Below are positions 1-64,000 of a DNA stretch of 64,000 nucleotides, piece after piece. The position numbers were made by a program, and so were the translations under genes. The notes under the pieces are model-generated. The model was not told where the DNA came from, did not search any database, and was given only the letters and a program-made list of their open reading frames with translations. The DNA is from Rhizomicrobium electricum (GTDB taxonomy: Bacteria; Pseudomonadota; Alphaproteobacteria; Micropepsales; Micropepsaceae), in contig NZ_JAASQS010000010.1 in NCBI RefSeq assembly GCF_011762045.1, positions 1 to 64,000 of the forward strand, read 5' to 3'. Within the stretch, counting starts at the first letter, position 1, and the number at the start of each line of letters is the position of its first letter.

Positions 1-72
1 ATGGCGGCGTGAAGGTAAACGGCGCTCGAACTGCAACTTCACAAGATCGTCAGGCCGGAAAAGACGCGCTCA

Positions 73-651
73 GTGTCGAGTTTTTCCACAAAATCCGCCA
101 TAACGCGACATTCCCGCATCCTGACGCTCTCGGCTTTTCAACAGCACAAACTGCGCGCTATCTTAACAGTAGTGATCATTCGGGGCGTGGTCGTGTCTTC
201 CATTTCGCCATATGCAGGCTGCATCATCGCAGCAGCTCTGTCGGTAATGCTCAGTGGCATGCCCGCGTACGGCTCTAACCTAAAGGGCTACAGCATCTCT
301 CCGAGGGTTAAGATGACGGACAACGAGCGAATCGTTGGCCTAACAATCACGCTTACAAATGGCACGTTCAGTTCGTTCAACGGCATTCCAGAGGGCTGGT
401 ATTTCCGCATAGACAACAGCACTCACGCACAGGAGGCGTTGTCTGGCGAGGTGTCGGTAGGCGCCGGTGCGTTGTACCGCAAGGAACTGCAAAACGTATG
501 GATCTGCGCTCGTGCCAGCGATCGGGCGAACGCTAAGTTCGCAGTGTCCGGTGAGCTTTGGATTACTACGGATTTCGTGAAGACACGGAAGCTCAAGTTG
601 ACCCAGGTTGACTTTGCGTCCCGACCTTGTGCGGCGCTACCGCACGAGTAG
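73..651 (+). CDS. hypothetical secreted protein
   Basis: The 192-residue product is not one I recognise. A hydrophobic stretch at about residues 30-65, ending in a small-residue run near AYG, looks like a signal peptide placed too far from the first Met. The real start is therefore probably further in, perhaps one of the GTG codons near 187-193. The mature part (from about residue 68) is polar and beta-rich, with a WYFRIDNST segment and two Cys, consistent with a small periplasmic domain. The DNA is visibly less GC-rich than the genes to the right, which suggests acquired or fast-evolving DNA. It has no operon partner: the next gene is on the other strand. It could be spurious at its 5' end; the central frame is more convincing than the start. 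Confidence 0.4.
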   Translation: MSSFSTKSAITRHSRILTLSAFQQHKLRAILTVVIIRGVVVSSISPYAGCIIAAALSVMLSGMPAYGSNLKGYSISPRVKMTDNERIVGLTITLTNGTFSSFNGIPEGWYFRIDNSTHAQEALSGEVSVGAGALYRKELQNVWICARASDRANAKFAVSGELWITTDFVKTRKLKLTQVDFASRPCAALPHE

Positions 652-782
652 TGTGCAAACCATCCCAGGCGAACGGCGGCAACTGGCGGCAAACCGCCGC
701 TCGGCCAATGTCTGGAATCGGTCTGGGATCGGAACTAGCCGCTTGGGCCGGAACGCGCCAGGAACGGTCATTCGCGAGCACT

Positions 783-1067
783 TCAACTCGTGCCCACGGT
801 ACAATTGCCTGCGGCTCCCGTCGCGGCGTCCACATTGACCATGATTGCAAACGTTTTTCCGCTCTTGTCGCCGCCCCACCAAACGCGCCACACACCAGCA
901 CTGTATTTTGCATGGAGTTCTTTGCGCGGAGGTGGTCCAGCCATGCATTCGGCCACGCCGATGCGAATGGCGGTTTCCTCGTCGCGAACAACAGCCCCTG
1001 TACCCGGTCCGTTTGCACAACCCGCTACCAGCGCCCCGGCGGCCATTGCCACAACGACCTTCTTCAT
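783..1067 (-). CDS. small lipoprotein, possible NTF2-like fold
   Basis: This 94-residue protein starts MKKVVV and has a hydrophobic stretch ending in a lipobox VAGC (Cys17), so it should be lipidated and membrane-anchored. An AGGGGGC ribosome site just upstream supports the start. The body has an EETAIRIGVAE helix followed by GVWRVWWGG and FAIMVNVDAATG strands. That order resembles the short NTF2-fold 'immunity protein' families in which a helix precedes a substrate-processing sheet, but this is a by-eye resemblance only. No toxin gene is visible next to it. Its function is unknown. Confidence 0.55.
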   Translation of the reverse strand: MKKVVVAMAAGALVAGCANGPGTGAVVRDEETAIRIGVAECMAGPPPRKELHAKYSAGVWRVWWGGDKSGKTFAIMVNVDAATGAAGNCTVGTS

Positions 1068-1194
1068 CGCTGCCCCCTAATCTTCCTCACAGTGTAGCGG
1101 ACAGTTGGAACGGCGACTATTGGCGCATTTCGGAAGTAGGCGATCCGTTGGGAATGTCTGCTTTCGAGACAGCATCGGACACGCGTAAATGGGG

Positions 1195-2100
1195 TCAGAG
1201 GAATGTCAGGCGCGCCGCTTCCCGTTTGCCTTGGGCGAAACCGGCGCGGGCGGCGGGGATGCGGGTCGCAAGATCCATCTGGTTGGTGCCCATCGCGGTG
1301 CGGGTCTCGGCGTCCGGCGTGATCACTTCGACGCGGCTGCCGTGTTGGCGTAACGCTTCGACCTGACTTGCCAAGTCCGTCCCCCATGCCGGATCGCGGC
1401 GCAGGCCCTCGAACTGGCCCGGCGGTCTCGGCCCGCCGAGCGGCGACAGCACCACAACGTTGGCATAGCCCGCCGCGAGGTCCGCATTCTCAGGTGAGCG
1501 GACACCGCCGTCGATATAGCGCGTGCCGCCAATGTCGTGCGTGGGAGCCAGACCGGGCAGCGCGCAACTCGCGGCGACCGCATCCACCACATCGACGCCG
1601 GACTCGCGGTTGAACGCCACCAACACGCCGGTATGCGCATCGACGGCTGTCACGAGCATCGCCTTCTCCGGCCATTCATGACGCGGCAATCGGGAGGCGA
1701 CCGTCGCGCGGCGCAACTCCGCTGCGGGCGCGAGGACGGCATCGCACTCCAACCCGAACGCGCCCATCGCCCGTTGCAGGTCTACCGCCGACACGGCTGC
1801 GGCGCCGATCTCCCGCATCCGCGCGAACACCGTCGTCATCGGCACGGACGGCTGCGGCGCCCGGCTCTGTCCGCCGGGCGGAGCCGGTGGCGAAAGCACC
1901 GAGGCCAACAATTCCTTCGCCGGTATGCCGCTCAATATCTGCGCGGCGGCGGTGGCGCCGGCCGACGTGCCGATCACCAGATCGGCGATCTGCGCCATAT
2001 CGAGACCGGCATCGGCCAAGCCGGCGACGATACCGATCAGCCATGCATTGCCGACAGCACCGCCGCCGCCGAGAACCAGTGCAAGATGTTTGCGAGCCAT
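1195..2100 (-). CDS. patatin-like phospholipase
   Basis: The protein (301 residues) is a serine lipid acyl hydrolase of the patatin family. Visible hallmarks are the glycine-rich oxyanion loop GGGGAVG at residues 11-17, the nucleophile elbow GTSAG with Ser46, and the DGG motif with the catalytic Asp near residue 197. These form the Ser-Asp dyad of the family. No signal peptide is seen, so it is probably cytoplasmic or membrane-peripheral. I chose MARKHL as the start because it puts the GGGG loop at the usual distance from the N-terminus; an upstream in-frame Met would add 14 unlikely residues. It is divergent from the SRPBCC gene at 2238. The substrate is not predictable. Confidence 0.85.
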   Translation of the reverse strand: MARKHLALVLGGGGAVGNAWLIGIVAGLADAGLDMAQIADLVIGTSAGATAAAQILSGIPAKELLASVLSPPAPPGGQSRAPQPSVPMTTVFARMREIGAAAVSAVDLQRAMGAFGLECDAVLAPAAELRRATVASRLPRHEWPEKAMLVTAVDAHTGVLVAFNRESGVDVVDAVAASCALPGLAPTHDIGGTRYIDGGVRSPENADLAAGYANVVVLSPLGGPRPPGQFEGLRRDPAWGTDLASQVEALRQHGSRVEVITPDAETRTAMGTNQMDLATRIPAARAGFAQGKREAARLTFL

Positions 2101-2237
2101 CGCCGCACTATTCCAGTCCGCCGACGCGTCCGTCCATCCCATTTTATTCGGGAACCAAATCTCCTGTCGCGCGTTCCGGCGTCATCCACCCTTCGCGTCT
2201 CCGAGACGGCGCCATCCCCAAAAAACAGGGAGAGATC

Positions 2238-2681
2238 ATGCCCAGCACCATCCGTCTGCATCGCGTGCTCGCCACCAAGCCGGAAAAAGTCTATCGCGCG
2301 TTTCTCGAACCGGATGCGCTCGCCAAATGGCTGCCGCCGAACGGATTTGTTTGCAGCGTCCATCAGTTCGAAGGAAAGGTCGGCGGCACCTTCAAGATGT
2401 CGTTCCGGAACTTCACCACCAGCCAGAGCCACGCGTTCGGCGGCACATACGTCGAACTCGTGCCCCACGAACGGATCGTCTACACCGACGCGTTCGACGA
2501 TCCCCACCTGCCCGGCGAAATGCGCGTGACGGTGACGCTGAAGCCGGTTTCGGTCGGCACCGAGGTCAGCATCGTGCAGGACGGCGTGCCCGACGTCATT
2601 CCGGCGGAAGCCTGCTATCTCGGCTGGCAGGACTCGCTGCGCAATCTGGCCAAGCTGGTCGAGCCCGACATCCAGCAGTGA
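2238..2681 (+). CDS. SRPBCC (AHSA1-like) domain protein
   Basis: The 147 residues make one START-like SRPBCC domain. The N-terminal pattern IRLHRVLATKPEKVYRAF, then LAKWLPP, and the C-terminal GWQDSLRNLAKLVE helix are typical of the AHSA1/activator-of-Hsp90-homology branch common in proteobacteria. These proteins bind small hydrophobic ligands in a helix-grip pocket; specific functions are rarely known. A GGGAGAG ribosome site lies directly before the ATG. The gene stands alone, convergent with the DUF1428 gene, whose stop is 4 bases after this one. Confidence 0.85.
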   Translation: MPSTIRLHRVLATKPEKVYRAFLEPDALAKWLPPNGFVCSVHQFEGKVGGTFKMSFRNFTTSQSHAFGGTYVELVPHERIVYTDAFDDPHLPGEMRVTVTLKPVSVGTEVSIVQDGVPDVIPAEACYLGWQDSLRNLAKLVEPDIQQ

Positions 2682-2685
2682 GGCG

Positions 2686-3054
2686 CTATTTCTCCAGCCG
2701 CACCACCGGCTGGAAGCCGCCGAAGATCATGCGCTTGCCGTCGAAGCAGGGCGGATGCTTGGCGGGATCGAAGCGTTCGTCGGTCTGCATCATCTCGTGC
2801 AGCTTGGCCATGCCGGCGTCGCGCGCGGCTTTGTCGGGCCATTCGACCCAGGAGAAGACGATGCTCTCGTCCGGCGTCGCCTGCACCGCGCGGCGGAAAT
2901 CGGTGAGCTTGCCGTCGGGCACGTCTTCGCCCCAGCATTCGAGAATGCGCAGCGCGCCGAGTTCCATGAACACCGCATCGATGGCATTGGCTTGCTCTAC
3001 GAACGTGTCCTTGGCGGCGGTAGGCACGGCGATGACGAAACCGTCGACGAACAT
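2686..3054 (-). CDS. DUF1428 family protein
   Basis: This 122-residue protein matches the DUF1428 family, a small ferredoxin-fold (dimeric alpha/beta barrel-like) family of unknown function. Recognisable blocks are the start YVDGF-type strand (MFVDGFVIAVP), the central RILECWGEDVPDGK, the FSWVEWPDKAARD helix and the final RMIFGGFQP strand. Length is normal for the family. It sits between the terminator of the beta-barrel gene upstream (3110-3143) and the convergent SRPBCC gene, so it is probably monocistronic. Confidence 0.85.
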   Translation of the reverse strand: MFVDGFVIAVPTAAKDTFVEQANAIDAVFMELGALRILECWGEDVPDGKLTDFRRAVQATPDESIVFSWVEWPDKAARDAGMAKLHEMMQTDERFDPAKHPPCFDGKRMIFGGFQPVVRLEK

Positions 3055-3109
3055 GGGTCTCTCCTGTCCCGGATTTCTCCGGTAACGCCGCCAAGCCGGA
3101 AAGGTTGCC

Positions 3110-3143
3110 AAAAAAACGGCCGCACCCCGGAAGGATGCGGCCG
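3110..3143 (-). terminator. intrinsic terminator of the beta-barrel gene
   Basis: On the minus strand an 8-bp perfect stem (plus-strand arms 3117-3124 and 3136-3143, CGGCCGCA/TGCGGCCG) encloses an 11-base loop and is followed by seven T. It lies 25 bases past the stop of the gene at 3168 and ahead of the DUF1428 start, so it separates the two transcripts. Confidence 0.85.
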
Positions 3144-3167
3144 CCAATACGTCAAATGCCGAAGCCT

Positions 3168-3968
3168 TTAGTGGCTGGGCGCTGTGAAGTCGTAGTTCAA
3201 CGCGTTGACCGGCAGCTTCACGCTGCGCGCGTCGAGCGGGCCGTTGCGATCGTATTCCACCAGCGAATTGCCTTCGCCCAGGTGCCAGGTCAGACGCACC
3301 ATGAGGCCGTTGCTGTAATAGCGGCGGCCGTAATAGTTGGTGTTGTTGTAGGTGTAGGCGGCCGACAGCGACACCGGAACCTCGGCGAACGGCATGTATT
3401 CCGGCCCGATCTCGACATTGGTCCAGTGCAGTCCGCCCAGCGTGGCGTAGGAAAGATCGGCCTTCGCCGCGAGCTGCGGCAGGATGTAGTAGTTGACGCC
3501 GGCGCCGAGATAGCCGCCGTCCTTCGAGAAGCCGTCGTAGCCGCCGCTGATGCCGCCGCCGCGCACGCGCACGGTCAGATTGTCGGCCGCATACCATTCG
3601 CCGAACACGCCGTAGGTGCCGTAGTTCGAACCGGTGCCCAGCACCTGCTGCGCATGGTAATCGCCGTTGGCGCCCAACGCGAAGTTACGGTCGCGCCAGG
3701 TGAGCGCGCCGCCCGACGTCCAGGTATCGCGCGGGGTATGCTGCGAACGGACTTCGGAATAGTCGACCAGACCCTGCACGTTCAGTTTGGTGCCGGGAAT
3801 GGCGTAATTGGCCTGACCGCCGAAGTTATAGGCATCGTATCCGGTCCCCCGCACATCGGAATAATCGTAGCCCCCGGTAAGCGTGCCGCTGAATCCCGAC
3901 CAGTCCGTCGCATTGGCGGAGGTGGCAAGAACGGCAGCGGTCCCCAACAAGAGCATCGTAAAGCGCAT
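3168..3968 (-). CDS. outer-membrane beta-barrel protein
   Basis: The product has a classic signal peptide (MRFTMLLLGTAAVLATSANA) and then about 245 residues of alternating aromatic/glycine beta strands (GGYDYSDV, LSAAYTYNNTNYYGRR, GLMVRLTWHL). It should form a small outer-membrane barrel of 8-12 strands. The chain does not end on the usual terminal aromatic residue but on a short tail. I start at the MRF codon because a GGAG site lies 6 bases upstream; the earlier in-frame Met overlaps that site. The upstream region carries tandem direct repeats (4047-4094) and the gene ends in a strong terminator, so it is a single, probably regulated unit. The cargo or role is unknown. Confidence 0.75.
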   Translation of the reverse strand: MRFTMLLLGTAAVLATSANATDWSGFSGTLTGGYDYSDVRGTGYDAYNFGGQANYAIPGTKLNVQGLVDYSEVRSQHTPRDTWTSGGALTWRDRNFALGANGDYHAQQVLGTGSNYGTYGVFGEWYAADNLTVRVRGGGISGGYDGFSKDGGYLGAGVNYYILPQLAAKADLSYATLGGLHWTNVEIGPEYMPFAEVPVSLSAAYTYNNTNYYGRRYYSNGLMVRLTWHLGEGNSLVEYDRNGPLDARSVKLPVNALNYDFTAPSH

Positions 3969-4046
3969 AATGTACTCCATGACGAATTGAAACTGCGCTT
4001 TACATAGGAAGCATCAAGCCCTCCCGCCACATACGAGATTTTCATA

Positions 4047-4094
4047 ATGTATTTCGATGTATTTCGACGGCCACGAAAAAGGCGCGACGGCCAC
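4047..4094. repeat. two pairs of 10-bp direct repeats upstream of the beta-barrel gene
   Basis: ATGTATTTCG occurs twice back to back (4047-4056 and 4057-4066). CGACGGCCAC occurs twice with start points 20 bases apart (4065-4074 and 4085-4094). Spacings of 10 and 20 bases are one and two helical turns. The block lies about 80-125 bases upstream of the start at 3968, where an activator would bind. No regulator is identified. Confidence 0.45.
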
Positions 4095-4216
4095 AAATCC
4101 GACAGACGCTGACCAATCTCGCCACATTAACGCGGCCGTCGGACGCAGACCTGTTGCGTGATCGTCACTACACGGACAAATTCCGCGGGAAACGCCGCAA
4201 CGGCCTTACCGCGATG

Positions 4217-4564
4217 TCATCGTCCGAACAGCGCCGCGTAACGTTCGGGCTTGAATCCGATCTCGATCGCACTGCCGGTTTCGAGGATCGGGCGCTTGAT
4301 CATCGACGGATTACCGAGCATCAGCGCGATCGCCTTGGTCTGATTGAGGCCGGTCTTGGAATCATCGGGCAGCTTGCGGAAGGTCGGGCCGGCGCGGTTC
4401 AGCACCGTTTCCCACCCCATCGCGCGGCACCACTCGGTCAGTTGCGCCTTGGTCGGCGGCACCTTCTTGTAGTCGTGAAAGTCGTAGGCGATGGCGTTCC
4501 CGTCGAGCCAGGCGAACGCCTTCTTCATCGTGTCGCAGTTCTTGATGCCGTGAATCGTGACCAT
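4217..4564 (-). CDS. Spx/ArsC-family protein (YffB-like)
   Basis: This 115-residue thioredoxin-fold protein belongs to the ArsC/Spx/YffB group. It opens with the redox/glutathione motif GIKNCDTMKKA (a single Cys, residue 10), then has the typical FHDYKK...PPTKAQLTEW block, the TFRKLPDD segment and a C-terminal MIKRPIL...FKPERY region. YffB-type proteins are thought to be GSH-dependent thiol reductases, not arsenate reductases; that is family knowledge. It lies 10 bases after the hydrolase gene that ends at 4575 and is probably co-transcribed with it. Confidence 0.85.
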   Translation of the reverse strand: MVTIHGIKNCDTMKKAFAWLDGNAIAYDFHDYKKVPPTKAQLTEWCRAMGWETVLNRAGPTFRKLPDDSKTGLNQTKAIALMLGNPSMIKRPILETGSAIEIGFKPERYAALFGR

Positions 4565-4574
4565 GGTGCGCTTC

Positions 4575-6449
4575 CTATTTGACCGGCAACAAGACCGCCG
4601 ACGGGCCGTATTCTATCGTGATCGTCGCTTTCTTGAAGTCCGACGGCTTGGCGAAGAAGACGTTCGGCACGAAAGTCTGCGGATTGCGGTCGTAGAGCGG
4701 GAACAGGCTCGACTGGATTTGCACCATGATGCGATGGCCGCGCTTGAAGGTGTAGTTCATCGTCGGCAGCCGGAACTTGATCTCCGCCGTCTCGCCCGGC
4801 TTGAAGGCTTGCGGATGCGCGAAGCCGCCCCGGTACCGGCCGCGGAAAATGTCCTGGCTGACCGGAAGCTGATAGCCGCCAAGCTCCGGCTGTTCGGCAT
4901 AGCTCGGCGGATAGACGTCGATGACCTTCACCACCACGTCGGCGTCAGTGCCGGTGGTCTTGAGGAAAATGTCGGCGAACGGCGCGCCTTCGACCTTGAC
5001 GTCGTCGCTCAGCACCGGCGTCTGATAGACGAGCACGTCGGGACGGGTGGCGACGGGACGCTGATCCTCGACAAGCCACGTCGTCCAGCGGGCGTGATTG
5101 TCGAAATCGACCGGCGGGGTCAGGAACGGCACCGGCTTGGCGGGATCGGACACATACGAATCTTCGCCGCCCGCGGGCTTGTCGAAACCGAGCGCGAAAC
5201 CGGGCTTGAGATAAAGCGGCCTCACCGCCTGTTTTTCCGCCACCGGCCAGTCGGCGAAGGTTTCCCAGCGCTTTTCCGCGGCATTGAACAGCATCGCTTC
5301 CGGCAGCGGCGGCGCGGCGCGATCCTTCAGATGCGCATTGAAGAACGGCAGCAGCACGTTCTTGCGGAAATCGGCGGAGGTGTCGCCGTTCCACTTCAAG
5401 GGCCCGAGCGTCTCGCCGGTGCGATTGATCTGGCTGTGATACCACGGCCCCATCACCAGATGATTGTTGGCGCCGTGGCCGGAGCGCTTCAGCGCCTCCC
5501 AGGTCGTGATGGCGCCGTACATGTCCTCCTGGTCCCATAAGCCCTGCAGCCAGATGGTCGGCACGTTGGACGGATGGGCCGCAACCAGCTTGTCGAGCGC
5601 CTGCAATTGCCAGAACGCATCGTAAGCGGGATGGGCGGCGACGCGGTTCCACCACGGCAACTGCTTGAAGCCGTAGATTTCGGCATAGGCGCCCGCGGAG
5701 CCGGCATCGAGATAACCCAGGTAATCGTCGCTGCCCTCGCGCGGAATGGATTCGCCGCGGCCGCGAGCCGTGGTCTGGCCGAGATAATAGTCGAGACTGT
5801 TCTGGCGGAAGGCGCCGTAATGGAACCAGTCGTCGCCCATCCAGCCGTCGATCATCGGGCTTTCCGGCACCGCCGCCTTGAGCGCGGGATGCGGCGCCAG
5901 AAGCGCCATGGTCACCGCCCAGCCGTCATAGGACGAACCGATCATGCCGACGCGGCCGTTCGATTGCTTGATGTTCTTGGTGAGCCAATCGATGGTGTCC
6001 CAGGCATCGGTGGTGTCGTCGGTCTTCGACGGATTGAGCGGCCCCATCGGCGGACGCGTCATCACATAGGCGCCGTTAGAGCCGTGCTTGCCGCGAATGT
6101 CCTGGATCGCGATGATGTAGCCGTCGTCGATGAACTCGCGGAACGCGCCGCGCGCCGCATCGCGCATATGCGGCTTGTCGTCGACAAACCCGCCCGCATT
6201 GTAGGGCGTGCGCTCCAGAATGATCGGCAGCCCTTTCGCGTTTTTCGGGATCAGGATGACCGTGTTCAGCTTCACCCCGTCGCGCATCGGGATCATCACG
6301 ACACGTTTTTCGTAGTCGTAGCCCGGATGCGGAGCGACGAACTTGCCGGTGACGTCGGAGCCGGCCTGCACCATGTCGGGCGTGACGGGCGCAGAAATTG
6401 CCGGGGCGGCAAGAATAGCGGTGAAGGCAAGAACAACGGAGCGGCGCAT
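4575..6449 (-). CDS. CocE/NonD-type secreted hydrolase
   Basis: The enzyme (624 residues) has a signal peptide (MRRSVVLAFTAILAAPAISA) and the layout of the CocE/NonD, glutaryl-7-ACA-acylase and X-Pro dipeptidase S15 group: an N-terminal alpha/beta-hydrolase domain with inserted helical cap, then a C-terminal jelly-roll. The nucleophile elbow is GSSYDG (Ser173 in this numbering). The acid is probably the Asp in GLWDQED, and the base His lies in GPWYHSQ. It would act in the periplasm on esters, amides or N-acylated amino compounds. The start at MRRS was preferred because it gives a clean signal peptide. It shares a strand and probably a transcript with the YffB-like gene below and the RNA-ligase-like gene above. 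Confidence 0.85.
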   Translation of the reverse strand: MRRSVVLAFTAILAAPAISAPVTPDMVQAGSDVTGKFVAPHPGYDYEKRVVMIPMRDGVKLNTVILIPKNAKGLPIILERTPYNAGGFVDDKPHMRDAARGAFREFIDDGYIIAIQDIRGKHGSNGAYVMTRPPMGPLNPSKTDDTTDAWDTIDWLTKNIKQSNGRVGMIGSSYDGWAVTMALLAPHPALKAAVPESPMIDGWMGDDWFHYGAFRQNSLDYYLGQTTARGRGESIPREGSDDYLGYLDAGSAGAYAEIYGFKQLPWWNRVAAHPAYDAFWQLQALDKLVAAHPSNVPTIWLQGLWDQEDMYGAITTWEALKRSGHGANNHLVMGPWYHSQINRTGETLGPLKWNGDTSADFRKNVLLPFFNAHLKDRAAPPLPEAMLFNAAEKRWETFADWPVAEKQAVRPLYLKPGFALGFDKPAGGEDSYVSDPAKPVPFLTPPVDFDNHARWTTWLVEDQRPVATRPDVLVYQTPVLSDDVKVEGAPFADIFLKTTGTDADVVVKVIDVYPPSYAEQPELGGYQLPVSQDIFRGRYRGGFAHPQAFKPGETAEIKFRLPTMNYTFKRGHRIMVQIQSSLFPLYDRNPQTFVPNVFFAKPSDFKKATITIEYGPSAVLLPVK

Positions 6450-6491
6450 CGGTGCCTCGGAAAGTGAGCGGAGCAAGCTTAAGGGACGTTT

Positions 6492-7100
6492 TCAGGCGGA
6501 TAAACCGCGATTGGTCGCGGCGCCCTCACGTCGTCGTGATACGGAATTCAAAGGCCAGCGCCGCAGCACCGAGAACGCCCCGGTTTGCTCGCCGCGCAGG
6601 AGCGCCAGACCGGTGACGCGGATCTTGACCGGCTTGATCGCTTCCGGCGGCATCCGCGCAAGACCATACGCAAGCGGTAGAAAAGGTGCCGCCTCCTCCG
6701 CCTTGAGACCGTTCTGCACAAGAGCGGTGCGCAAATTCTCCTGCACGGCCGCCAGCGCCGGATCGCGGCTCGTCAGCGCCAGAACCCGGCGCTCGGGCGT
6801 CGTCACCGTTCCCACCGCATCGAACCGCAATGTCAGCCCGGCCGCCGCAACCGCCTGCCCCGCCAGCTTGGCGCCGTAGAGCACCGGGTCCTTGCACGCG
6901 TAAAGACGCTGCAACGCGACGATCGGCTTGACGCGTACCGCCTCGACCCCGTTGGCGATCAGGAAGCGATCGAGAAACTCGGTCAGCACGAACGAGGCCG
7001 TCTCGTCGGGCATCAAGGCAAAAAACAACCGCTCCGGTTTGCGCGCCCGCGCCGGAGGCCGACAGAAATCGAATGCCGCTTGAACTGACACGCCGCCCAA
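6492..7100 (-). CDS. 2'-5' RNA ligase-like protein with degenerate active site
   Basis: The 202-residue protein has the fold signature of the LigT/2H phosphoesterase family: RLFFALMPDETAS near residue 24, then an AQENLRTALVQNGL-like helix and a RVTGLALLRGE strand. The two catalytic HxT/S motifs are missing. Where HVTL is expected the sequence reads RLYACK, and where HLTLAR is expected it reads PLAYGLAR. It may therefore bind a nucleotide or RNA without catalysis, or be decaying. It is intact otherwise, with normal length. It precedes the CocE-type gene by 42 bases on the same strand. Confidence 0.7.
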   Translation of the reverse strand: MGGVSVQAAFDFCRPPARARKPERLFFALMPDETASFVLTEFLDRFLIANGVEAVRVKPIVALQRLYACKDPVLYGAKLAGQAVAAAGLTLRFDAVGTVTTPERRVLALTSRDPALAAVQENLRTALVQNGLKAEEAAPFLPLAYGLARMPPEAIKPVKIRVTGLALLRGEQTGAFSVLRRWPLNSVSRRREGAATNRGLSA

Positions 7101-7161
7101 CTCGAGTCTTGATCCGGCCGAACTAGAACAAATCGGGAACTATTTTTCAAGAGGGAGGCGT

Positions 7162-7482
7162 TCAATCCTTCGCCATCGAGCGGATGACCTTCAGTTTGTC
7201 ATCCGAGAGGCCAGCAAGCGCCTTCTCCTCCAAACAGCCATTGCGAAGCGACCATGCAAACACCAGTGGGAGCTTGGAGTAGCTGTAGATAAATATGGAA
7301 CTGATTTCCCATCGCCGGTCGCCCAGATAGTTCTGCAAATCCCACATTTCCGACGGCGACGCGGCGGCCTGCGCCTTCTGCTTGAACTCGGTCATGACCT
7401 TGTTGAGAGCGGCGTGCAACGCGGCGTCATAAGCGGACCGCGCGATCTTCTTTTCTGCGGCAGACCATTTTAGCTGAAACAT
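7162..7482 (-). CDS. conserved helical protein of unknown function
   Basis: A 106-residue protein, mostly helical, starting MFQLKWSAAEKKIARSAYDAAL. It contains a WDLQNYLGDRRWEIS motif, a YSYSKLPLVFAWSLRNG segment and ends in LSDDKLKVIRSM. Short proteins with this layout are widespread in alpha- and gammaproteobacteria but I know no function. No signal peptide or membrane helix is evident. I start at MFQ and not at the upstream in-frame Met because the family-like sequence begins there. It is followed on the same strand by the RNA-ligase-like gene after 61 bases. Confidence 0.65.
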   Translation of the reverse strand: MFQLKWSAAEKKIARSAYDAALHAALNKVMTEFKQKAQAAASPSEMWDLQNYLGDRRWEISSIFIYSYSKLPLVFAWSLRNGCLEEKALAGLSDDKLKVIRSMAKD

Positions 7483-7614
7483 CGTGGTGCGCCTTCCACA
7501 GGACAAACCGCGCGAGCACTGTACCGGTAAATTATCGCGTTCGGAACTTCACGAAATCGCAGGCTTGCGGCCTTCGACCCGTGCATCGCCGGCGTTGGCG
7601 CGAGCGGCCTATCT

Positions 7615-7875
7615 CTATGCGGACGGCTTGGTGTGCATCGCCTGCGCCGCCAGCGCGACCTGGGTGCGATTGCGGACGTTCATCTTGCGCATGATCGTCG
7701 TCATGTGCGCCTTGACCGTGGCTTCGGCAATTCCGAGGTCGTAAGCGATCTGCTTGTTGATCCGGCCGGCGCGAACGCCGTCGATGATCTTCCACTGCAG
7801 GGGCGACAGAACCAGCGATGCTGCGTGGCAACCGCAGGCGTCATCGCCTGCTTCCGCAACGATCTGGTTGTCCAC
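7615..7875 (-). CDS. solo LuxR-type HTH protein
   Basis: The protein (86 residues, GTG start with a GGGAGG site 7 bases upstream) is essentially only a GerE/LuxR DNA-binding domain: LSPLQWKIIDGVRAGRINKQIAYDLGIAEATVKAHMTTIM has the scanning helix and the A-T-V-K-x-H recognition helix, followed by the R-N-R-T-Q-V dimerisation end. No receiver or ligand-binding domain exists upstream, so it is a stand-alone regulator or the remnant of a NarL-type response regulator. It is divergent from the MFS permease at 8194 and shares a 318-base control region with it, so it could regulate that locus; this is inference. Confidence 0.75.
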   Translation of the reverse strand: MDNQIVAEAGDDACGCHAASLVLSPLQWKIIDGVRAGRINKQIAYDLGIAEATVKAHMTTIMRKMNVRNRTQVALAAQAMHTKPSA

Positions 7876-8193
7876 GAACCACCTCCCGGCGTGCCGGCAC
7901 GCGCGTTTCAGGCCGCTAAAGGCCGGGAATAGCTTAGCAAGATTGGTCCGGTTGCTTCAAGTGGTACCGGTACCATTTTGCCGGGTGCTGGAGTTTCCGA
8001 AACGGTCCGGTCAGGCCTGCCGTTCCAATTCCGGTATAATCCGTATACGGATCACACCCGCAGCGCATCGGAAAATCAGGACACACCTTCCGGGACGGAA
8101 TGCCGACTTTGGTAGCATCGACACGATTGTTTCTATCACAGACCATTGATGCCGTTCGCGGCAGCGCGTTCGCTTGCCTGGGAGCAGATCGCA
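7876..8193. promoter_or_regulatory. divergent control region, LuxR-HTH gene / MFS permease
   Basis: This 318-base stretch has no convincing gene. It holds the 14-bp palindrome at 7962-7975, a TATAAT hexamer at 8035-8040 on the plus strand, and immediately after it a second perfect palindrome CCGTATACGG at 8041-8050. No good -35 match lies at the right distance from that TATAAT, so an activator-dependent promoter is possible. It would leave a leader of roughly 150 bases before the permease. Confidence 0.45.
7962..7975. promoter_or_regulatory. 14-bp perfect palindromic operator TGGTACCGGTACCA
   Basis: The sequence is a perfect inverted repeat with a central CG, the shape of many LacI-family operators (TGnTAnCGnTAnCA). 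Two degenerate copies (11 of 14 matches each) sit in the transketolase/glycerate kinase control region at 13014-13049, which suggests one regulator controls both. No matching regulator gene is identified in the window; the LacI protein at 26769 appears to use a different AAACGTTT site. Confidence 0.6.
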
Positions 8194-9504
8194 ATGCCGG
8201 CCCTGAAAATGCGGCAAGACCAAGCCGCGGAAAGCGACACGATCCAGGATGCGGCGACGGTTCCGTCGGCGCGCTGGTGGCGCATCATTCCCGCCGCCAT
8301 CCTGGTCTACATCTTCTCGTTCATGGACCGCACCAATATCAGCTTCGCCATGGCGGGCGGCATGAACGAAGCCCTCAACATGACCGCGGCGCTGTCGGGA
8401 CTGGCGGCCGGCATCTTCTTCATCGGTTATGTCGTGCCGCAAATTCCCGCCGGCCATTTCGCCGAACACGGCAATGCCAAGCAGTTCATCGGCCTGTCGA
8501 TCCTCGTCTGGGGCGGGCTGTCGATCCTGTGCGGTTTCGTGCGCAGCCCGACGGAACTGTTGATCGTGCGTTTTCTCACCGGCGTCGCCGAAGGCGGCGT
8601 GTGGCCGGCGATGCTGGTCATCATCAGCCACTGGTTTCCCAACGAGGAGCGCGGCCGCGCCAACGCGTTTTTCATCATGAACATCGCCATCGCCTCGATC
8701 CTCACCGGACCGTTGTCGGGATGGATGATCGCCTGCTGCGGCTGGCGCTGGGTGTTCATCGGCGAAGGCGCGCTGACCCTGCTCTTGATCCTCATCTGGT
8801 ATCCCTTGATCGCCAACCGGCCGGACCAAGCCAAATGGCTTTCTGCCGCCGAGCGCGACTGGATCGTCGCCCGCCTCAAGGCCGAACAAGCGGAGTTCAA
8901 GGGCAAATCCCGCATTTCCTATCGCGCGGCCCTGGCCGACGCCAATCTGTGGAAGCTGGTGCTGCTCTACTTCTGCTATCAAGTCGGCATCTACGGCTTC
9001 GCGATGTGGCTGCCGACGCTGCTGAAAGTTCTGACCAACAGCGGCATGGCCGGCATCGGCTGGCTGTCCACCCTGCCCTATGTCGTGATGGTGGCCGGGC
9101 TCTACACCTTCGGGCGCCTGTCCGACCGCAGCGGCAACCGCCGCCGCTACATCGCGCTGCCGATCCTCGGATTTGCGGTGTGTTTCCTGGTGTCGACGCT
9201 GTTCACGGTCGATATCTGGCTGTCGTACACGTTCCTGGTGGCGTGCGGCTTCTTCATGCAATCGGCCTCCAGCGTGTTCTGGACGGTGCCGCCGCTGATC
9301 TTTCCGGCGGAAGTGGCGGGCGGCGTGCGCGGCGTCATCAACGCGCTCGGCAATCTCGGCGGCTTCATCGGCCCGCTCGCGGTCGGCTGGCTGCGCGTGG
9401 TGTTCCACAATTACGATGCGGGCATCTATTTCCTGACCGCCTCGCTGGTAGCCGGGTTTCTCATCACGCTCACTTTGCCGAAATCGACCACGGGCAAACC
9501 GTGA
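8194..9504 (+). CDS. MFS permease, anion:cation symporter (ACS) type
   Basis: A 436-residue 12-helix transporter. The ACS subfamily signatures are clear: FSFMDRTNISFA in helix 1, a WGGLSILCGF helix 3, RFLTGVAEGGVWPAML in helix 4 and HWFPNEERGRANAFF in the loop after it. Relatives import hexuronates, galactarate/glucarate, tartrate, phthalate or similar organic acids by proton symport. I start at 8194, where GGGAG lies 11 bases upstream. Upstream in-frame Met codons at 8146 would add a poorly hydrophobic 16-residue leader. Its neighbours are catabolic enzymes on the opposite strand (9514-12928), so it is probably the uptake step of that pathway. Confidence 0.85.
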   Translation: MPALKMRQDQAAESDTIQDAATVPSARWWRIIPAAILVYIFSFMDRTNISFAMAGGMNEALNMTAALSGLAAGIFFIGYVVPQIPAGHFAEHGNAKQFIGLSILVWGGLSILCGFVRSPTELLIVRFLTGVAEGGVWPAMLVIISHWFPNEERGRANAFFIMNIAIASILTGPLSGWMIACCGWRWVFIGEGALTLLLILIWYPLIANRPDQAKWLSAAERDWIVARLKAEQAEFKGKSRISYRAALADANLWKLVLLYFCYQVGIYGFAMWLPTLLKVLTNSGMAGIGWLSTLPYVVMVAGLYTFGRLSDRSGNRRRYIALPILGFAVCFLVSTLFTVDIWLSYTFLVACGFFMQSASSVFWTVPPLIFPAEVAGGVRGVINALGNLGGFIGPLAVGWLRVVFHNYDAGIYFLTASLVAGFLITLTLPKSTTGKP

Positions 9505-9513
9505 CGCGGCGGC

Positions 9514-10257
9514 TCAATCCGCCGTGGCGCCGCCGTCGATGGGGAGCGCGACGCCGTTGAGGAACGCCGCTTCGTCGCTGGCGAGATACGCCGCCGCATT
9601 GGCGACATCCGCCGACGTTGCCAGCCGTCCGAGCGGCACCTCGCCGAGGCGTTCGGCCCGGCGCTGCGGATCTTTCAGCATCTCGCGCACAAAAGCGGTT
9701 TCCACCGTCGAGGGATGCAGCGAGTTGCAGCGGATGCCGTCCTTGCCGTAGCGCACCGCAATCGACTTGGTCAGCAGCGTCAGCGCGCCTTTGGTGGTGG
9801 TGTAGGTCTCGTTGGTATAGGCGTGGCCGATCAGGCCGCACACCGACGACATGTTGAGGATGACGCCGCCGCCCGCCGCGCGCATCACCGGCAGGGCGTG
9901 CTTGATGCCGAGGAACGGCCCCTTCACGTTGACCGCCAGCATGGCGTCGAGCGACTCCACCGGCATCTCCTCGATGGCTTTGCGGACATTGATGCCGGCA
10001 TTGTTGACCAGGATGTCGAGCTTGCCCGCCTGGGCAAGCACGGCGCCGATGGCATCCTTCCAAGCGGTTTCGCTGGTCACGTCGAGGCTGAGGAACGTGC
10101 CGCCGAGCGATGCCGCAGTGGCCTCGCCCTGATCCTTGACGACGTCGGCGATGAACACCGTGGCGCCTTCTTCGTGGAAGCGCGTTGCGATCGCGGCGCC
10201 GAGCCCACCGGCCGCACCGGTGATCAGCGCGACCTTGTCCGCGAGGCGGCCGCTCAC
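9514..10257 (-). CDS. SDR-family oxidoreductase
   Basis: A 247-residue classical short-chain dehydrogenase. It has the cofactor motif TGAAGGLG near residue 14, NNAG in beta4, catalytic Ser in MSSVCG, and the YxxxK pair in NETYTTTKGAL. It ends in the usual PIDGGATAD. An Asp after beta2 (FIADVV) favours NAD over NADP. It starts with GTG, supported by AAAGGAGG 6 bases upstream, and its GTGA overlaps the stop of the upstream reductase gene, so the two are translationally coupled. From context it may oxidise a sugar acid or polyol; the substrate is unknown. Confidence 0.85.
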   Translation of the reverse strand: MSGRLADKVALITGAAGGLGAAIATRFHEEGATVFIADVVKDQGEATAASLGGTFLSLDVTSETAWKDAIGAVLAQAGKLDILVNNAGINVRKAIEEMPVESLDAMLAVNVKGPFLGIKHALPVMRAAGGGVILNMSSVCGLIGHAYTNETYTTTKGALTLLTKSIAVRYGKDGIRCNSLHPSTVETAFVREMLKDPQRRAERLGEVPLGRLATSADVANAAAYLASDEAAFLNGVALPIDGGATAD

Positions 10258-11150
10258 GCGAGGCCTCCTTTGCGCACTTTGATGCCGGCCAGTTTCTCGT
10301 AGAACTGGATCAGGCCGCCGTGATCGTCGCCCGCTTTGCCGTCGACCTTCAGCGCTTGCAGGAATTCCATCACCTGGCTGGTCAGCGGAACCGGAACGCC
10401 GGTGGCGTGGGCGGTGTCGAGGGCGTTCTGCAGATCCTTGATGTGCAGCTCGATGCGGAAACCGGGCTTGTAGTTGCCGGTCAGCACCATCGGCGCTTTC
10501 GCGTTCAGCACCGTCGATCCGGCGAGGCCGCCCTTGATCGCGTCGAACACTTTTTCGGGATCGACGCCCGCTTTGGTGGCGAGCACGAAGGCTTCCGACA
10601 TCGCCGCGATGTTGAGCGCCACGATGACCTGATTGGCGAGCTTGGTGACATTGCCGGCACCGATATCGCCGCACAGAACCGCGCTCGCGGCCATTTTGAG
10701 CAGAAGGTCCTTGACCTTGTCGAACACGGCCTGTTTGCCGCCGACCATCACCGACAACGTGCCGTCGATGGCTTTGGGCTCGCCGCCGGACACCGGCGCA
10801 TCGAGCATTTCGATACCCTTCGCAGCGAGCGCTTCGGCGATTTCGCGGCTGGCGAGCGGAGCAATCGAACTCATGTCGACGACGATGGTGCCGGGCCCAG
10901 CGCCTTCGATGACGCCGTTCTCGCCCAGCACGGCCGCTTTCACATGCGGCGAGTTCGGCAGCATGGTGATGACGATCTCGCTTTGCGCAGCGACATCCTT
11001 GGGCGAGGTTCCCGCCTTGGCACCGGCTTCGACCAGCTCGGCCACGGGCGCGGCCACGACGTCGTAGACGACGAGGCTGTAGCCCGCCTTCAACAGATTC
11101 CTGGCCATGGGCTTGCCCATGATGCCGAGGCCGATGAAACCGATGGTCAT
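10254..11150 (-). CDS. garR: 2-hydroxy-3-oxopropionate (tartronate semialdehyde) reductase-like
   Basis: This 298-residue beta-hydroxyacid dehydrogenase has the Rossmann motif GFIGLGIMGKPMA at residues 4-16, the substrate-binding DAPVSGGEPKA at 118-127 and the catalytic Lys170 in GNVTKLANQ. The C-terminal DHGGLIQFYEKL matches tartronate-semialdehyde reductases more than 3-hydroxyisobutyrate dehydrogenases. The reaction would be NAD(P)H reduction of tartronate semialdehyde to D-glycerate, which glycerate 2-kinase at 13172 can then phosphorylate. It is the third gene of a four-gene run, 3 bases after the transketolase subunit and overlapping the SDR. The exact substrate remains an inference from motifs and context. 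Confidence 0.8.
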   Translation of the reverse strand: MTIGFIGLGIMGKPMARNLLKAGYSLVVYDVVAAPVAELVEAGAKAGTSPKDVAAQSEIVITMLPNSPHVKAAVLGENGVIEGAGPGTIVVDMSSIAPLASREIAEALAAKGIEMLDAPVSGGEPKAIDGTLSVMVGGKQAVFDKVKDLLLKMAASAVLCGDIGAGNVTKLANQVIVALNIAAMSEAFVLATKAGVDPEKVFDAIKGGLAGSTVLNAKAPMVLTGNYKPGFRIELHIKDLQNALDTAHATGVPVPLTSQVMEFLQALKVDGKAGDDHGGLIQFYEKLAGIKVRKGGLA

Positions 11151-11153
11151 GTC

Positions 11154-12092
11154 CTATGTCCTCTTCAGAAGCGCCTTGGCGGTCTTGACGACCGTCGCCG
11201 GGGTGAGACCGTAGCGCGCCATCAGGCCGTCATAGCCTTCCGCCGAAACGCCGAACGTGTCCGGCACGCCGACGAACTCCACCGGCGCGTGGGCGACGCT
11301 GCGCAGCGCCTCCATCACCGCCGAACCGAGTCCGCCGATCAGCGAATGCTCCTCCGCCGTCACGATGGCCTCGACGCCGGCGGCGTAACGGACGATGGCG
11401 TCGCGATCGAGCGGCTTGATGGTCGAGACATTGACGACCCGCGCCGAAATGCCTTCGGCTTCGAGCGTCTTGGCGGCTTCGAGGGCAATCGACACCATGA
11501 CGCCGGCGGCAAAAATTGCGACATGACGGCCGTCGCGGAGCTGGGTCACCTTGCCGATATGATAAGGCTCGTCGGGCGGCGTGACGAACGGCAGGTCGTT
11601 GCGATTGATGCGGATGTAGACCGGCCCTTCCCAATCGAGCAGGCACTCCATCATCTTCTCGCATTCGATGGAATCGGCCGGACAGACCACCGACATATGC
11701 GGGATCGCCCGCATCAGCGCCACGTCTTCGATGCTCTGGTGGGTCTTGCCGTCGCCGAAATCGGACAGGCCCGCGCTGGAGCCGCAAATCCGCACATTGA
11801 GGTTCGGCACGCAGATCGAATTGCGCAACTGGTCGTAGGCGCGGCCGGTGGCGAAGATCGCGAACGTATGCACGAACGGAATCATCCCGGCGAGCGCCAT
11901 GCCGGCGGCGGTCGAGGTCATGTCCTGCTCGGCGATGCCCATCTGGAAATAGCGATCGGGAAACTCGGCCTGGAACATCACCGATTGGGTCGATTTGCCG
12001 AGGTCCGCTTCCAGCGCCATGACGCGCCAGTCCTTGCGGCCGAGCCGGACCAGCGCTTCGCCGTAAGCGGTTCTCAAATTCACCGCGGTCAT
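11154..12092 (-). CDS. transketolase, C-terminal subunit
   Basis: The 312-residue protein is the pyrimidine-binding and C-terminal half of a split transketolase. It begins at NLRTAYGEALVRL, has the conserved Glu in FQMGIAEQDM (activation of thiamine diphosphate) and the FxxFxxGRAYDQLR helix, and ends with the TPATVVKTA region. Paired with the N-terminal subunit at 12089, whose stop it overlaps by ATGA, it should make a functional alpha2beta2-type enzyme. Split transketolases outside the pentose-phosphate operon usually serve dedicated catabolic routes for unusual pentoses, sugar acids or sulfosugars. Here it lies with a tartronate-semialdehyde reductase and near glycerate kinase. Confidence 0.88.
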   Translation of the reverse strand: MTAVNLRTAYGEALVRLGRKDWRVMALEADLGKSTQSVMFQAEFPDRYFQMGIAEQDMTSTAAGMALAGMIPFVHTFAIFATGRAYDQLRNSICVPNLNVRICGSSAGLSDFGDGKTHQSIEDVALMRAIPHMSVVCPADSIECEKMMECLLDWEGPVYIRINRNDLPFVTPPDEPYHIGKVTQLRDGRHVAIFAAGVMVSIALEAAKTLEAEGISARVVNVSTIKPLDRDAIVRYAAGVEAIVTAEEHSLIGGLGSAVMEALRSVAHAPVEFVGVPDTFGVSAEGYDGLMARYGLTPATVVKTAKALLKRT

Positions 12093-12928
12093 TGCAGTTT
12101 CCTCTTGGCTTCGGCGATTTCGGCGAGCGCCTGGTCGTATTGCGCCTGGGTCAGCGACGCGTTGTGGAAGGCGGAGGTGTTCTCGGCGAAGGAAATGCCC
12201 TTGCCCTTGACGGTCTCCGCGATCAGCACGGTGGGAATGCCTTTGGTGGTGGTCGCGGCATCGAGCGCATCGAGGACCGCCCCGACGTCGTGACCATCGA
12301 CGCTGATCACGTTCCAGCCGAACGAACGCCACTTGTCCTCGAGATTGGGAATGTCGAAGACGTCCTTGGTGGCGCCGGTTGCCTGGAAGCGGTTGCGGTC
12401 GACGATGCCGGTGAGCGAATCCAGCTTGTAGCGCGCCGCCGCCATCGCCGCTTCCCAGATCTGGCCTTCAGCGATCTCGCCGTCGCCCATGACCACGTAC
12501 ACATGCGACGGGCTCTTGGCGTAGCGCAGCGCCAGCGCCATACCGACACCGATGGAGAGGCCCTGGCCGAGCGAACCGGTGACGGCCTCCATGCCCGGCG
12601 TCTTCATGTCGGGATGGCCTTGCAGCTTGCCCTTCAGCGTCTTGAGACCGCCGATGTCCTCGCGCGGGATGATGCCGAGTTCGATCAGCGCGGCGTACTG
12701 GATCGGAACGGTGTGGCCCTTGGAGAGCAGGAAGCGGTCCCGGTCGCGGTCGGTGTAATTCTTGGGATCGAACCGCATTTTGGAGAAGTACAGCGCCGCC
12801 GCAATCTCGGCCAGCGAGCACGAACCGCCGATGTGGCCCACCTTGCCGACGCCGATCATCGTGATGACGTCGGTGCGAAGATCGCAGGCGATCCTTTCGA
12901 TCCGGCGGATTTCCTCAGGCGTCGCCAT
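12089..12928 (-). CDS. transketolase, N-terminal subunit
   Basis: A 279-residue thiamine-diphosphate-binding half. It shows the GHIGGS...LAEIAAALYF start, DRFLLSKGHTVPIQYA, the GSLGQGLSIGVGMALA turn and the diphosphate/metal motif GDGEIAEGQIWEA followed by DRNRF. The ATG is preceded by GGGAGGAAG, and the gene is the first of the minus-strand operon: N-subunit, C-subunit, reductase, SDR. The 243-base region upstream, shared with glycerate kinase, contains two palindrome-like operators. A longer in-frame upstream extension lacks family similarity and was rejected. Confidence 0.88.
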   Translation of the reverse strand: MATPEEIRRIERIACDLRTDVITMIGVGKVGHIGGSCSLAEIAAALYFSKMRFDPKNYTDRDRDRFLLSKGHTVPIQYAALIELGIIPREDIGGLKTLKGKLQGHPDMKTPGMEAVTGSLGQGLSIGVGMALALRYAKSPSHVYVVMGDGEIAEGQIWEAAMAAARYKLDSLTGIVDRNRFQATGATKDVFDIPNLEDKWRSFGWNVISVDGHDVGAVLDALDAATTTKGIPTVLIAETVKGKGISFAENTSAFHNASLTQAQYDQALAEIAEAKRKLQ

Positions 12929-13013
12929 CCGGCTTCCTCCCGCACATGTTTTTCGAATCCATGGAAACCTCGCTCTCAGACAGGCCGGTAGAGGCGGCCG
13001 CGCACCCCCGATG

Positions 13014-13049
13014 ATGTACCGATACCACCCCGCCGTGGTACCTAGACCA
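13014..13049. promoter_or_regulatory. two degenerate copies of the TGGTACCGGTACCA operator
   Basis: ATGTACCGATACCA (13014-13027) and TGGTACCTAGACCA (13036-13049) each match the perfect palindrome at 7962 in 11 of 14 positions. Their centres are 22 bases apart, about two helical turns, on one DNA face. They lie about 85-120 bases upstream of the transketolase start and 120-160 upstream of glycerate kinase, between divergent genes. This is the reason to treat the permease and these enzymes as one regulon. Confidence 0.5.
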
Positions 13050-13171
13050 ACGTCGATAAGGCCGTGCCGCCGCAGGCAAAACCGGGCTAGAATGTCCGCG
13101 ATCGGCCGGACCAATGCAGCCAGTGGATATCGGTGTTTCGTCGTAACCGTTCAGGTCGGGAGAAAAATCTT

Positions 13172-14440
13172 ATGCGTCCGCTCCTGCTTCTCCGCGCCCT
13201 GTTCGATGCCGCCGTCGCCGCGGCCCAGCCGGCGCTGTGCGTTCCCGCCAACCTGCCGCCGCGGCCCAAGGGCCGGTTGATCGTGATCGGCGCCGGAAAA
13301 GCTTCGGCCGCGATGGCCAAGGCGGTGGAAGATCATTGGGATGGCCCGCTCGAGGGTCTGGTGGTGACGCGCACCGGCTACGCCGTGCCCTGCACCCGGA
13401 TCGAGATCGCCGAGGCCGCCCATCCGGTGCCGGACACGGCGGGGCTCAAGGCGGCGGAGCGCATCCTGGCGCTGGCGCGCTCGGCAGGACCTGACGACAC
13501 CGTGCTGTGCCTCATTTCGGGCGGCGGATCGGCGCTGCTGCCGCTGCCTCTCGACGGCATCAGCCTGGAAGACAAGCAGCAGGTGAACCGCGCCCTCCTC
13601 GCGTCCGGCGCCACCATTACCGAGATCAATACGGTGCGGCGGCATTTGTCCGCGATCAAAGGCGGACGGCTGGCGGCGGCGGCGCATCCGGCGCGGATCT
13701 TGACGCTGCTGATTTCCGACGTGCCGAGCGACAATCCGGCCGACATCGCATCCGGTCCCACGGTCGGCGATCCAACGACGTGCGACGACGCCCGCGCCAT
13801 CATCGACCGGTATGGGATCGAACTGCCGGCGAATGTCCGCGCCGCGCTGGAGCGCGACGATGCGGAATCGATCAAACCCGGCGATCCGCGGCTGGCCAAT
13901 GCCGAAGCCCGGATCATCGCCGCGCCGCAAATGGCGCTGGAAGCGGCGGCCGAGGTGGCGCGCGGCGAAGGCCTGCCGGTGCATATCCTGGGCGATGCCA
14001 TCGAAGGCGAAGCGCGCGACGTCGGCAAGGTGATGGCGGGCATCGCGGCGCAGGTGGCGTCGCGCTATCAGCCGTTTGTGCCGCCCTGCGTGCTGCTCTC
14101 CGGCGGCGAAACCACCGTGACGGTACGCGGCAAGGGACGCGGCGGACGCAATGTCGAATTCCTGTTGTCGCTGGCCATAGCGCTGGGCGGGCGGGAAGGC
14201 ATCTGGGCGCTGGCGGGCGATACCGACGGCGTCGACGGCCTTGAAGAGATCGCCGGCGCGGTGGTGACGCCGACCACGCTGGCGCGCGCGCGCAAGGCCG
14301 GGATCAATCCACGCGATGCGCTCGCCAACAACGACGGCCACGGTTTCTTCGGCGCCCTCGGCGACTCGGTGGTGACCGGCCCGACACTGACCAACGTCAA
14401 CGATTTCCGCGCGATTTTGGTTGAGCGCGAAGAAGGGTAA
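13172..14440 (+). CDS. glycerate 2-kinase (MOFRL family)
   Basis: The enzyme (422 residues) converts D-glycerate to 2-phosphoglycerate with ATP. It has the glycerate-kinase N-domain motifs IVIGAGKASAAMA (residues 36-48), LISGGGSALLPLP and NTVRRHLSAIKGGRLA, then LLISDVPSDNPADIASGPT. The C-terminal MOFRL domain carries LSGGETTVTVRGKGRGGRNVEF and a DTDGVDG...AGA motif. Length is normal. The start at 13172 follows GGGAGAA; the earlier ATG at 13133 adds an unlikely basic leader. It is divergent from the transketolase operon, and its product feeds lower glycolysis, so it would be the exit step of the module. Confidence 0.9.
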   Translation: MRPLLLLRALFDAAVAAAQPALCVPANLPPRPKGRLIVIGAGKASAAMAKAVEDHWDGPLEGLVVTRTGYAVPCTRIEIAEAAHPVPDTAGLKAAERILALARSAGPDDTVLCLISGGGSALLPLPLDGISLEDKQQVNRALLASGATITEINTVRRHLSAIKGGRLAAAAHPARILTLLISDVPSDNPADIASGPTVGDPTTCDDARAIIDRYGIELPANVRAALERDDAESIKPGDPRLANAEARIIAAPQMALEAAAEVARGEGLPVHILGDAIEGEARDVGKVMAGIAAQVASRYQPFVPPCVLLSGGETTVTVRGKGRGGRNVEFLLSLAIALGGREGIWALAGDTDGVDGLEEIAGAVVTPTTLARARKAGINPRDALANNDGHGFFGALGDSVVTGPTLTNVNDFRAILVEREEG

Positions 14441-14459
14441 GGGCGCCGAAGGAAGAGCA

Positions 14460-14523
14460 CTTTCCTCCCCCACGGTGTCGAAACCAGCGAGCCGCACAAT
14501 GCTCAAAAAGCGGGGGAGGAAAG
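14460..14523. repeat. 12-bp perfect inverted repeat between convergent genes
   Basis: CTTTCCTCCCCC (14460-14471) and its exact complement (14512-14523) flank a 40-base spacer. It lies between the convergent glycerate kinase and flavin-reductase genes. Purine/pyrimidine-rich arms of this type are common in intergenic spacers. It may form a long hairpin that blocks read-through, or be a copy of a small repeat family. There is no T-run typical of an intrinsic terminator. Confidence 0.5.
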
Positions 14524-14545
14524 GAGTATCGGCTCCTGAAAGCGA

Positions 14546-15088
14546 TCACACGCCGTCCGGCAACTTGGCGCGCATCATCCGCTTGCGGTCGAGGCGGCGG
14601 CCGTCGACGATAAACGTGCCGTCGCCGACGGCATGAAGCATTCGCTTCTCCTTGCGCGCGATGTCGATAGAGGCCGCAAGGCCTTGCAGCACGACGATGT
14701 TGTATGGCGTGACGATGTCGGCCACCCGGCACTCGATATTGGCAAGGCATTCCTTAATGAGAGGCACCTTGACCTTCTTGGCCTTCTCACGCGTCAACGC
14801 GAATTTCGCGAACTTGTCGGTGTCCGATCCCGAGCACATTCCGATGCCGACCACGGTATCGATCATGTCCACGGTGGGAATGGCGATCACGCATTCCTTG
14901 GTCCGGCGCAGCGCTTCGAAGGAGTAGTTCCACGGTCCGGTGGTGATCGCGAACGAGGCCGAGAAATCCAGCACCATGGTCCAGGTGATGGTCATGACAT
15001 TGTCTTTGCGGCCGTCGTTGGTCGCGACCAGAACGACCGGCCCAGGCTCCATCAGCGTGAACGCCTTGCCGAGCGGCAGAGTTCTCAT
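14546..15088 (-). CDS. flavin reductase-like (FMN-binding split barrel) protein
   Basis: The 180-residue product resembles the flavin-reductase/DIM6-NTAB family. Typical parts are the N-terminal PGPVVLVATNDGRKDNVMTI strand-loop, the FAITTGPWNYSFEAL helix start, ECVIAIPT, the GxCSG...DKFAKF region and the C-terminal FIVDGRRLDRKRMM. These proteins bind FMN and reduce it, or use it for small redox steps. A TATAAT-like hexamer lies about 30 bases upstream on the minus strand. It probably has its own promoter and is not tied to neighbouring pathways. Confidence 0.8.
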   Translation of the reverse strand: MRTLPLGKAFTLMEPGPVVLVATNDGRKDNVMTITWTMVLDFSASFAITTGPWNYSFEALRRTKECVIAIPTVDMIDTVVGIGMCSGSDTDKFAKFALTREKAKKVKVPLIKECLANIECRVADIVTPYNIVVLQGLAASIDIARKEKRMLHAVGDGTFIVDGRRLDRKRMMRAKLPDGV

Positions 15089-15173
15089 GGTCCGCCCCCA
15101 TCAAATTCCGGCTTACATTATATACTCCGGGTTTCGGGAGACATGACACTTTCGCGTGCGAAGCCGGGCCCGG

Positions 15174-15917
15174 TTATTTCGGCGCCAAACGGATGGCGCC
15201 GTCGAGACGGATCACCTCGCCGTTCAGATACGCATTGGCGACGATGTGCCGGACCAGCGCCGCATATTCTTCGGCCTTGCCGAGGCGCGACGGGAACGGA
15301 ACCATTTTGCCGAGCGAATCCTGGACCTCCGCCGGCATGGCTTGCAGCATCGGCGTTTCCATAATGCCCGGCGCAATCGTCATGACGCGGATGCCGGAAC
15401 GCGCCAGTTCGCGCGCGACCGGCAAGGTCATCGCCACGATTCCGCCTTTGGACGCGGCATAGGCCGCCTGCCCGATCTGGCCCTCGAACGCAGCCACCGA
15501 TGCGGTATTGACGATCACGCCGCGCTCGCCGTCCGCATTCGGATCGTTGCGGGCCATGATCTCGGCCGCGAGCCGCAGCATGTTGAACGAACCGACCAGA
15601 TTGACGGAGATCGTCCGCACAAACGACGACAGCGCATGGGCACCGTTCTTGCCGACGACTTTTTCGGCCGGTGCGATTCCGGCACAGTTCACGAGTCCGC
15701 GCAAAGGCCCCATCGCTGCCGCAACCTCATAGGCCGCACGGGCGCCCTCTTCGCTCGCAACATCGGTGTGCACATAGCGGGCGCCATCCATGACAGCCGC
15801 CTGGTTGATGTCCGCGACCACGACCTTGCCGCCGTTGGCGACGATCATGCGCGCGGTGGCGGCGCCCAATCCGGAGGCGCCACCGGTCACCACAAACACG
15901 CCACCTGCGATTTCCAT
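15174..15917 (-). CDS. SDR, 3-hydroxyacyl-CoA dehydrogenase type 2-like
   Basis: A 247-residue short-chain dehydrogenase with [11 protein letters not shown] near the N-terminus, VADIN after beta2 (NAD preference), NCAG, the catalytic Ser in [10 protein letters not shown] and YAASKGG. The sequence [14 protein letters not shown] and the end [12 protein letters not shown] are characteristic of the HSD17B10/HADH2 group, which oxidises short-chain 3-hydroxyacyl-CoAs and some hydroxysteroids. It ends 85 bases upstream of the flavin-reductase gene and is divergent from the GST gene. Its physiological substrate is open. Confidence 0.82.
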
Positions 15918-16069
15918 GTGCGTGGTCCTTCAAAAGCGCGGTCATGAGAGGCGGAGACCGATCGGGCGTCAACGGGCGCCGTTAGGGCATTGCGCGGCGC
16001 GCGGTGCATGACCGCTGCGACGGAACCGCAGCCCGGACGCGGCGTTACCGGCTGACACCGGAGGCTCTC

Positions 16070-16771
16070 ATGTCCGATTACGATCTTTATTACTGGTCGG
16101 TGCCGTTTCGCGGCCAGTTCGTGCGCGCCGTTCTCAGCTTTGCCGGAAAGCGCTGGACCGAAGGCGGCGACGAAGCCATCGCCAGACTGATGGGCGGACC
16201 GGTGCGGGACATGCCGGTTCCCTTCATGGGGCCGCCGCTCTTGATCGACAAAAAGGCGCACGTCGCCATTTCGCAGATGCCGGCGGTCGTTCTTTACCTA
16301 GGCGAGACGCTCGGGCTGCTGCCGGACGATGCCGCCAGGCGCGCCATGACGATGAAGATCGTCTGCGATGCCAACGACGTGATCGACGAGATCACGCTCG
16401 ACGGCGGCCGATTGATGTGGACGGAGAAGCGTTGGGACGAGTTCGTTCCGCGATTGAAGAAATGGATGTCGTTCTGGGAAGAGACCGGGCGACGCCACGG
16501 ACTGACCGCGGACTCCGGATTTCTGCTCGGCGGCGAAACGCCGGGGATCGCCGATGTCGTCAGTGCCACGCTGTGGTCGACCATGACCGAGCGCTTCGAA
16601 ACGCTGAAATTGCTGTTGGAAGAGACGGCACCGATGACGGCGGCATTGACGGCACGCATCGCCGCGCTGCCGCCGCTGGCCGAACTCGCCGCCAAAGCCC
16701 GCGAAGACTATGGCGACGCCTATTGCGGCGGCCAAATCGAAGCATCGCTGCGCAAGGTGCTGGACGCGTAG
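16070..16771 (+). CDS. glutathione S-transferase family protein
   Basis: A 233-residue GST-like protein. The thioredoxin-type N-domain (YDLYYWSVPFRGQFVRAVLSFAGK) has Ser/Tyr candidates near the GSH site, and the cis-Pro/SNAIL-like segment reads ISQMPAVVLYLGE. The C-terminal helical domain holds TPGIADVVSATLW, equivalent to the conserved N-capping box. The start at 16070 has GGAG 7 bases upstream. It is convergent with the GH3 gene, with only 5 bases between the stops. Confidence 0.8.
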   Translation: MSDYDLYYWSVPFRGQFVRAVLSFAGKRWTEGGDEAIARLMGGPVRDMPVPFMGPPLLIDKKAHVAISQMPAVVLYLGETLGLLPDDAARRAMTMKIVCDANDVIDEITLDGGRLMWTEKRWDEFVPRLKKWMSFWEETGRRHGLTADSGFLLGGETPGIADVVSATLWSTMTERFETLKLLLEETAPMTAALTARIAALPPLAELAAKAREDYGDAYCGGQIEASLRKVLDA

Positions 16772-16776
16772 ACGGT

Positions 16777-19140
16777 TCAGACCCGCTTCGGTTTGATGCC
16801 AATCCCCGGCAAGAGGCGGAATTGCGCGAACGTGCCGGCGGTCGAGGACGGCGCCACCCACACTTTGAAGAGTCCGGGTTCCGCTTCCCATTTCAAGGAT
16901 GCATTGACGAACGCGAGATCGTGGCGCGACAGCGTGAACGTCACCGTCTTGCTTTCGCCGGGGGCGAGATCGATGTGCCGGATGCCTTTCAGAACACGAA
17001 CAGGCTGCGTCAGGCTGGCGACGGTGTCGCAAATATAAAGCTGCGCCACTTCATGGATCGCCCGCTTGCCGGTGTTGGCGATCACGGCCGAAACGGTGAC
17101 CGTGCCGTCCCAGGACAGCTCCGGCATATCGACGGCGGTGGCGCCGTAGGAAACGCTGCCGTAGGTGAGGCCGTAACCGAACGGATACAGCGCTTCATTG
17201 GTCACCTCGCGATAGCGCGACTTGAACGAGGCATCGTCCGATGTCTGGGCGCGGCCGGTCGGACCATGATCGTAGAAAAACGGCTCCTGGCCCGAGGCTT
17301 GCGGGAAGCTGACCGGCAAGCGGCCGGACGGGCTTGCATCGCCGAACAACAGATCGGCCATCGCATGACCGGTTTCGCTGCCGAGGAACCACGTCGCCAT
17401 GATCGCATCGGCATTGCGCACCGCGCCGGTGAGCGCCAGCGCGCGGCCATGACGGAGCAGCACGACAACCGGCTTGCCGACGGCGGCGACGGCTTCGGCC
17501 AACGCCTGCTGCGGCGGCGGCACAACGATCTCCACCCGCGCCTGCGCTTCGCCGGACATATTGGCGCCCTCGCCGATCGCCAGCACGACGACGTCGGCCG
17601 ATTTCGCCGCAGCAACCGCCGCGTCGATGCCGCCGGCCAGAGGCTCCTCGATGCCGCTGCCCGCAACGACCGTCAGCAAGGACGAATCGCTCAGCGCGGC
17701 ACGCAAGCCTTGTTCGAGCGAAACCACTGCGGTGCGGTCGGGGAAGATGGTCCAGGGACCGAACAGATGATCGCGGTCGGCGCCGAACGGGCCGATCAAC
17801 GCGATCTTCTTGCCCGACTTCGGCAGCGGCAGCAGCGATTTCTCGTTCTTCAGCAGCACCACCGAGCGGCGCGCGGATTCCCGCGCCAGCGCAACCGTTG
17901 CAGGCGTGCGGATATCGCGCTTTTCGCGTTCTTCATTCAACGAGCGGTACGGGTTCTCGAACAGCCCGAGCATCTTCTTGACGTACAGCACGCGCCGCAC
18001 CGCTTCGTCGACCACCGCAACGTCGAGCGCACCGCTGCGCACCAGATCGGGCAGATACTTGTTGTAGAAGTCGCTCTGCATGCTGATATCGCAGCCGGCC
18101 GTGATGGCTTTGCGCGCCGCATCGGGACCGTCGGCGGCGTAGCCGTGCGCGATCAGTTCCTCGTCGGAGGTGTAATCGGAGACGACGAGGCCGCGGAATT
18201 TCCACTCGCCGCGCAGGATGTCGGTGAGCAAATGATGGTTGCCGGTCGAAGGCACGCCCGCGATGGTGTTGAACGAACTCATGGTCGACAGCGCGCCCGC
18301 CTCGAACGCGGCCTGGAACGGCGGCAAATGAACCTGGCGCAGCGTGGTCTCGGGAATGTCGACGTCGCTATATTCCATGCCGCCCATCACGCCGCCGTAC
18401 GCCGCGAAGTGCTTGGGACAGGCGAGCACGGAATCGTCGTTCTTGAGACTCGAACCCTGGAAGCCGCGCACACGCGCCGCCGCCAGGAGACTGCCGAGAT
18501 AGGTGTCTTCACCGGCCGCTTCGGCCACCCGGCCCCAGCGTTCGTCGCGGGCGATGTCCACCACCGGCGCGAAGGTCCAGTGGATGCCGAGTGCGCTCAT
18601 CTCGACCGCCGACGCGCGCGCCGTGCGCATCGCCAGATCGGGATCGAAACTCGCCGCCTCGCCCAGCGGAATCGGGAACACCGTGCGCATGCCGTGAATG
18701 ATGTCGCCGGCGAAAATCAGCGGAATGCCGAGCCGCGAACGTTCCACGGCCGTCTTCTGCAATTCGCGCCCGCCCGCCACGCCGATGCCGTTGAACAGCG
18801 CGGTAATGCGGCCCTTGGCGATCAGATCCAGCGTCTGTTCCCTGGTGACCGCATCGCTGGCGGGATTGATGCGCTGGTAATCGAAGCGCGTCTGGTCGGA
18901 ATAGATGCTGAGCTGCCCGGCTTTTTCCTCCAGGGTCATCCGGCCGATCAGGTTCTCGATGAACGGATCGCGCGCAAGCTTCGGCTTGGCAAAGCCGGGG
19001 GCGGCAACGGCCGCAAGCGCGAACATCGAGGCAGCACCTTTCAAGGCACCGCGGCGGCTAAGCTGACAAGGATTCACGGGAGCACTCCGGGCATAACCAG
19101 TCGTTGTCGTGAAAGTAAGGTTGGAGGCCGCAAAAGGCAA
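16777..19140 (-). CDS. glycoside hydrolase family 3 beta-glucosidase
   Basis: A 787-residue BglX-like enzyme. Domain order is a Tat-type signal (SRRGALKGAASMFALAAVAAPGFA, residues 28-51), the GH3 TIM-barrel to about residue 380, the alpha/beta sandwich to about 620 and a C-terminal fibronectin-III-like domain. The catalytic nucleophile is Asp322 in VVSDYTSDE; KHFAAYG at 243-249 binds substrate. It should release glucose from beta-linked oligosaccharides in the periplasm. A GTG at 19077, preceded by GGAG, would give a shorter leader with the twin Arg in the ideal place and is a real alternative start. It is the last gene of the importer operon, 28 bases after the permease stop. Confidence 0.9.
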   Translation of the reverse strand: MPFAASNLTFTTTTGYARSAPVNPCQLSRRGALKGAASMFALAAVAAPGFAKPKLARDPFIENLIGRMTLEEKAGQLSIYSDQTRFDYQRINPASDAVTREQTLDLIAKGRITALFNGIGVAGGRELQKTAVERSRLGIPLIFAGDIIHGMRTVFPIPLGEAASFDPDLAMRTARASAVEMSALGIHWTFAPVVDIARDERWGRVAEAAGEDTYLGSLLAAARVRGFQGSSLKNDDSVLACPKHFAAYGGVMGGMEYSDVDIPETTLRQVHLPPFQAAFEAGALSTMSSFNTIAGVPSTGNHHLLTDILRGEWKFRGLVVSDYTSDEELIAHGYAADGPDAARKAITAGCDISMQSDFYNKYLPDLVRSGALDVAVVDEAVRRVLYVKKMLGLFENPYRSLNEEREKRDIRTPATVALARESARRSVVLLKNEKSLLPLPKSGKKIALIGPFGADRDHLFGPWTIFPDRTAVVSLEQGLRAALSDSSLLTVVAGSGIEEPLAGGIDAAVAAAKSADVVVLAIGEGANMSGEAQARVEIVVPPPQQALAEAVAAVGKPVVVLLRHGRALALTGAVRNADAIMATWFLGSETGHAMADLLFGDASPSGRLPVSFPQASGQEPFFYDHGPTGRAQTSDDASFKSRYREVTNEALYPFGYGLTYGSVSYGATAVDMPELSWDGTVTVSAVIANTGKRAIHEVAQLYICDTVASLTQPVRVLKGIRHIDLAPGESKTVTFTLSRHDLAFVNASLKWEAEPGLFKVWVAPSSTAGTFAQFRLLPGIGIKPKRV

Positions 19141-19168
19141 AGCTCCTCACGCGGCCAGACAAAGAGTC

Positions 19169-19987
19169 TCATCCTTTGACGCTCCCCGCCAACAGCCCCC
19201 TCACATAGTGGCGCTGCAACGCAAGGAACAGGACGAGCACCGGCGCAGTGGTGACGACGGCGCCGGCCATGACCATCGCACTGTCCTGGACATGCTCGCG
19301 CGACAGCGAAGCGACCGCCAACGGCAACGTATAGAGCTGGTCGTGGGATAACACGATTAACGGCCACAGGAAGTCGTTCCAGGCACTCAGGAACGTGAAA
19401 ACGCCGAGCGTCACCATGATCGGGCGGAGGTTGGGAAGTACGATTTTGAGGAAAATCTGAACTTCGCTGGCGCCGTCGACCCTGGCCGCCTGCAGCATCT
19501 CGTCGGGCAGGCCGAGCGCGTATTGGCGGACCAGGAAAATGCCGAACAACGACGCCATGAACGGCACGACGACCCCGCCGTAGCTGTTCAAAAGGCCCAA
19601 TTCTTTCATGAGAAAGAAAAGCGGTAACATGCTGAGCTGGCCAGGGATGATGAGCGCCGCCAGCAGACCGCGAAAGATTCGGTCGCGGCCGGCGAACCGC
19701 AGCTTGGCGAAGGCATAGCCAGCCGCCACGTTGAAGGCGAGCGACAATACGGTGGCCAGCGACGCGACGATGAGACTGTTGAGGACATAGCGGCCCATGT
19801 TCTGATGGGCGAAGAGTTCGCGATAATTGGCGAGCGTCGGATGCGACGGCCACAGCGGCGGCGGGAAACCGACCGCATCGTGCGGCGGCATCAGTGATAC
19901 CGATACCATCCACGCCAACGGGAACAGCGCCATCAGCGATGCGGCGGTCAGAAAGAGTTCGGCCAGGATGGCGCGACGGGATTTCAT
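19169..19987 (-). CDS. sugar ABC transporter permease (MalG/UgpE type)
   Basis: The 272-residue inner-membrane protein has six predicted helices and the EAA loop EMLQAARVDGASEVQIFLKIVLPNLRP at about 163-189, which docks on the ATPase. The N-terminal MSVSLMPP...P-TLANYRELF is typical of the carbohydrate uptake CUT1 family. Its ATG overlaps the stop of the partner permease (ATGA), showing tight coupling. With the permease at 19984, the binding protein at 20856 and probably the ATPase at 29269 it forms a complete importer. Confidence 0.9.
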   Translation of the reverse strand: MKSRRAILAELFLTAASLMALFPLAWMVSVSLMPPHDAVGFPPPLWPSHPTLANYRELFAHQNMGRYVLNSLIVASLATVLSLAFNVAAGYAFAKLRFAGRDRIFRGLLAALIIPGQLSMLPLFFLMKELGLLNSYGGVVVPFMASLFGIFLVRQYALGLPDEMLQAARVDGASEVQIFLKIVLPNLRPIMVTLGVFTFLSAWNDFLWPLIVLSHDQLYTLPLAVASLSREHVQDSAMVMAGAVVTTAPVLVLFLALQRHYVRGLLAGSVKG

Positions 19988-20859
19988 GCCACGCCCTCCC
20001 GTGTCCGCGGCCGCAGCAGCGACAATCCGACCAGAACGGCGAACAGGATGAACGCGGTCGCCGAGGCGTGACCGAGGTTCCACCATTTGAAGCCGTCCTG
20101 ATACATGAAATAGAGGAGCGTGACGGTCGATTGGGCGGGGCCGCCTTGGGTCATGACATACGGCTCGGCAAAAATCTGGAAATAACCCGCGGTGGTCAGC
20201 AGCGCCACCAGCCAGAGGCTCGGCGCGATACCGGGGACGGTGACATGGTGGAAGCGCATCCACGGCCCCGCCCCATCGACGCGCGCGGCGTCGTAAAGAT
20301 CCTGCGGCACGTTCTGCAACGCCGCCAGAAGGATCAGCATGTTGTAGCCGAAGTTCTTCCACACCGCGAACAGGATGATGGCGGGCATCGACCAGCGCGG
20401 ATCGCCGAGCCAATCGACGGCGGGAAGTCCGATGGCATGCAGGATTTCGTCGAACGCACCGCCGCTGCCGAGCAGATAGCGCCACACCACGGCGGCCGCG
20501 ACGAGACTGGCGACATAGGGCGCGAACAACGCGGTGCGATGCAACGATTTCAGCCGTACCGCGGGGACGTTGAGCGCCATGGCGGCAATAAGCGACACCG
20601 CGATCGACAGCGGCGCGCCGACGAAGGCGAAATAGCAGGTGTTGGCGAACGCGCGCCAGAACAGCGGCGTTTGCAGCAGGTCGAGGTAATTGGCGAACCC
20701 GACGAAGCGCAGGTTGTGCAGGCTCGCCAGGGCGTAAATGTCGAAATCGGTGAGGCTCATGACGAAAGCGGCGCACACCGGCCCGAAGAAGAAAACCGTC
20801 AGCACGAACAACGCCGGTGCCGCGAAAAGAAATCCGGGAGAAAGCCGCCGCGTCCTCAT
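19984..20859 (-). CDS. sugar ABC transporter permease (MalF/UgpA type)
   Basis: A 291-residue CUT1 permease with six helices. Recognisable parts are LFVLTVFFFGPVCAAFVMSLTDFD at the N-terminus, the FVGFANYLDLL periplasmic loop and the EAA motif DLYDAARVDGAGPWMRFHHVTVPGIAP. It overlaps the binding-protein stop upstream and the MalG-type start downstream by ATGA. A glucan oligosaccharide substrate is inferred from the flanking hydrolases. Confidence 0.9.
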   Translation of the reverse strand: MRTRRLSPGFLFAAPALFVLTVFFFGPVCAAFVMSLTDFDIYALASLHNLRFVGFANYLDLLQTPLFWRAFANTCYFAFVGAPLSIAVSLIAAMALNVPAVRLKSLHRTALFAPYVASLVAAAVVWRYLLGSGGAFDEILHAIGLPAVDWLGDPRWSMPAIILFAVWKNFGYNMLILLAALQNVPQDLYDAARVDGAGPWMRFHHVTVPGIAPSLWLVALLTTAGYFQIFAEPYVMTQGGPAQSTVTLLYFMYQDGFKWWNLGHASATAFILFAVLVGLSLLRPRTREGVA

Positions 20860-22109
20860 GCTTGCGCCCGCCCCCGCATCCAGCGCCGCTTGGCGAGCAC
20901 CGCATCGGCGAACGCATCGAGGCGTGCCAGAGCGGCGTCGAGCGGCTCCACCCCGCGCACAATGCGCTCGAGCGCCGTCGCCATCTCATTGGCAATGCGT
21001 TCCCATTCCGGCACCATCGGCGGCGGCTTGGCGATCATCAGTTGATCGAAGAACGCCTTCGAGCGCGGGTCGCGCATCAGTCCGGTGTCGAACCAGGCCA
21101 TCTGATCGGCGGGCAAATCGCCGGTGGTCCGATGCAGGATCTGCTGCTGACGGGCGTTGCAGATATAATCGATGACGGCGAAGGCGCGCGCCTTGTTGCG
21201 CGAGGCCCGCATCAGACAGAGACTGACGCCACCGGCGAGCGACGCACCGGCACCGGAGAGTCCAGGCAAGGGCGCGGTCGCCCAAGCATCATGCAGGTCC
21301 GCCGGAAGCCGCTGGGCGAATTCGCCCAGATTCCACGGCCCCGAAATCAGGAATGCAAAATCGCCGCGGGCGAAGCTGCCATAAATGTCCGGTACCTCGG
21401 TGTTGGTGACCACCGGCGCGAAACCGCGATCATACAGCGACGCGACATAAGCGAAGGCCTGCCGCACAGCGGGCTGACGGAAGCCGCCTCGCGTACCGTT
21501 GTCGAGCAGAAGCGGAGCGCCGGCTTGCAGTGAGAAGGCCACCAGCGGCTCGTACTCGTTGATCGGCATCAGCAAGCCGTGACCGGCGCGCGACAGCACC
21601 GACAACTGCCGATCCCATTCGGAACGCGTCACCGCGATGCGGTCGAACCCCGCCGCTTTGAGCAGGTCGCGCCGGTAGTAGAGAAGACGGGTGTCGACAT
21701 ACCAGGGAAGGCCGTAGAGCTTGTCCGCGATCGTCACCGAGCGCCGCGCAACGGCAAAGTCCTTGTTCAAATCGATCCTGTGGGCGGCGACGAACGGTTC
21801 GAGCGGTTCGAGGGCATCGAGGGCGACGAACTCGGGCACCCAGGTATTGCCGAGCGCCAAAACGTCGGGAAGGCTGTCGGCGGCAAACGCCGTCAGCAGC
21901 TTTTCGTGCGCCGAGCTCCACGGCAAAGCCTGAACCACCACCTCGGTGCCGCGATCCCGCATGAAGCGCTCGGCGAGCGTACCAAGCGCCTCGCCTTCGA
22001 CGCCCATCGCCCACACCTGTATGGCACCGGATGAACGGGAACAGGAGGTGAGGCCAATCGCGCCCGCAGCCGCGGCCGATGCCAGAAGATGGCGCCGGTC
22101 GAGCTTCAT
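20856..22109 (-). CDS. sugar ABC transporter substrate-binding lipoprotein
   Basis: A 417-residue family-1 (MalE-like) extracellular solute-binding protein. The leader DRRHLLASAAAAGAIGLTSC has both a twin-arginine-like pair and a lipobox Cys, so it is probably an anchored lipoprotein exported folded or by Sec. The body shows WVPEFVALDALEPLEPF, YGLPWYVDTRLLYYRRDLL and a GPWNLGEF motif typical of CUT1 binding proteins. The start at MKLDRR overlaps the GH144-like gene stop by ATGA, which fixes it. It would deliver the oligosaccharides produced by that enzyme to the permeases. Confidence 0.88.
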   Translation of the reverse strand: MKLDRRHLLASAAAAGAIGLTSCSRSSGAIQVWAMGVEGEALGTLAERFMRDRGTEVVVQALPWSSAHEKLLTAFAADSLPDVLALGNTWVPEFVALDALEPLEPFVAAHRIDLNKDFAVARRSVTIADKLYGLPWYVDTRLLYYRRDLLKAAGFDRIAVTRSEWDRQLSVLSRAGHGLLMPINEYEPLVAFSLQAGAPLLLDNGTRGGFRQPAVRQAFAYVASLYDRGFAPVVTNTEVPDIYGSFARGDFAFLISGPWNLGEFAQRLPADLHDAWATAPLPGLSGAGASLAGGVSLCLMRASRNKARAFAVIDYICNARQQQILHRTTGDLPADQMAWFDTGLMRDPRSKAFFDQLMIAKPPPMVPEWERIANEMATALERIVRGVEPLDAALARLDAFADAVLAKRRWMRGRAQA

Positions 22110-23626
22110 TTTGCCCCCGCGACGAGCCACTTTCCGTCGCTCTCCAGCGGTTCGAAGCCGGCATGCAACAGGCCGCGCCGTATGATGGCGCCGGTATAGG
22201 GATCATCCTTGAGCAGCTTCCAGACAAAGCCGGACCGGTAGTTCTCGAGCATCGCCAGGATCGGCCCCTGATCGATCCCGAGATAATCGTTCGACACCCA
22301 GCCGGCCCGCGGCGTCTGCCGTCCGTAGGGCGACTGATAATCGCCGCGGAAGGTCGGATTGAACGAGTCGTAGAAACCGTATTTGCCGTAAATGTCGCTG
22401 CCGTATTTGGCCAGCATGGCTTTCGTGGCCTGGATGCAGATCTCGGGCGCAAACACCACCGACGAAATCGCCGCGGTCGGCGCGATGGTGCCGTCGTCGA
22501 GCACGCCTTCGTCGTCGTCCTGCGACGGGCCGCGGGCGGAATAGCTGTGGAACTGGATTTCGCGGCCGTCGATCTTGAGCGTGACGTCGCCGGGACCGTC
22601 GCACGCCGTCAGCCCCCAGATGTTCGGACCGTAATCGGCAAATTTCTTCGGATTGGCGATGGCGTAATTGCGCTGAGCAACCGTCGCGATGCGCGAGTTC
22701 TCGAAATAGTCGCTGTGATGGCTGCGCATATAGGGGTCCACGATATGCTGCAGATCGTACCACACCTCGGTGTATTGGTGGCCCATCATCGGACCGAACC
22801 CGAGGTGAGGGTCTCCGAAATTCGTGCCCCAACTCAAGTCGTAGGTGGCGCACCAGTAAGCCCAGGACTCCGGCGACAACGGATACTTCGGCGACGCCAT
22901 GGCGAGAAGGTAGATCATCATGCCTTCGTCATAGCCATTCCACGTCGTGCGGTTGAACCCGGTCTCGGGGTCCCATCCCATACTCAAGACGCCGTTGGCC
23001 TGCTCGAAGAACGTCCAATCGGCGCGCTCATAGAGGGCGTAGGCGTGGGCCCGGATCTCGGTCTCGACCGGCGTCTTGCGATTGAAGAACGCGGCAGCGG
23101 TCAACGCCCCGAGGAAGAACATGGTCGAGTCCACGTTCGACAGTTCGCAATTGGCGAAGCGGTTGCCGTCCTTGAAGTCGAGAAAATGATAGAAGAACCC
23201 CTTGTTTCCGATGCAGCCGGTCTTGGCGTCGCCTTGGCGGCCGTTCCAGAAGGTTCGCAAGGTCGTCAGCGTGCGCTCCGCCGCCTCGCTGCGGCTGACG
23301 AAACCGCGATGAACGCCGATGCAATAGGCGGTCAAGGCAAAGCCCACCGCGGCGATGGAGCAGTATTGGTTCGACGGCCAGCGGTCGGGCGCCAGTCCCG
23401 TCTTGGCATCCGTCGCATGCCAGAAAAAGTCGAACGTCCGGCGCTGAACGTCGGTCAGCGTGGCATCCCAATACTTGGGTGCTTGCCGCTGATGGCGCGC
23501 CGAACGCCGCGCCGCAGCCCACGCCGATTCGCCGTAAAGAACGAGGCCGGGAACAGCCGTCAACAAAGCGCGGCGATCGAGGCCGCGGACGACGTTTTTC
23601 TTCACACCCTCAGAAACCGCGGACAT
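22106..23626 (-). CDS. GH144-like glycoside hydrolase (PF10091 'glycoamylase' fold), likely endo-beta-1,2-glucanase
   Basis: The 506-residue protein has a Tat-like leader (LDRRALLTAVPGLVLYGESAWA) and then a single alpha/alpha-barrel domain. Blocks typical of the PF10091 family are visible: RRTFDFFWHATD near the N-terminus, WNGYDEGMMIYLLAM, GHQYTEVWYDLQH, NIWGLTACDGPGD and the terminal GIDQGPILAMLENYRSGFVW. Biochemically known secreted members (GH144) cleave beta-1,2-glucan to sophorooligosaccharides. It would act in the periplasm. It is the first of five tightly coupled genes feeding an ABC importer and GH3 enzyme. The start has GGAAG upstream. The beta-1,2 specificity is inference from family and context. 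Confidence 0.8.
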   Translation of the reverse strand: MSAVSEGVKKNVVRGLDRRALLTAVPGLVLYGESAWAAARRSARHQRQAPKYWDATLTDVQRRTFDFFWHATDAKTGLAPDRWPSNQYCSIAAVGFALTAYCIGVHRGFVSRSEAAERTLTTLRTFWNGRQGDAKTGCIGNKGFFYHFLDFKDGNRFANCELSNVDSTMFFLGALTAAAFFNRKTPVETEIRAHAYALYERADWTFFEQANGVLSMGWDPETGFNRTTWNGYDEGMMIYLLAMASPKYPLSPESWAYWCATYDLSWGTNFGDPHLGFGPMMGHQYTEVWYDLQHIVDPYMRSHHSDYFENSRIATVAQRNYAIANPKKFADYGPNIWGLTACDGPGDVTLKIDGREIQFHSYSARGPSQDDDEGVLDDGTIAPTAAISSVVFAPEICIQATKAMLAKYGSDIYGKYGFYDSFNPTFRGDYQSPYGRQTPRAGWVSNDYLGIDQGPILAMLENYRSGFVWKLLKDDPYTGAIIRRGLLHAGFEPLESDGKWLVAGAK

Positions 23627-23767
23627 GCTGCTTCCGCCCAGGCGCCCGATCAGAAGAGGATTACGCAAGGCAACGCCTCCGCGAACCACTGCCGAACAGG
23701 TTCAACGCGCCGCTGTAGCTGCGGTGCCCGGTTGCGCACACGGTTCCACCCCCTCTATACGTCCGAT

Positions 23768-23798
23768 CCGCAGCCGGAAAAACACATCCGGACTGCGG
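23768..23798 (-). terminator. hairpin between TonB receptor and importer operon
   Basis: Arms CCGCAGCCGG and CCGGACTGCGG (one bulged base) enclose a 10-base loop on either strand, 17 bases after the receptor stop. There is no following T-run, so it may be a partial terminator or an mRNA-stability element that lowers expression of the importer genes relative to the receptor. Confidence 0.4.
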
Positions 23799-23814
23799 AC
23801 CGGTATTGACTCCG

Positions 23815-26709
23815 TTAGAAATGATACTTGATGCCGACCTGGAACGTACGGGCGGGTCCGGTCGTGTCTTTGTCGGGCCGCAGCGTGGCAGGCGTCGTGT
23901 CATTGCTGAAACCGGCGACCCATTGCGAATAGGTCCGGTTGATCCAATCGAAGACGTTGTAGACCTGGAAGTCGAGCGTCACGTTCTGGCCTTCGAAGGT
24001 GTCGAACGTCTTGGCAAGCTTGAGATCGATTTGCTTGTAGTTCACCAGACCCTTTGGATAGTACCAGCTCTGATTGAGCCTGCACGCCGGAGCCCGGCAA
24101 TCGGCCCTGCCGAACGGTGCGCCCGATGCCAATGTCACCAAGCCGGAAAGCGACGTGCCCCACGGACCATCGACGACGGCCGAGGTCACCCAGCGATAGC
24201 GGTCGACACCGGAAGCCGCGTGCCAGCCGCCCGCTTCGGGCGTGGCGACATCGAAGTTGAATGCGTCGCTGTCGTTGCCGAGCGCCCGCGCATTGGCAAT
24301 GGTCAAGGTCGAACTGAAGCCCCATGGCGAGGTCTCGCTATAGGCCTTCGAAGCGGTCAGATAGACCGCATTGTAGTGCGTGCGGCCGCTGTCGTTGGAG
24401 ATGATGAAGCTGCCGAAACCGGGCAGCCCATTGCCCCAGGGCTGACAGGCATATTGCGGGCCGTTGACGCACCACGATCCATCCGCCTGGCGGTTGCCCA
24501 GCATCCAATTGAAGTTGTGGTAGCCTTCGATATGCGCGAACGTCACGCCGGTATCGAGCCAGCCGAATTTCTGACGGATGCCGATGTTGAACTGGTCGGT
24601 GTAAGGCACCTTGTTGTTGTTCTTGAGTGCCTCAATTTCGCGCGCCCCCGAAACGGCGCCGAGGGTTTCCAGCTTGGCCGGATCGAGATAAGCCGGATTC
24701 CACGGCACCTGCCCTGGCCCAGTGCCGAACACGAGCGAATACTGCGATGCATAGGAGCGGCGATATTCGAGCTGGGTATAGTCGTAGATGTCGCGATCGT
24801 AATAGCGGCCCGCGCCGGCAAAGAACACCGTTTCGCCATCGCCGTCGAGATCGTAGGACGCGCCCAGACGGGGCTGGAACATGCCCGCCGTTGCCGTGCG
24901 ATTGCCGCCATTGGAGATGTAGTCTTCGGGATTGAAGCCGGCGTTCTTGAAGTTCGACCAGCCGCGGATCGCCGCCGCCACATCGGGCGGGGTGATGAAA
25001 TTGTTGTCGAACATGTTGGTTTCGTAGTCCCAGCGCAGGCCGATATTGACGGTCAGGTGCTGGTCCACCGTCCAATCGTCCTGAATGAAGACGCCCAATT
25101 GCATGTTGGAGCTTTTCACTTCCGGACTGCCGACATTCACTTGCGCCGCGATCGGGGTGTTGGATCCGCTAAAATTATAGGTCGTGGTGTCGTAGAAGTA
25201 CTGATGCAAGGCTTCGGTAGCGCTGTAGCTGTAATGGGCGATCTTGATGCCCGCCTTCAGGATGTGCTGGCCGTACCAGTCGATGCCGGCATAGGTGAGA
25301 TTGTCCTTGAAGGTGAAATTGTCCTGCGATTTTTTCTGGTGATACTGGTTGCCTCCGGTCAGCGCCACAACGGAGCAGTAGACCGTGCAGCCAGCGGTCG
25401 ATGATGTGTCCACCAGCGTGATATTGGGCGAGTTGTCGAGGTTCGACTGCTTCCAGTGATAGGCCTGCACTTCGAAGCTCATCTCGTTCAGCACGTCGCC
25501 GGCACGATGCTTCCAGTTCAAAGTCCCCTGACGCACGAACTGGTTGAGGTTGTGACCGGCCGAATAGGTGGTCGAGCCGCCGAAGTCGCGCCGGTCGCTT
25601 TCCTCGCGATCCATCAGCGTCAAGTCGATGGTGTCGTTGTCGCCGACGTCCCAAGTGAACTTGGCGAACGGCATCTTCTGATGGAAGTTGCCCGCAGAGG
25701 CCGTGCCGGTCAATTTCGCAAGTTCGGGCGGAGCCAGCCGATTGCTGAAATTATAGGGCGTGGTTGGGGTATTCTGGTCGACGGCCTCGTAAGCCAGAAG
25801 GAAATGCAGTTTGCCTTCGATGATCGGGCCCGAGAAATTGGCGCCGTACTGGTGCCGACTGTAATCGGGCTTCTCCGCGCCGCGCGAATAGTATGGCTGA
25901 CCGACCATATCCTTGCCTTGGTATTCCTCGAACAGATCGCCATGGAAGTCGTCGCCGCCGGTCTTGGTCACGGCCGTGATGATGGCGGTGCCGGCCTGCT
26001 CGTATTCCGCCTTGAAGTTCTGGGTCGATACTTTGTACTCGTCGATCGCCGCCAGCGGGAAGGGGTTGCCGCGGGAACTCTCTTCGCCCGCTACACCGCC
26101 TTTGAGCACCTGATTCTTCATGCTCTGGCCGTCGATGAAGACATTGACGCGGCTGGACGAACCGCCGCCGGCGCTGAACGTCTTGTCGCCGGCAATACCG
26201 GCGTTCTGCACGATGACGCCGGGCGCCGTCGCGGCAAAGCCGAGGAAGTTGCGGTCGAGCTGCGGCAGCTTTTGAATCTCAATTTGCGAAACGGAGGTCG
26301 CCACTTCCGATGCGTGAAGATCTTGCTGCGGGGCGAACCCCTGCGCCACTTTGGTGCCCGAAACGACGACGGTCTCGGTCGCCGCGGCACTGGCATCGAG
26401 ATTGAGCGTCGCCGTGGTGCCGACCGACAGCCGGATGCTTTCCTTGTCGCTTCCGGCCGTGATTTCGTAGGCGCCCGGCCGCAGGCCGAGGAAGATATAG
26501 CTGCCGTCGCTGCGCACTTTGCCTTGGACCGTCTCGCCGGTCGTCCGGTTGACGGCTGTGATCGCCGTTCCCGCGGCGGCGTTGGCGACAGTGCCTTGCA
26601 GCCGCGCGGTCTGCTCGACGGCGTACGCCGGATCCACTGAGAATGCGGCCATTATCGCGATGGCCGATGCGGTCAAAACGAGCCGCGCCCGATTGGTCAG
26701 ATTGAACAT
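23815..26709 (-). CDS. Oar-like TonB-dependent receptor
   Basis: A 964-residue outer-membrane receptor. After the signal peptide (cleaved near AYA, residue 30) comes a carboxypeptidase-regulatory-like beta-sandwich (residues about 35-110: RLQGTVANAAAG...SDGSYIFLGLRPGAYEI). Then come the plug (FLGFAATAPGVIVQN) and a 22-strand barrel ending in the aromatic terminus VGIKYHF. This layout is that of Oar/SusC-like carbohydrate receptors. GGGGAGG lies before the ATG. It starts 59 bases after the lacI stop and precedes the GH144-like gene by 188 bases. It probably carries large glucans across the outer membrane using TonB energy. Confidence 0.9.
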   Translation of the reverse strand: MFNLTNRARLVLTASAIAIMAAFSVDPAYAVEQTARLQGTVANAAAGTAITAVNRTTGETVQGKVRSDGSYIFLGLRPGAYEITAGSDKESIRLSVGTTATLNLDASAAATETVVVSGTKVAQGFAPQQDLHASEVATSVSQIEIQKLPQLDRNFLGFAATAPGVIVQNAGIAGDKTFSAGGGSSSRVNVFIDGQSMKNQVLKGGVAGEESSRGNPFPLAAIDEYKVSTQNFKAEYEQAGTAIITAVTKTGGDDFHGDLFEEYQGKDMVGQPYYSRGAEKPDYSRHQYGANFSGPIIEGKLHFLLAYEAVDQNTPTTPYNFSNRLAPPELAKLTGTASAGNFHQKMPFAKFTWDVGDNDTIDLTLMDREESDRRDFGGSTTYSAGHNLNQFVRQGTLNWKHRAGDVLNEMSFEVQAYHWKQSNLDNSPNITLVDTSSTAGCTVYCSVVALTGGNQYHQKKSQDNFTFKDNLTYAGIDWYGQHILKAGIKIAHYSYSATEALHQYFYDTTTYNFSGSNTPIAAQVNVGSPEVKSSNMQLGVFIQDDWTVDQHLTVNIGLRWDYETNMFDNNFITPPDVAAAIRGWSNFKNAGFNPEDYISNGGNRTATAGMFQPRLGASYDLDGDGETVFFAGAGRYYDRDIYDYTQLEYRRSYASQYSLVFGTGPGQVPWNPAYLDPAKLETLGAVSGAREIEALKNNNKVPYTDQFNIGIRQKFGWLDTGVTFAHIEGYHNFNWMLGNRQADGSWCVNGPQYACQPWGNGLPGFGSFIISNDSGRTHYNAVYLTASKAYSETSPWGFSSTLTIANARALGNDSDAFNFDVATPEAGGWHAASGVDRYRWVTSAVVDGPWGTSLSGLVTLASGAPFGRADCRAPACRLNQSWYYPKGLVNYKQIDLKLAKTFDTFEGQNVTLDFQVYNVFDWINRTYSQWVAGFSNDTTPATLRPDKDTTGPARTFQVGIKYHF

Positions 26710-26768
26710 GCCGTAACCTCCCCTGATTTCCGTTTTGCGGAGCCGCCGGTTTCCGGTCGTGCCTCCGC

Positions 26769-27770
26769 TCAGTTGGTGTTCGTTCCTCTCTTCGAACTCT
26801 CCCGAACTACGAGTTGGGGAGAAATCACGATGCCTTCCACTTCCGATGCGTCACCGGCTTCGATGGCCGAGACCAGCATCTCGAGCGCCTGCTTTCCGAG
26901 TTCGCAGACTCCCACCCTCAACGTGCTAAGCGGCGGAGAGGTGAAGCGGGCCAGCGGAATATCGTCGAATCCGATCACCGCAACGTCTTCCGGAACGGCA
27001 AGACCGGCTTCCTTGATGGCGAGGATCGCGCCCGCCGCCATCATATCGTTGGCGACAAAGACGCCGTCCGGCCGATCGGCGCGATCGAGCAGAGCAGCCA
27101 TCGCGCGATGGCCGCCCTCTTCCGTGAAGTCGCCTTCGCGGACGCGCAACTCAGCACCGGGATCGACCTCGGATGCCGTTGCGGCAAAACCGCGGAAGCG
27201 TTCCTGGGCATCGAGATTTTCGGCAGGCCCGGAAATGTGCGCCAGACGGCGGCATCCATTGGCGGCAAGATGGCGAACCGCCGTGCAGGCTCCGGCGAAA
27301 TTGTCGACTCCGATCGCGCACCGCTCGCTGCCGTCCGGCCTGCCGCCGATCGTTACCAGCGGAACGGTGACCGGCAAATCGCCCGCGCTTGCGACCGGCG
27401 ACATGACCAGAAGCCCGTCGACCCGTCCCGACATCGACTCGATGACGGCCGCAGCTTCGGCGAGATCGCCGTGCGATCCCGACACCAAGAGATGCAGGTC
27501 GCGCGCACGCGCCGCGATATCGACGCCGCGGATGATCTCCGAAAAGAACTCGCCGTAGATATCGGGAAGGAGCAGACCGACCGTGTTGGTCCGGCTGGTG
27601 ACCAGGCTGCGCGCGCCCCAATGCGGCACGTACCGCAGCCGTTCGGCCGCCTCGAGCACCCGCGCCCGGACGTCCTCGGTAACCGTGCCGATCCCGTTCA
27701 TCACCCGCGATGCGGACGCCACTGAGACGTCTGCCTCACGCGCCACATCCTTGAGTGTCGACCCCTTCAT
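26769..27770 (-). CDS. LacI-family transcriptional regulator
   Basis: A 333-residue repressor. The N-terminal LacI HTH with hinge is clear (TLKDVAREADVSVASASRVMNG, then RVLEAAERLRYVPHWGARSL), followed by the periplasmic-binding-protein-like effector domain (TNTVGLLLPDIYGEFFSEIIRG; GFDDIPLARFTSPPLSTLRV). The two perfect AACGTT-centred operators just upstream (27797-27844) indicate autoregulation together with the divergent GH1 gene. The receptor and importer genes downstream are probably on the same transcript, so one effector sugar would induce the whole locus. Confidence 0.92.
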   Translation of the reverse strand: MKGSTLKDVAREADVSVASASRVMNGIGTVTEDVRARVLEAAERLRYVPHWGARSLVTSRTNTVGLLLPDIYGEFFSEIIRGVDIAARARDLHLLVSGSHGDLAEAAAVIESMSGRVDGLLVMSPVASAGDLPVTVPLVTIGGRPDGSERCAIGVDNFAGACTAVRHLAANGCRRLAHISGPAENLDAQERFRGFAATASEVDPGAELRVREGDFTEEGGHRAMAALLDRADRPDGVFVANDMMAAGAILAIKEAGLAVPEDVAVIGFDDIPLARFTSPPLSTLRVGVCELGKQALEMLVSAIEAGDASEVEGIVISPQLVVRESSKRGTNTN

Positions 27771-27796
27771 GGTGGGCCCCGCGTTGCCATGCCTTC

Positions 27797-27844
27797 AAGA
27801 AAACGTTTTCTTTAGAGCTTGTCAAGAAAGAAGTAAACGTTTAC
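27797..27844. promoter_or_regulatory. pair of LacI-type operators
   Basis: AAGAAAACGTTTTCTT (27797-27812, a 16-bp perfect palindrome) and GTAAACGTTTAC (27833-27844, 12-bp perfect) share the AAACGTTT core typical of LacI/CcpA/PurR-type sites. Their centres are 34 bases apart, about three turns, in the 151-base gap between lacI and the GH1 gene. They would repress both directions. Confidence 0.8.
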
Positions 27845-27921
27845 ACAAGGCAATAACGCCATTTGAGGGGCCCAAAATGCGATGTGCCGCTAAGACAATT
27901 TATTGGTGTGCGAGGTAGCAC

Positions 27922-29268
27922 GTGGCGGCTTTCCCGAGCGGATTCCTGTGGGGGTGTGCCACCTCGGCCTATCAGATCGAGGGCTCGCCTCTGGCCGACG
28001 GCGCCGGTCCCAGCATCTGGCACCGCTTCGCCCATACACCCGGCCTGATGCGCGACGCCGAAACCGGCGACATCGCCTGCGACCACTACCGGCGGTTCAA
28101 GGACGATGTGGCGTTGATGAAGCGCCTGGGCATGCAGGCCTACCGCTTTTCGGTTTCGTGGTCGCGGATTCTGCCCGACGGTACGGGCCGCGTGAATCAA
28201 GCCGGCGTCGATTTCTATTCCCGCCTCGTCGACGAGCTGCGCGCCAACGGCATCGAACCGTTCGTAACTCTCTATCATTGGGACATGCCCGCGGCGCTGG
28301 ACGACAAAGGCGGCTGGCTCAATCGCGACTCCGCGGAATGGTTTGCCGAATACGCCAGCGTGCTGTTCCGGGCGCTCGACGGCCGCGTGACGAAATGGGC
28401 GACGCTGAACGAGCCGTGGGTCGTCACCGACGGCGGCTATCTCTTCGGTGCGCTCGCACCGGGGCACCGCAATCTGTTCGAAACGCCGATCGCCTCGCGC
28501 AATCTGATGCGGGCGCATGGCGCGGCGGTTCGCGCCTATCGCGAGACCGGACGGCACGAGATCGGCCTCGTCGTCAACATCGAGCCGAAATATCCCGCCT
28601 CGGAAAGCCCCGAAGACCTCGCCGCCACGCGCCGGGCGACGGCGTATATGAACGAGCAATATCTCGATCCGGCGATGCTCGGCCGCTGTCCGCCCGAACT
28701 ACGGGACGTCTTCGGCGAAGCCTGGACGGATTGGAGCGACGACGATCTCGCCGCCGTTCGCCAGCCGATCGATTTCCTCGGCATCAACTACTACACGCGC
28801 GCCGTAACGCGCGACGATCCGGCGGCCTGGCCGGTCCGTACCGCAACGGTGCGCCAGGACGGCGCGTTCTATACCGAGACCGGCTGGGAAGTGTACCCGC
28901 AAGGGCTGGTCGACACACTTGTGTGGATCAAACAACGCTATGGCGACATCCCGCTCTACATCACCGAAAACGGCGTGGCGCTGGCCGATGCGCCGGTGGA
29001 AAACGGCCGGCTGCACGATCCGCAACGCATCGAATATCTGCGACAGCACCTCCTGGCGCTGCACCAGGCCATCGCGGCGGGGGTGGACGTTCGGGGCTAC
29101 ATGGTGTGGTCGCTGCTCGACAATCTGGAATGGTCGCTCGGCTTCTCCAAACGTTTCGGCATCGTCCACGTCGACCGGCAAACCCAGGAGCGCACGCTCA
29201 AGGACAGCGCCGAGTACTACAGCCGCATCATCGCAAGCCATGGACGCGCACTGGACGATCCAACCTGA
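27922..29268 (+). CDS. glycoside hydrolase family 1 beta-glucosidase
   Basis: A 448-residue GH1 enzyme without signal peptide, hence cytoplasmic. The acid/base Glu164 is in TLNEP and the nucleophile Glu349 in ITENG. The N-terminal FLWGCATSAYQIEG and C-terminal VWSLLDNLEWSLGFSKRFG complete the aglycone and glycone subsites. It starts at GTG, with GAGG 6-8 bases upstream; no ATG fits the family N-terminus. It is divergent from lacI across the twin operators and should finish breakdown of imported beta-glucosides or sophorose-like disaccharides. Its stop abuts the ATPase stop. Confidence 0.93.
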   Translation: MAAFPSGFLWGCATSAYQIEGSPLADGAGPSIWHRFAHTPGLMRDAETGDIACDHYRRFKDDVALMKRLGMQAYRFSVSWSRILPDGTGRVNQAGVDFYSRLVDELRANGIEPFVTLYHWDMPAALDDKGGWLNRDSAEWFAEYASVLFRALDGRVTKWATLNEPWVVTDGGYLFGALAPGHRNLFETPIASRNLMRAHGAAVRAYRETGRHEIGLVVNIEPKYPASESPEDLAATRRATAYMNEQYLDPAMLGRCPPELRDVFGEAWTDWSDDDLAAVRQPIDFLGINYYTRAVTRDDPAAWPVRTATVRQDGAFYTETGWEVYPQGLVDTLVWIKQRYGDIPLYITENGVALADAPVENGRLHDPQRIEYLRQHLLALHQAIAAGVDVRGYMVWSLLDNLEWSLGFSKRFGIVHVDRQTQERTLKDSAEYYSRIIASHGRALDDPT

Positions 29269-30369
29269 TCACGGCCGCTTGCGCGCGAAGGCCGCGCCGC
29301 GGGCGTCGAAGAGATAAGCGTCATGGGGATGGAAGCCCAAGTTCAGCATCTCGCCAGCTTTCACGTGCTCCGCCGCCGCGACAAGCGCGACCAGCGGCGC
29401 GTCATATCCGTCCAGCACGCCATAAACCGTGACGCTCGCGCCCAAGGTTTCCACGATATCGACGCGCACCGGGAAGCCGTTGTCCTTCTCATCCGGTTTC
29501 AGCGCATCGGGACGCACGCCCACTGTCACGCGGTCGCCCGGCTGCGGCGCAACGTCAGCGGCGGCAAACCCGACGCGAATCTGCCGGCCGCCGGCGATCT
29601 GCACGCGCGCTTCTTCGCCCTCGACGGCCACGAGTTCGCCGGGCAGAAGGTTCATGCGCGGCGAGCCAAGGAACGACGCCACGAACAGGGTCTTGGGCGC
29701 GTGATACACCTCGAGCGGCGAACCGACCTGCTCGATGCGGCCCTCGTTGAGCACCACGATCTTATCGGCGAGCGTCATGGCCTCGACCTGATCGTGCGTC
29801 ACATAGACCGTCGTCGTTTTGAGTTCGCGGTGCAGGCGGGCGAATTCGTGCCGCATGTGAACGCGCAAGCCCGCATCGAGATTGGACAAGGGTTCGTCGA
29901 GCAGGAACAGACTGGGCTTGCGCACGATGGCGCGGCCGATCGCGACGCGCTGGCGTTGGCCGCCGGACAAGGCCTTGGGCTTGCGGTCCATCAGCGCTTC
30001 GATCCCGAGCAGCCGCGCCGCCCGCTCCACCGCCGCGCGGATTTCGTCGGGAGCCTTGCCCGCCACCTTGAGCGCGAAGGCCATGTTCTCGAACACGCTG
30101 AGATGGGGATAAAGCGCGTAGGACTGGAACACCATGGCGACACCGCGCTTGGCCGGCGCGACGCCGAGAACGCTTTGCCCGTCGATCAGCACATCGCCCG
30201 AGGCCGGCGCCTCAAGTCCGGCGAGAATGCGCAGCAAAGTGGACTTGCCGCAACCCGACGGACCGACCACCACGACAAACTCGCGGTCGCCGATCTCAAG
30301 ATCGACGTTCTTGAGAACGGCCTGACCGCCGAACGCCATTTCCAGAGACTTGAGAACAACAGCAGGCAT
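29269..30369 (-). CDS. ugpC: sugar ABC transporter ATPase (MalK/UgpC type)
   Basis: A 366-residue ATPase with Walker A GPSGCGKST (about residue 38), the Q-loop in MVFQSYALYPHL, signature LSGGQRQRVAIGRA, Walker B LFLLDEPLSNLDA and switch His in VTHDQ. A C-terminal MalK-type TOBE regulatory domain starts near residue 240. It starts at MPAVVL with a GAGGGGG site. It is not adjacent to the permeases (19169-20859) but is the only CUT1 ATPase in the window and is inside the same locus, so it probably energises that importer. UgpC/MsmK-type ATPases can serve several importers. Confidence 0.9.
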   Translation of the reverse strand: MPAVVLKSLEMAFGGQAVLKNVDLEIGDREFVVVVGPSGCGKSTLLRILAGLEAPASGDVLIDGQSVLGVAPAKRGVAMVFQSYALYPHLSVFENMAFALKVAGKAPDEIRAAVERAARLLGIEALMDRKPKALSGGQRQRVAIGRAIVRKPSLFLLDEPLSNLDAGLRVHMRHEFARLHRELKTTTVYVTHDQVEAMTLADKIVVLNEGRIEQVGSPLEVYHAPKTLFVASFLGSPRMNLLPGELVAVEGEEARVQIAGGRQIRVGFAAADVAPQPGDRVTVGVRPDALKPDEKDNGFPVRVDIVETLGASVTVYGVLDGYDAPLVALVAAAEHVKAGEMLNLGFHPHDAYLFDARGAAFARKRP

Positions 30370-30423
30370 GAAGCACCCCCTCGCGCACGATAGCGGGTCG
30401 CGCAGGGAAACGGGAGTCCCGGC

Positions 30424-32259
30424 ATGCAATACGATACGGCACTGTCCATGGTGAGAGCGGCACTCGTCCGTCTCGGATGCGTTGCGCTATGCGCGGCGAT
30501 CGCAATGTCCGCTGCGAACGCGGCCGAGAAGCGCGCGACATGGATCAATCCCGTCGACATCGACTACAAGTACGACTTCACGCTGGAGCATCAAGGCGTT
30601 TCGTTCCGCACCGGCGCCGATCCGGCCGTCGTTCTGCACAAGGATGCCTATTATCTTTTCATGACCAAAGCCGACGGATACTGGCGCTCGAGCGATCTCG
30701 TCCGCTGGCATTTCATTCCGGCAATCCGCTGGCCGTTCGAGGGCAACGTCGCGCCCGCTGCCGTCAGCGACGGCAACAAGCTCTATATCATGCAATCCTC
30801 GTTCGGACCGCGGCCGCTGCTGTCCACAACCAACCCCGCATCGGGCACCCTCGATTTCGAAGAGCGCATGATGGAGAAACTGCCGGACTCCGTCCCGGCC
30901 GGGCAGGAAGACCGCGTCGGGAAAGGACAAATCCCGCCCGGACCGTGGGATCCGGACCTCTTCCGCGACGACGACGGCCGCTGGTATCTCTATTGGGGTT
31001 CCTCGAACCTCTATCCGATCTACGGCATCGAAGTCGATCCGTCGAAACACTGGTCCTACATCGGCAAGCCGGCGCCGCTCTTTCTGGCGCATCCCGACCT
31101 GCACGGCTGGGAACGCTTCGGACAGGATCACCGCAGCGAGCAGACCAGACCGTATGCGGAAGGCTCGTGGATGACCAAGCACGACGGCCACTATTACCTG
31201 CAGTACGCTGCCCCCGGAACCGAATACAACGTTTATGCCAACGGCGTGTATGTCGGCGACAGTCCGCTCGGGCCGTTCACTTACGCGCCCTACAATCCCA
31301 TCAGCTATAGGCCGGGCGGATATGCGACCGGCGCCGGACACGGCTCGACCTTCCAGGACCGTCACGGCAACTGGTGGAACACGGGCACGACCTGGATCGG
31401 CAACAACTGGAATTTCGAGCGCCGCATCGTGCAATACCCGGCGGGCTTCACCGCCGACGGGCAGATGTACGCCTCGACCCGGTTCGGCGATTTTCCCCAT
31501 TGGGCGGCCACGTCGCGGGTGAGCAATCCCGACGATCTCTTCACCGGCTGGATGCTGTTGTCGTACCACAAGCCGGTGACGGCCTCTTCGACGCGCGCCG
31601 GTTTCGAAGCGAAGAACGTCACCGACGAAGACCCACATACCTTCTGGGTGGCGGCGCGCAATGCGGCCGGCGAGACGTTGACCGTCGATCTCGGCGCGGT
31701 GATGACCGTGCGGGCCGTGCAGGTGAACTTCGCCGATTACCAATCGACGCTGTTCGGCGACAATTCGGAAATCTGGACGGCCTTCAATCTGCTCGGCTCC
31801 AAGGACGGCAAACATTGGATTGCGCTCGGAGTCGTTCCCGCAACGGAGCATCGCGACCGCCCCAACGCCTATGTGCCGTTCCCGGTCGCGGCGCGGGTGC
31901 GTTACGTGCGCTACGACCATATCCATGCCGGCGCCGCCAATCTGGCGATCAGCGACATGCGCGTGTTCGGAAAGGCCGACGGCAAGCTGCCGCTCACGCC
32001 GCAAATCGTCGATGCCGCGCATGAAGCCGACAGCCGCAACGCGGTGATCCGCTGGACCGCAATTCCAGGCGCCATCGGCTACAACATCCGCTGGGGACTG
32101 AGGCCGGACCGCCTCTATCAAACCCATCAAGTCTGGGCCGGCAGCGACCCGATCGTCGAACTGCGTGCCCTGACCGCGGGACAGTCCTATTGGGTCGCCA
32201 TAGAGGCCTTCAACGAAACAGGCGTCTCGGAACTCTCACGCCCGATCCTGATGCGATGA
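30424..32259 (+). CDS. GH43-like secreted enzyme with lectin and FN3 domains
   Basis: A 611-residue exported protein. After the signal peptide (cleaved near ANA, residue 33) a five-bladed propeller of the GH43/GH32/GH117 type spans to about residue 350. Candidate catalytic residues are Asp in TGADPAVV, Asp in PWDPDLF and Glu in AEGSWM. A discoidin/CBM32-like domain follows (KPVTASSTRAGFEAKNVTDE...VRYDHIHAG), then a fibronectin-III domain (about 515-611). The ATG has GGGAG 9 bases upstream, with 54 bases to the divergent ATPase gene. Its substrate is unclear; in this locus it may remove side chains from, or bind, the target glycan. Confidence 0.8.
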   Translation: MQYDTALSMVRAALVRLGCVALCAAIAMSAANAAEKRATWINPVDIDYKYDFTLEHQGVSFRTGADPAVVLHKDAYYLFMTKADGYWRSSDLVRWHFIPAIRWPFEGNVAPAAVSDGNKLYIMQSSFGPRPLLSTTNPASGTLDFEERMMEKLPDSVPAGQEDRVGKGQIPPGPWDPDLFRDDDGRWYLYWGSSNLYPIYGIEVDPSKHWSYIGKPAPLFLAHPDLHGWERFGQDHRSEQTRPYAEGSWMTKHDGHYYLQYAAPGTEYNVYANGVYVGDSPLGPFTYAPYNPISYRPGGYATGAGHGSTFQDRHGNWWNTGTTWIGNNWNFERRIVQYPAGFTADGQMYASTRFGDFPHWAATSRVSNPDDLFTGWMLLSYHKPVTASSTRAGFEAKNVTDEDPHTFWVAARNAAGETLTVDLGAVMTVRAVQVNFADYQSTLFGDNSEIWTAFNLLGSKDGKHWIALGVVPATEHRDRPNAYVPFPVAARVRYVRYDHIHAGAANLAISDMRVFGKADGKLPLTPQIVDAAHEADSRNAVIRWTAIPGAIGYNIRWGLRPDRLYQTHQVWAGSDPIVELRALTAGQSYWVAIEAFNETGVSELSRPILMR

Positions 32260-32364
32260 CCAACGCCTGCACCCTCACGCAAGCGCCGTAGCCAGTGACG
32301 CCGAAACACGTGCGAAAAGACCACGCCGGTCGTGTTCTCCGGCGACCTCGCGGTTGATCGCTGG

Positions 32365-32383
32365 CTCCGACACTCTATCGGAG
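32365..32383. terminator. hairpin between convergent genes
   Basis: CTCCGA and TCGGAG pair around a 7-base loop in the 161-base gap between the GH43-like gene and the radical SAM gene. No T-run follows on either strand, so termination would need Rho. It marks the left border of the peptide locus. Confidence 0.3.
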
Positions 32384-32420
32384 ATCAGACCACTCCGTAT
32401 CGGGTTCGTCTCGGACCGAC

Positions 32421-33677
32421 TTATTCGGCGCTTTGGCGGATTACCGGTTCGACCGCTTCGTCCTCGAAGAAGCGAACATAATAGCCGAGACAGGCATAGC
32501 CGTTGGCTTTCGATCCCGTATCGTTGGCGATCGAGCCGACCCAATCGGCCTTTTGCATCAGTTCGCGCCGCACCCAGTTGCAGATGCTGATCGAGATGCC
32601 GTGCCGCCGGGCGGTGTCCCGGATCAGCGCCAGCTTTTCGATACAGATCGACTTCTCCGGCGCCATCCGCGAGCGCTGCTTGAGGTGGGTCTGGTTCTCT
32701 TCCATGAGATAGGACTGGAAGAACTCGGCCAGCCGCCCCGGATCGTAGTAGTTGATGTACTGCGCGATGAGCGACAGGTTGGCCAGATCGGCGGTCAAAA
32801 ATTCCGGCTTGATATTGATGACACCGGCATTCGCCAAATCCGACATGTAGTCTTCGACGAATTCGGGCGTCAGGTAGGGCAGGATCAGCGGCTGGCACAA
32901 GACGGAATCCGACACCAAGCCCATATCCTGGCAGTGCTGCATCACCTCCAGCCGATCCGCAATCGTACCGGCATGCGGCTCCAGAATGTTGCGAAGATAT
33001 TGGGGCATGATTCCGATCGAGCCGTTCCACTGGGCTTTGCCGGCCAACTGGCGCGCCAACGACAAGATGGTATCGCCGCGATGGGCGACGCGGACCTGCT
33101 TCATGCCTGCCTTGGAACAGATGAAGAGGCGCACCCGCGAGTTGGGGTGACGGTCGTAGTGATCGATGAATGTCCTGAGAACGTCATGCGCGACGCCGGA
33201 AACCAGCAGAGGTTCGCTGAACGCGTCGGTCTTGGGCGAAAAATAGTAGAAGAGGTTCTTGTCCGTATTGCGTTCCAGCGAGGCCTTCAACTTCTCGGCA
33301 TAGTTCGTGTAGACGGTAATCGGCTTGCACTGATTGCCGTCGGTCACCAGACAGTACTGACAGGAAATCGAGCACGACCCGGAGGACGGCGTGATTTCGT
33401 AGACATTGGTCGGGCAGATGTTGGTGTAGTTGTGAATCTCCAACTCCTGGTCGGTCGGAACCTTTTCTTCCAGATAGGTCGATCCGGGCTGGAGCGCGTT
33501 GTTGTCGAACAACATCTTGTAGCGTGCGGAGCCCGCGGCCAGCGCGGCGCGAACCTCGGGTGAGACGGGATATGGGAGCCCAAGCGAATCGATCAGTGAG
33601 TCATCGACCATCAGGGGCTTGAAGTTGGGAAGGCGATGGGCATCGCCATGCGTTTCCAGATCAGCGTAGATTGGCAT
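32421..33677 (-). CDS. radical SAM protein, spore-photoproduct-lyase-like
   Basis: A 418-residue radical SAM enzyme with the cluster motif CSISCQYC (Cys102, Cys106, Cys109; a CX3CX2C spacing). Flanking sequence (ITPSSGSC before, then YFSPKTDAFSEPLLVSG) resembles the SPL/DNA-repair-photolyase branch of the superfamily and not the SPASM peptide-modifying branch. Additional Cys occur later (QHC, VLC, SIC, YAC). A GAGGAC site lies 7 bases before the MPIYADLE start. It is the last gene of the left arm, 37 bases after the phosphopantetheinyl transferase, so it is presumably part of peptide biosynthesis as a C-C bond forming, epimerising or desaturating tailoring enzyme. The reaction is unknown. Confidence 0.8.
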   Translation of the reverse strand: MPIYADLETHGDAHRLPNFKPLMVDDSLIDSLGLPYPVSPEVRAALAAGSARYKMLFDNNALQPGSTYLEEKVPTDQELEIHNYTNICPTNVYEITPSSGSCSISCQYCLVTDGNQCKPITVYTNYAEKLKASLERNTDKNLFYYFSPKTDAFSEPLLVSGVAHDVLRTFIDHYDRHPNSRVRLFICSKAGMKQVRVAHRGDTILSLARQLAGKAQWNGSIGIMPQYLRNILEPHAGTIADRLEVMQHCQDMGLVSDSVLCQPLILPYLTPEFVEDYMSDLANAGVINIKPEFLTADLANLSLIAQYINYYDPGRLAEFFQSYLMEENQTHLKQRSRMAPEKSICIEKLALIRDTARRHGISISICNWVRRELMQKADWVGSIANDTGSKANGYACLGYYVRFFEDEAVEPVIRQSAE

Positions 33678-33714
33678 TGTTATGTCCTCAATGATCAGCG
33701 AGGTCTCGCCGCGT

Positions 33715-34413
33715 TCACGCAAATTTCGCCTGGAGTTGTCCCTCATGGGAAACCCAGGCCGTCAAGTCGTCGCCGCACAAACAGCGGCTTTCCACCGCGC
33801 CGTCTATTCCGTCCCAGGCCAGAGCCAGGACATGACGGGGCGTCGGCCGGGATCGCCACAGCGTCCAACGCCGTGATGGTCCCAGCGCCCGGTCTTGCTG
33901 CACTTCGATTTCGGAAAGCGACAGAGACAGCCCCTTCCCTTCGGCCTTGATCACCGCTTCCTTGGCGGTCCAAAGCGCCAGAAACGCGTCGTCCCAGTCT
34001 CCGGCGCGCGCGAGCGCCGCTCGCTCGGAAGCGTTCAAAACCGATTGCACCGCATCCCGACATGGGAGGGCTGAGCCCAGCGTCTCAACATCGATACCTA
34101 TCGGCGAACGGAGCGATACGGCCACTGCGGACAAACCGGTCGTGTGAGATAAGTTGAACGGCAACACTGCCGTTTCCGCCAAGAACGGCTTGCCGAATGG
34201 ATCGGCGGCAAACCGCAGCGCCGCAGCACTGCGGCCGGGAAATGCTTGCGCCAATATCAGGCGCTTCAAGGCATGCGCCGCGACAAACGCCACACGGTCC
34301 TGCGTCCGGACAAAACGGTCGGCACGCGCGATCTCGCTGTCGTCCAGCACGCCCAGCCATTCCGGCGGCACGCTTTTCATTCCGAAAAGATCGACAGCAT
34401 AGACCCGAGGCAT
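33715..34413 (-). CDS. Sfp-type 4'-phosphopantetheinyl transferase
   Basis: A 232-residue transferase that primes carrier domains by moving phosphopantetheine from CoA to the Ser of LGGxS. Diagnostic motifs are present: PFNLSHTTGLSAVAV, GIDVETLG (Mg-binding Asp and Glu) and WTAKEAVIKAEGKGLS. It should activate the four T domains of the synthetase at 35529. It begins 3 bases after the stop of the small membrane protein and precedes the radical SAM gene by 37 bases, so it is in one operon with both. Confidence 0.92.
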   Translation of the reverse strand: MPRVYAVDLFGMKSVPPEWLGVLDDSEIARADRFVRTQDRVAFVAAHALKRLILAQAFPGRSAAALRFAADPFGKPFLAETAVLPFNLSHTTGLSAVAVSLRSPIGIDVETLGSALPCRDAVQSVLNASERAALARAGDWDDAFLALWTAKEAVIKAEGKGLSLSLSEIEVQQDRALGPSRRWTLWRSRPTPRHVLALAWDGIDGAVESRCLCGDDLTAWVSHEGQLQAKFA

Positions 34414-34416
34414 AGG

Positions 34417-34617
34417 TCACGTCGGCGAATGGCTGGCACTGGCGGCGGTGTCACGCTTTTCCGGCTTTATCGGATCGGACGCCCAAAGGATGATCAGGCC
34501 AACAATAGGGGTCAGAGCCAAGGAACAGAAAAAGTATCCCCAGAACCCGAACCGCCTATTCCGGCCGATCCAGCCGACGACAACGCTTGCCAGGGCACAC
34601 AGAAATAATGCTCCCAC
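34417..34617 (-). CDS. small two-helix membrane protein
   Basis: A 66-residue protein with a short hydrophobic helix at residues 2-16, a basic GRNRR turn and a longer helix at about 23-46 (FWGYFFCSLALTPIVGLIIL), then a polar tail. Small membrane proteins with this FWGYFF...LTPxxGLI layout are widespread and uncharacterised. It is 3 bases upstream of the phosphopantetheinyl transferase on the same strand, which strongly suggests it is a true gene of the operon. Its role is unknown; membrane anchoring of the pathway or immunity are possible. Confidence 0.65.
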   Translation of the reverse strand: MGALFLCALASVVVGWIGRNRRFGFWGYFFCSLALTPIVGLIILWASDPIKPEKRDTAASASHSPT

Positions 34618-34737
34618 GACAGTCTCTCCATCCCGGAAACGATGCGCTTTGAGCGCCTTGCCTACGCGCAGCCCACCATCTCCGAACCGCTTGGCTCGGA
34701 AGATCGACGGCAGGCCACCCTGACAACGCAGACCGCC

Positions 34738-35277
34738 TTAACTGGCGGCCTCTTTTTTGGCGTGAAGGTCGGTAGCGGCTTTCTTGCCGGCACAGAACTC
34801 TTCGAGGAAGACCTTCTTCATCTTGCAGGCATCGAAATCCAGGATCGTGCCGCCAGCTTCATAATGCTGCGCAAATACCTTGCCGACAGCATAGGTCGAA
34901 GCCCCGAAAACGATCGGCATCGTCGCCACACTGAACGTCGTCCCGACCAGGGGAATGAACTTCAGAAGACTGACGGCTGCCTCTCCCACGGCCATGGGCG
35001 CGATCCCGCCCAGGAGCGACGTCAAAATGGCCTTGCCGCGATCCTCCTTGAACGGAACTCCGTATTCCGCCGAGAGCTTCTTGATCAGATCGAGTTGGAC
35101 CGCCATTGCGCCGAGGATGTCCACCACGGGGAGCGGAACCAGTGCAACCCCCATGGCCATCAAGATGTGATTCCTCGAGAGCACCTCAACACGCCGCGCC
35201 CGCTCAACAGGATCAGCTGAAGTAACAGGAGCGTCTGCCACGGGATCAGACGGCTTTTTATTGCCTTTTTCAGACAT
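34738..35277 (-). CDS. DUF697 family membrane protein
   Basis: A 179-residue protein of the DUF697 family, known from YcjF-like and GTPase-associated proteins. The core is NHILMAMGVALVPLPVVDILGAMAVQLDLIKKLSAEYG, followed by GKAILTSLLGG and a hydrophobic stretch around residues 105-135 (FIPLVGTTFSVATMPIVFGAST). It has a charged N-terminal tail and a C-terminal Lys-rich tail. No GTPase gene is next to it. It is the first gene of the left arm, divergent from the synthetase. The start with GAGG 8 bases upstream was chosen over a longer frame. Its part in peptide production is unknown; a membrane-stress or immunity role is possible. Confidence 0.8.
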   Translation of the reverse strand: MSEKGNKKPSDPVADAPVTSADPVERARRVEVLSRNHILMAMGVALVPLPVVDILGAMAVQLDLIKKLSAEYGVPFKEDRGKAILTSLLGGIAPMAVGEAAVSLLKFIPLVGTTFSVATMPIVFGASTYAVGKVFAQHYEAGGTILDFDACKMKKVFLEEFCAGKKAATDLHAKKEAAS

Positions 35278-35528
35278 AGCGGTGGCCTCACATGTTTCGA
35301 AAAGTGAGATGATACTTATACGCAATTACCCGGATAGAGCAGTAAAACAATGACGTGAACATATCACCGTACAACGCAATCATATTATATGTGGTAGCGA
35401 TAGTATGTAAATAAAGACATAGATGTGGATAGGTTCACAGCGAACTTCTCGCGTCCTTCTCTGCCGCAAAATTTTCTATACCGTACAAAGACATTCGTTA
35501 TCTGGCGCCGTCCGGCTTGGCCAATGTC
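35278..35528. promoter_or_regulatory. AT-rich divergent promoter region of the peptide locus
   Basis: The 251 bases between the left arm and the synthetase are clearly AT-rich relative to the genes. They contain TTTCGAAA (35295-35302) nested in CTCAC...GTGAG (35287-35308) close to the DUF697 start, and CATATTATATG (35381-35391), an 11-base inverted repeat near the middle. No regulator gene lies in the locus. These sites are candidate operators only. Confidence 0.4.
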
Positions 35529-38500
35529 ATGACAGCCCTCTCCCCGCCTCAGACGATGCTTCGCGCGACCGCTGACGGTCCTTGCAAGCGTTGGCCGGCG
35601 GAGCGATTTCACGAATGTTTTGAAGCGATAGCGGATCGCAGCCCCAGTTCGGCAGCGATCATCTCCGACACGACCGTTTTGACGTATTGGGACGTCGAGG
35701 TTCGGGCCAATGCCCTCGCTCGCGCATTAGTCGCCCACGGTTTGGCTCAGGAAGAGCCGGTCGGTGTTCTCACCGAGCGGTCGGGCCTGCTTCCCATCGC
35801 CCTCCTCGCAATCTTCAAGGCTGGTGGCGCGTATGTGCCGATGGGCGCGGATCTTCCGGCCGATCGACTCGTCAGCATGATCCAGCAATCGAAAATGCGC
35901 TGTTTGATTGCGCTCGATGGACTGGAACCACCCGATACGATTGTAAGCGCTCTTGAGGGAAACGCGTCCGCCGAAGAAGGAATTGCCATCCTTCGACCCG
36001 AGGAGATCCCTCCCGACGCGATTGCCCGCGACGGAGCTCGGCTCAAGACGTTGGGCAAGCCGACCGATCTTGCCGCCATCCTGTTCACGTCCGGATCGAC
36101 CGGCCGCCCCAAAGGCGTGCAGTTACAGCACGATGCTGTCCTGAACATGGCCTTTGGGCATATCGATGCCCAAGCGATCACGTCTGAAGACCGCGTCCTA
36201 CTCGCCACCGCCCCTGGTTTCATTCTGGGGTTTCGCGAGCTTTGCATGCCCCTGTTGGCCGGAGCCGCTCTGGTCCCGGCACCGCGCGCGCTGCTCGACG
36301 AACCGGCAAACCTTCTCGCGTTGATGTCCCGCCACCGGGTCAGCGTGGCTTTCTTCACGCCGTCGTATCTGCGCTTGTTCGATGGCGCCATTCCAAGCGG
36401 TTTGCGCTGCCTGATCACGGCGGGCGAACGGCCGAATGCCGACGATGCCCGGAGTTACGCCCGTACAATCGAGGTGTGGAACGTCCACGGAGCGACCGAG
36501 GTCTGCGGTACCATCTGCATGATGCGGGTGGCCCCGAACGGACACGGTCCGATTCCGAGCGGACGCCCCTTTGCCAACACCTCCGTCCATCTCCTGAATG
36601 CAGAGGGACAAGACGTTGCTCCCGGCGAGACCGGAGAGATCTACGTTGTGGGCCAAGGCCTTGCCCGCGGTTATCTCGATCAGCCCGATCTGACGGCCGC
36701 CAGTTTTGTGCCGACGCGTTACGGCCGCGCCTATCGCACGCACGATCTGGGACGGTGGTCGCCGGAGGGAAATCTCATCACCCTCGGTCGCACCAGCGAT
36801 ATGGTCAAAGTCTCGGGCCAGGCAGTCTCGCTCGGAGAAATCGAACAAACCCTATTGCTCCACCCCGATGTTCGTCGTGCCTTCGTCGTCCAGCACGACG
36901 GCAAGCTGATCGCATTTGTTGAAAGCACGGCGGAGCCGAAGCCGCTGGAAGACTGGCACGCGTTTCTGGGGAAAACCCTGCCGTCCTACATGTACCCGGC
37001 GCAGGTCGAAACCCTTGCCGAGATGCCCATCAACCCAGCGGGCAAAGCCGACCGCCAAGCGCTCGAGGCGCTCGCGGCGGATCTGCACGCCAGCGAAAGA
37101 CGAGGACTGGCTCCTCAGGGCGCGCTGGAGCAACAGATCGCCGGCGTATGGGAAAACGTCCTTGGGATGCATCCGGTGCTGCGGGACGACAACTACTTCG
37201 CCTTGGGCGGAACCAGTCTTCTGGCCATCGTCATCAGCCAAAAACTCCAGGCGTCAGGCATCACGGTCGCGGCGCGCACGATTTTGACATCGCCGACGGT
37301 CGCCGCTTTGGCCGGGAAGATCATCCAGACCCCCGCCCACGATTCTTCTACCCTTGAGCGTATGGAGGGTGTCGCCACCAAGGGCCAGGAAGATTTCTGG
37401 ATCGCGGCAACCCTCGGCCTGGCCACGACCGACGCCCAGATCGCTCGCATTTTGACGGTCAGAGGAAACGTTCCGACGCCGGAGCACTGGCGTGCGGCAT
37501 GGACGAACCTCTTGGCGCGCCACGCCGCGCTGCGCACGGCGTTTCATGCCGGCGCCGATGGCACGATCCGGTGGCGGACGGAGGCGAACGACGATCTTCC
37601 GCCCGGCGCCGGCTTTCGCATCGACGACGGCCTCGCTGCCGACGCGGGGAAGCGCCTGATCGCTGAGCAGGCGACGGCCCCCTTCTCGCTCACCGAACCG
37701 CCTCTGGCCCGCGCCGGATTGGTACGGCTGGTCACAGGCGAGACGCTGTTTTGGTTCAGCCTGCACCATGCCGCGGCCGACGGCGTCTCCGCCGCCCTCC
37801 TGCAGGACGAGATGCATGCCCTGCTGCTCGGTCGTCCGCTGCCGGAAGGGCTCAACGGACCCGCGATCGCCGCGCAAGCGGAAGAGGCGTATCTGGCATC
37901 GCCCCAGGCCGAACACGACAGCCGGTATTGGCGCGATCTGCTCGACGGCCTCGCGTCCGCCCCGGACGAGCCGGTCTTCAGCGAACTGCCCACCGATCAC
38001 AGCCGCCCGTCCTATCCCAGTGGAAAATCCTCTGTCCGCCTGGTCGAACGGCTCGATGCGGCGACGGTCGCGACGCTGACCCGCTTGGCGCAAGCGCAAC
38101 AGGTAGGACTTCACGCCCTGCTCTTGACCCTGCTGGCCGCGGAGACCCGGCGGCGCAGCGGACGATCCACCATCCTCCTGGGCACCAGCGTCTCGGTTCG
38201 TCCGGCTTGGGCCGAAACGGCGGTCGGCTATTTCGTCAATCTGCCGCCGCTCGCCTTGTGCGGCAACCAAGCCGATACACTTTCCGCTGCGATCCGCACC
38301 ACCCAAACCGTTTTGGCCGAAGCCCTGGAGCACGCCGCCTATCCGTCCGGCTTGCTCTATCGCGAATTCCGCCAACGCCACCCCGAGGCCCGGTCGCAGG
38401 CCCGAACCTCGCTGTTCGATATTTCGCTTACGGCCAATCCGTCGCGAATCTGCGGCAATGCCGAAACGGATTTTTCTCTTTCCCCATACGTCTTGCCCGA

Positions 38501-41500
38501 TGAGGTCACCGCGCCCGCGGCCGGTCTCGATCTCGCATTCAGCCACGAGCCGTTGCCGGATGGCGGCTTGGAATTGGCGCTGGTCTGGAATCCCGATGTC
38601 TATCGCCAGGAGACCGCCGAGGCATGGCTCAAATCCTTTACCGCCTGGGCTCGCTGGCTGGCCGAGGATCGGATGCGGATCGAAGCCCCCGTTCCCGCGC
38701 TGCGGACGGACGAAGTCGCCACCCTCGCGCAATGGGAAAACGGGCCGTCGGTCTCACGTCCGGCCAAGCGCGTGCATGAACTGATCGAGGCCATTGCGGA
38801 CACCGATCCGAACCGGATTGCCATCGTCGCAGACACCGGCGAGTGGACCTTTTCGGTGCTGGAGCGCGAAGCCAGCCGCATCGCGCAGCTTTTGATCCAT
38901 CATGGCGTTGAGCACGGCGATGCCGTGGCCGTTCTGACGGAATGTTCGCCCTCGCTGCCCGCGGCGGTGGTTGGCATTTGGAAAGCCGGCGCGGTCTATC
39001 TGCCGCTGCCGGTCGAACAACCCTCCGAACGGCTGGCCTTCATCGCCAAAGATGCGAGCGCGAAGATCGTGCTGGCGCTCGACGGCCTCGAACTGCCGGC
39101 GACTCTGTCGGCGATGACGGTGCTGCGTCCGGAGACCGAGCCGGACATTTCCGCCGAGCGCCCCGCGTGCTCCGGGTCGCCGCACGATGCCGCCTATATC
39201 ATCTACACCTCGGGGACCACTGGCGCGCCCAAAGGCGTGGTCCTGCCGCATGCAGGTGTGGTCAATGTCGCCTACGCGACGGCGGAAGCGATCGGGCTGA
39301 CGTCAGAGGATCGCGTCGCCTTCGTGGCAACACCCGGCTTCGATGCCTCGGTTTGGGAATTGACGCTGGGACTGGTGAACGGCGCGGCGATCGTGCCGGT
39401 GTCCCGCAATCTGCGCGATGACCCCTGGGCGCTGAAACAGAAATACACGGCCAGCGGTGTCACCGTTGCCTTCCATGCGCCGTCCTACTTGCGCATATCG
39501 CGAGAGACGCCGTTCGCCGGCTTGCGGGTTTTGCTCAGCGGTGGCGAAGCGCCGACCCATGACGATGCCCGCGCCCATGCGTATCTCGACTTCTGGAATC
39601 CCTATGGTCCCACCGAGGCCACGATCATCGTCAGTTTGGGCAAAGTGAATCCGGCGGACGATCGTCCGTTGACCGTCGGCCGCCCCATTTCCAATACGTG
39701 CATCTCGATCCGCCGCGATGATGGCACTCGCGTTCCGCCGGGCACGACGGGAGAAGTGTGGCTCGGCGGCGTCGGCGTGACGTCGGGCTACCTCGGTAAC
39801 CCGGAACTGACCGCGAAACATTTCGTCGAGACATCCGAGGGGCGCTTCTATCGGACCGGCGATCTGGCGCGGTGGACCGTTGACGGACGGCTGGAATTGC
39901 AGGGCCGCATCGACACCCAGGTGAAGTTGCACGGCCAGCGCATCGAACTCGACGAAATCGAGCGGACGCTGCAAAGCCATCCGGCCGTCACCGAGGCGGT
40001 AGTTGTGATGGCGGCGGCGGCCAGCGAAACCAAAGCGCTGCACGCCTTCGTCCGGCTTCGTCCGGACGCATCGATGCCCGAAGAAGAAAGCTGGCGGGCT
40101 TATCTTTGCGCCCACCTTCCCCAACACATGATTCCGGCATCGATCACGGAGGTAGCCTCATTTCCGTTGATGGCGAACGGCAAGCGCGACCGCGGCGCTC
40201 TGCTGACACGCCTGCAAACCTCCAAAAGCCAGGGCAAAGCCAAAACGCCGCCAACCGACGGACTGGAACGCCGCATTGCCAAGGCGTGGAGCGACCTCCT
40301 CGGCGAGCCCGTCGCCCGCGAAGACAATTTCTTCGCTTTGGGCGGCAACAGCCTGCTTGCGGTCGCACTGGCGCATCGGCTTTCCCTCGACTTGCAGCGA
40401 CCGGTTCCGGCCCGCGATTTGTTTGCGGCACCGACACTGGCGGGATTTTCCGCGCGGGTCGCCGAGATTCTGCACAGCGATACCGCAGCTGCTCCGGTGC
40501 TCTCCGGCGTCTTATCGAAAACCGATCTCGCCACCGAAGGCCAGCGCGAGTTCTGGGTTGCCGAAGCGGCCGGCCTGGATACCGGAACATTCACCATTCC
40601 GCTGATCCGGATCGTCGACGCGTATCCACTCGAGGCGTGGCGGGCGGCGTGGACCACATTGGTAGCGCGGCATGCCAGCTTGCGCACATCGTTTGTGATG
40701 GACGCGGACGGCGTTCTCTGCCGCACGATCGCGCCGCCGCAAGAGGGGCCAGCGCCGTTCGAATTTTCCGCCCAGCCCGACAGAACTGCGGCTATTGCCT
40801 TCGTCCGCCAGCGTCAGCAAGCGCCGTTTTCGATGGCGGCTGCACCGCTGTGGCGCACCGGCCTTGTTACGGCCGCCGATACGGGCGAGCAGCTATTCTG
40901 GTTGGCGCTGCATCATTCAGTAGGCGACGGACAATCGCTCGGGATTCTCGTCGAAGAACTGGAACGCCTGCTGCGCGGCGACGCACTGCCGGATGTGACG
41001 GGCGATTTTGCCGACACGGCGTCACGCGAGCAGGCTTATCTTGCAGGACCCGAATGCCGCGAGGACGCGCGCTATTGGGACGATCTGTTGGCCGGCCTTC
41101 CCGATGCCACGTTCGACGAAGCCCCGCTGGACACCGCGCGATCCACCACGGCCACACCGGGAACGCATCGGTTCGAAGCCACGCTCGATGCCGCAACCGC
41201 CCAAAGACTGAAGACACTGGCGCGCGCCCACAACACCAGCCTGCACGCGGTGATGCTGAGCCTTCTGGCCATCGAGGCGCGGAGGCGTATCGGCCACTGC
41301 GATGTCATTATCGGCACCACCGCATCCGTTCGCGAAACCGCGGCCGAGGCGCGCGTGGTCGGCTATTACGTCAATATGCTGCCGGTCCCCGTTCATGTGC
41401 CTCCGGGCGCTTTGTTTGCAGACATTTTGGACGAGACCGGCAAGCGGCTCAGCGGTGCCTTGGCGCACGCGCGCTATCCCTTCGCGCGCATCTATCAAAA

Positions 41501-44500
41501 TCATCGCAACCGGCATGCGCTGGCGCGCCATCCGGCACGCTACCCCGTCTTCGATATCGCGGTGACGGAAAATCCGCCCGCGTCCGCGCCCCAGATGCGC
41601 CGTCGCGCTGCCGCCTATGAGCGATGGGAGACATCGCCCGGCGAAGACATGGTGCTGAGCCACGAACTCCAGCCCGACGGCACGCTTCTGTTGCAATGGC
41701 ACGTCAACGCAGCGATCTACAGCCGCGACACGGCCGAGCGTTGGCTGACTTCGCTGACCGGATGGGCCGATTGGCTGACGGAAAGCCCTGAGCGCGCCCA
41801 ATCACTCCTGCCAGGACTTCTGCCGCAAGAAGCAGAACTGCTTGAGGTGTGGGAGTACGGACCACAGGTCGAACGGCCATCGCTGCGCTTTCACGAACTG
41901 TTCGAACAGCGCCTTGATGGAAGGGGCAACCATCCCGCTGTTTTGACGCAATCGTCGCAGCAGACCTATGCCGAGATCGAACGCGACGCGAATACCCTGG
42001 CCCACGCCTTGATCCAAGATGGCGCCGAACGCGGCTCTGTGATCGGGGTTTTGACCGAGCGCTCCGCCGCCCTTCCAGCGGCCGTTCTGGGAATTTGGAA
42101 AGCGGGCGCAACCTATCTGCCCTTGTCCGCCGATCTGCCGCCCGAACGCTTGGCGTTCATGGCCGAGGATGCGGGCCTCACACATCTTGTCGTGCTCGAT
42201 GGTTTGGCGGTTCCACCCGAACTTGCCGACGCCGCGCCCGACATCGTGCGGCCGGAAACGCTCGCTGCTGAGGAGAACCGTCCGCACGTCTCCGGTTCGC
42301 CGGACGATATCGCCTACATTCTCTACACCTCCGGCTCGACCGGGCGGCCCAAAGGAACGCGGATCTGCCATCGCTCCTATATCAACATGGTCCTGAGTAC
42401 CGGCGAGATCTACGGCCTGACGCCGGACGATCGCACCCTGATGTTCTCCTCTCCCTCGTTCGACGTCTCGCTGTCGGATATCGGATTGCCGCTGGCGTTC
42501 GGCGCCACCATCTGCCCCCTTCCCTACGATGTCTTGCGTTCGCCCACCGCGTTCCAAGACTTCCTGCGGGCGCTGAAGATCACGGTCGCCGATGTGACGC
42601 CGTCCTATCTGAGGTTGTTCGAGGGCGCCGATCTGCCGACCTTGGGCATTCTCGTCACCGGCGGTGAGGCGCCCGCGCCCGCCGATATTCGGACATACGC
42701 GCCGCGGCTTCGCTATTACAACGCCTATGGGCCGACCGAGAACACCATCAGCAGCACGATGGCGCTGCTGTCGGCCGAGACGGACTTTTTGTCGGCCGGG
42801 CGCCCGTTGCCCAACACCAGCGTTCACATCTGCAACGCGGACGGAAATCCGGTTCCGCCCGGCGTGATCGGCGAAGTGTGGCTCGGCGGCTGCGGCTTGG
42901 CGCAGGACTATGTCGGACGGCCGGACCTGACCGCCGCCGCGTTTGTCGCGACACCGCACGGACGGCGCTATCGCTCCGGCGATTTGGGACGCTGGCGTGC
43001 GAACGGCGAGCTTGAAATCATCGGCCGCGCCGACGATCAGGTGAAGCTGAACGGCATCCGGGTCGAGTTGGGTGAAATCGACTCTGCGCTGCGGACGCAT
43101 CCCGATGTCGCCCAGGCGGTGGTTCTGTTGGACCGCGGCGATGGCAACGATCACCGTCTGTGGGCATTCGCCCTGCCACGATCCGGCCGAACGCTGCCGA
43201 CCGAAGAAGGTTGGCGCACGTATCTGGCGGAACGGCTTCCGGCCTACATGATCCCCGCCACGGTGATCGCCGTGGACGCCATTCCGCTTTCCGATTCCGG
43301 AAAAGTCGATAAGGCCGCCCTCAAGCGCCTTTTGAGCGAACGGTCGCGCGCCACAGAAGACACTGAGCTCCAAGACGGACTGGAACGCGATATCGCCCGC
43401 ATCTGGAAAGAACTTTTGGGCGTCCAAGAGCTTCATCGCGACGACAATTTCTTCGCCTTGGGCGGGCATAGCCTGCTCGCGATCGCGCTGGCGCATCGTC
43501 TGGAAAAGCTTCTCGGCCATCCGGTTCCGGCGCGCGACCTTTTCGTCGAGCCGACCTTGCGCGGCTTTGCCGCCCGCGTTCGCCAATGGACGCCGGTGGC
43601 CGCCAGCGATGTCCGTTCGGACCGGGCCACCGAAGGCCAACGCGAATTCTGGGTAGCCGAACAAGCCGGTCTCGACACCCGCGGCTTCGTCATTCCGCTG
43701 ACCCTGGTCGCGCGCAATGCGGAGGACATCCCGCAATCGGTGTGGCGTGCGGCATGGACTGCCGTGGTGGATCGTCATGAGGCTCTGCGCACGGGATTTC
43801 GCACCGATGACGCCGGTGTTCTCAGGCGGTTCGTCGCGGCGCCGGGGACGGCCGATCTCGAATTCTGCGCATGTGCCGATCTGCCGGCCGCGCTCAGCTA
43901 TTGCCAAGCGCGCCAGAGCGAGCCCTTTGCGATGGTGTCCCCGCCCTTATGGCGCGCCGGGATCGTGCGCGTCGCCGAGACCAAGCAAATTCTGTTCTGG
44001 ATGGCGCTGCACCATTCGGTGGGAGACGGCGTCTCGCTCGGGATCCTGACCGACGATCTCGCCCGTTTCCTCAAGCAACAAACACCGCCGCCGTTGCCGT
44101 CGTCGTTCGATCTGGTGGCGGGACGGGAAGAGACTTATCTGTCGAGCCCTGCCTGTCAAAGCGATGCGCGCTATTGGCAAAAGACGCTCGCCGAACTCAG
44201 TACGGAATCTGATACGCCCTTCGACGAATGGCCATTGGATTTCGCCCGTCCCAACGGACGCACGGCACAAGCGACCAAAGGCGTCCACATATTCCACGCC
44301 TGCTTGGACGAGACGACTGCCACGCGTTTGCGTGCCTTCGCGCATAAGCATGGCGCCAGCCTTCACGCCCTGTTTTTGACTCTGCTGGCTCTGGAAGTTT
44401 TCCGGCGCAGCGGCAGACCGGCGTTTCTGCTCGGAACGGCGGCTTCTACCCGAGAAACCGCCGGCGAGGCCGATCTCGTCGGCTATTTCGTCAACATGCT

Positions 44501-47500
44501 GCCGGTCCCGTGCCGGATCACCAAAGAGATGCCGGTCGAGAAGGTTCTGCAGACGATGCAGGCCGCATTGGCGGAAGGGTTGCAGCATGCCCGCTATCCC
44601 TTTGCCCGCATCTATCAGGATTTCCGCCGCGATCAGGCGGTGTCCCCGCATCCGGCGCGCTTCCCACTGTTCGATTTTGCGGTGGCGGAAAATCCGGGCG
44701 CCACGGACGATCAAATCGGACTCCATTTCGAAGCGCTTCGTTCGGATGAAGACTATCGCCTCCGCCCCAATACGCCCGCGCAGGATATGGTTCTGGTCCA
44801 TGAAGGCCGGACGGACGGCAGCGTGCATTTGCAGTGGTACGCCAATGCCGCGCTCTACGAAAAAGATACCGCAGCCGCGTGGATGGACTCGCTGGTGGGA
44901 TGGGCAAGGCAGCTTGCCTCCGACGACCGCCCCGCGAACACGCCGGTACCGGTCTTGCTGCCGGCGGAAGCCGCGCTGCTCAAGCAGTGGGAATACGGAC
45001 CGCGCGTGCCGCTTCCGACGCCGGACTTCCCGGCCCGGTTCGAACAGTGGTGCACACTGCAGCCCGATCACCCTGCCGTCGTGACCGAACAGGGTATTCT
45101 CAGCTATGCCGCTGTGAATGCCCGTGCCGATGCTCTGGCGCAGGCCCTCAAAGAAAGTGGTTGTGCGCCGCACGAGCCGATCGGCGTGTTCACCGGCCGC
45201 TCCATCGCACTGCCGGAGACGGTTCTGGCGATTTGGAAAGCGGGCGGATGCTACGTTCCGCTGGCGAGCGAGCTGCCGGCCGAGCGGCTGGAATTCATCA
45301 TCCAGGACGCTGGAATAAAGCGGCTCGTCGTTCTCGACGGCCGCCCCCTTCCTGCGGCGCTGGCCGCGACCGGCTGTTCGGTTCTTCGTCCCGAAACTCT
45401 GACACTAGGTTCAGCGTGCAATCATCCCAAGCTCGATTGCTCCGGCCCGGCCTATGTCATCTACACCTCCGGTTCGACCGGCATTCCCAAAGGCGTCGTC
45501 CTTTCGCATCAAGGGTTGAACAATCTCGGCATCGCGCTTTCGGGCGCCCTGAACATCGCAGCCGAGGATCGTGTGCTGTTGACGGCATCGCCTGCCTTCG
45601 ACGCCTGGATTTCCGATCTTGCCATGGCCTGGGCGGCCGGAGCGGCGGTGGTTCCGGTGGTGCGCAGCGAGATGGACGATATTGCCGGCATGCGGGCCAA
45701 GCTGCCCCGGCTGGGTGTCACGGTGGCGACCTTACCGCCGTCGTATTTACGCTTGTTCGAACACGCCGATTTTCCGGGACTGCGTATCTTGATGACCGTC
45801 GGCGAGCCGCCCGTAGCTGCCGATGCACAGCGTTACGCGGCGCGTCTTCGCTACATCAACGGTTACGGCCCGACGGAAAACACGGCCGCAACGACGGTCG
45901 GCGCAATCGTCCCCGGCATGCCGCGCCTGACAACCGGAAGACCGCTCGCCAATATCGACGTTCATATTTGCGACGATCACGGCAATCCGGTGCCGCCGGG
46001 CTCTATCGGTGAGGTCTGGCTCGGCGGCATGGGACTGGCCATCGGCTATCTCAATCGCCCGGATCTGACGGCGGCAAGTTTTATCGAGACCCAATCCGGT
46101 CGGCGTTATCGTACCGGCGATTTGGGGCGCTGGACGTTGGCCGGCGATCTGCAAATCCTCGGCCGCTCCGATGGCCAGGTCAAGCTGCGCGGCCAGCGGA
46201 TCGAGTTGGGAGAAATAGAGCATCTCCTCGCCGCGCATCCGAGCGTGCGCCAGAGTGTCGTTCTGGTGGGGACCGAGAGCGACGACCGCCAAACCCTGTG
46301 GGGCTTTGTATGTCTCAAGCCCGAAGCCGACGAACCGCGCCAGGATGCATGGCACGCCTATCTGGCCGCCAAACTGCCCTCCTACATGGTGCCGTCGTCG
46401 GTCGTCCGGGTGCCGTCCATTCCCGTGAGCCATAGCGGAAAAATCGATCGGGCAGCCCTTCTTGCATTGGTGAGCGGCCAGAATGCGCTACCAGACGTAG
46501 CTGGACCTCTGCGGACGCCGCCAAGTTCGGAGATCGAGCAGCGCATTGCCCAAGTCTGGTCCGAGCATTTGAAGCGCTCCTTCATCGGCCGCGAGGACAA
46601 TTTTTTCGATCTCGGTGGCGACAGCCTCGGGGTCATCGCGGTGGTCAATCAGCTTCGCCGCACGTTCCGCTGCGCTATTACCGATCTCTACGAACATCCC
46701 CGCCTGGCCGACTTTGCAGCGGTTTGCCAGTACCGTCCCGAGCATCTTCACACGCTTATCCGCTCCGCCAAACAGCATTGGCGAGATTATCAGGCGACTC
46801 TCGCAGCCTATGAAGACGAACGTGATGCAGCCCTCGCGCCCGAATGGCGCGCTTACGAGACGCGCAATCTCGCCTATCGGGGCATTGCGACGGACCGCCG
46901 AGATTACGGCCACGTTCTCTTGACGGGCGCGACGGGGTATCTGGGCAGCTACGTTCTGCGCGAACTTCTGGCCGACACGACGAGACATGTCACGGCTTTG
47001 GTGCGCGGGGCCGACGACCGGACCGCGCGCGTGCGCCTCGGCGATGTCCTGCGGTACTATTTCGGCGACGAGAACGGGAACGCCTTGCTTAATGCACCGG
47101 GCCTGACCGTGCTGGCGTCGGATTTGCGCCGCGACGGCCTCGGTCTTGCGCCTCGGGATTATGACCGGACGGCGCAGGAGATTCAGGCAATCTATCATTG
47201 CGCCGCCAACGTCAAACATTTCGGCCATTACCGGGATTTCGAGGCCGACAACGTCGCCGCCACCGCCAGACTGCTGAACCTCGCCGCCCGTCGCTGCGCC
47301 GATTTTCATTATGTTTCGACGCTGTCGACCGGCGGCAAGGCGCCCGAAAGCGAGTTTCATCTCTTCACCGAATATGACCCCGTCCCCGATGTCCTGGATG
47401 AGAACTATTACGTTCGCAGCAAGCAGGAAGCCGAACGGCTGGTGATGGCCGCACGCGATTATCTGCCCAACGCCTCGATCCATCGCGTCGGCAACATCGT

Positions 47501-48026
47501 GTATGCGGCCGACGGCGGGCCGTTGCAGCGCGATATCGCGCAGAACGCGTTCTTCCGGCAATTGGCGGCGTTCCTGAACCTCGGAACGGTTCCGGATGAT
47601 ATGCACATCTGGCTTTGCCACGTGGATGTGGTGGCGCATGGAATTGTGCTGCTCGCCGAAACCCAGGCTTTGGCGAACGAAACGCATCACCTGGAAAACA
47701 GCATCCGGCGCACCCTCGCCTCCTTCATCGCCGAGGCCGAAAGCATTCGCGTCACTGCCTTCGACGAATTCCTCGACCGCCTGGAGACCGCTATCGACCA
47801 GCCCGAGGCCAATACCGCGTTGACCGAAACGCTGGAGAATTTCGGCCTCTATCGCGGGATTTCGCCGCAGCCCCGGTCGCGGCGGTTCGAAATCGTATCC
47901 ATACGGACCCAAATGCTTCTTACTCAGCTCGGCCTCGCCTGGCCACCAATTCCCGAACAAGGACGGCGGGCCGTTTTGCATCGCGCAGTACGTCTCTTCG
48001 CCCCAACGAAATCGGCTCCCCCATGA
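35529..48026 (+). CDS. four-module non-ribosomal peptide synthetase with terminal reductase
   Basis: A 4165-residue synthetase with order A1-T1-C2-A2-T2-C3-A3-T3-C4-A4-T4-R. Carrier serines are Ser563 (LGGTSL), Ser1608 (LGGNSL), Ser2648 (LGGHSL) and Ser3699 (LGGDSL). Condensation motifs HHxxxDG start at residues 746, 1795 and 2828 and are intact. Adenylation specificity codes read by alignment to GrsA are A1 ILRSIAVGTK, A2 DAWSLGPIIK, A3 DVSSVGAISK, A4 DASSMVGAAK; none gives a firm substrate. A1 lacks the amino-binding Asp (Ile232). No epimerase or starter C domain is seen. The reductase has TGATGYLG at 3799 and Tyr3961-x3-Lys3965, so the chain should leave as an aldehyde or alcohol. The ATG at 35529 has a weak ribosome site; an in-frame TTG lies at 35517. 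Confidence 0.93.
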   Translation: MTALSPPQTMLRATADGPCKRWPAERFHECFEAIADRSPSSAAIISDTTVLTYWDVEVRANALARALVAHGLAQEEPVGVLTERSGLLPIALLAIFKAGGAYVPMGADLPADRLVSMIQQSKMRCLIALDGLEPPDTIVSALEGNASAEEGIAILRPEEIPPDAIARDGARLKTLGKPTDLAAILFTSGSTGRPKGVQLQHDAVLNMAFGHIDAQAITSEDRVLLATAPGFILGFRELCMPLLAGAALVPAPRALLDEPANLLALMSRHRVSVAFFTPSYLRLFDGAIPSGLRCLITAGERPNADDARSYARTIEVWNVHGATEVCGTICMMRVAPNGHGPIPSGRPFANTSVHLLNAEGQDVAPGETGEIYVVGQGLARGYLDQPDLTAASFVPTRYGRAYRTHDLGRWSPEGNLITLGRTSDMVKVSGQAVSLGEIEQTLLLHPDVRRAFVVQHDGKLIAFVESTAEPKPLEDWHAFLGKTLPSYMYPAQVETLAEMPINPAGKADRQALEALAADLHASERRGLAPQGALEQQIAGVWENVLGMHPVLRDDNYFALGGTSLLAIVISQKLQASGITVAARTILTSPTVAALAGKIIQTPAHDSSTLERMEGVATKGQEDFWIAATLGLATTDAQIARILTVRGNVPTPEHWRAAWTNLLARHAALRTAFHAGADGTIRWRTEANDDLPPGAGFRIDDGLAADAGKRLIAEQATAPFSLTEPPLARAGLVRLVTGETLFWFSLHHAAADGVSAALLQDEMHALLLGRPLPEGLNGPAIAAQAEEAYLASPQAEHDSRYWRDLLDGLASAPDEPVFSELPTDHSRPSYPSGKSSVRLVERLDAATVATLTRLAQAQQVGLHALLLTLLAAETRRRSGRSTILLGTSVSVRPAWAETAVGYFVNLPPLALCGNQADTLSAAIRTTQTVLAEALEHAAYPSGLLYREFRQRHPEARSQARTSLFDISLTANPSRICGNAETDFSLSPYVLPDEVTAPAAGLDLAFSHEPLPDGGLELALVWNPDVYRQETAEAWLKSFTAWARWLAEDRMRIEAPVPALRTDEVATLAQWENGPSVSRPAKRVHELIEAIADTDPNRIAIVADTGEWTFSVLEREASRIAQLLIHHGVEHGDAVAVLTECSPSLPAAVVGIWKAGAVYLPLPVEQPSERLAFIAKDASAKIVLALDGLELPATLSAMTVLRPETEPDISAERPACSGSPHDAAYIIYTSGTTGAPKGVVLPHAGVVNVAYATAEAIGLTSEDRVAFVATPGFDASVWELTLGLVNGAAIVPVSRNLRDDPWALKQKYTASGVTVAFHAPSYLRISRETPFAGLRVLLSGGEAPTHDDARAHAYLDFWNPYGPTEATIIVSLGKVNPADDRPLTVGRPISNTCISIRRDDGTRVPPGTTGEVWLGGVGVTSGYLGNPELTAKHFVETSEGRFYRTGDLARWTVDGRLELQGRIDTQVKLHGQRIELDEIERTLQSHPAVTEAVVVMAAAASETKALHAFVRLRPDASMPEEESWRAYLCAHLPQHMIPASITEVASFPLMANGKRDRGALLTRLQTSKSQGKAKTPPTDGLERRIAKAWSDLLGEPVAREDNFFALGGNSLLAVALAHRLSLDLQRPVPARDLFAAPTLAGFSARVAEILHSDTAAAPVLSGVLSKTDLATEGQREFWVAEAAGLDTGTFTIPLIRIVDAYPLEAWRAAWTTLVARHASLRTSFVMDADGVLCRTIAPPQEGPAPFEFSAQPDRTAAIAFVRQRQQAPFSMAAAPLWRTGLVTAADTGEQLFWLALHHSVGDGQSLGILVEELERLLRGDALPDVTGDFADTASREQAYLAGPECREDARYWDDLLAGLPDATFDEAPLDTARSTTATPGTHRFEATLDAATAQRLKTLARAHNTSLHAVMLSLLAIEARRRIGHCDVIIGTTASVRETAAEARVVGYYVNMLPVPVHVPPGALFADILDETGKRLSGALAHARYPFARIYQNHRNRHALARHPARYPVFDIAVTENPPASAPQMRRRAAAYERWETSPGEDMVLSHELQPDGTLLLQWHVNAAIYSRDTAERWLTSLTGWADWLTESPERAQSLLPGLLPQEAELLEVWEYGPQVERPSLRFHELFEQRLDGRGNHPAVLTQSSQQTYAEIERDANTLAHALIQDGAERGSVIGVLTERSAALPAAVLGIWKAGATYLPLSADLPPERLAFMAEDAGLTHLVVLDGLAVPPELADAAPDIVRPETLAAEENRPHVSGSPDDIAYILYTSGSTGRPKGTRICHRSYINMVLSTGEIYGLTPDDRTLMFSSPSFDVSLSDIGLPLAFGATICPLPYDVLRSPTAFQDFLRALKITVADVTPSYLRLFEGADLPTLGILVTGGEAPAPADIRTYAPRLRYYNAYGPTENTISSTMALLSAETDFLSAGRPLPNTSVHICNADGNPVPPGVIGEVWLGGCGLAQDYVGRPDLTAAAFVATPHGRRYRSGDLGRWRANGELEIIGRADDQVKLNGIRVELGEIDSALRTHPDVAQAVVLLDRGDGNDHRLWAFALPRSGRTLPTEEGWRTYLAERLPAYMIPATVIAVDAIPLSDSGKVDKAALKRLLSERSRATEDTELQDGLERDIARIWKELLGVQELHRDDNFFALGGHSLLAIALAHRLEKLLGHPVPARDLFVEPTLRGFAARVRQWTPVAASDVRSDRATEGQREFWVAEQAGLDTRGFVIPLTLVARNAEDIPQSVWRAAWTAVVDRHEALRTGFRTDDAGVLRRFVAAPGTADLEFCACADLPAALSYCQARQSEPFAMVSPPLWRAGIVRVAETKQILFWMALHHSVGDGVSLGILTDDLARFLKQQTPPPLPSSFDLVAGREETYLSSPACQSDARYWQKTLAELSTESDTPFDEWPLDFARPNGRTAQATKGVHIFHACLDETTATRLRAFAHKHGASLHALFLTLLALEVFRRSGRPAFLLGTAASTRETAGEADLVGYFVNMLPVPCRITKEMPVEKVLQTMQAALAEGLQHARYPFARIYQDFRRDQAVSPHPARFPLFDFAVAENPGATDDQIGLHFEALRSDEDYRLRPNTPAQDMVLVHEGRTDGSVHLQWYANAALYEKDTAAAWMDSLVGWARQLASDDRPANTPVPVLLPAEAALLKQWEYGPRVPLPTPDFPARFEQWCTLQPDHPAVVTEQGILSYAAVNARADALAQALKESGCAPHEPIGVFTGRSIALPETVLAIWKAGGCYVPLASELPAERLEFIIQDAGIKRLVVLDGRPLPAALAATGCSVLRPETLTLGSACNHPKLDCSGPAYVIYTSGSTGIPKGVVLSHQGLNNLGIALSGALNIAAEDRVLLTASPAFDAWISDLAMAWAAGAAVVPVVRSEMDDIAGMRAKLPRLGVTVATLPPSYLRLFEHADFPGLRILMTVGEPPVAADAQRYAARLRYINGYGPTENTAATTVGAIVPGMPRLTTGRPLANIDVHICDDHGNPVPPGSIGEVWLGGMGLAIGYLNRPDLTAASFIETQSGRRYRTGDLGRWTLAGDLQILGRSDGQVKLRGQRIELGEIEHLLAAHPSVRQSVVLVGTESDDRQTLWGFVCLKPEADEPRQDAWHAYLAAKLPSYMVPSSVVRVPSIPVSHSGKIDRAALLALVSGQNALPDVAGPLRTPPSSEIEQRIAQVWSEHLKRSFIGREDNFFDLGGDSLGVIAVVNQLRRTFRCAITDLYEHPRLADFAAVCQYRPEHLHTLIRSAKQHWRDYQATLAAYEDERDAALAPEWRAYETRNLAYRGIATDRRDYGHVLLTGATGYLGSYVLRELLADTTRHVTALVRGADDRTARVRLGDVLRYYFGDENGNALLNAPGLTVLASDLRRDGLGLAPRDYDRTAQEIQAIYHCAANVKHFGHYRDFEADNVAATARLLNLAARRCADFHYVSTLSTGGKAPESEFHLFTEYDPVPDVLDENYYVRSKQEAERLVMAARDYLPNASIHRVGNIVYAADGGPLQRDIAQNAFFRQLAAFLNLGTVPDDMHIWLCHVDVVAHGIVLLAETQALANETHHLENSIRRTLASFIAEAESIRVTAFDEFLDRLETAIDQPEANTALTETLENFGLYRGISPQPRSRRFEIVSIRTQMLLTQLGLAWPPIPEQGRRAVLHRAVRLFAPTKSAPP

Positions 48027-49696
48027 ACATTCCGTCGCGCATCGGCATCCTCGGCTTCCTTCAGCGGGAAACGCACGCTCTCAACAAAAAGCTGTTCCTG
48101 CTGACGGCCGTATCGGGCGTCGCCAACGCCATGAATCTGGCGGTCATCAATGCATCGGTCGATACGCTCAAAACCGGCGGGCCGTCGTGGCAGCATTTTC
48201 TGTGGTTCGGCCTCTCGATTGCGCTGTTCGTATACTCGTTGCGCTACGTGCTTTACGAATCCAGCCGGATTGCCGAGAACGCGATTTGCAGCGTCCGGGT
48301 GAGACTGGCCGACAAGATCCGCCGGTCCGATCTCCTCGCCCTGGAAACCATCGGCGGCACCGACATTCATGCCCGCATCAGCCGGGATACGGCAGCCATA
48401 GCGCAATCCGCGCGCCCGCTCTTTTCGGCGGCGCAGTCGGCCGTCATGATCGTCTTTACGCTGGGCTATATCGCGACGGTCTCGCCGGTTGCCATGCTCT
48501 TATGCGCCGGGCTCATCGCCGGTGGCGCCGCGGTGTACCTCAAAGACCGCAAGGGATACGAGGAGGGGCTGAAAAAGTCGTCCGAGAAGGAAGACGAGCT
48601 TTTCTCCTCGCTCACCGGATTATTGGCGGGCTTCAAGGAACTCCGCATCAATCAAGCGAAAAGCGACGACGTATTCGGCGACTTCACGGAGACGGCCGGT
48701 CAGGTGCGCGATGTCCGGACACGGGTCATGATGTTGTTCTCGAACAACATCGTTCTCGTCGAGATGTTCCTCGTCCTCCTCTTGGGAGCGATCGTCTTCG
48801 TGCTTCCGATCTTGTCGGGTTCCTTCACCGGATCAGCAACGAAAATCGTGGCCGCGATTCTGTTTTTCTTCGGGCCCCTCGGCAACGTCGTCACCATGAT
48901 TCCGGTGATATCGCAGGTCAACGTCACGATCGGCAATCTCCAGCGCCTGGAGACAACGCTGGACGATACCTTGGCAAAATCCGCGAGTTACGAAGACGCA
49001 CCGATCATCGACATGAGCGCGTTCAAGGCCATTCGCTTCGACGGCATCGGCTTCACCTATCTCGATCCGGACGGCAATGCGACGTTCCGGGTCGGCCCGA
49101 TCGACTGCACAGTCCGCCACGGCGAGATGCTGTTCCTGGTCGGCGGCAACGGCAGCGGCAAGACGACATTCCTGAAATTGTTCACGGCGCTCTATCAGCC
49201 GCAGCAGGGCGCGATCCGCGTCGACGACGAGCAAATCGGTCCCGCCAACATCCAGTCCTACCGCAACCTGTTCTCGGCGATCTTTTCGGATTTCCACCTG
49301 TTCGACAGGCTGCACGGCTTGCGCGATGCCGCACCGGAGCGCGTCAACGCTCTGCTCAAGCTCATGGGGATTTCGCACAAGACGGCCTTCGTCGACGGGT
49401 ATTTCACCAACACCCGTCTTTCGACCGGACAACGCAAGCGCTTGGCGCTGGTCGTGTCCTATCTCGAAGACAAGGCGGTGTATGTATTCGACGAGGTCGC
49501 GGCCGACCAGGATCCGCATTTCCGGCGCTATTTCTACGAGACCATGCTTCCGGAACTCAAAAAGGCGGGCAAGACGGTCGTGGTCGTAACCCATGATGAC
49601 CGCTATCACCATATCGCCGATCGCGTTCTGCAAATGGACTACGGGACATTGCGCGACACGTCCAATCCCGCAGATCCCAACTCTACCAATACCTGA
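48023..49696 (+). CDS. cyclic-peptide-type ABC exporter (SyrD/PvdE-like)
   Basis: A 557-residue fused membrane-ATPase half-transporter. Six helices fill about residues 1-330. The ATPase follows, with Walker A GGNGSGKTT near 374, signature LSTGQRKRLAL at 466 and Walker B YVFDEVAADQDPHFRRYFY. The LSTGQ signature and the DE-x-AADQDP block are hallmarks of the exporter group that includes SyrD and PvdE, which move non-ribosomal lipopeptides or siderophore precursors out of the cytoplasm. Its ATG overlaps the synthetase stop (ATGA), so it is made with it and probably exports the product to the periplasm. Confidence 0.92.
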   Translation: MNIPSRIGILGFLQRETHALNKKLFLLTAVSGVANAMNLAVINASVDTLKTGGPSWQHFLWFGLSIALFVYSLRYVLYESSRIAENAICSVRVRLADKIRRSDLLALETIGGTDIHARISRDTAAIAQSARPLFSAAQSAVMIVFTLGYIATVSPVAMLLCAGLIAGGAAVYLKDRKGYEEGLKKSSEKEDELFSSLTGLLAGFKELRINQAKSDDVFGDFTETAGQVRDVRTRVMMLFSNNIVLVEMFLVLLLGAIVFVLPILSGSFTGSATKIVAAILFFFGPLGNVVTMIPVISQVNVTIGNLQRLETTLDDTLAKSASYEDAPIIDMSAFKAIRFDGIGFTYLDPDGNATFRVGPIDCTVRHGEMLFLVGGNGSGKTTFLKLFTALYQPQQGAIRVDDEQIGPANIQSYRNLFSAIFSDFHLFDRLHGLRDAAPERVNALLKLMGISHKTAFVDGYFTNTRLSTGQRKRLALVVSYLEDKAVYVFDEVAADQDPHFRRYFYETMLPELKKAGKTVVVVTHDDRYHHIADRVLQMDYGTLRDTSNPADPNSTNT

Positions 49697-49736
49697 TCTC
49701 AAACAAGCGCAGTGCTTCCCCGTAGGAGGGTAGCGA

Positions 49737-50615
49737 ATGAAAAAGTTTCTGGAAAAGTTTCTGCAGTGGTTCACCGATGTCCGTCGGCACTTCAAAGCCC
49801 ACGTCCGGCGGCAAAAGCCGTATTGGATCCTCGGCGGATTCCTGTTCGTCTTCGCGGCCGTATTCTTCCACGACACCTACATCGTTTCGATTCACTCCGG
49901 ACAATTGGGAATACTGTGGCGGCGTTTGGGCGGCGGGACCGTCATCGACACGGTGTACGGGGAAGGAATTCACCTGATCCTGCCGATCAACAAAATGTAC
50001 GTCTACAACGTCCGCACCCAACAGTTCAGGGACACGATCGATGCCCTGACTGTCGACGGCTTGAACGTTCGCGTCCGGTATTCCGTCCGCTACTTTCTGC
50101 CGGCGGAAACCCTGCCGCTGTTGCACCAGCGCGTCGGGCCGGATTACGCCAACGTGGTAATCCGCGCGGAAATGCGCTCGGTCGTCCGATCCGTATTCGG
50201 CCAGTACAAACCGGAAGAGATCTACACGACGCAGAAGGCTATCCAGGAACGGGTCAGTGAGCTGGCGAAGATACGCCTCGAAGCGCGCTTTATCGATCTC
50301 GACGACGTCCCGCTCGAAAGCATCACGCTGCCGCCCAGGATCTCGCAGGCCATCGAAAGCAAGATGGCCTACCAACAACTGGAAGGTGAATACGTCTACA
50401 AGCTGTCGATTGCGGAAAAAGAAGCCGAGCGCCGGCGCATAGAAGCGAATGGACTGAAGGTCTATAATGACACCGTCGACAAAAGCCTCACGTCGTCTGT
50501 CTTGAGCTGGTATGGCGTCCAAGCGACCCAAGAGCTTGCCAAATCGCCCAACGCCAAGACCGTGGTCATTGGAGCGGGAAAATCCGGCCTGCCGATTATT
50601 CTCGGAAAGGACTGA
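49737..50615 (+). CDS. SPFH/prohibitin-like membrane protein
   Basis: A 292-residue band-7 protein. A cytoplasmic basic N-terminus (about 27 residues) leads to one helix (YWILGGFLFVFAAVFF, about 29-46). Then come the SPFH beta-rich domain (GQLGILWRRLGGGTV..GIHLILPINKMYVYNVRTQQ) and a coiled helix rich in E/K/A (YKLSIAEKEAERRRIEANGLK). Such proteins form large oligomeric rings that organise membrane domains and regulate proteases. It follows the exporter by 40 bases and precedes the binding protein by 4, so it is co-transcribed with the peptide genes. Linking a prohibitin-like scaffold to an export system is unusual. Confidence 0.85.
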   Translation: MKKFLEKFLQWFTDVRRHFKAHVRRQKPYWILGGFLFVFAAVFFHDTYIVSIHSGQLGILWRRLGGGTVIDTVYGEGIHLILPINKMYVYNVRTQQFRDTIDALTVDGLNVRVRYSVRYFLPAETLPLLHQRVGPDYANVVIRAEMRSVVRSVFGQYKPEEIYTTQKAIQERVSELAKIRLEARFIDLDDVPLESITLPPRISQAIESKMAYQQLEGEYVYKLSIAEKEAERRRIEANGLKVYNDTVDKSLTSSVLSWYGVQATQELAKSPNAKTVVIGAGKSGLPIILGKD

Positions 50616-50619
50616 CGGG

Positions 50620-51786
50620 ATGAGAAAACTGCTCTTCTGGGCGGCGGGGCTGGTGGCGCTGGTGGCGTTGGTCCTTCTTTTGATGCCGCAGTGGACGTCG
50701 CCGCAGAAAATGGGCGCGCATCGGTTCGCCTATCTCGAAAAGCACCATGACGAACTGGTGGTCGGCATAAGTTGGCCGATCGCGGAGGAACAGGACGGCA
50801 TGGTTGATGGACTGACTCTGGCACGAGACGAGATCAATGCCCGCAAGATTCCGGGCATCCCGCCGATCCGCTTGGTGATCCGCGACGACAAGAACGATTG
50901 GAGGACGGCGCGCGACGTCGCCCTCGAATTCGCCAATACGCCCGAGATGAGCGCCGTCATCGGCTATTATGAAGACGGCGTCGCCATACGAGCCTCGCAG
51001 ATTCTGGAAGCCAGTCGGCTTTTGCACTTTGCCGTGAATGCCAACAACCGGGCCATGACCTCTCATGGCTACAAATATATCGTCCGCACCGTTCAGGCCA
51101 CCGACCAGATTTCACGGTTCCTTGCCGTTTCCTCCCCGTCGGGCCGTAACCCGCAGAAGTACGCGATGGTCTGGGAGGGCGACGCCTACGGCCAGGACAT
51201 TGCCTATCAGTATCGCATCGCCCAGGACGCGCTCGGGAGTGAATTGGTTTATCAAGCCCCTTATCCTGCCGGCCGCCCAGACTTCCGCCTGACAGTCAAT
51301 CAACTGAAGGGGATCAAGGTCGACGTCATCATGTTCTCGTCCGGAAACGATGCGAATACGGCTGCGTTTCTGCGCCAGGCCCGTCGCGTCGGTATCACAG
51401 CGCCTATTCTGGTTGCCTGCGACCGGAGCAGCGATTTTGCCGGCATCTCCGCCGCGGACTTGCGGAACACCACGTTTATCCGTCTCTACAACGTTGCCGC
51501 CAAAACGCCGGAGAACCGGAAATTCGTAGCGGCCTTTCGGGCCCGCTACGGCCGAGACCCCGATACGTCGGCGGCGCAAGGCTATGACGCGCTTCAAATC
51601 CTGGCGAACGCGGTCAGGATCACAGGAACATTGAACCCGCTCGATCTAGCATTCACCGTCCGATACAAGCCCGCCTGGATCGGAGCCAACGGCGAATATC
51701 GCTTCGATGGCAACGGAGAGTTGAAGGAAAAACCGCTTTTCGCGGAACGCCACGATTCCGAAGGCAACGTGACGGTAGCCAAATGA
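50620..51786 (+). CDS. membrane-anchored LivJ-like (type I) solute-binding protein
   Basis: A 388-residue protein starting with one hydrophobic helix (LLFWAAGLVALVALVLLLMP, residues 4-23) with no clear cleavage site or lipobox. A periplasmic binding fold type I follows: VVGISWPIAEEQDGMVDGLTLARDEINARK, the VIGYYEDGVAIRASQILE loop and the YGRDPDTSAAQGYDALQIL C-terminal region typical of branched-chain amino acid/amide receptors. No permease or ATPase of the Liv type is nearby. It is therefore probably an anchored sensor or chaperone in the periplasm, perhaps for the exported peptide, acting with the SPFH protein encoded 4 bases upstream. Confidence 0.8.
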   Translation: MRKLLFWAAGLVALVALVLLLMPQWTSPQKMGAHRFAYLEKHHDELVVGISWPIAEEQDGMVDGLTLARDEINARKIPGIPPIRLVIRDDKNDWRTARDVALEFANTPEMSAVIGYYEDGVAIRASQILEASRLLHFAVNANNRAMTSHGYKYIVRTVQATDQISRFLAVSSPSGRNPQKYAMVWEGDAYGQDIAYQYRIAQDALGSELVYQAPYPAGRPDFRLTVNQLKGIKVDVIMFSSGNDANTAAFLRQARRVGITAPILVACDRSSDFAGISAADLRNTTFIRLYNVAAKTPENRKFVAAFRARYGRDPDTSAAQGYDALQILANAVRITGTLNPLDLAFTVRYKPAWIGANGEYRFDGNGELKEKPLFAERHDSEGNVTVAK

Positions 51787-51884
51787 ACCTTTGACTTTGT
51801 GTTTTCGGCGGGAACGACCGGCAAGTGGATGGTCGCCCCGATTGGACAGGCGATTAGCGGTCGCCGGAAGGGAATGCCACCTGG

Positions 51885-52649
51885 CTACGCACCCAAGATG
51901 TTGTAGCCGCCGTCGACATAGCAAACTTCGCCGGTGATAGCGCGCGCTCCGTCGCCGACTAGAAATGCCGCAAGATTGCCGACATCGTCGATATCCGCCA
52001 TGTGCTTAAGCGGCGTCTGCTGCCTCGCGTAGTCAAGCGTGGTCTCGAAGTTTTTCACGCCGCTCGCGGCTCGCGTTTTTATCGGCCCCGGTGAAATGGC
52101 GTTCACGCGAATACCTTTTCCGCCCAACTCGGCCGCCATATAGCGCGTGCAAGCCTCCAATGCCGCTTTGACCGGTCCCATCATGCCGTAGGCGGGAATG
52201 ACCCTTTCGGCGCCCAAATACGACATGGTGACAAGAGAGCCGCCCCGATCCATGAGCGGCTCCGCCAACCTCGCCATGCGAACGAAAGAATGACAGGAGA
52301 TGTCCATCGCCAGGCTGAAGCCAGCGAACGAACTATCCACCAGACGGCCCAGAAGATCTTCTTTGGGCGAAAACGCGACCGAGTGAACCAGAAAATCGAG
52401 GCGGCCCCATTCGGTACGGACGCGGTCGAACACCGCCTCGATCTGTCCAGGAATGCGAAGATCGAGCGGCTCGATGATCGTAGCGTCCAGCTTCTCCGCA
52501 AGAGGACGGACATACGGCTCCGCCTTGGCATTGAGATAGGTTATGGCCAGATCGGCACCTTCGCGACGAAACGCTCTGGCACAGCCGTAGGCAATGCTGT
52601 CTTGATTGGCGATCCCGAAAACGAGACCACGCTTTCCGTTCAACGTCAT
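51885..52649 (-). CDS. fabI: enoyl-ACP reductase FabI (rhizobial FabI2-like)
   Basis: A 254-residue FabI. The atypical SDR motif GIANQDSIAYGCARAF and the active-site residues Tyr144, Tyr154 and Lys161 (SYLG...YGMMGPVKAALE) match E. coli FabI Tyr146, Tyr156 and Lys163. The HSVAFSPKEDLLGRLVD...SCHSFVRMARLAEPLM block is typical of the second FabI type of Rhizobiales. Ala92 replaces the E. coli Gly93 that contacts triclosan, as is common in alphaproteobacteria. It reduces trans-2-enoyl-ACP (or CoA-like) chains with NADH. It is the last gene of the leftward CoA operon, 9 bases after the hydroxyacyl-CoA dehydrogenase, and convergent with the peptide operon. Confidence 0.88.
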   Translation of the reverse strand: MTLNGKRGLVFGIANQDSIAYGCARAFRREGADLAITYLNAKAEPYVRPLAEKLDATIIEPLDLRIPGQIEAVFDRVRTEWGRLDFLVHSVAFSPKEDLLGRLVDSSFAGFSLAMDISCHSFVRMARLAEPLMDRGGSLVTMSYLGAERVIPAYGMMGPVKAALEACTRYMAAELGGKGIRVNAISPGPIKTRAASGVKNFETTLDYARQQTPLKHMADIDDVGNLAAFLVGDGARAITGEVCYVDGGYNILGA

Positions 52650-52658
52650 GTGTCTGGC

Positions 52659-53534
52659 TTATCGCGTCGGGACCGGCTGTTCGCCGTGGTAATCGTAGAA
52701 ACCGCGGCCCGTTTTGCGGCCGTGCCAGCCGGCTTCGACATATTTAATCAGCAGCGGACAAGGCCGATATTTGGAATCACCGAGACCCGTGTGCATCACT
52801 TCCATGGCATAGAGCAACGTATCGAGGCCGATGAAGTCGGCCAGTTGCAGCGGGCCCATCGGGTGGTTGGCGCCAAGCTTCATGCAGGTGTCGATCGCTT
52901 CGATGGTCCCGACACCTTCGTAAAGCGTGTAGACGGCTTCGTTGATCAGCGGCAGAAGGATACGGTTGACGATAAAACCTGGGAAATCACCGGCTTCGGC
53001 CGGAGTTTTGCCGACCCGCCGCACCACCGCGAGCACAGCCTCATAAGTGGCGTCCGCCGTGGCAATTCCGCGGATCACTTCCACCAATTTCATCATCGGA
53101 ACCGGATTGAAGAAGTGCAGTCCGATGAAACGCTCGGGGCGTCCCGATGCAGCCGCGAGCCGCGTCACCGAAATGCACGAGGTGTTGGTGGCGATAATGG
53201 TCTCCGGCTTCAGGATTTTTGCCAACTCCTGGAAGATGGACTTTTTCACGGCGTCGTTCTCGACCACCGACTCGATCACCAGATCGCAATCGGCGAGACC
53301 ACCCAGTTCGACAACCGGCTTGATCCGCGCGATCGCCGGTTCGATGTCGGTCTCCTTGATGATATCGCGCCCGGCCTGACGGCCCATATTCTTGCGGATC
53401 GCCCCGATGGCCTTGTCGATCAAGCTTGAGTTCACGTCCGACAGCGACACGTCATATCCCGCCAATGCCAGAACGTGCGCAATACCGCCGCCCATCTGAC
53501 CGGCGCCGATGACTCCTACGCGTTCGATAGTCAT
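52659..53534 (-). CDS. 3-hydroxybutyryl-CoA dehydrogenase
   Basis: A 291-residue 3-hydroxyacyl-CoA dehydrogenase of the PaaH/Hbd type. It has GVIGAGQMGGGIAHVLALAGYDV for NAD binding, VIESVVEND, the catalytic His in FIGLHFFNPVPMMKLVEVI, and the C-terminal dimer domain starting PGFIVNRILLPLINEA. It would oxidise (S)-3-hydroxyacyl-CoA to 3-oxoacyl-CoA. AGGAGG lies ahead of the ATG. It is the step before the thiolases encoded upstream, so the operon encodes most of a beta-oxidation spiral. Confidence 0.9.
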   Translation of the reverse strand: MTIERVGVIGAGQMGGGIAHVLALAGYDVSLSDVNSSLIDKAIGAIRKNMGRQAGRDIIKETDIEPAIARIKPVVELGGLADCDLVIESVVENDAVKKSIFQELAKILKPETIIATNTSCISVTRLAAASGRPERFIGLHFFNPVPMMKLVEVIRGIATADATYEAVLAVVRRVGKTPAEAGDFPGFIVNRILLPLINEAVYTLYEGVGTIEAIDTCMKLGANHPMGPLQLADFIGLDTLLYAMEVMHTGLGDSKYRPCPLLIKYVEAGWHGRKTGRGFYDYHGEQPVPTR

Positions 53535-53590
53535 TTTGTCCTCCTTGGCGCGGCTTCAGCCGAACGCCTTCATGAGTTGTTCCGGTTTGC

Positions 53591-54766
53591 TCAACAGGCT
53601 TCGACGCAGAGCGCGATGCCCATACCGCCGCCGATGCAAAGCGTGGCAAGACCCTTTTTCGCGCCGGCACGGCGCATTTCGTGCAGCAAGGTGACGAGAA
53701 CGCGCGCACCCGATGCACCGATCGGATGGCCAAGCGCGATAGCGCCGCCATTGACGTTGACCTTCGCGGGATCGAACTCCAGCTCGCGCGTCACCGCCAG
53801 CGCCTGCGCCGCAAATGCCTCGTTCGCTTCGATCAGATCGAGATCGGCAACACTCCAGCCCGCCTTGGCGAGGGCTTTGCGGGTTGCCGGAATAGGGCCC
53901 GTGCCCATCACCGCCGGATCGACGCCAGCCGTTGCCCACGACACGATGCGTGCCAGAGGTGCGATGCCGCGTTTTATCGCTTCCGCTGCGGTCATCACCA
54001 CTACGGCCGCCGCACCATCGTTGATGCCGGAGGCATTGCCCGCCGTCACCGTGCCATCCTTGGCGAAGGCCGGACGAAGCTTGGACAAAGCTTCCAGCGT
54101 GGTCTCGGGCTTCGGGTATTCGTCCTTGTCGACGATAGTATCGCCCTTGCGTCCCTTGATGGTGACGGGAACGATTTCCGGCTGAAAACGTCCGGCGGAT
54201 ATCGCGGCCGCGGCTTTCTCCTGGGAAGCCAAGGCGAACACATCCTGATCGGCGCGGCTAATGCCGTAATGCCGGGCGACATTCTCGGCAGTGATGCCCA
54301 TGTGGACGTTATTGAATGCGTCCCAAAGGCCGTCTTTGATCATGGTGTCGGTCAACTCGCCGGCACCCATCTTGATGCCGCCACGCAGATGCACGGCATG
54401 AACCGACTGGCTCATCGATTCCTGGCCGCCGGCCACCACAATGGACGCATCGCCCGCCGCGACGGCCTGGGAGGCGAGCGCAACGGCGCGCAAGCCGGAC
54501 CCGCAAACCTGGTTGATTCCGATTGCGGTCGAATGGGCGGGCAACCCGGCCGCGAGCGCGGTCTGACGTGCCGGGTTCTGCCCCTGCCCGGCCGCCAGAA
54601 CATGACCCAGGATCACCTCATCAACATCATTCGGGGAGATTCCGGCGCGCTCGAGCGCGGCACGGATGGCGACTTCGCCGAGGCGCACAGCCGATACCGC
54701 GGCAAAAGCACCATTGAAGGAACCGATCGGAGTACGGGCGGCGGAAGCAATGACGATTTCGGTCAT
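53591..54766 (-). CDS. acetyl-CoA C-acetyltransferase (thiolase)
   Basis: A 391-residue thiolase of the biosynthetic/PhaA-AtoB type: nucleophile Cys in [14 protein letters not shown] (near residue 88), His in [20 protein letters not shown] and the second Cys in [15 protein letters not shown]. It cleaves or forms acetoacetyl-CoA. Start at [17 protein letters not shown]. It shares the operon with a second, different thiolase 94 bases upstream, which suggests a split between long or branched and acetoacetyl substrates. Confidence 0.9.
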
Positions 54767-54860
54767 GGACAAAAATCTCCTCAGGTGGATCGGGGTGAGT
54801 GGCCTTGTGCCAGAGGGACGGGACTCTGCGGGACCACGCGGCGCACTCACCCCAAAGCCG

Positions 54861-56036
54861 CTACAGGACTTCGAACAGGCCGGCAGCGCCCTGGCCGCCG
54901 CCGATGCACATCGTCACCACGACGTATTTGGCGCCGCGGCGTTTGCCTTCGATCAAGGCATGCAAGGTGAGACGATTGCCGGACATGCCATACGGATGGC
55001 CGACCGCAATGGCTCCGCCATCGACATTGATGAGCTCGTTGGGAATTTCGAGCCGGCGCTGGCAAGCCAGGACAATCGCGGCGAACGCTTCGTTGACTTC
55101 CCAAAGCCCGATATCCTCGACTTTGAGACCATGGCGCTTGAGAAGCTTGGGAACCGCGAAGACCGGACCGATGCCCATCTCGTCCGGATCGACACCGGCC
55201 ACCGCCATGCCGCAATACCGCCCCAGCGGCTTCAGCCCGCGTTTGACGGCAAGCCCACCTTCCATCAACACGCAGGCCGAAGCGCCATCGGATAACTGGC
55301 TGGCATTGCCGGCGGTGACGCAACCGTTTTCGCGAACGGGCTTCAGACCCTTCAGGCTTTCAAGAGTGGTTTCGGGACGATTGCCCTCGTCCTTCTCGAG
55401 CACCACCTCTTGCATCGAGATCGCACCCGTCGCCTTGTCCGTCACGATCTTGGTGGCGCGGACGGGAACGATTTCGGCATCGAAAAGACCCGCCGCCTGG
55501 GCAGCGGCAACGCGCTGCTGCGACTGGAGCGCATACGCGTCCTGCGCGTCCCGGCTGATGCCATAGCGCCTGGAGACGATCTCGGCCGTGTCGATCATCG
55601 GCAAAGCGAAGGTCGGCCGCTGCGCCAGGAGCGCCGGATCATAGATGATACGCAACTCCTTGGTTTGCACCCGCGAAATCGACTCGACGCCTGCGGCGAC
55701 GACGACATCCATGCGGTCGAAGACGATCTCCTTGGCGCCGGTGGCAATCGCCATCAAGCCCGACGAGCATTGCCGTTCGACCGTCATGGCGGGAACCGTG
55801 ACAGGCAGTCCCGAAGCCAGAGCAACTTGGCGTCCGATCATGTCCTGTTCGCCTTGGGTGAGCGCGCAGCCACAGATGCAATCGTCGATCTCGGCAGGAT
55901 CGATCTTGGCGCGGGACACCGCGGCGCGCACGGCGTGCGCGGCAAGCGACGGTGCCGGTGTGGCATTGAAGGCGCCTTTGTAGGCACGGCCGATCGGCGT
56001 GCGGGCGGCGGAAACGATTACGGCATCACGGCTCAT
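54861..56036 (-). CDS. acetyl-CoA acyltransferase (degradative-type thiolase)
   Basis: A 391-residue thiolase with nucleophile Cys in [13 protein letters not shown], His in [19 protein letters not shown] and the second active Cys in [19 protein letters not shown]. The GHPYGMSG variant and long loop around the [13 protein letters not shown] segment separate it from the PhaA-type neighbour and place it among FadA-like beta-oxidation thiolases of sphingomonads and actinobacteria. It starts 1 base from the SDR stop upstream, so translation is coupled. It probably releases acetyl- or propionyl-CoA from a specific substrate. Confidence 0.88.
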
Positions 56037-56037
56037 C

Positions 56038-56934
56038 TCAAGCGCCTTTCTTTTCGGGGGCGACGTAGCCCGCCTTTTTCAGTTCAAGTTCGCTCTGGGC
56101 GAAGGCATAGGCCGGCACGGATTCGTTCGTGCGGTCCACAACGTCCGGCCAGCGCGCCACGATTTCTTCCGCCGACGGGGGATCTCCGGCGACGTGAATG
56201 CCCTTGGTCATGGTGATGTTCGCGGCTTCGAAGCTGCCGGCGCCGGCGCAGAGAATCGCACGCGTCGGCGCCTCCTCGCGGACCAGCGCCAGAATGCCGG
56301 GGGCGACGAATTCGGGCCGTATGAGATTCAACTGCTCTTCGGGCCAGATGCCCTGGGTCATCCCGGTGGCGGCCGTCGGCGCGATCGCATTCACATGGAT
56401 GCCGTACTTGGCGCCCTCGATGGCCAGCGTCTGCATCAACCCGACCAGGCCGAGTTTGGCAACGCTGTAATTCGATTGGCCGAAATTGCCATAGAGGCCT
56501 GAGGACGACGTCGTCATGACGATGCGGCCGTACTTCTGCTCGCGCATCGTTTCCCACACGGCTTTGGTGCAGGTGACGGCGCCCATGACATGGATTTCGA
56601 AAATCAGACGGAAGTCGTCGAGCGCGATCTTGGCAAACGACTTGTCGCGAACGATACCGGCGTTGTTGATGAGGATGTCGACCCGCTTCCAGTCCTTGAC
56701 GGCCCGCTCGACCATCGCCTGGACGCCAGCGACATCGGTCACCGAGCATCTGGCCGCCTGCGCTTCGCCACCGGCCGCAGCGATTTCCTCGGCAACCTTC
56801 TCGGCGCCATCACCGAGATCGTTGACCACCACGCGGGCGCCGCGCTGCGCCAGCAGCAGCGCATAACTGCGCCCCAAACCGCCGCCAGCACCAGTAACGA
56901 TGGCAACCCGCCCACTCAAATCTATCACGTGCAT
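56038..56934 (-). CDS. SDR, (3R)-hydroxyacyl-CoA dehydrogenase (HSD17B4-like)
   Basis: A 298-residue SDR of the peroxisomal multifunctional type 2/HSD17B4 class: [34 protein letters not shown], then NNAG, Ser in [10 protein letters not shown] and [12 protein letters not shown]. The extra C-terminal 50 residues after the Rossmann core ([21 protein letters not shown]) are usual in this class. It oxidises 3-hydroxyacyl-CoA. The ATG has AGGAG directly abutting, whereas the GTG two codons later (56928) has ideal 6-base spacing and is probably the true start. It is the first gene of the leftward operon beneath the twin inverted repeats. Confidence 0.87.
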
Positions 56935-57040
56935 CTCCTTCCCATCTTGGGTTCGCAGCGCTGCAATTTCGCCGGCTGATGCGGTTTCCCTTTTGCGGTG
57001 CAGCGAGGATTTCTTTCTTAATCGGTCGACTGCAAAATGT

Positions 57041-57079
57041 TCAACCTAAGTTGAGCAAGATATTCAATCGCTATTGAAT
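57041..57079. promoter_or_regulatory. two inverted-repeat operators in the divergent CoA/TonB control region
   Basis: TCAAC-CTAA-GTTGA (57041-57054) and ATTCAAT-CGCT-ATTGAAT (57062-57079) both have 4-base spacers and share a TCAA(C/T)...(G/A)TTGA half-site. Their centres are 23 bases apart, about two turns. They lie between the SDR operon and the TonB receptor and could bind a TetR- or MarR-type dimer that controls both. No regulator gene is nearby. Confidence 0.55.
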
Positions 57080-57183
57080 GTCTAGTGATTTTGTGGCAGT
57101 GTGACACCATGCGCGAGAGCGCTCGCGATGCGCCGAAGAGTGCACGAGGAAACGCCTAGATAACGAAGAGTGAAGGGGAACTC

Positions 57184-59673
57184 ATGAAAACCTACGCATT
57201 GTTGCTCAGCGCATCTGCGCTTGCGATCAACTGGGCAGGCTCAGCTTGGGCTCAGACCAATAAAAACGAAGACGCTCAGATGCTGGAGACGGTGACCGTT
57301 ACCGCACAGCGCCGCAGCGAAAATCTGATGCAGACGTCGATCTCGGCGTCGGTCATCACCGGCGAGCAGTTGTCGAACAAGAGCGTCGTCAAAGTCGACG
57401 ACCTGCAGTTCGTTGCGCCGCAGATCACCATCAACAACTTCGGCCAAGGCATCAACTTCAACATCCGCGGCATCGGCAAGGGCGAGCACAATACGGCGAC
57501 GTTGTCGGGCGTGATTACCTATCGCGACGGCACGCCGACCTTCCCCGGCTACATCACCGAAGAGCCCTATTACGACATCGCGGCCATCGAAGTGCTGCGC
57601 GGACCGCAAGGCACCTTCGTCGGCCAGAACGCCACCGGCGGCGCCGTGTTCGTCACGACCAACAATCCGAACGTCGGGGGAAGCTACGACGGCTACGTGA
57701 TGGCCAATGTCGGCACCTATGGCGACGTCGGCGCGCAAGGCGCGGTCAACATTCCGATCTCCGACACTTTCGCGGCGCGCGTCGCGGCCTACGTCGAGCG
57801 TCGAGATCCGTTCTACGAGGTCACCAACAACGGCGCCAACTACAAGGGCCTGAGCGCCCTTCAACACGTCGCTGGGCGCCTCAGCCTGCTGTGGAAGCCC
57901 AACGACAGATGGTCGATCCTGTTCAAGACCGACGTGGGCTATTTGGACAACGGCGGTTATGCGGCCGGTCCGTACTACAATCTCTGCAGGAACTACACGC
58001 CGGCGACCTATATTGCCGCCAATAACAACTCGACCATCGTCGGCAGCCCCTACGCCATCGGCTGCAACAGCACGACACCCAATCCGCAGTACACCGGCGA
58101 TCCGCTGAAGTTCACGGCCAACGACACCAACAAAGGCCTCGACAAGTTCACGCGGAGCAACTTGAAGATCGACTATACGCTCGGAGACGGCACGGTCATC
58201 CGCTCGATCACGTCGTACCAGATCGGCAGCACGATGTATCAGACCGATCTGGACGGCACCGACAACGGCAGCCTCATCACGTACTTCGATACGGCCACGT
58301 CATCCCGCCGGAAGAATGTGCTCTGGTACGATCGCGTCAACGAAAGCATCTGGACCCAGGAAATCAACATCATCTCCCCGAGCGATCAGCGGGTCACCTG
58401 GGTTCTTGGCGCCTTCGCGCAAGCCGACCGGTACAACTATCCCAAGCCGTGGAGCCTGGTGGTCGACACACCGGCCGGCGCAGTACCGCACGGCGACCCG
58501 CTGGACGGGGTTCCGGCAACCCCCACGCAGTTCAAGATGCAAGGCTCCAACCCGCAGGCGGCTTGGGCGGTTTTCGGCCAGATCAAAAGCAAGCTGATCT
58601 GGGGACTCGACGCCGAATTCGGCTTCCGCTGGTCGACGCAGCGCACCAAGAACGATCTCGACATTACCCAGGCCGACAGCCCCATCGACCCGGCGACCCA
58701 CCAGCCGATTCCACTTCTTTCAAGGCAGAGCACCAAGTCGTATTCCTTCGACTACAAGGCGGCGCTCAACTGGACGATCAACGAAAACCACTACGTCTAC
58801 GGCTTCGTCGCCACCGGCTACAAGCCTGGCGGCTTGAACGTTCCGATCACGGCTGCCTCGCAGGACACCAAGACAGGCACGCCCCCGTTCGGCCCGGAAC
58901 GGGTCATGTCGTATGAGGCGGGCTATAAGGGTGTCTGGTTGGACGGGCATCTGCGGGCCCAGGTCGACGCCTATTACAACACCTACGATCACTTCCAGGT
59001 CTCGATCGGCTACCCCGACTATCCGACCATTTTCTACGAAAAGAACACCACCAATTCGACCATCATGTACGGCTACGAAGCCGAGTTCGAGGCGATCTTC
59101 GGCAATCTGTCGATCAATGCCGGACTTGGCTGGCTGCACAGTTCGGTCGGCGAGTTCTGGACCACCGATCCGAGAGCGCCGAGCGTGTATAATACGACCT
59201 TCGGGGCGCTCCCGCTGCCGTGCGATCCCGTGACCGGTCCGAACTTCCAGGCTTACCAAGCCTATTACGGCGCGTATGGCATCGCCGACGGATGGCGCTC
59301 GTTCGATCATCTCGGAAACAGCACCTGCCATAACCTGAAGGGCCACCCGCAGTCGATGGCGCCGAGTCTGACGGCCAACATCGGCGTCGAGTACAAGTTC
59401 GATATCGGCGGAGGCGACGCACTCACGCCGCGCATCAGCTACTCGCATACCGGTCCGCAGTGGGCGACGCTGTTCGACAATCGCAACTACGGCGACCGGA
59501 TCGGTGTCCGCAATCTGATCAATGCCCAGCTGTCGTGGCAGCACGGCGAGTACATCGTCACCGCCTACGGAACGAACCTGACCGACTCGCACTATGTCGC
59601 GGCGATGAATGCCAACCTCGCCTGGGGCGGCCCGCCCCGCCAATACGGCATCCGTCTCCTGAAAGTATTCTGA
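57184..59673 (+). CDS. TonB-dependent receptor
   Basis: An 829-residue outer-membrane receptor of the FecA-like/sphingomonad type. The signal peptide is cleaved near AQT (residue 24), followed by the TonB box ETVTVTAQRR (about 35-44), the plug (VVKVDDLQFVAPQITINNFGQGINFNIRGIG; VLRGPQGTFVGQNATGGAVFV) and a barrel ending LLKVF with the terminal Phe. AAGGGGAA lies before the ATG. It is divergent from the CoA operon and ends in a strong terminator. Receptors with AQRR boxes often import hydrophobic or aromatic carbon sources in this group; the cargo here is likely the substrate of the CoA pathway. Confidence 0.9.
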   Translation: MKTYALLLSASALAINWAGSAWAQTNKNEDAQMLETVTVTAQRRSENLMQTSISASVITGEQLSNKSVVKVDDLQFVAPQITINNFGQGINFNIRGIGKGEHNTATLSGVITYRDGTPTFPGYITEEPYYDIAAIEVLRGPQGTFVGQNATGGAVFVTTNNPNVGGSYDGYVMANVGTYGDVGAQGAVNIPISDTFAARVAAYVERRDPFYEVTNNGANYKGLSALQHVAGRLSLLWKPNDRWSILFKTDVGYLDNGGYAAGPYYNLCRNYTPATYIAANNNSTIVGSPYAIGCNSTTPNPQYTGDPLKFTANDTNKGLDKFTRSNLKIDYTLGDGTVIRSITSYQIGSTMYQTDLDGTDNGSLITYFDTATSSRRKNVLWYDRVNESIWTQEINIISPSDQRVTWVLGAFAQADRYNYPKPWSLVVDTPAGAVPHGDPLDGVPATPTQFKMQGSNPQAAWAVFGQIKSKLIWGLDAEFGFRWSTQRTKNDLDITQADSPIDPATHQPIPLLSRQSTKSYSFDYKAALNWTINENHYVYGFVATGYKPGGLNVPITAASQDTKTGTPPFGPERVMSYEAGYKGVWLDGHLRAQVDAYYNTYDHFQVSIGYPDYPTIFYEKNTTNSTIMYGYEAEFEAIFGNLSINAGLGWLHSSVGEFWTTDPRAPSVYNTTFGALPLPCDPVTGPNFQAYQAYYGAYGIADGWRSFDHLGNSTCHNLKGHPQSMAPSLTANIGVEYKFDIGGGDALTPRISYSHTGPQWATLFDNRNYGDRIGVRNLINAQLSWQHGEYIVTAYGTNLTDSHYVAAMNANLAWGGPPRQYGIRLLKVF

Positions 59674-59684
59674 CCGTGATCATG

Positions 59685-59728
59685 GCCGGTCGCCGCGCTG
59701 CGAAAACAGCCGGCGGCCGGCATTTTTG
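59685..59728 (+). terminator. intrinsic terminator of the TonB receptor gene
   Basis: A long hairpin has outer arms 59685-59695 and 59711-59721 (11 bp with one G-T pair) and an inner GCTG/CAGC stem. The tract ATTTTTGTTTT follows. It lies 11 bases after the receptor stop. Confidence 0.85.
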
Positions 59729-59816
59729 TTTTCGCACGATCAGTTTGCTGGACCCGAAGCGAGGCCAAGCTCACCCCAAAAAACCGAAGAAAAACCGCCT
59801 GTAGAAAGACACTCCC

Positions 59817-61160
59817 ATGCGTACTGCGTATCAATCCGCCAAAAAAATCTCAGCCGCCGATGCAGCGGCCCTGGTGAAGTCCGGTCATTGGCTCGATTTC
59901 GGCGCCTGCCTCAGCCAGCCCGATGTGTTCGACAAGGCCCTTGCGGCGCGCGTCCGCGAGCTTGCCGAGGTCAATATCCGCTGCAGCCAGGGCTTCGAGC
60001 CACGTGCGATGCTGGAAGCCGATCCGCACGCCGAGCACTTCCACTGGTATAGCTGGCATTACAATACCTACGAGCGCAAGAAGTCGGATGCGGGCATCTG
60101 CCACTACATTCCGCTCAATCTCGGCGAAGTGCCGGATTACTACCGCCGCTTCATCGATCCGATCGATATCGTGGTGCTGAAGGTTCGCCCCGCCGACGCC
60201 GACGGCAATTTCAACTTCGGCCCCACCAACACTTGGAATCGCGCCATCATCGAACGGGCGAGGACCGTGATCGTCGAAACGTCGACGGCCGTTCCCCATG
60301 TCTGCGGCATCGATAATGCCGTTCACATCAGCGAAGTCGATTACATCATCGAGGGCGACAACGCCCCGTTGTTCGAGCTGAAGGCGCCGCCGGTGTCCGA
60401 CATCGACCGGGCCATCGCCCGGCGTATCGCCGCGGAAATCGAGGACGGCGCCTGCCTGCAAATCGGCATCGGCGGCATGCCCAACGCGGTCTGTTCTCTC
60501 TTGAAGGATTCCGGCGCCAAGGACCTCGGCATCCATACCGAGATGCTGACCGACGGGCTGATCGAACTCTACAAGGCGGGCGTCGTGACCGGCGCCCGCA
60601 AAAAGCTCGATCCCGGCAAGTCGGCCTTCACCTTCGGGCTGGGCTCGAGGCTGATGTACGACGCGCTCGACGGCAATCCCGACATGCTGTGCTGTCCGGT
60701 CGATTACACCAACCTGCCGCACTACATCATGCAGAACGACAAGGCATTCTCCATCAACTCGACGACCCAGATGGACCTGCAAGGCCAAGCGGCGTCGGAG
60801 TCCGACGGGCATCGCCACATCTCCGGAACCGGGGGGCAATTGCAGTACGTGCGCGGCGCCTACGCGTCGAAGGGCGGCAAGTCGTTCATTTGCATGTCGT
60901 CGGTTTTCGAAAAGAAGGGCGTCCGCAAGAGCCGCATCGTGCTGGATCTGACGCGGGGAAATATCGTCACCACGCCGCGATCCGACGTCATGTACGTCGT
61001 CACCGAATACGGCATGGTCAATCTCAAGGGTAAATCGATCCCCGAGCGCGTTCGCGCCATGATCTCGCTGGCCCATCCCGACTACCGCGAAGACCTCGAA
61101 CGCCAAGCCCTGGAAAACCGCCTCCTCCCTCGAGCCCTGCATGTCGGGCAACCCGCCTGA
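59817..61160 (+). CDS. acetyl-CoA hydrolase/CoA-transferase family protein
   Basis: A 447-residue enzyme of the acetyl-CoA hydrolase/4-hydroxybutyrate CoA-transferase family. It shows GIGGMPNAV, the likely catalytic Glu in GIHTEMLTDG, and the GTGGQLQYVRGAYASKGGKSFICM block characteristic of CoA transferases. The C-terminus has VVTEYGMVNLKGKSIPERVRAMISLAHPDYRE. It would activate a carboxylic acid with CoA taken from acetyl-CoA (or hydrolyse acyl-CoA). It is between two terminators and therefore has its own promoter or relies on read-through. It is a plausible entry step for the CoA pathway in this block. Confidence 0.88.
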   Translation: MRTAYQSAKKISAADAAALVKSGHWLDFGACLSQPDVFDKALAARVRELAEVNIRCSQGFEPRAMLEADPHAEHFHWYSWHYNTYERKKSDAGICHYIPLNLGEVPDYYRRFIDPIDIVVLKVRPADADGNFNFGPTNTWNRAIIERARTVIVETSTAVPHVCGIDNAVHISEVDYIIEGDNAPLFELKAPPVSDIDRAIARRIAAEIEDGACLQIGIGGMPNAVCSLLKDSGAKDLGIHTEMLTDGLIELYKAGVVTGARKKLDPGKSAFTFGLGSRLMYDALDGNPDMLCCPVDYTNLPHYIMQNDKAFSINSTTQMDLQGQAASESDGHRHISGTGGQLQYVRGAYASKGGKSFICMSSVFEKKGVRKSRIVLDLTRGNIVTTPRSDVMYVVTEYGMVNLKGKSIPERVRAMISLAHPDYREDLERQALENRLLPRALHVGQPA

Positions 61161-61196
61161 CCATGTGATCTCCACGTCGTCATCGTCGAAAACTTA

Positions 61197-61226
61197 GCGC
61201 CCGGATATCCTCCGGGCGCTCTTTTA
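61197..61226 (+). terminator. intrinsic terminator after the CoA-transferase gene
   Basis: A 9-bp perfect stem AGCGCCCGG/CCGGGCGCT (61197-61205, 61213-61221) with a 7-base loop is followed by CTTTT. It lies 36 bases past the CoA-transferase stop and may also help stop the convergent esterase transcript. Confidence 0.85.
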
Positions 61227-61246
61227 TGGCTTCCGACTCTGACTGC

Positions 61247-62887
61247 TCAGCGGCACTCCGCCGTCATGGGAGGGAGTTTCGGTGCGGAAATCCCGGCAGT
61301 CCAGAGCCAGGGCTGGCCGTTGGCATGGCGGCGGCAAACCACCTCGTCCATAAGACGGTACATGCCCGGCATGAAGTGCGTAGCGGCCTTGGGCACGTCC
61401 TGGAATTCCATATAGGCGGCCGTGGAACCGTAGGCAGGCCAGTCCGGTGCTTTCGCCGCCTGCGGCTTGCCCGAGCGGGCAAAACTGGTCCAGTAGCCGA
61501 TCACGGCATCCGAGAGCGCCCACTCCTGTGGACTGTTGGGCATTTTCGGCCAGTAGGGCCCGAGATGATCGAGTGTCCCGAACATGTAGGGAATTTCAGC
61601 GGAGTGGGAGGCATGCACGCCGGCTGCATCCGCGGCGGGATAGCCGTGGTCCCAGTAATAGAGGTATGCCGGCTGCCCCAGTGCCGTCTGGGATTTCACC
61701 ATCTTCTCCATCGGCCAGCTGAAGACGGCGTCGCGGATGGCGGCCAGCGTGCTCTCCTGCATATTGCTGCTGGGATAGAGACGCAGGAAATCGTCGGCCA
61801 GATCCTGATAGCGGTCCCGAATGGTGGATTCATACTCCGCTGCGGAAGCTGCTGGTTTCGGCGGCAGAAGGATCGGAAGCGAACGGACCTCGCCGCTGGT
61901 CAATCCGGCCATCAGCGGTACGGGCGCCTGCTCCCCCTTGGCAAAGGTGTCGACGAGCTGGCGCAGCAGAATATGACCGTCGATGGTACCGGCCGTCGGA
62001 TAGCCCGCCGCGATGGAACCATCCACCAACTGCCGCGCGTCCATCGCCCGGAGCGCCTTGATATCGGGCACATGCAACGCCGTGGTGAGATTGACACCGA
62101 GCTGCTCGGCAGACGGCGTACCGAATTTGGTCTGCTTCAGCTCAGGCGCCGTAAACATGTAGCCGCTTTCCGCGATGGCCTTGGCGAACAGGCCGCGCGC
62201 CATCGGCGAGGCCATCAGGAACTCGACCGAGAGCGCCCCCGCCGACTGGCCCGCGATGGTCACATTGCTTGCATCTCCACCGAACGAAGCGATGTTGCGT
62301 TTCACCCATTTGAGCGCCTCGATCTGGTCGAGCAGACCGTAATTGCCCGAAATGCCGAAGGGAGATTCGGCACTGAGTTCGGGATGCGCCAGATAGCCGA
62401 GGACGCCGAGGCGATAATTGATCGTCACGACGATGATGCCACGGGCGGCCATCTTCGAACCCGAGAATACGGGGTAATGACCCGAGCCGCCGATCAAGTT
62501 GCCGCCGTGGATGTAAAAGAACACCGGCAGGTTCTTGGCGCCGGCCGGAGCCCATACATTCAGCACCAGGCAATCTTCGCTCAGCGGACCCGGATCGGCC
62601 GTGTACATGGTGGGAGGGCCCTTGCTGACGGGCTGCATGCAGGCATTGCCGTACTGCATCGCGTGCTTGACGCCATTCCAGCGCGGCATCTCCACCGGGG
62701 GTTTCCAGCGCAATTGACCGACCGGCGGCACTGCGTAGGGAATGCCCTTGAACACATTAAGGCCGTCCTCGCTCTGCCCCTGAAGCGTTCCGACCGGCGC
62801 CTTCACGATCGGCGGGCTCGCGGCACCGGAGAAGGAAAGATAAACCGCGGCAACGGCCGAAGCGGCCAGATGGCGAATCGAGATCAT
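61247..62887 (-). CDS. secreted type-B carboxylesterase
   Basis: A 546-residue carboxylesterase/cholinesterase-type enzyme with a signal peptide (about residues 1-24). Nucleophile Ser215 is in GQSAGALS, the oxyanion region is FYIHGGNLIGGSG, and EDCLVLNVWAP is the family box. His in DEVV/ASHS-type C-terminal positions completes the triad (not pinned). It hydrolyses esters in the periplasm or at the surface. Its ATG overlaps the stop of the MFS gene (ATGA), so the two are one unit: ester cleavage and uptake of a product, or drug-like export. Confidence 0.88.
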   Translation of the reverse strand: MISIRHLAASAVAAVYLSFSGAASPPIVKAPVGTLQGQSEDGLNVFKGIPYAVPPVGQLRWKPPVEMPRWNGVKHAMQYGNACMQPVSKGPPTMYTADPGPLSEDCLVLNVWAPAGAKNLPVFFYIHGGNLIGGSGHYPVFSGSKMAARGIIVVTINYRLGVLGYLAHPELSAESPFGISGNYGLLDQIEALKWVKRNIASFGGDASNVTIAGQSAGALSVEFLMASPMARGLFAKAIAESGYMFTAPELKQTKFGTPSAEQLGVNLTTALHVPDIKALRAMDARQLVDGSIAAGYPTAGTIDGHILLRQLVDTFAKGEQAPVPLMAGLTSGEVRSLPILLPPKPAASAAEYESTIRDRYQDLADDFLRLYPSSNMQESTLAAIRDAVFSWPMEKMVKSQTALGQPAYLYYWDHGYPAADAAGVHASHSAEIPYMFGTLDHLGPYWPKMPNSPQEWALSDAVIGYWTSFARSGKPQAAKAPDWPAYGSTAAYMEFQDVPKAATHFMPGMYRLMDEVVCRRHANGQPWLWTAGISAPKLPPMTAECR

Positions 62888-64000
62888 TCGACGAACTCTC
62901 CTACCAAGTGCGTTGGCTTGCGGCTCTCCCGCCGCAGCACGCGCGCCAAAACCAGGAAAAGCGAAATAGCCACAAGGTAAAACGGCACCAGGGTGAACAG
63001 GGCAACCTGCAAGGACTGTCCAGGATGACTAGCGCGCAGAGCGTCGCTGACTGCCCCAACGTACGTCGGACCAAGGCCGAGACCGATGAAGTTCATCACC
63101 AGAAGCAACAACGCACCGGACATGACGCGTTGATCGGGCCGCACTTCCTGCTGCACAAGCGTAACGTTGGACGACAGGAAGAAATGGTTCAGAAATACCG
63201 CGACGACCAGGAACCAGCAGGCACTGCTCCATGTCGGCGACGTAACGAAGGCAATGAAAAAGGGAACCGCCAAGACCAGCGCCACGCCAGGGATCAAGGC
63301 ATAAGCCGCTTTCGAATGCCTCGCGAGACGGTCCACCATCGCGCCACCAATCACCATGGCTCCAGTCATTCCAACCAGAACCACCAGTGAATAATAAACG
63401 GCAACCTCGCCAAGGGTCATGCCCTTCTCGCGCATCAGAAAGAGCACGGCGAAATTCTGTAGCCCATAGGTGATGATCTGGGTGGCGCCGCCTCCGAGCG
63501 CGGCGAGCACAAGAGGCTTCCGCGAAAAGAACATCGCGAAAGTTTCCCAAAAACTCCCCTTTTTCACGGGATAAGCCGGGACAGGGTCGAGACCGCCCCG
63601 CACAGGCTCGCGCACGATCACGAGAACTGCGATCGCCGCGAGAATGCCGACGCCGCCAAGCACAATAAAGGCATATCGCCAACTATAGGCGGCGGCGATC
63701 GAGGCCCCGAATGCCACACCCAAAGCGGCCCCAATTCCCGGACCGGTGTTGAAGATGCCGAGCGCAAGGCCGCGGCGGCTTCGAGGGAAGTAGTCCGAGA
63801 TGATCGCATAGGATGGAGGTACACCGCCCGCCTCCCCGAAGCCGACCGTCATGCGCGCGATGGCAAATTGCAGATAGTTGGCTGCCAGCCCGCACGACAT
63901 CGTTGCCGCGCTCCAGATTGCGCACGAGGCTGCGAGAACTTTGGACCTCGAGGTCTTGTCGGCCAGGTATCCAATCGGGATCGAGATAAAGCAGTAGACG
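62884..64000 (-). CDS. MFS transporter (5' end beyond the window)
   Basis: The frame runs from its stop at 62884 to the window end, 372 codons, without its N-terminus. Visible parts are GYLADKTSRSKVLAASCAIWSAAT (the loop 2-3 signature), RMTVGFGEAGGVPPSYAIISDYFPRSRRGLALGIF in helix 4-5 and the C-terminal six helices. The FGEAGGVPPSYAIISDYFP block resembles the spinster-like/sugar-phosphate-type MFS group common in sphingomonads near hydrolases. It is translationally coupled to the esterase gene downstream and is probably its partner transporter. Confidence 0.88.
   Translation of the reverse strand, partial: VYCFISIPIGYLADKTSRSKVLAASCAIWSAATMSCGLAANYLQFAIARMTVGFGEAGGVPPSYAIISDYFPRSRRGLALGIFNTGPGIGAALGVAFGASIAAAYSWRYAFIVLGGVGILAAIAVLVIVREPVRGGLDPVPAYPVKKGSFWETFAMFFSRKPLVLAALGGGATQIITYGLQNFAVLFLMREKGMTLGEVAVYYSLVVLVGMTGAMVIGGAMVDRLARHSKAAYALIPGVALVLAVPFFIAFVTSPTWSSACWFLVVAVFLNHFFLSSNVTLVQQEVRPDQRVMSGALLLLVMNFIGLGLGPTYVGAVSDALRASHPGQSLQVALFTLVPFYLVAISLFLVLARVLRRESRKPTHLVGEFVE

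Follow-up and report, generated by a model that had tools for sequence, protein, structure and literature searches.

A reductase-terminated nonribosomal peptide synthetase locus of Rhizomicrobium electricum and the recurrence of its SPFH, exporter and DUF697 neighbours

Introduction

Nonribosomal peptide synthetases (NRPSs) that end in a reductase domain release their products as peptide aldehydes, alcohols or cyclic imines. The pyoverdine exporter PvdE, of the exporter family TIGR01194, belongs to a periplasmic maturation system in which we know of no SPFH/DUF697 module. In a proximity-labelling study of the balhimycin exporter Tba an SPFH paraslipin is described as having been caught (PMC11960670), a result that, as far as that account goes, sets a precedent for the association of an SPFH protein with an exporter. 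In the description of the NRPS/PKS cluster of Thalassobaculum sp. OXR-137 a cyclic peptide exporter gene is followed by a prohibitin gene (PMC12016528), and the adjacency of exporter, prohibitin and NRPS/PKS genes has thus already been reported once, as a single case. The didemnin cluster is described as comprising 11 NRPS and two PKS modules (PMC10811503), and the enzymes for didemnin transport are given as not known in a 2017 review (PMC5577590).

Here we analyse a locus within a stretch of 64,000 nucleotides of Rhizomicrobium electricum (hereafter the window). Our overall reading, held with moderate confidence, is that of a two-layer NRPS cluster, in which a synthetase is combined with a shared module for export and product handling.

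Results and Discussion

All the genes named in the initial annotation are present (Table 1), the call of the radical SAM gene being weaker than the others; synthetase, PvdE/SyrD-type exporter, SPFH protein, binding protein, DUF697 protein and phosphopantetheinyl transferase (PPTase) were recovered with Pfam or NCBIfam. The likely starts of the radical SAM, exporter, binding protein and DUF697 genes fall within the longest open reading frames and not at their ends. A congener aligned with positions 32465-51755 as a single block at 74% identity (blastn), and the flanks of this block had no match at E<=1e-10. The conserved synteny in relatives on which the initial annotation had staked its reading was found for all eight genes in the congener G434, where the flanks are unrelated and the PPTase is 61% identical. 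The cluster is apparently functional, and has probably been moved horizontally.

Table 1. Position and supporting observations of the features of the locus
Feature	Position	Strand	Observations
Divergent two-strand gene set	32421-51786	both	eight genes
Probable radical SAM protein, 418 aa	32421..33677	-	ATG at 33677; longest ORF to 33746
Sfp/HetI-type 4'-phosphopantetheinyl transferase	33715..34413	-	PF01648 (ACPS) 64.1 bits, cut-off 25
Small two-TM (two-helix) protein, ~66 aa	34417..34617	-	GTG start; motif GRNRxxGFWGYFxxSLxxTPxxGxIxLL
DUF697 membrane protein, 179 aa	34738..35277	-	PF05128 50.6 bits, cut-off 27.7
NRPS, A-T-C-A-T-C-A-T-C-A-T-R	35529..48026	+	ORF opens at TTG 35517; orthologue start at the residue of ATG 35529 (blastp)
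A1 loading domain	35577..37106	+	code ILRFIAVGT, without Asp235; bounds approximate
Terminal thioester reductase, NAD_binding_4 core	46920..47639	+	PF07993 129 bits, cut-off 20.1
Cyclic-peptide-type ABC exporter, PvdE/SyrD family	48023..49696	+	TIGR01194 349.4 bits, cut-off 286.2
SPFH/prohibitin-like protein	49737..50615	+	PF01145 Band_7 101.9 bits, cut-off 23.6
LivJ-like periplasmic binding protein (type I), membrane-anchored, 388 aa	50620..51786	+	PF13458 Peripla_BP_6 132.3 bits, cut-off 31.7

The first layer, that of the synthetase steps, is supported by the sequence. Pfam matches on the frame 35517-48026(+) comprise four AMP-binding, three Condensation, four PP-binding and one NAD_binding_4 domain, with Epimerase and 3Beta_HSD, two SDR models related to the last, matching the reductase region too. 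Together with four carrier-protein serines, three HHxxxDG motifs and the reductase motifs TGATGYLG and YVRSK, these domains describe an intact A-T-(C-A-T)3-R synthetase, as first proposed, with the A, C and T domains and the C-terminal thioester reductase expected of a reductase-terminated NRPS. Equally in line with the initial annotation, no fourth Condensation-type domain (epimerization or starter) and no thioesterase occurred among the matches listed (Pfam, E<=0.001), and an MbtH motif was absent from the window by a crude six-frame pattern, as distinct from a profile search. The product had been called a tetrapeptide, a term that does not hold as stated: at the Asp235 position of amino-acid-activating domains A1 carries Ile (five sequences compared), and without Asp235 A1 probably takes as residue 1 something other than an ordinary alpha-amino acid. 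The Stachelhaus positions were located manually from motifs, and the Asp235 position of A1 was checked against LgrA.

Once armed by the PPTase, the synthetase would load on A1 an acid that does not have the alpha-amino anchor usual in such substrates, and then add three amino acids to the chain, for which rule-of-thumb codes weakly suggest aliphatic (Leu-like), basic (Arg-like) and aromatic (Tyr-like) residues. Reductive release by the reductase domain would yield an aldehyde or possibly an alcohol, and the product is probably a small peptide with either ending. The aldehyde could also be an intermediate only, which cyclises to an imine or pyrazinone or is reduced to the alcohol; such products are known from terminal reductase domains, and the NRPS models for aureusimine (NF047350) and myxochelin (NF038078) both match the synthetase, below their cut-offs. 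Closure on the N-terminus, however, requires a free amine and is disfavoured by an A1 without Asp235; the alcohol is possible. We regard these further fates of the aldehyde, taken together, as a tentative second choice.

The radical SAM gene of the initial annotation stands on the CX3CX2C motif CSISCQYC, which occupies residues 125-132 of the 441-aa ORF and is unchanged across the three orthologues compared, while the family models lent it less weight: no Pfam model matched at E<=0.01, PF04055 included, and NCBIfam matches were sub-threshold only (spore-photoproduct-lyase and PA0069/Rv2578c families). With 17 bits the protein falls below the cut-offs of the spore photoproduct lyase models TIGR04070/TIGR03886 (400 and 438), and its predicted structure (pLDDT 37.6) was unusable as a model. 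One motif and weak models thus make it a probable radical SAM enzyme, which would probably introduce one C-H modification into the product. Close orthologues were found in 3 of 69 congeners. Beyond the genus, the order yielded one 26% partial match in another genus (96 genomes) and the class one 27% partial match besides the window's own protein (385 genomes); none besides its own was found in 249 genomes of the phylum, and none among plasmids or viral contigs. A scan of genome contigs gave one match, apparently the G033 contig, but could miss distant relatives because it used two peptide patterns only. On these searches the family is very rare, and its near-absence outside those three congeners ruled it out as a hallmark of the system. 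The trio of radical SAM enzyme, SPFH protein and binding protein, put forward at first as a search query, is likewise unsuitable, since a scan of 35 further SPFH loci did not find this radical SAM protein in any. Two of these loci (L040, L044) have radical SAM proteins from different families.

What recurs widely is the set of SPFH protein, exporter and DUF697 protein, often joined by the binding protein and the two-helix protein, and this recurrence outside the synthetase is a stronger result than the NRPS locus itself. The SPFH subfamily (profile A2) occurs in 19 of 385 class genomes, and TIGR01194 matched at E<=1e-60 in 26 genomes of the 385-genome draw, 24 of them over the cut-off; the two sets comprise 385 genomes each, with agreeing handles. 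The exporter was present in 19/19 SPFH-positive genomes (hypergeometric ~1e-26, ignoring kinship), with matches below the curated cut-off in two of them (G131 and G311). In 17 of 21 class loci it lay within ~2 kb on the same strand as the SPFH gene; of the other four, two had it 33-43 kb away and two had none on the contig. At the annotated plasmid loci L011 and L012 there is a 4-base overlap between the two genes, and in the window the exporter ATG overlaps the NRPS stop. At 5 of the 21 loci no Pfam DUF697 match lay within 10 kb.

Proteins of the SPFH and DUF697 families are common (PF05128 was also present in 4/14 control genomes), and 11 of the 29 DUF697 matches in the 19 genomes lay away from SPFH, as housekeeping genes that neighbour an NRPS by chance might do. 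The remaining 18 matches nevertheless lay within 10 kb of an SPFH gene, against 0.15 expected; together with the co-occurrence of SPFH and exporter, and with a reciprocal search of 72,556 plasmid records in which the DUF697 protein matched 18, each with an organism name that the SPFH search had returned as well, these counts led us to reject a chance neighbourhood, which is extremely improbable unless sampling was strongly clonal. The SPFH plasmid search returned seven further records without a DUF697 partner. Loci were selected on SPFH and include several close relatives, so genus counts were also made, in which named plasmid hosts may coincide with other counted genera. In the full-text literature, with subscription journals mostly outside, no relevant paper linked DUF697 with SPFH or nonribosomal synthesis.

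The neighbours of the module are diverse. PKS genes stand beside it at L039 and L056, YcaO genes at L052 and L055, and C39-ABC genes at L083 and L084, while L082 combines C39-ABC with an A domain. In 17 of 35 fetched loci no A or C domain lay in the stretch covered, many contigs being short; L039, L040, L052, L055, L083 and L085 still had none after extension or reading to the contig end. The label of an NRPS module was therefore narrowed, with PKS, YcaO or C39-ABC instead at several loci and no recognisable assembly line at some. The module itself varies: L047, L081 and L085 (3/35) lacked both DUF697 and a strong match to the exporter, L085 having none of the partners at the thresholds used, and Caballeronia L013 is without DUF697 and has its exporter ~18 kb away. 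Homologues of the two-helix protein were found in 17 of 41 SPFH loci (the window and G434 included), and a Peripla_BP_6-type binding protein in 15 of the 35 fetched loci, i.e., under half.

Since the set recurs beside many unrelated natural-product factories, the membrane genes are probably shared machinery for export and product handling, and their position beside NRPS, PKS and RiPP-type genes makes product handling more likely than a biosynthetic step. We infer that SPFH protein, exporter and DUF697 protein form a product-agnostic module for export and periplasmic handling. In this second layer, where the gene association was observed, the ABC exporter would carry the product into the periplasm. 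Residues 1-31 of the SPFH protein have a net charge of +7 and are followed by a transmembrane segment, so its SPFH domain is predicted to be periplasmic; oligomerising at that face, it would organise an export microdomain with the DUF697 and two-helix proteins in the membrane. The predicted DUF697 model is all-helical (pLDDT 84, pTM 0.77), with no confident Foldseek match (best E 1.3, CysZ, TM 0.30) and a best VIA-align 2 Z of 6.3 (9e0h_A, rmsd 9.7, 112 aligned), a level that the tool reports as common for helical models. The tethered binding protein, which has an N-terminal transmembrane segment, would catch the product so that it can be passed on or matured. Its nearest PDB chains are 4mlc, 3ip5, 3ipc and 1usg; amino-acid binding of the LivJ type is possible. 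Against the LivJ model NF011933 the protein scores 81.9 bits, below the cut-off of 477.

The same proteins might instead protect the producer, SPFH, DUF697 and binding proteins sequestering or neutralising the product in the envelope while the ABC protein alone exports. The binding protein is indeed membrane-anchored in the window, lipoprotein-like by eye in three loci and fused to TSP3 repeats and OmpA (peptidoglycan-binding) in two, and the module is untied to any single biosynthetic class; the SPFH gene is, however, most tightly linked to that of the exporter, and self-protection appears unlikely. Still less probable is a product sensor, in which the binding protein would gauge periplasmic product and signal through SPFH and DUF697 to throttle export or synthesis. 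Binding proteins without a permease are commonly sensors, one Peripla_BP_6 protein is fused to a mechanosensitive-channel domain, and SBP_bac_3 proteins adjoin the module in two loci. A Peripla_BP_6-type protein was nonetheless undetected in 20 of the 35 fetched loci, and no regulators were among the families identified in the clustering, a single-linkage grouping of stop-to-stop frames that left most clusters without annotation, contained a few antisense shadows and filed PKS genes under NRPS.

Returning to shared export, a bolder form is conceivable, which we put forward with reserve: SPFH, DUF697, two-helix and tethered binding proteins would constitute a new product-agnostic machine for export, in which a cage of SPFH protein in the periplasm surrounds the ABC exporter and captures products of NRPS, PKS and RiPP origin in a dedicated envelope compartment. 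Here it would serve a peptide that is released by reduction and modified by a radical SAM family both new and very rare. If export through the shared module is correct, one membrane module of four or five genes would account for the passage of unrelated peptide natural products across the envelope in many proteobacteria, SPFH proteins would gain a concrete substrate-linked role and DUF697 a functional setting, and the module would provide a means of searching for hidden clusters whatever their biosynthetic class.

Comparison with known systems

Aureusimine- and myxochelin-type NRPSs resemble the synthetase in their release by a terminal reductase, and differ in that it reaches 1424.7 vs 2500 bits for the AusA model and 1325 of 2300 bits for the myxochelin model. 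Thalassobaculum sp. OXR-137, known here from the description in the paper alone, shares the order of exporter and prohibitin and has another synthetase; neither DUF697 nor a binding protein is mentioned in that description (PMC12016528).

On pTM3 of Tistrella mobilis (L015/L112/L113) the module adjoins a cluster with 11 A domains, obtained by manual merging of 15 A-profile pieces (674932 to ~729400), two KS domains found by blastp where a KS motif pattern had given none, a C-A-KR-T protein and a type II TE. Because the module count matches, this cluster very probably makes didemnin, which, if our reading holds, would probably be among the products so exported. No CAAX family, as expected for the protease gene DidK, was found in the part of the ORFs scanned beside the module, nor was a LivJ-like protein detected in a 20 kb stretch. 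The didemnin cluster is an unrelated, larger NRPS-PKS with RND pumps nearby and without the window's radical SAM protein, whereas DUF697, ABC exporter and SPFH genes adjoin the synthetase genes in both.

The initial annotation knew of no pathway with this gene set, yet an orthologous cluster, without radical SAM and binding proteins, exists on plasmids of Azospirillum brasilense/argentinense/TSH58. Its synthetase is 48-65% identical per domain, the A4 code being the same and the codes of A1-A3 each having 1-3 of their 9 positions changed. To our knowledge the NRPS clusters of Azospirillum are uncharacterised, and, if our reading is correct, A. brasilense, a tractable bacterium associated with plants, would offer a tetramodular synthetase still to be explored. 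All three regions read carry TauD/TfdA, two ABC proteins, DUF697, a small protein and SPFH, with no radical SAM, PPTase or Peripla_BP_6 match in these stretches. The step assigned to the radical SAM enzyme may there fall to an Fe/2OG oxygenase, and it is our guess that the two are chemically equivalent. While the TauD/TfdA oxygenase, an alpha/beta hydrolase and the second ABC protein are found in the Azospirillum cluster only, it shares with the window the orthologous synthetase, a TIGR01194-type exporter, DUF697, the small protein and SPFH.

Gene content of the locus and predicted product

The genes that the initial annotation had named between 32421 and 51786 were borne out, with their coordinates, on re-examination of the window (table below), where no tRNA genes (ARAGORN) and no Rfam matches at gathering scores were found. 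A 91-aa ORF at 34448-34723 (plus), antisense to the two-helix gene and overlapping it, is probably a gene-calling artefact.

Genes of the NRPS locus in the window
Gene product	Position	Strand	Remarks
Probable radical SAM protein	32421-33677	minus	invariant CX3CX2C motif; weak, sub-threshold profile matches
PPTase	33715-34413	minus
Two-helix protein	34417-34617	minus
DUF697 protein	34738-35277	minus
Synthetase (NRPS)	35529-48026	plus
ABC exporter	48023-49696	plus	start overlaps synthetase stop
SPFH protein	49737-50615	plus
Membrane-anchored periplasmic binding protein	50620-51786	plus

The synthetase is a new example of an already known NRPS kind, with the adenylation (A), carrier, condensation and terminal reductase (R) domains ordered A-T-(C-A-T)3-R and the key motifs present; its R domain predicts reductive release of the product. 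The nine-residue A codes, placed by hand, were ILRFIAVGT (A1), DAWFLGPII (A2), DVSDVGAIS (A3) and DASTMVGAA (A4), and all four are identical in the congener G434. In A1, Ile occupies the position at which LgrA uses an Asp to bind the alpha-amino group, and the first residue is therefore probably an acid without an alpha-amino group. Code tables give Leu-like, Arg-like and aromatic substrates for A2, A3 and A4, respectively, as weak guesses.

A discrete block and its Azospirillum sister

Among 96 genomes of the order (69 in the window's genus, own genome included), close orthologues of the radical SAM protein were found only in two congeners, G033 (96%) and G434 (86%), i.e., in three of 69 congeners with the own genome counted; a fourth match, in another genus, was partial (26%). 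Comparison by blastn with ~53 kb surrounding the radical SAM gene in G434 returned a single block (window 32465-51755, 74% nucleotide identity) and no flank matches, and seven genes were matched by blastp with their order kept, the small protein by clustering. The flanks are glycosyl hydrolase/ABC and beta-oxidation-type genes in the window, and sigma/FecR/TonB and TetR/HlyD/FUSC genes in G434. The right flank of the window holds a compact beta-oxidation-like set (51885-56934; SDR, 3-hydroxyacyl-CoA dehydrogenase, two thiolases, SDR), which was not found adjoining the cluster in G434.

The synthetase N-terminus had ~58% identity in seven Azospirillum plasmid records and 35% in the next match (best eight of 2,677 records), and the R domain 60-62% and 34%, respectively (best eight of 107). 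Three Azospirillum regions share the order synthetase, TauD/TfdA oxygenase, two ABC genes (the second annotated as cyclic peptide exporter), alpha/beta hydrolase, DUF697, small protein and SPFH. Given per-domain synthetase identities of 48-65%, an A4 code equal to that of the window and A1-A3 codes differing at one to three positions, the Azospirillum cluster probably makes a similar scaffold. No radical SAM, PPTase or Peripla_BP_6 (binding protein family) gene was matched in these three stretches; the Azospirillum cluster has an oxygenase where the window has a radical SAM gene instead, and the two may be equivalent.

Recurrence of the SPFH-exporter-DUF697 module

A tblastn search of 72,556 plasmid records with the SPFH protein retrieved 25. 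DUF697 and a same-family ABC gene adjoined SPFH in four of five inspected (Skermanella, Rhodobacteraceae SC52, Azospirillum Sp7 p1, Tistrella pTM3); in the fifth, Caballeronia, the ABC gene lay ~18 kb off and a DUF697 match was absent. The reciprocal DUF697 search gave 18 records (Azospirillum, 15; Tistrella; Skermanella; Rhodobacteraceae), whose organism names were all also found with SPFH, and seven further SPFH records (Bacillus, Caballeronia, Kovacikia, Pseudanabaena, Sulfurovum) had no DUF697 counterpart.

With SPFH profile A2 (seven rows), the protein was detected in 19 of 385 class genomes (21 loci) and 17 of 398 phylum genomes. The cyclic peptide exporter family TIGR01194 (E<=1e-60) occurred in 26 of the class genomes (24 over cut-off), including all 19 with SPFH, and lay on the same strand within ~2 kb at 17 of 21 SPFH loci, 33-43 kb away at two and nowhere on the contig at two. 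Only 19 of 41 exporter matches had SPFH within 10 kb, thus many such exporters lack this partner. DUF697 was present within 10 kb at 16 of the 21 loci, and 18 of its 29 matches in the 19 SPFH-positive class genomes fell within that distance of SPFH, vs. 0.15 expected.

The remaining 20 class loci were then pooled with the 15 newly found phylum loci, counts covering the stretch retrieved. DUF697 occurred at 28 of these 35 loci (23 within 3 kb), an exporter match >100 bits at 20 (18 within 3 kb), a Peripla_BP_6-type protein at 15 (14 within 3 kb), an A domain at 16, an A or C domain at 18, and the radical SAM protein of the window at none. DUF697 and a strong exporter match were both missing at three (L047, L081, L085), two of these on contigs <9 kb. 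Clustering of 41 loci, which represent at most 30 genera, recovered DUF697 at 33, ABC at 30, NRPS (some PKS) at 27, the binding protein at 19 and the two-helix protein at 17.

Chemistries and binding proteins beside the module

Judged by neighbouring genes, the module is not confined to one biosynthetic class. With NRPS domains out of reach, we found PKS (L039, L056), a partial YcaO match (L055), peptidase-C39 exporters (L083, L084) and, at L052, YcaO and cyanobactin-oxidase-like (ThcOx/nitroreductase-like) genes (12205-14556 and 17809-19791) adjoining the SPFH-exporter pair with an M1 peptidase in between, a candidate azole RiPP cluster. L082 combines a C39 exporter and an A domain. A clear assembly line was missing in the stretches read at L014, L040, L044, L053 and L085, among others; the radical SAM proteins present at L040 and L044 fall outside the family seen in the window. 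At L044 (6192-11144, on a contig of 11.8 kb), the SPFH-exporter-DUF697 set is accompanied by a TauD-type oxygenase and by two radical SAM genes, of which one gives a weak B12-binding match.

On Tistrella mobilis pTM3 (L015/L037), a DUF697-ABC-SPFH set lies ~7.5 kb from a synthetase run in which 15 profile pieces, joined by hand, give 11 A domains; two KS domains, a type II thioesterase and a protein of domain order C-A-KR-T also belong to the run. According to PMC10811503, the didemnin cluster comprises 11 NRPS and two PKS modules, and of its 19 flanking ORFs eight encode transporters and eight are hypothetical. The pTM3 run, by its A and KS counts, fits this cluster. The CAAX gene didK was not found among the scanned pTM3 ORFs.

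The binding protein varies. At L082 (4779-8261) and L084 (5135-7774) Peripla_BP_6 is fused to thrombospondin type 3 repeats and an OmpA domain, apparently pinning it to peptidoglycan, and adjoins C39-peptidase ABC exporters. In Azospirillum L014 (8036-11356) it is fused to a mechanosensitive-channel domain ~8 kb from SPFH; the DUF697/ABC/SPFH set there has a stand-alone thioester reductase and no NRPS match nearby. SBP_bac_3 proteins adjoin the module in two loci.

Proposed export role and comparison with known systems

Family membership, gene intactness and linkage come directly from the sequences; the role outlined here is a proposal. The SPFH N-terminus carries net charge +7 ahead of the transmembrane segment, hence the domain is predicted to be periplasmic, and the binding protein is predicted to be membrane-tethered. 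The exporter would deliver the product into the periplasm, at a site that SPFH oligomers may organise with DUF697 and the two-helix protein, and the binding protein would capture it. The predicted DUF697 structure is all-helical (pLDDT 84), with no confident match in structure searches.

The SPFH proteins HflK/C and flotillin form cages. The flotillin cage has been described (PMC11260169), and proximity labelling of the exporter Tba in a balhimycin producer found an SPFH paraslipin (PMC11960670), a precedent for SPFH close to an NRP exporter. The module parts belong to known families, and no description of them as a set was found in the full-text literature searched; the module may realistically be an export machine of a new kind. 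One exporter-prohibitin-NRPS/PKS case has been noted, with the suggestion that prohibitins may interact with the cluster (PMC12016528).
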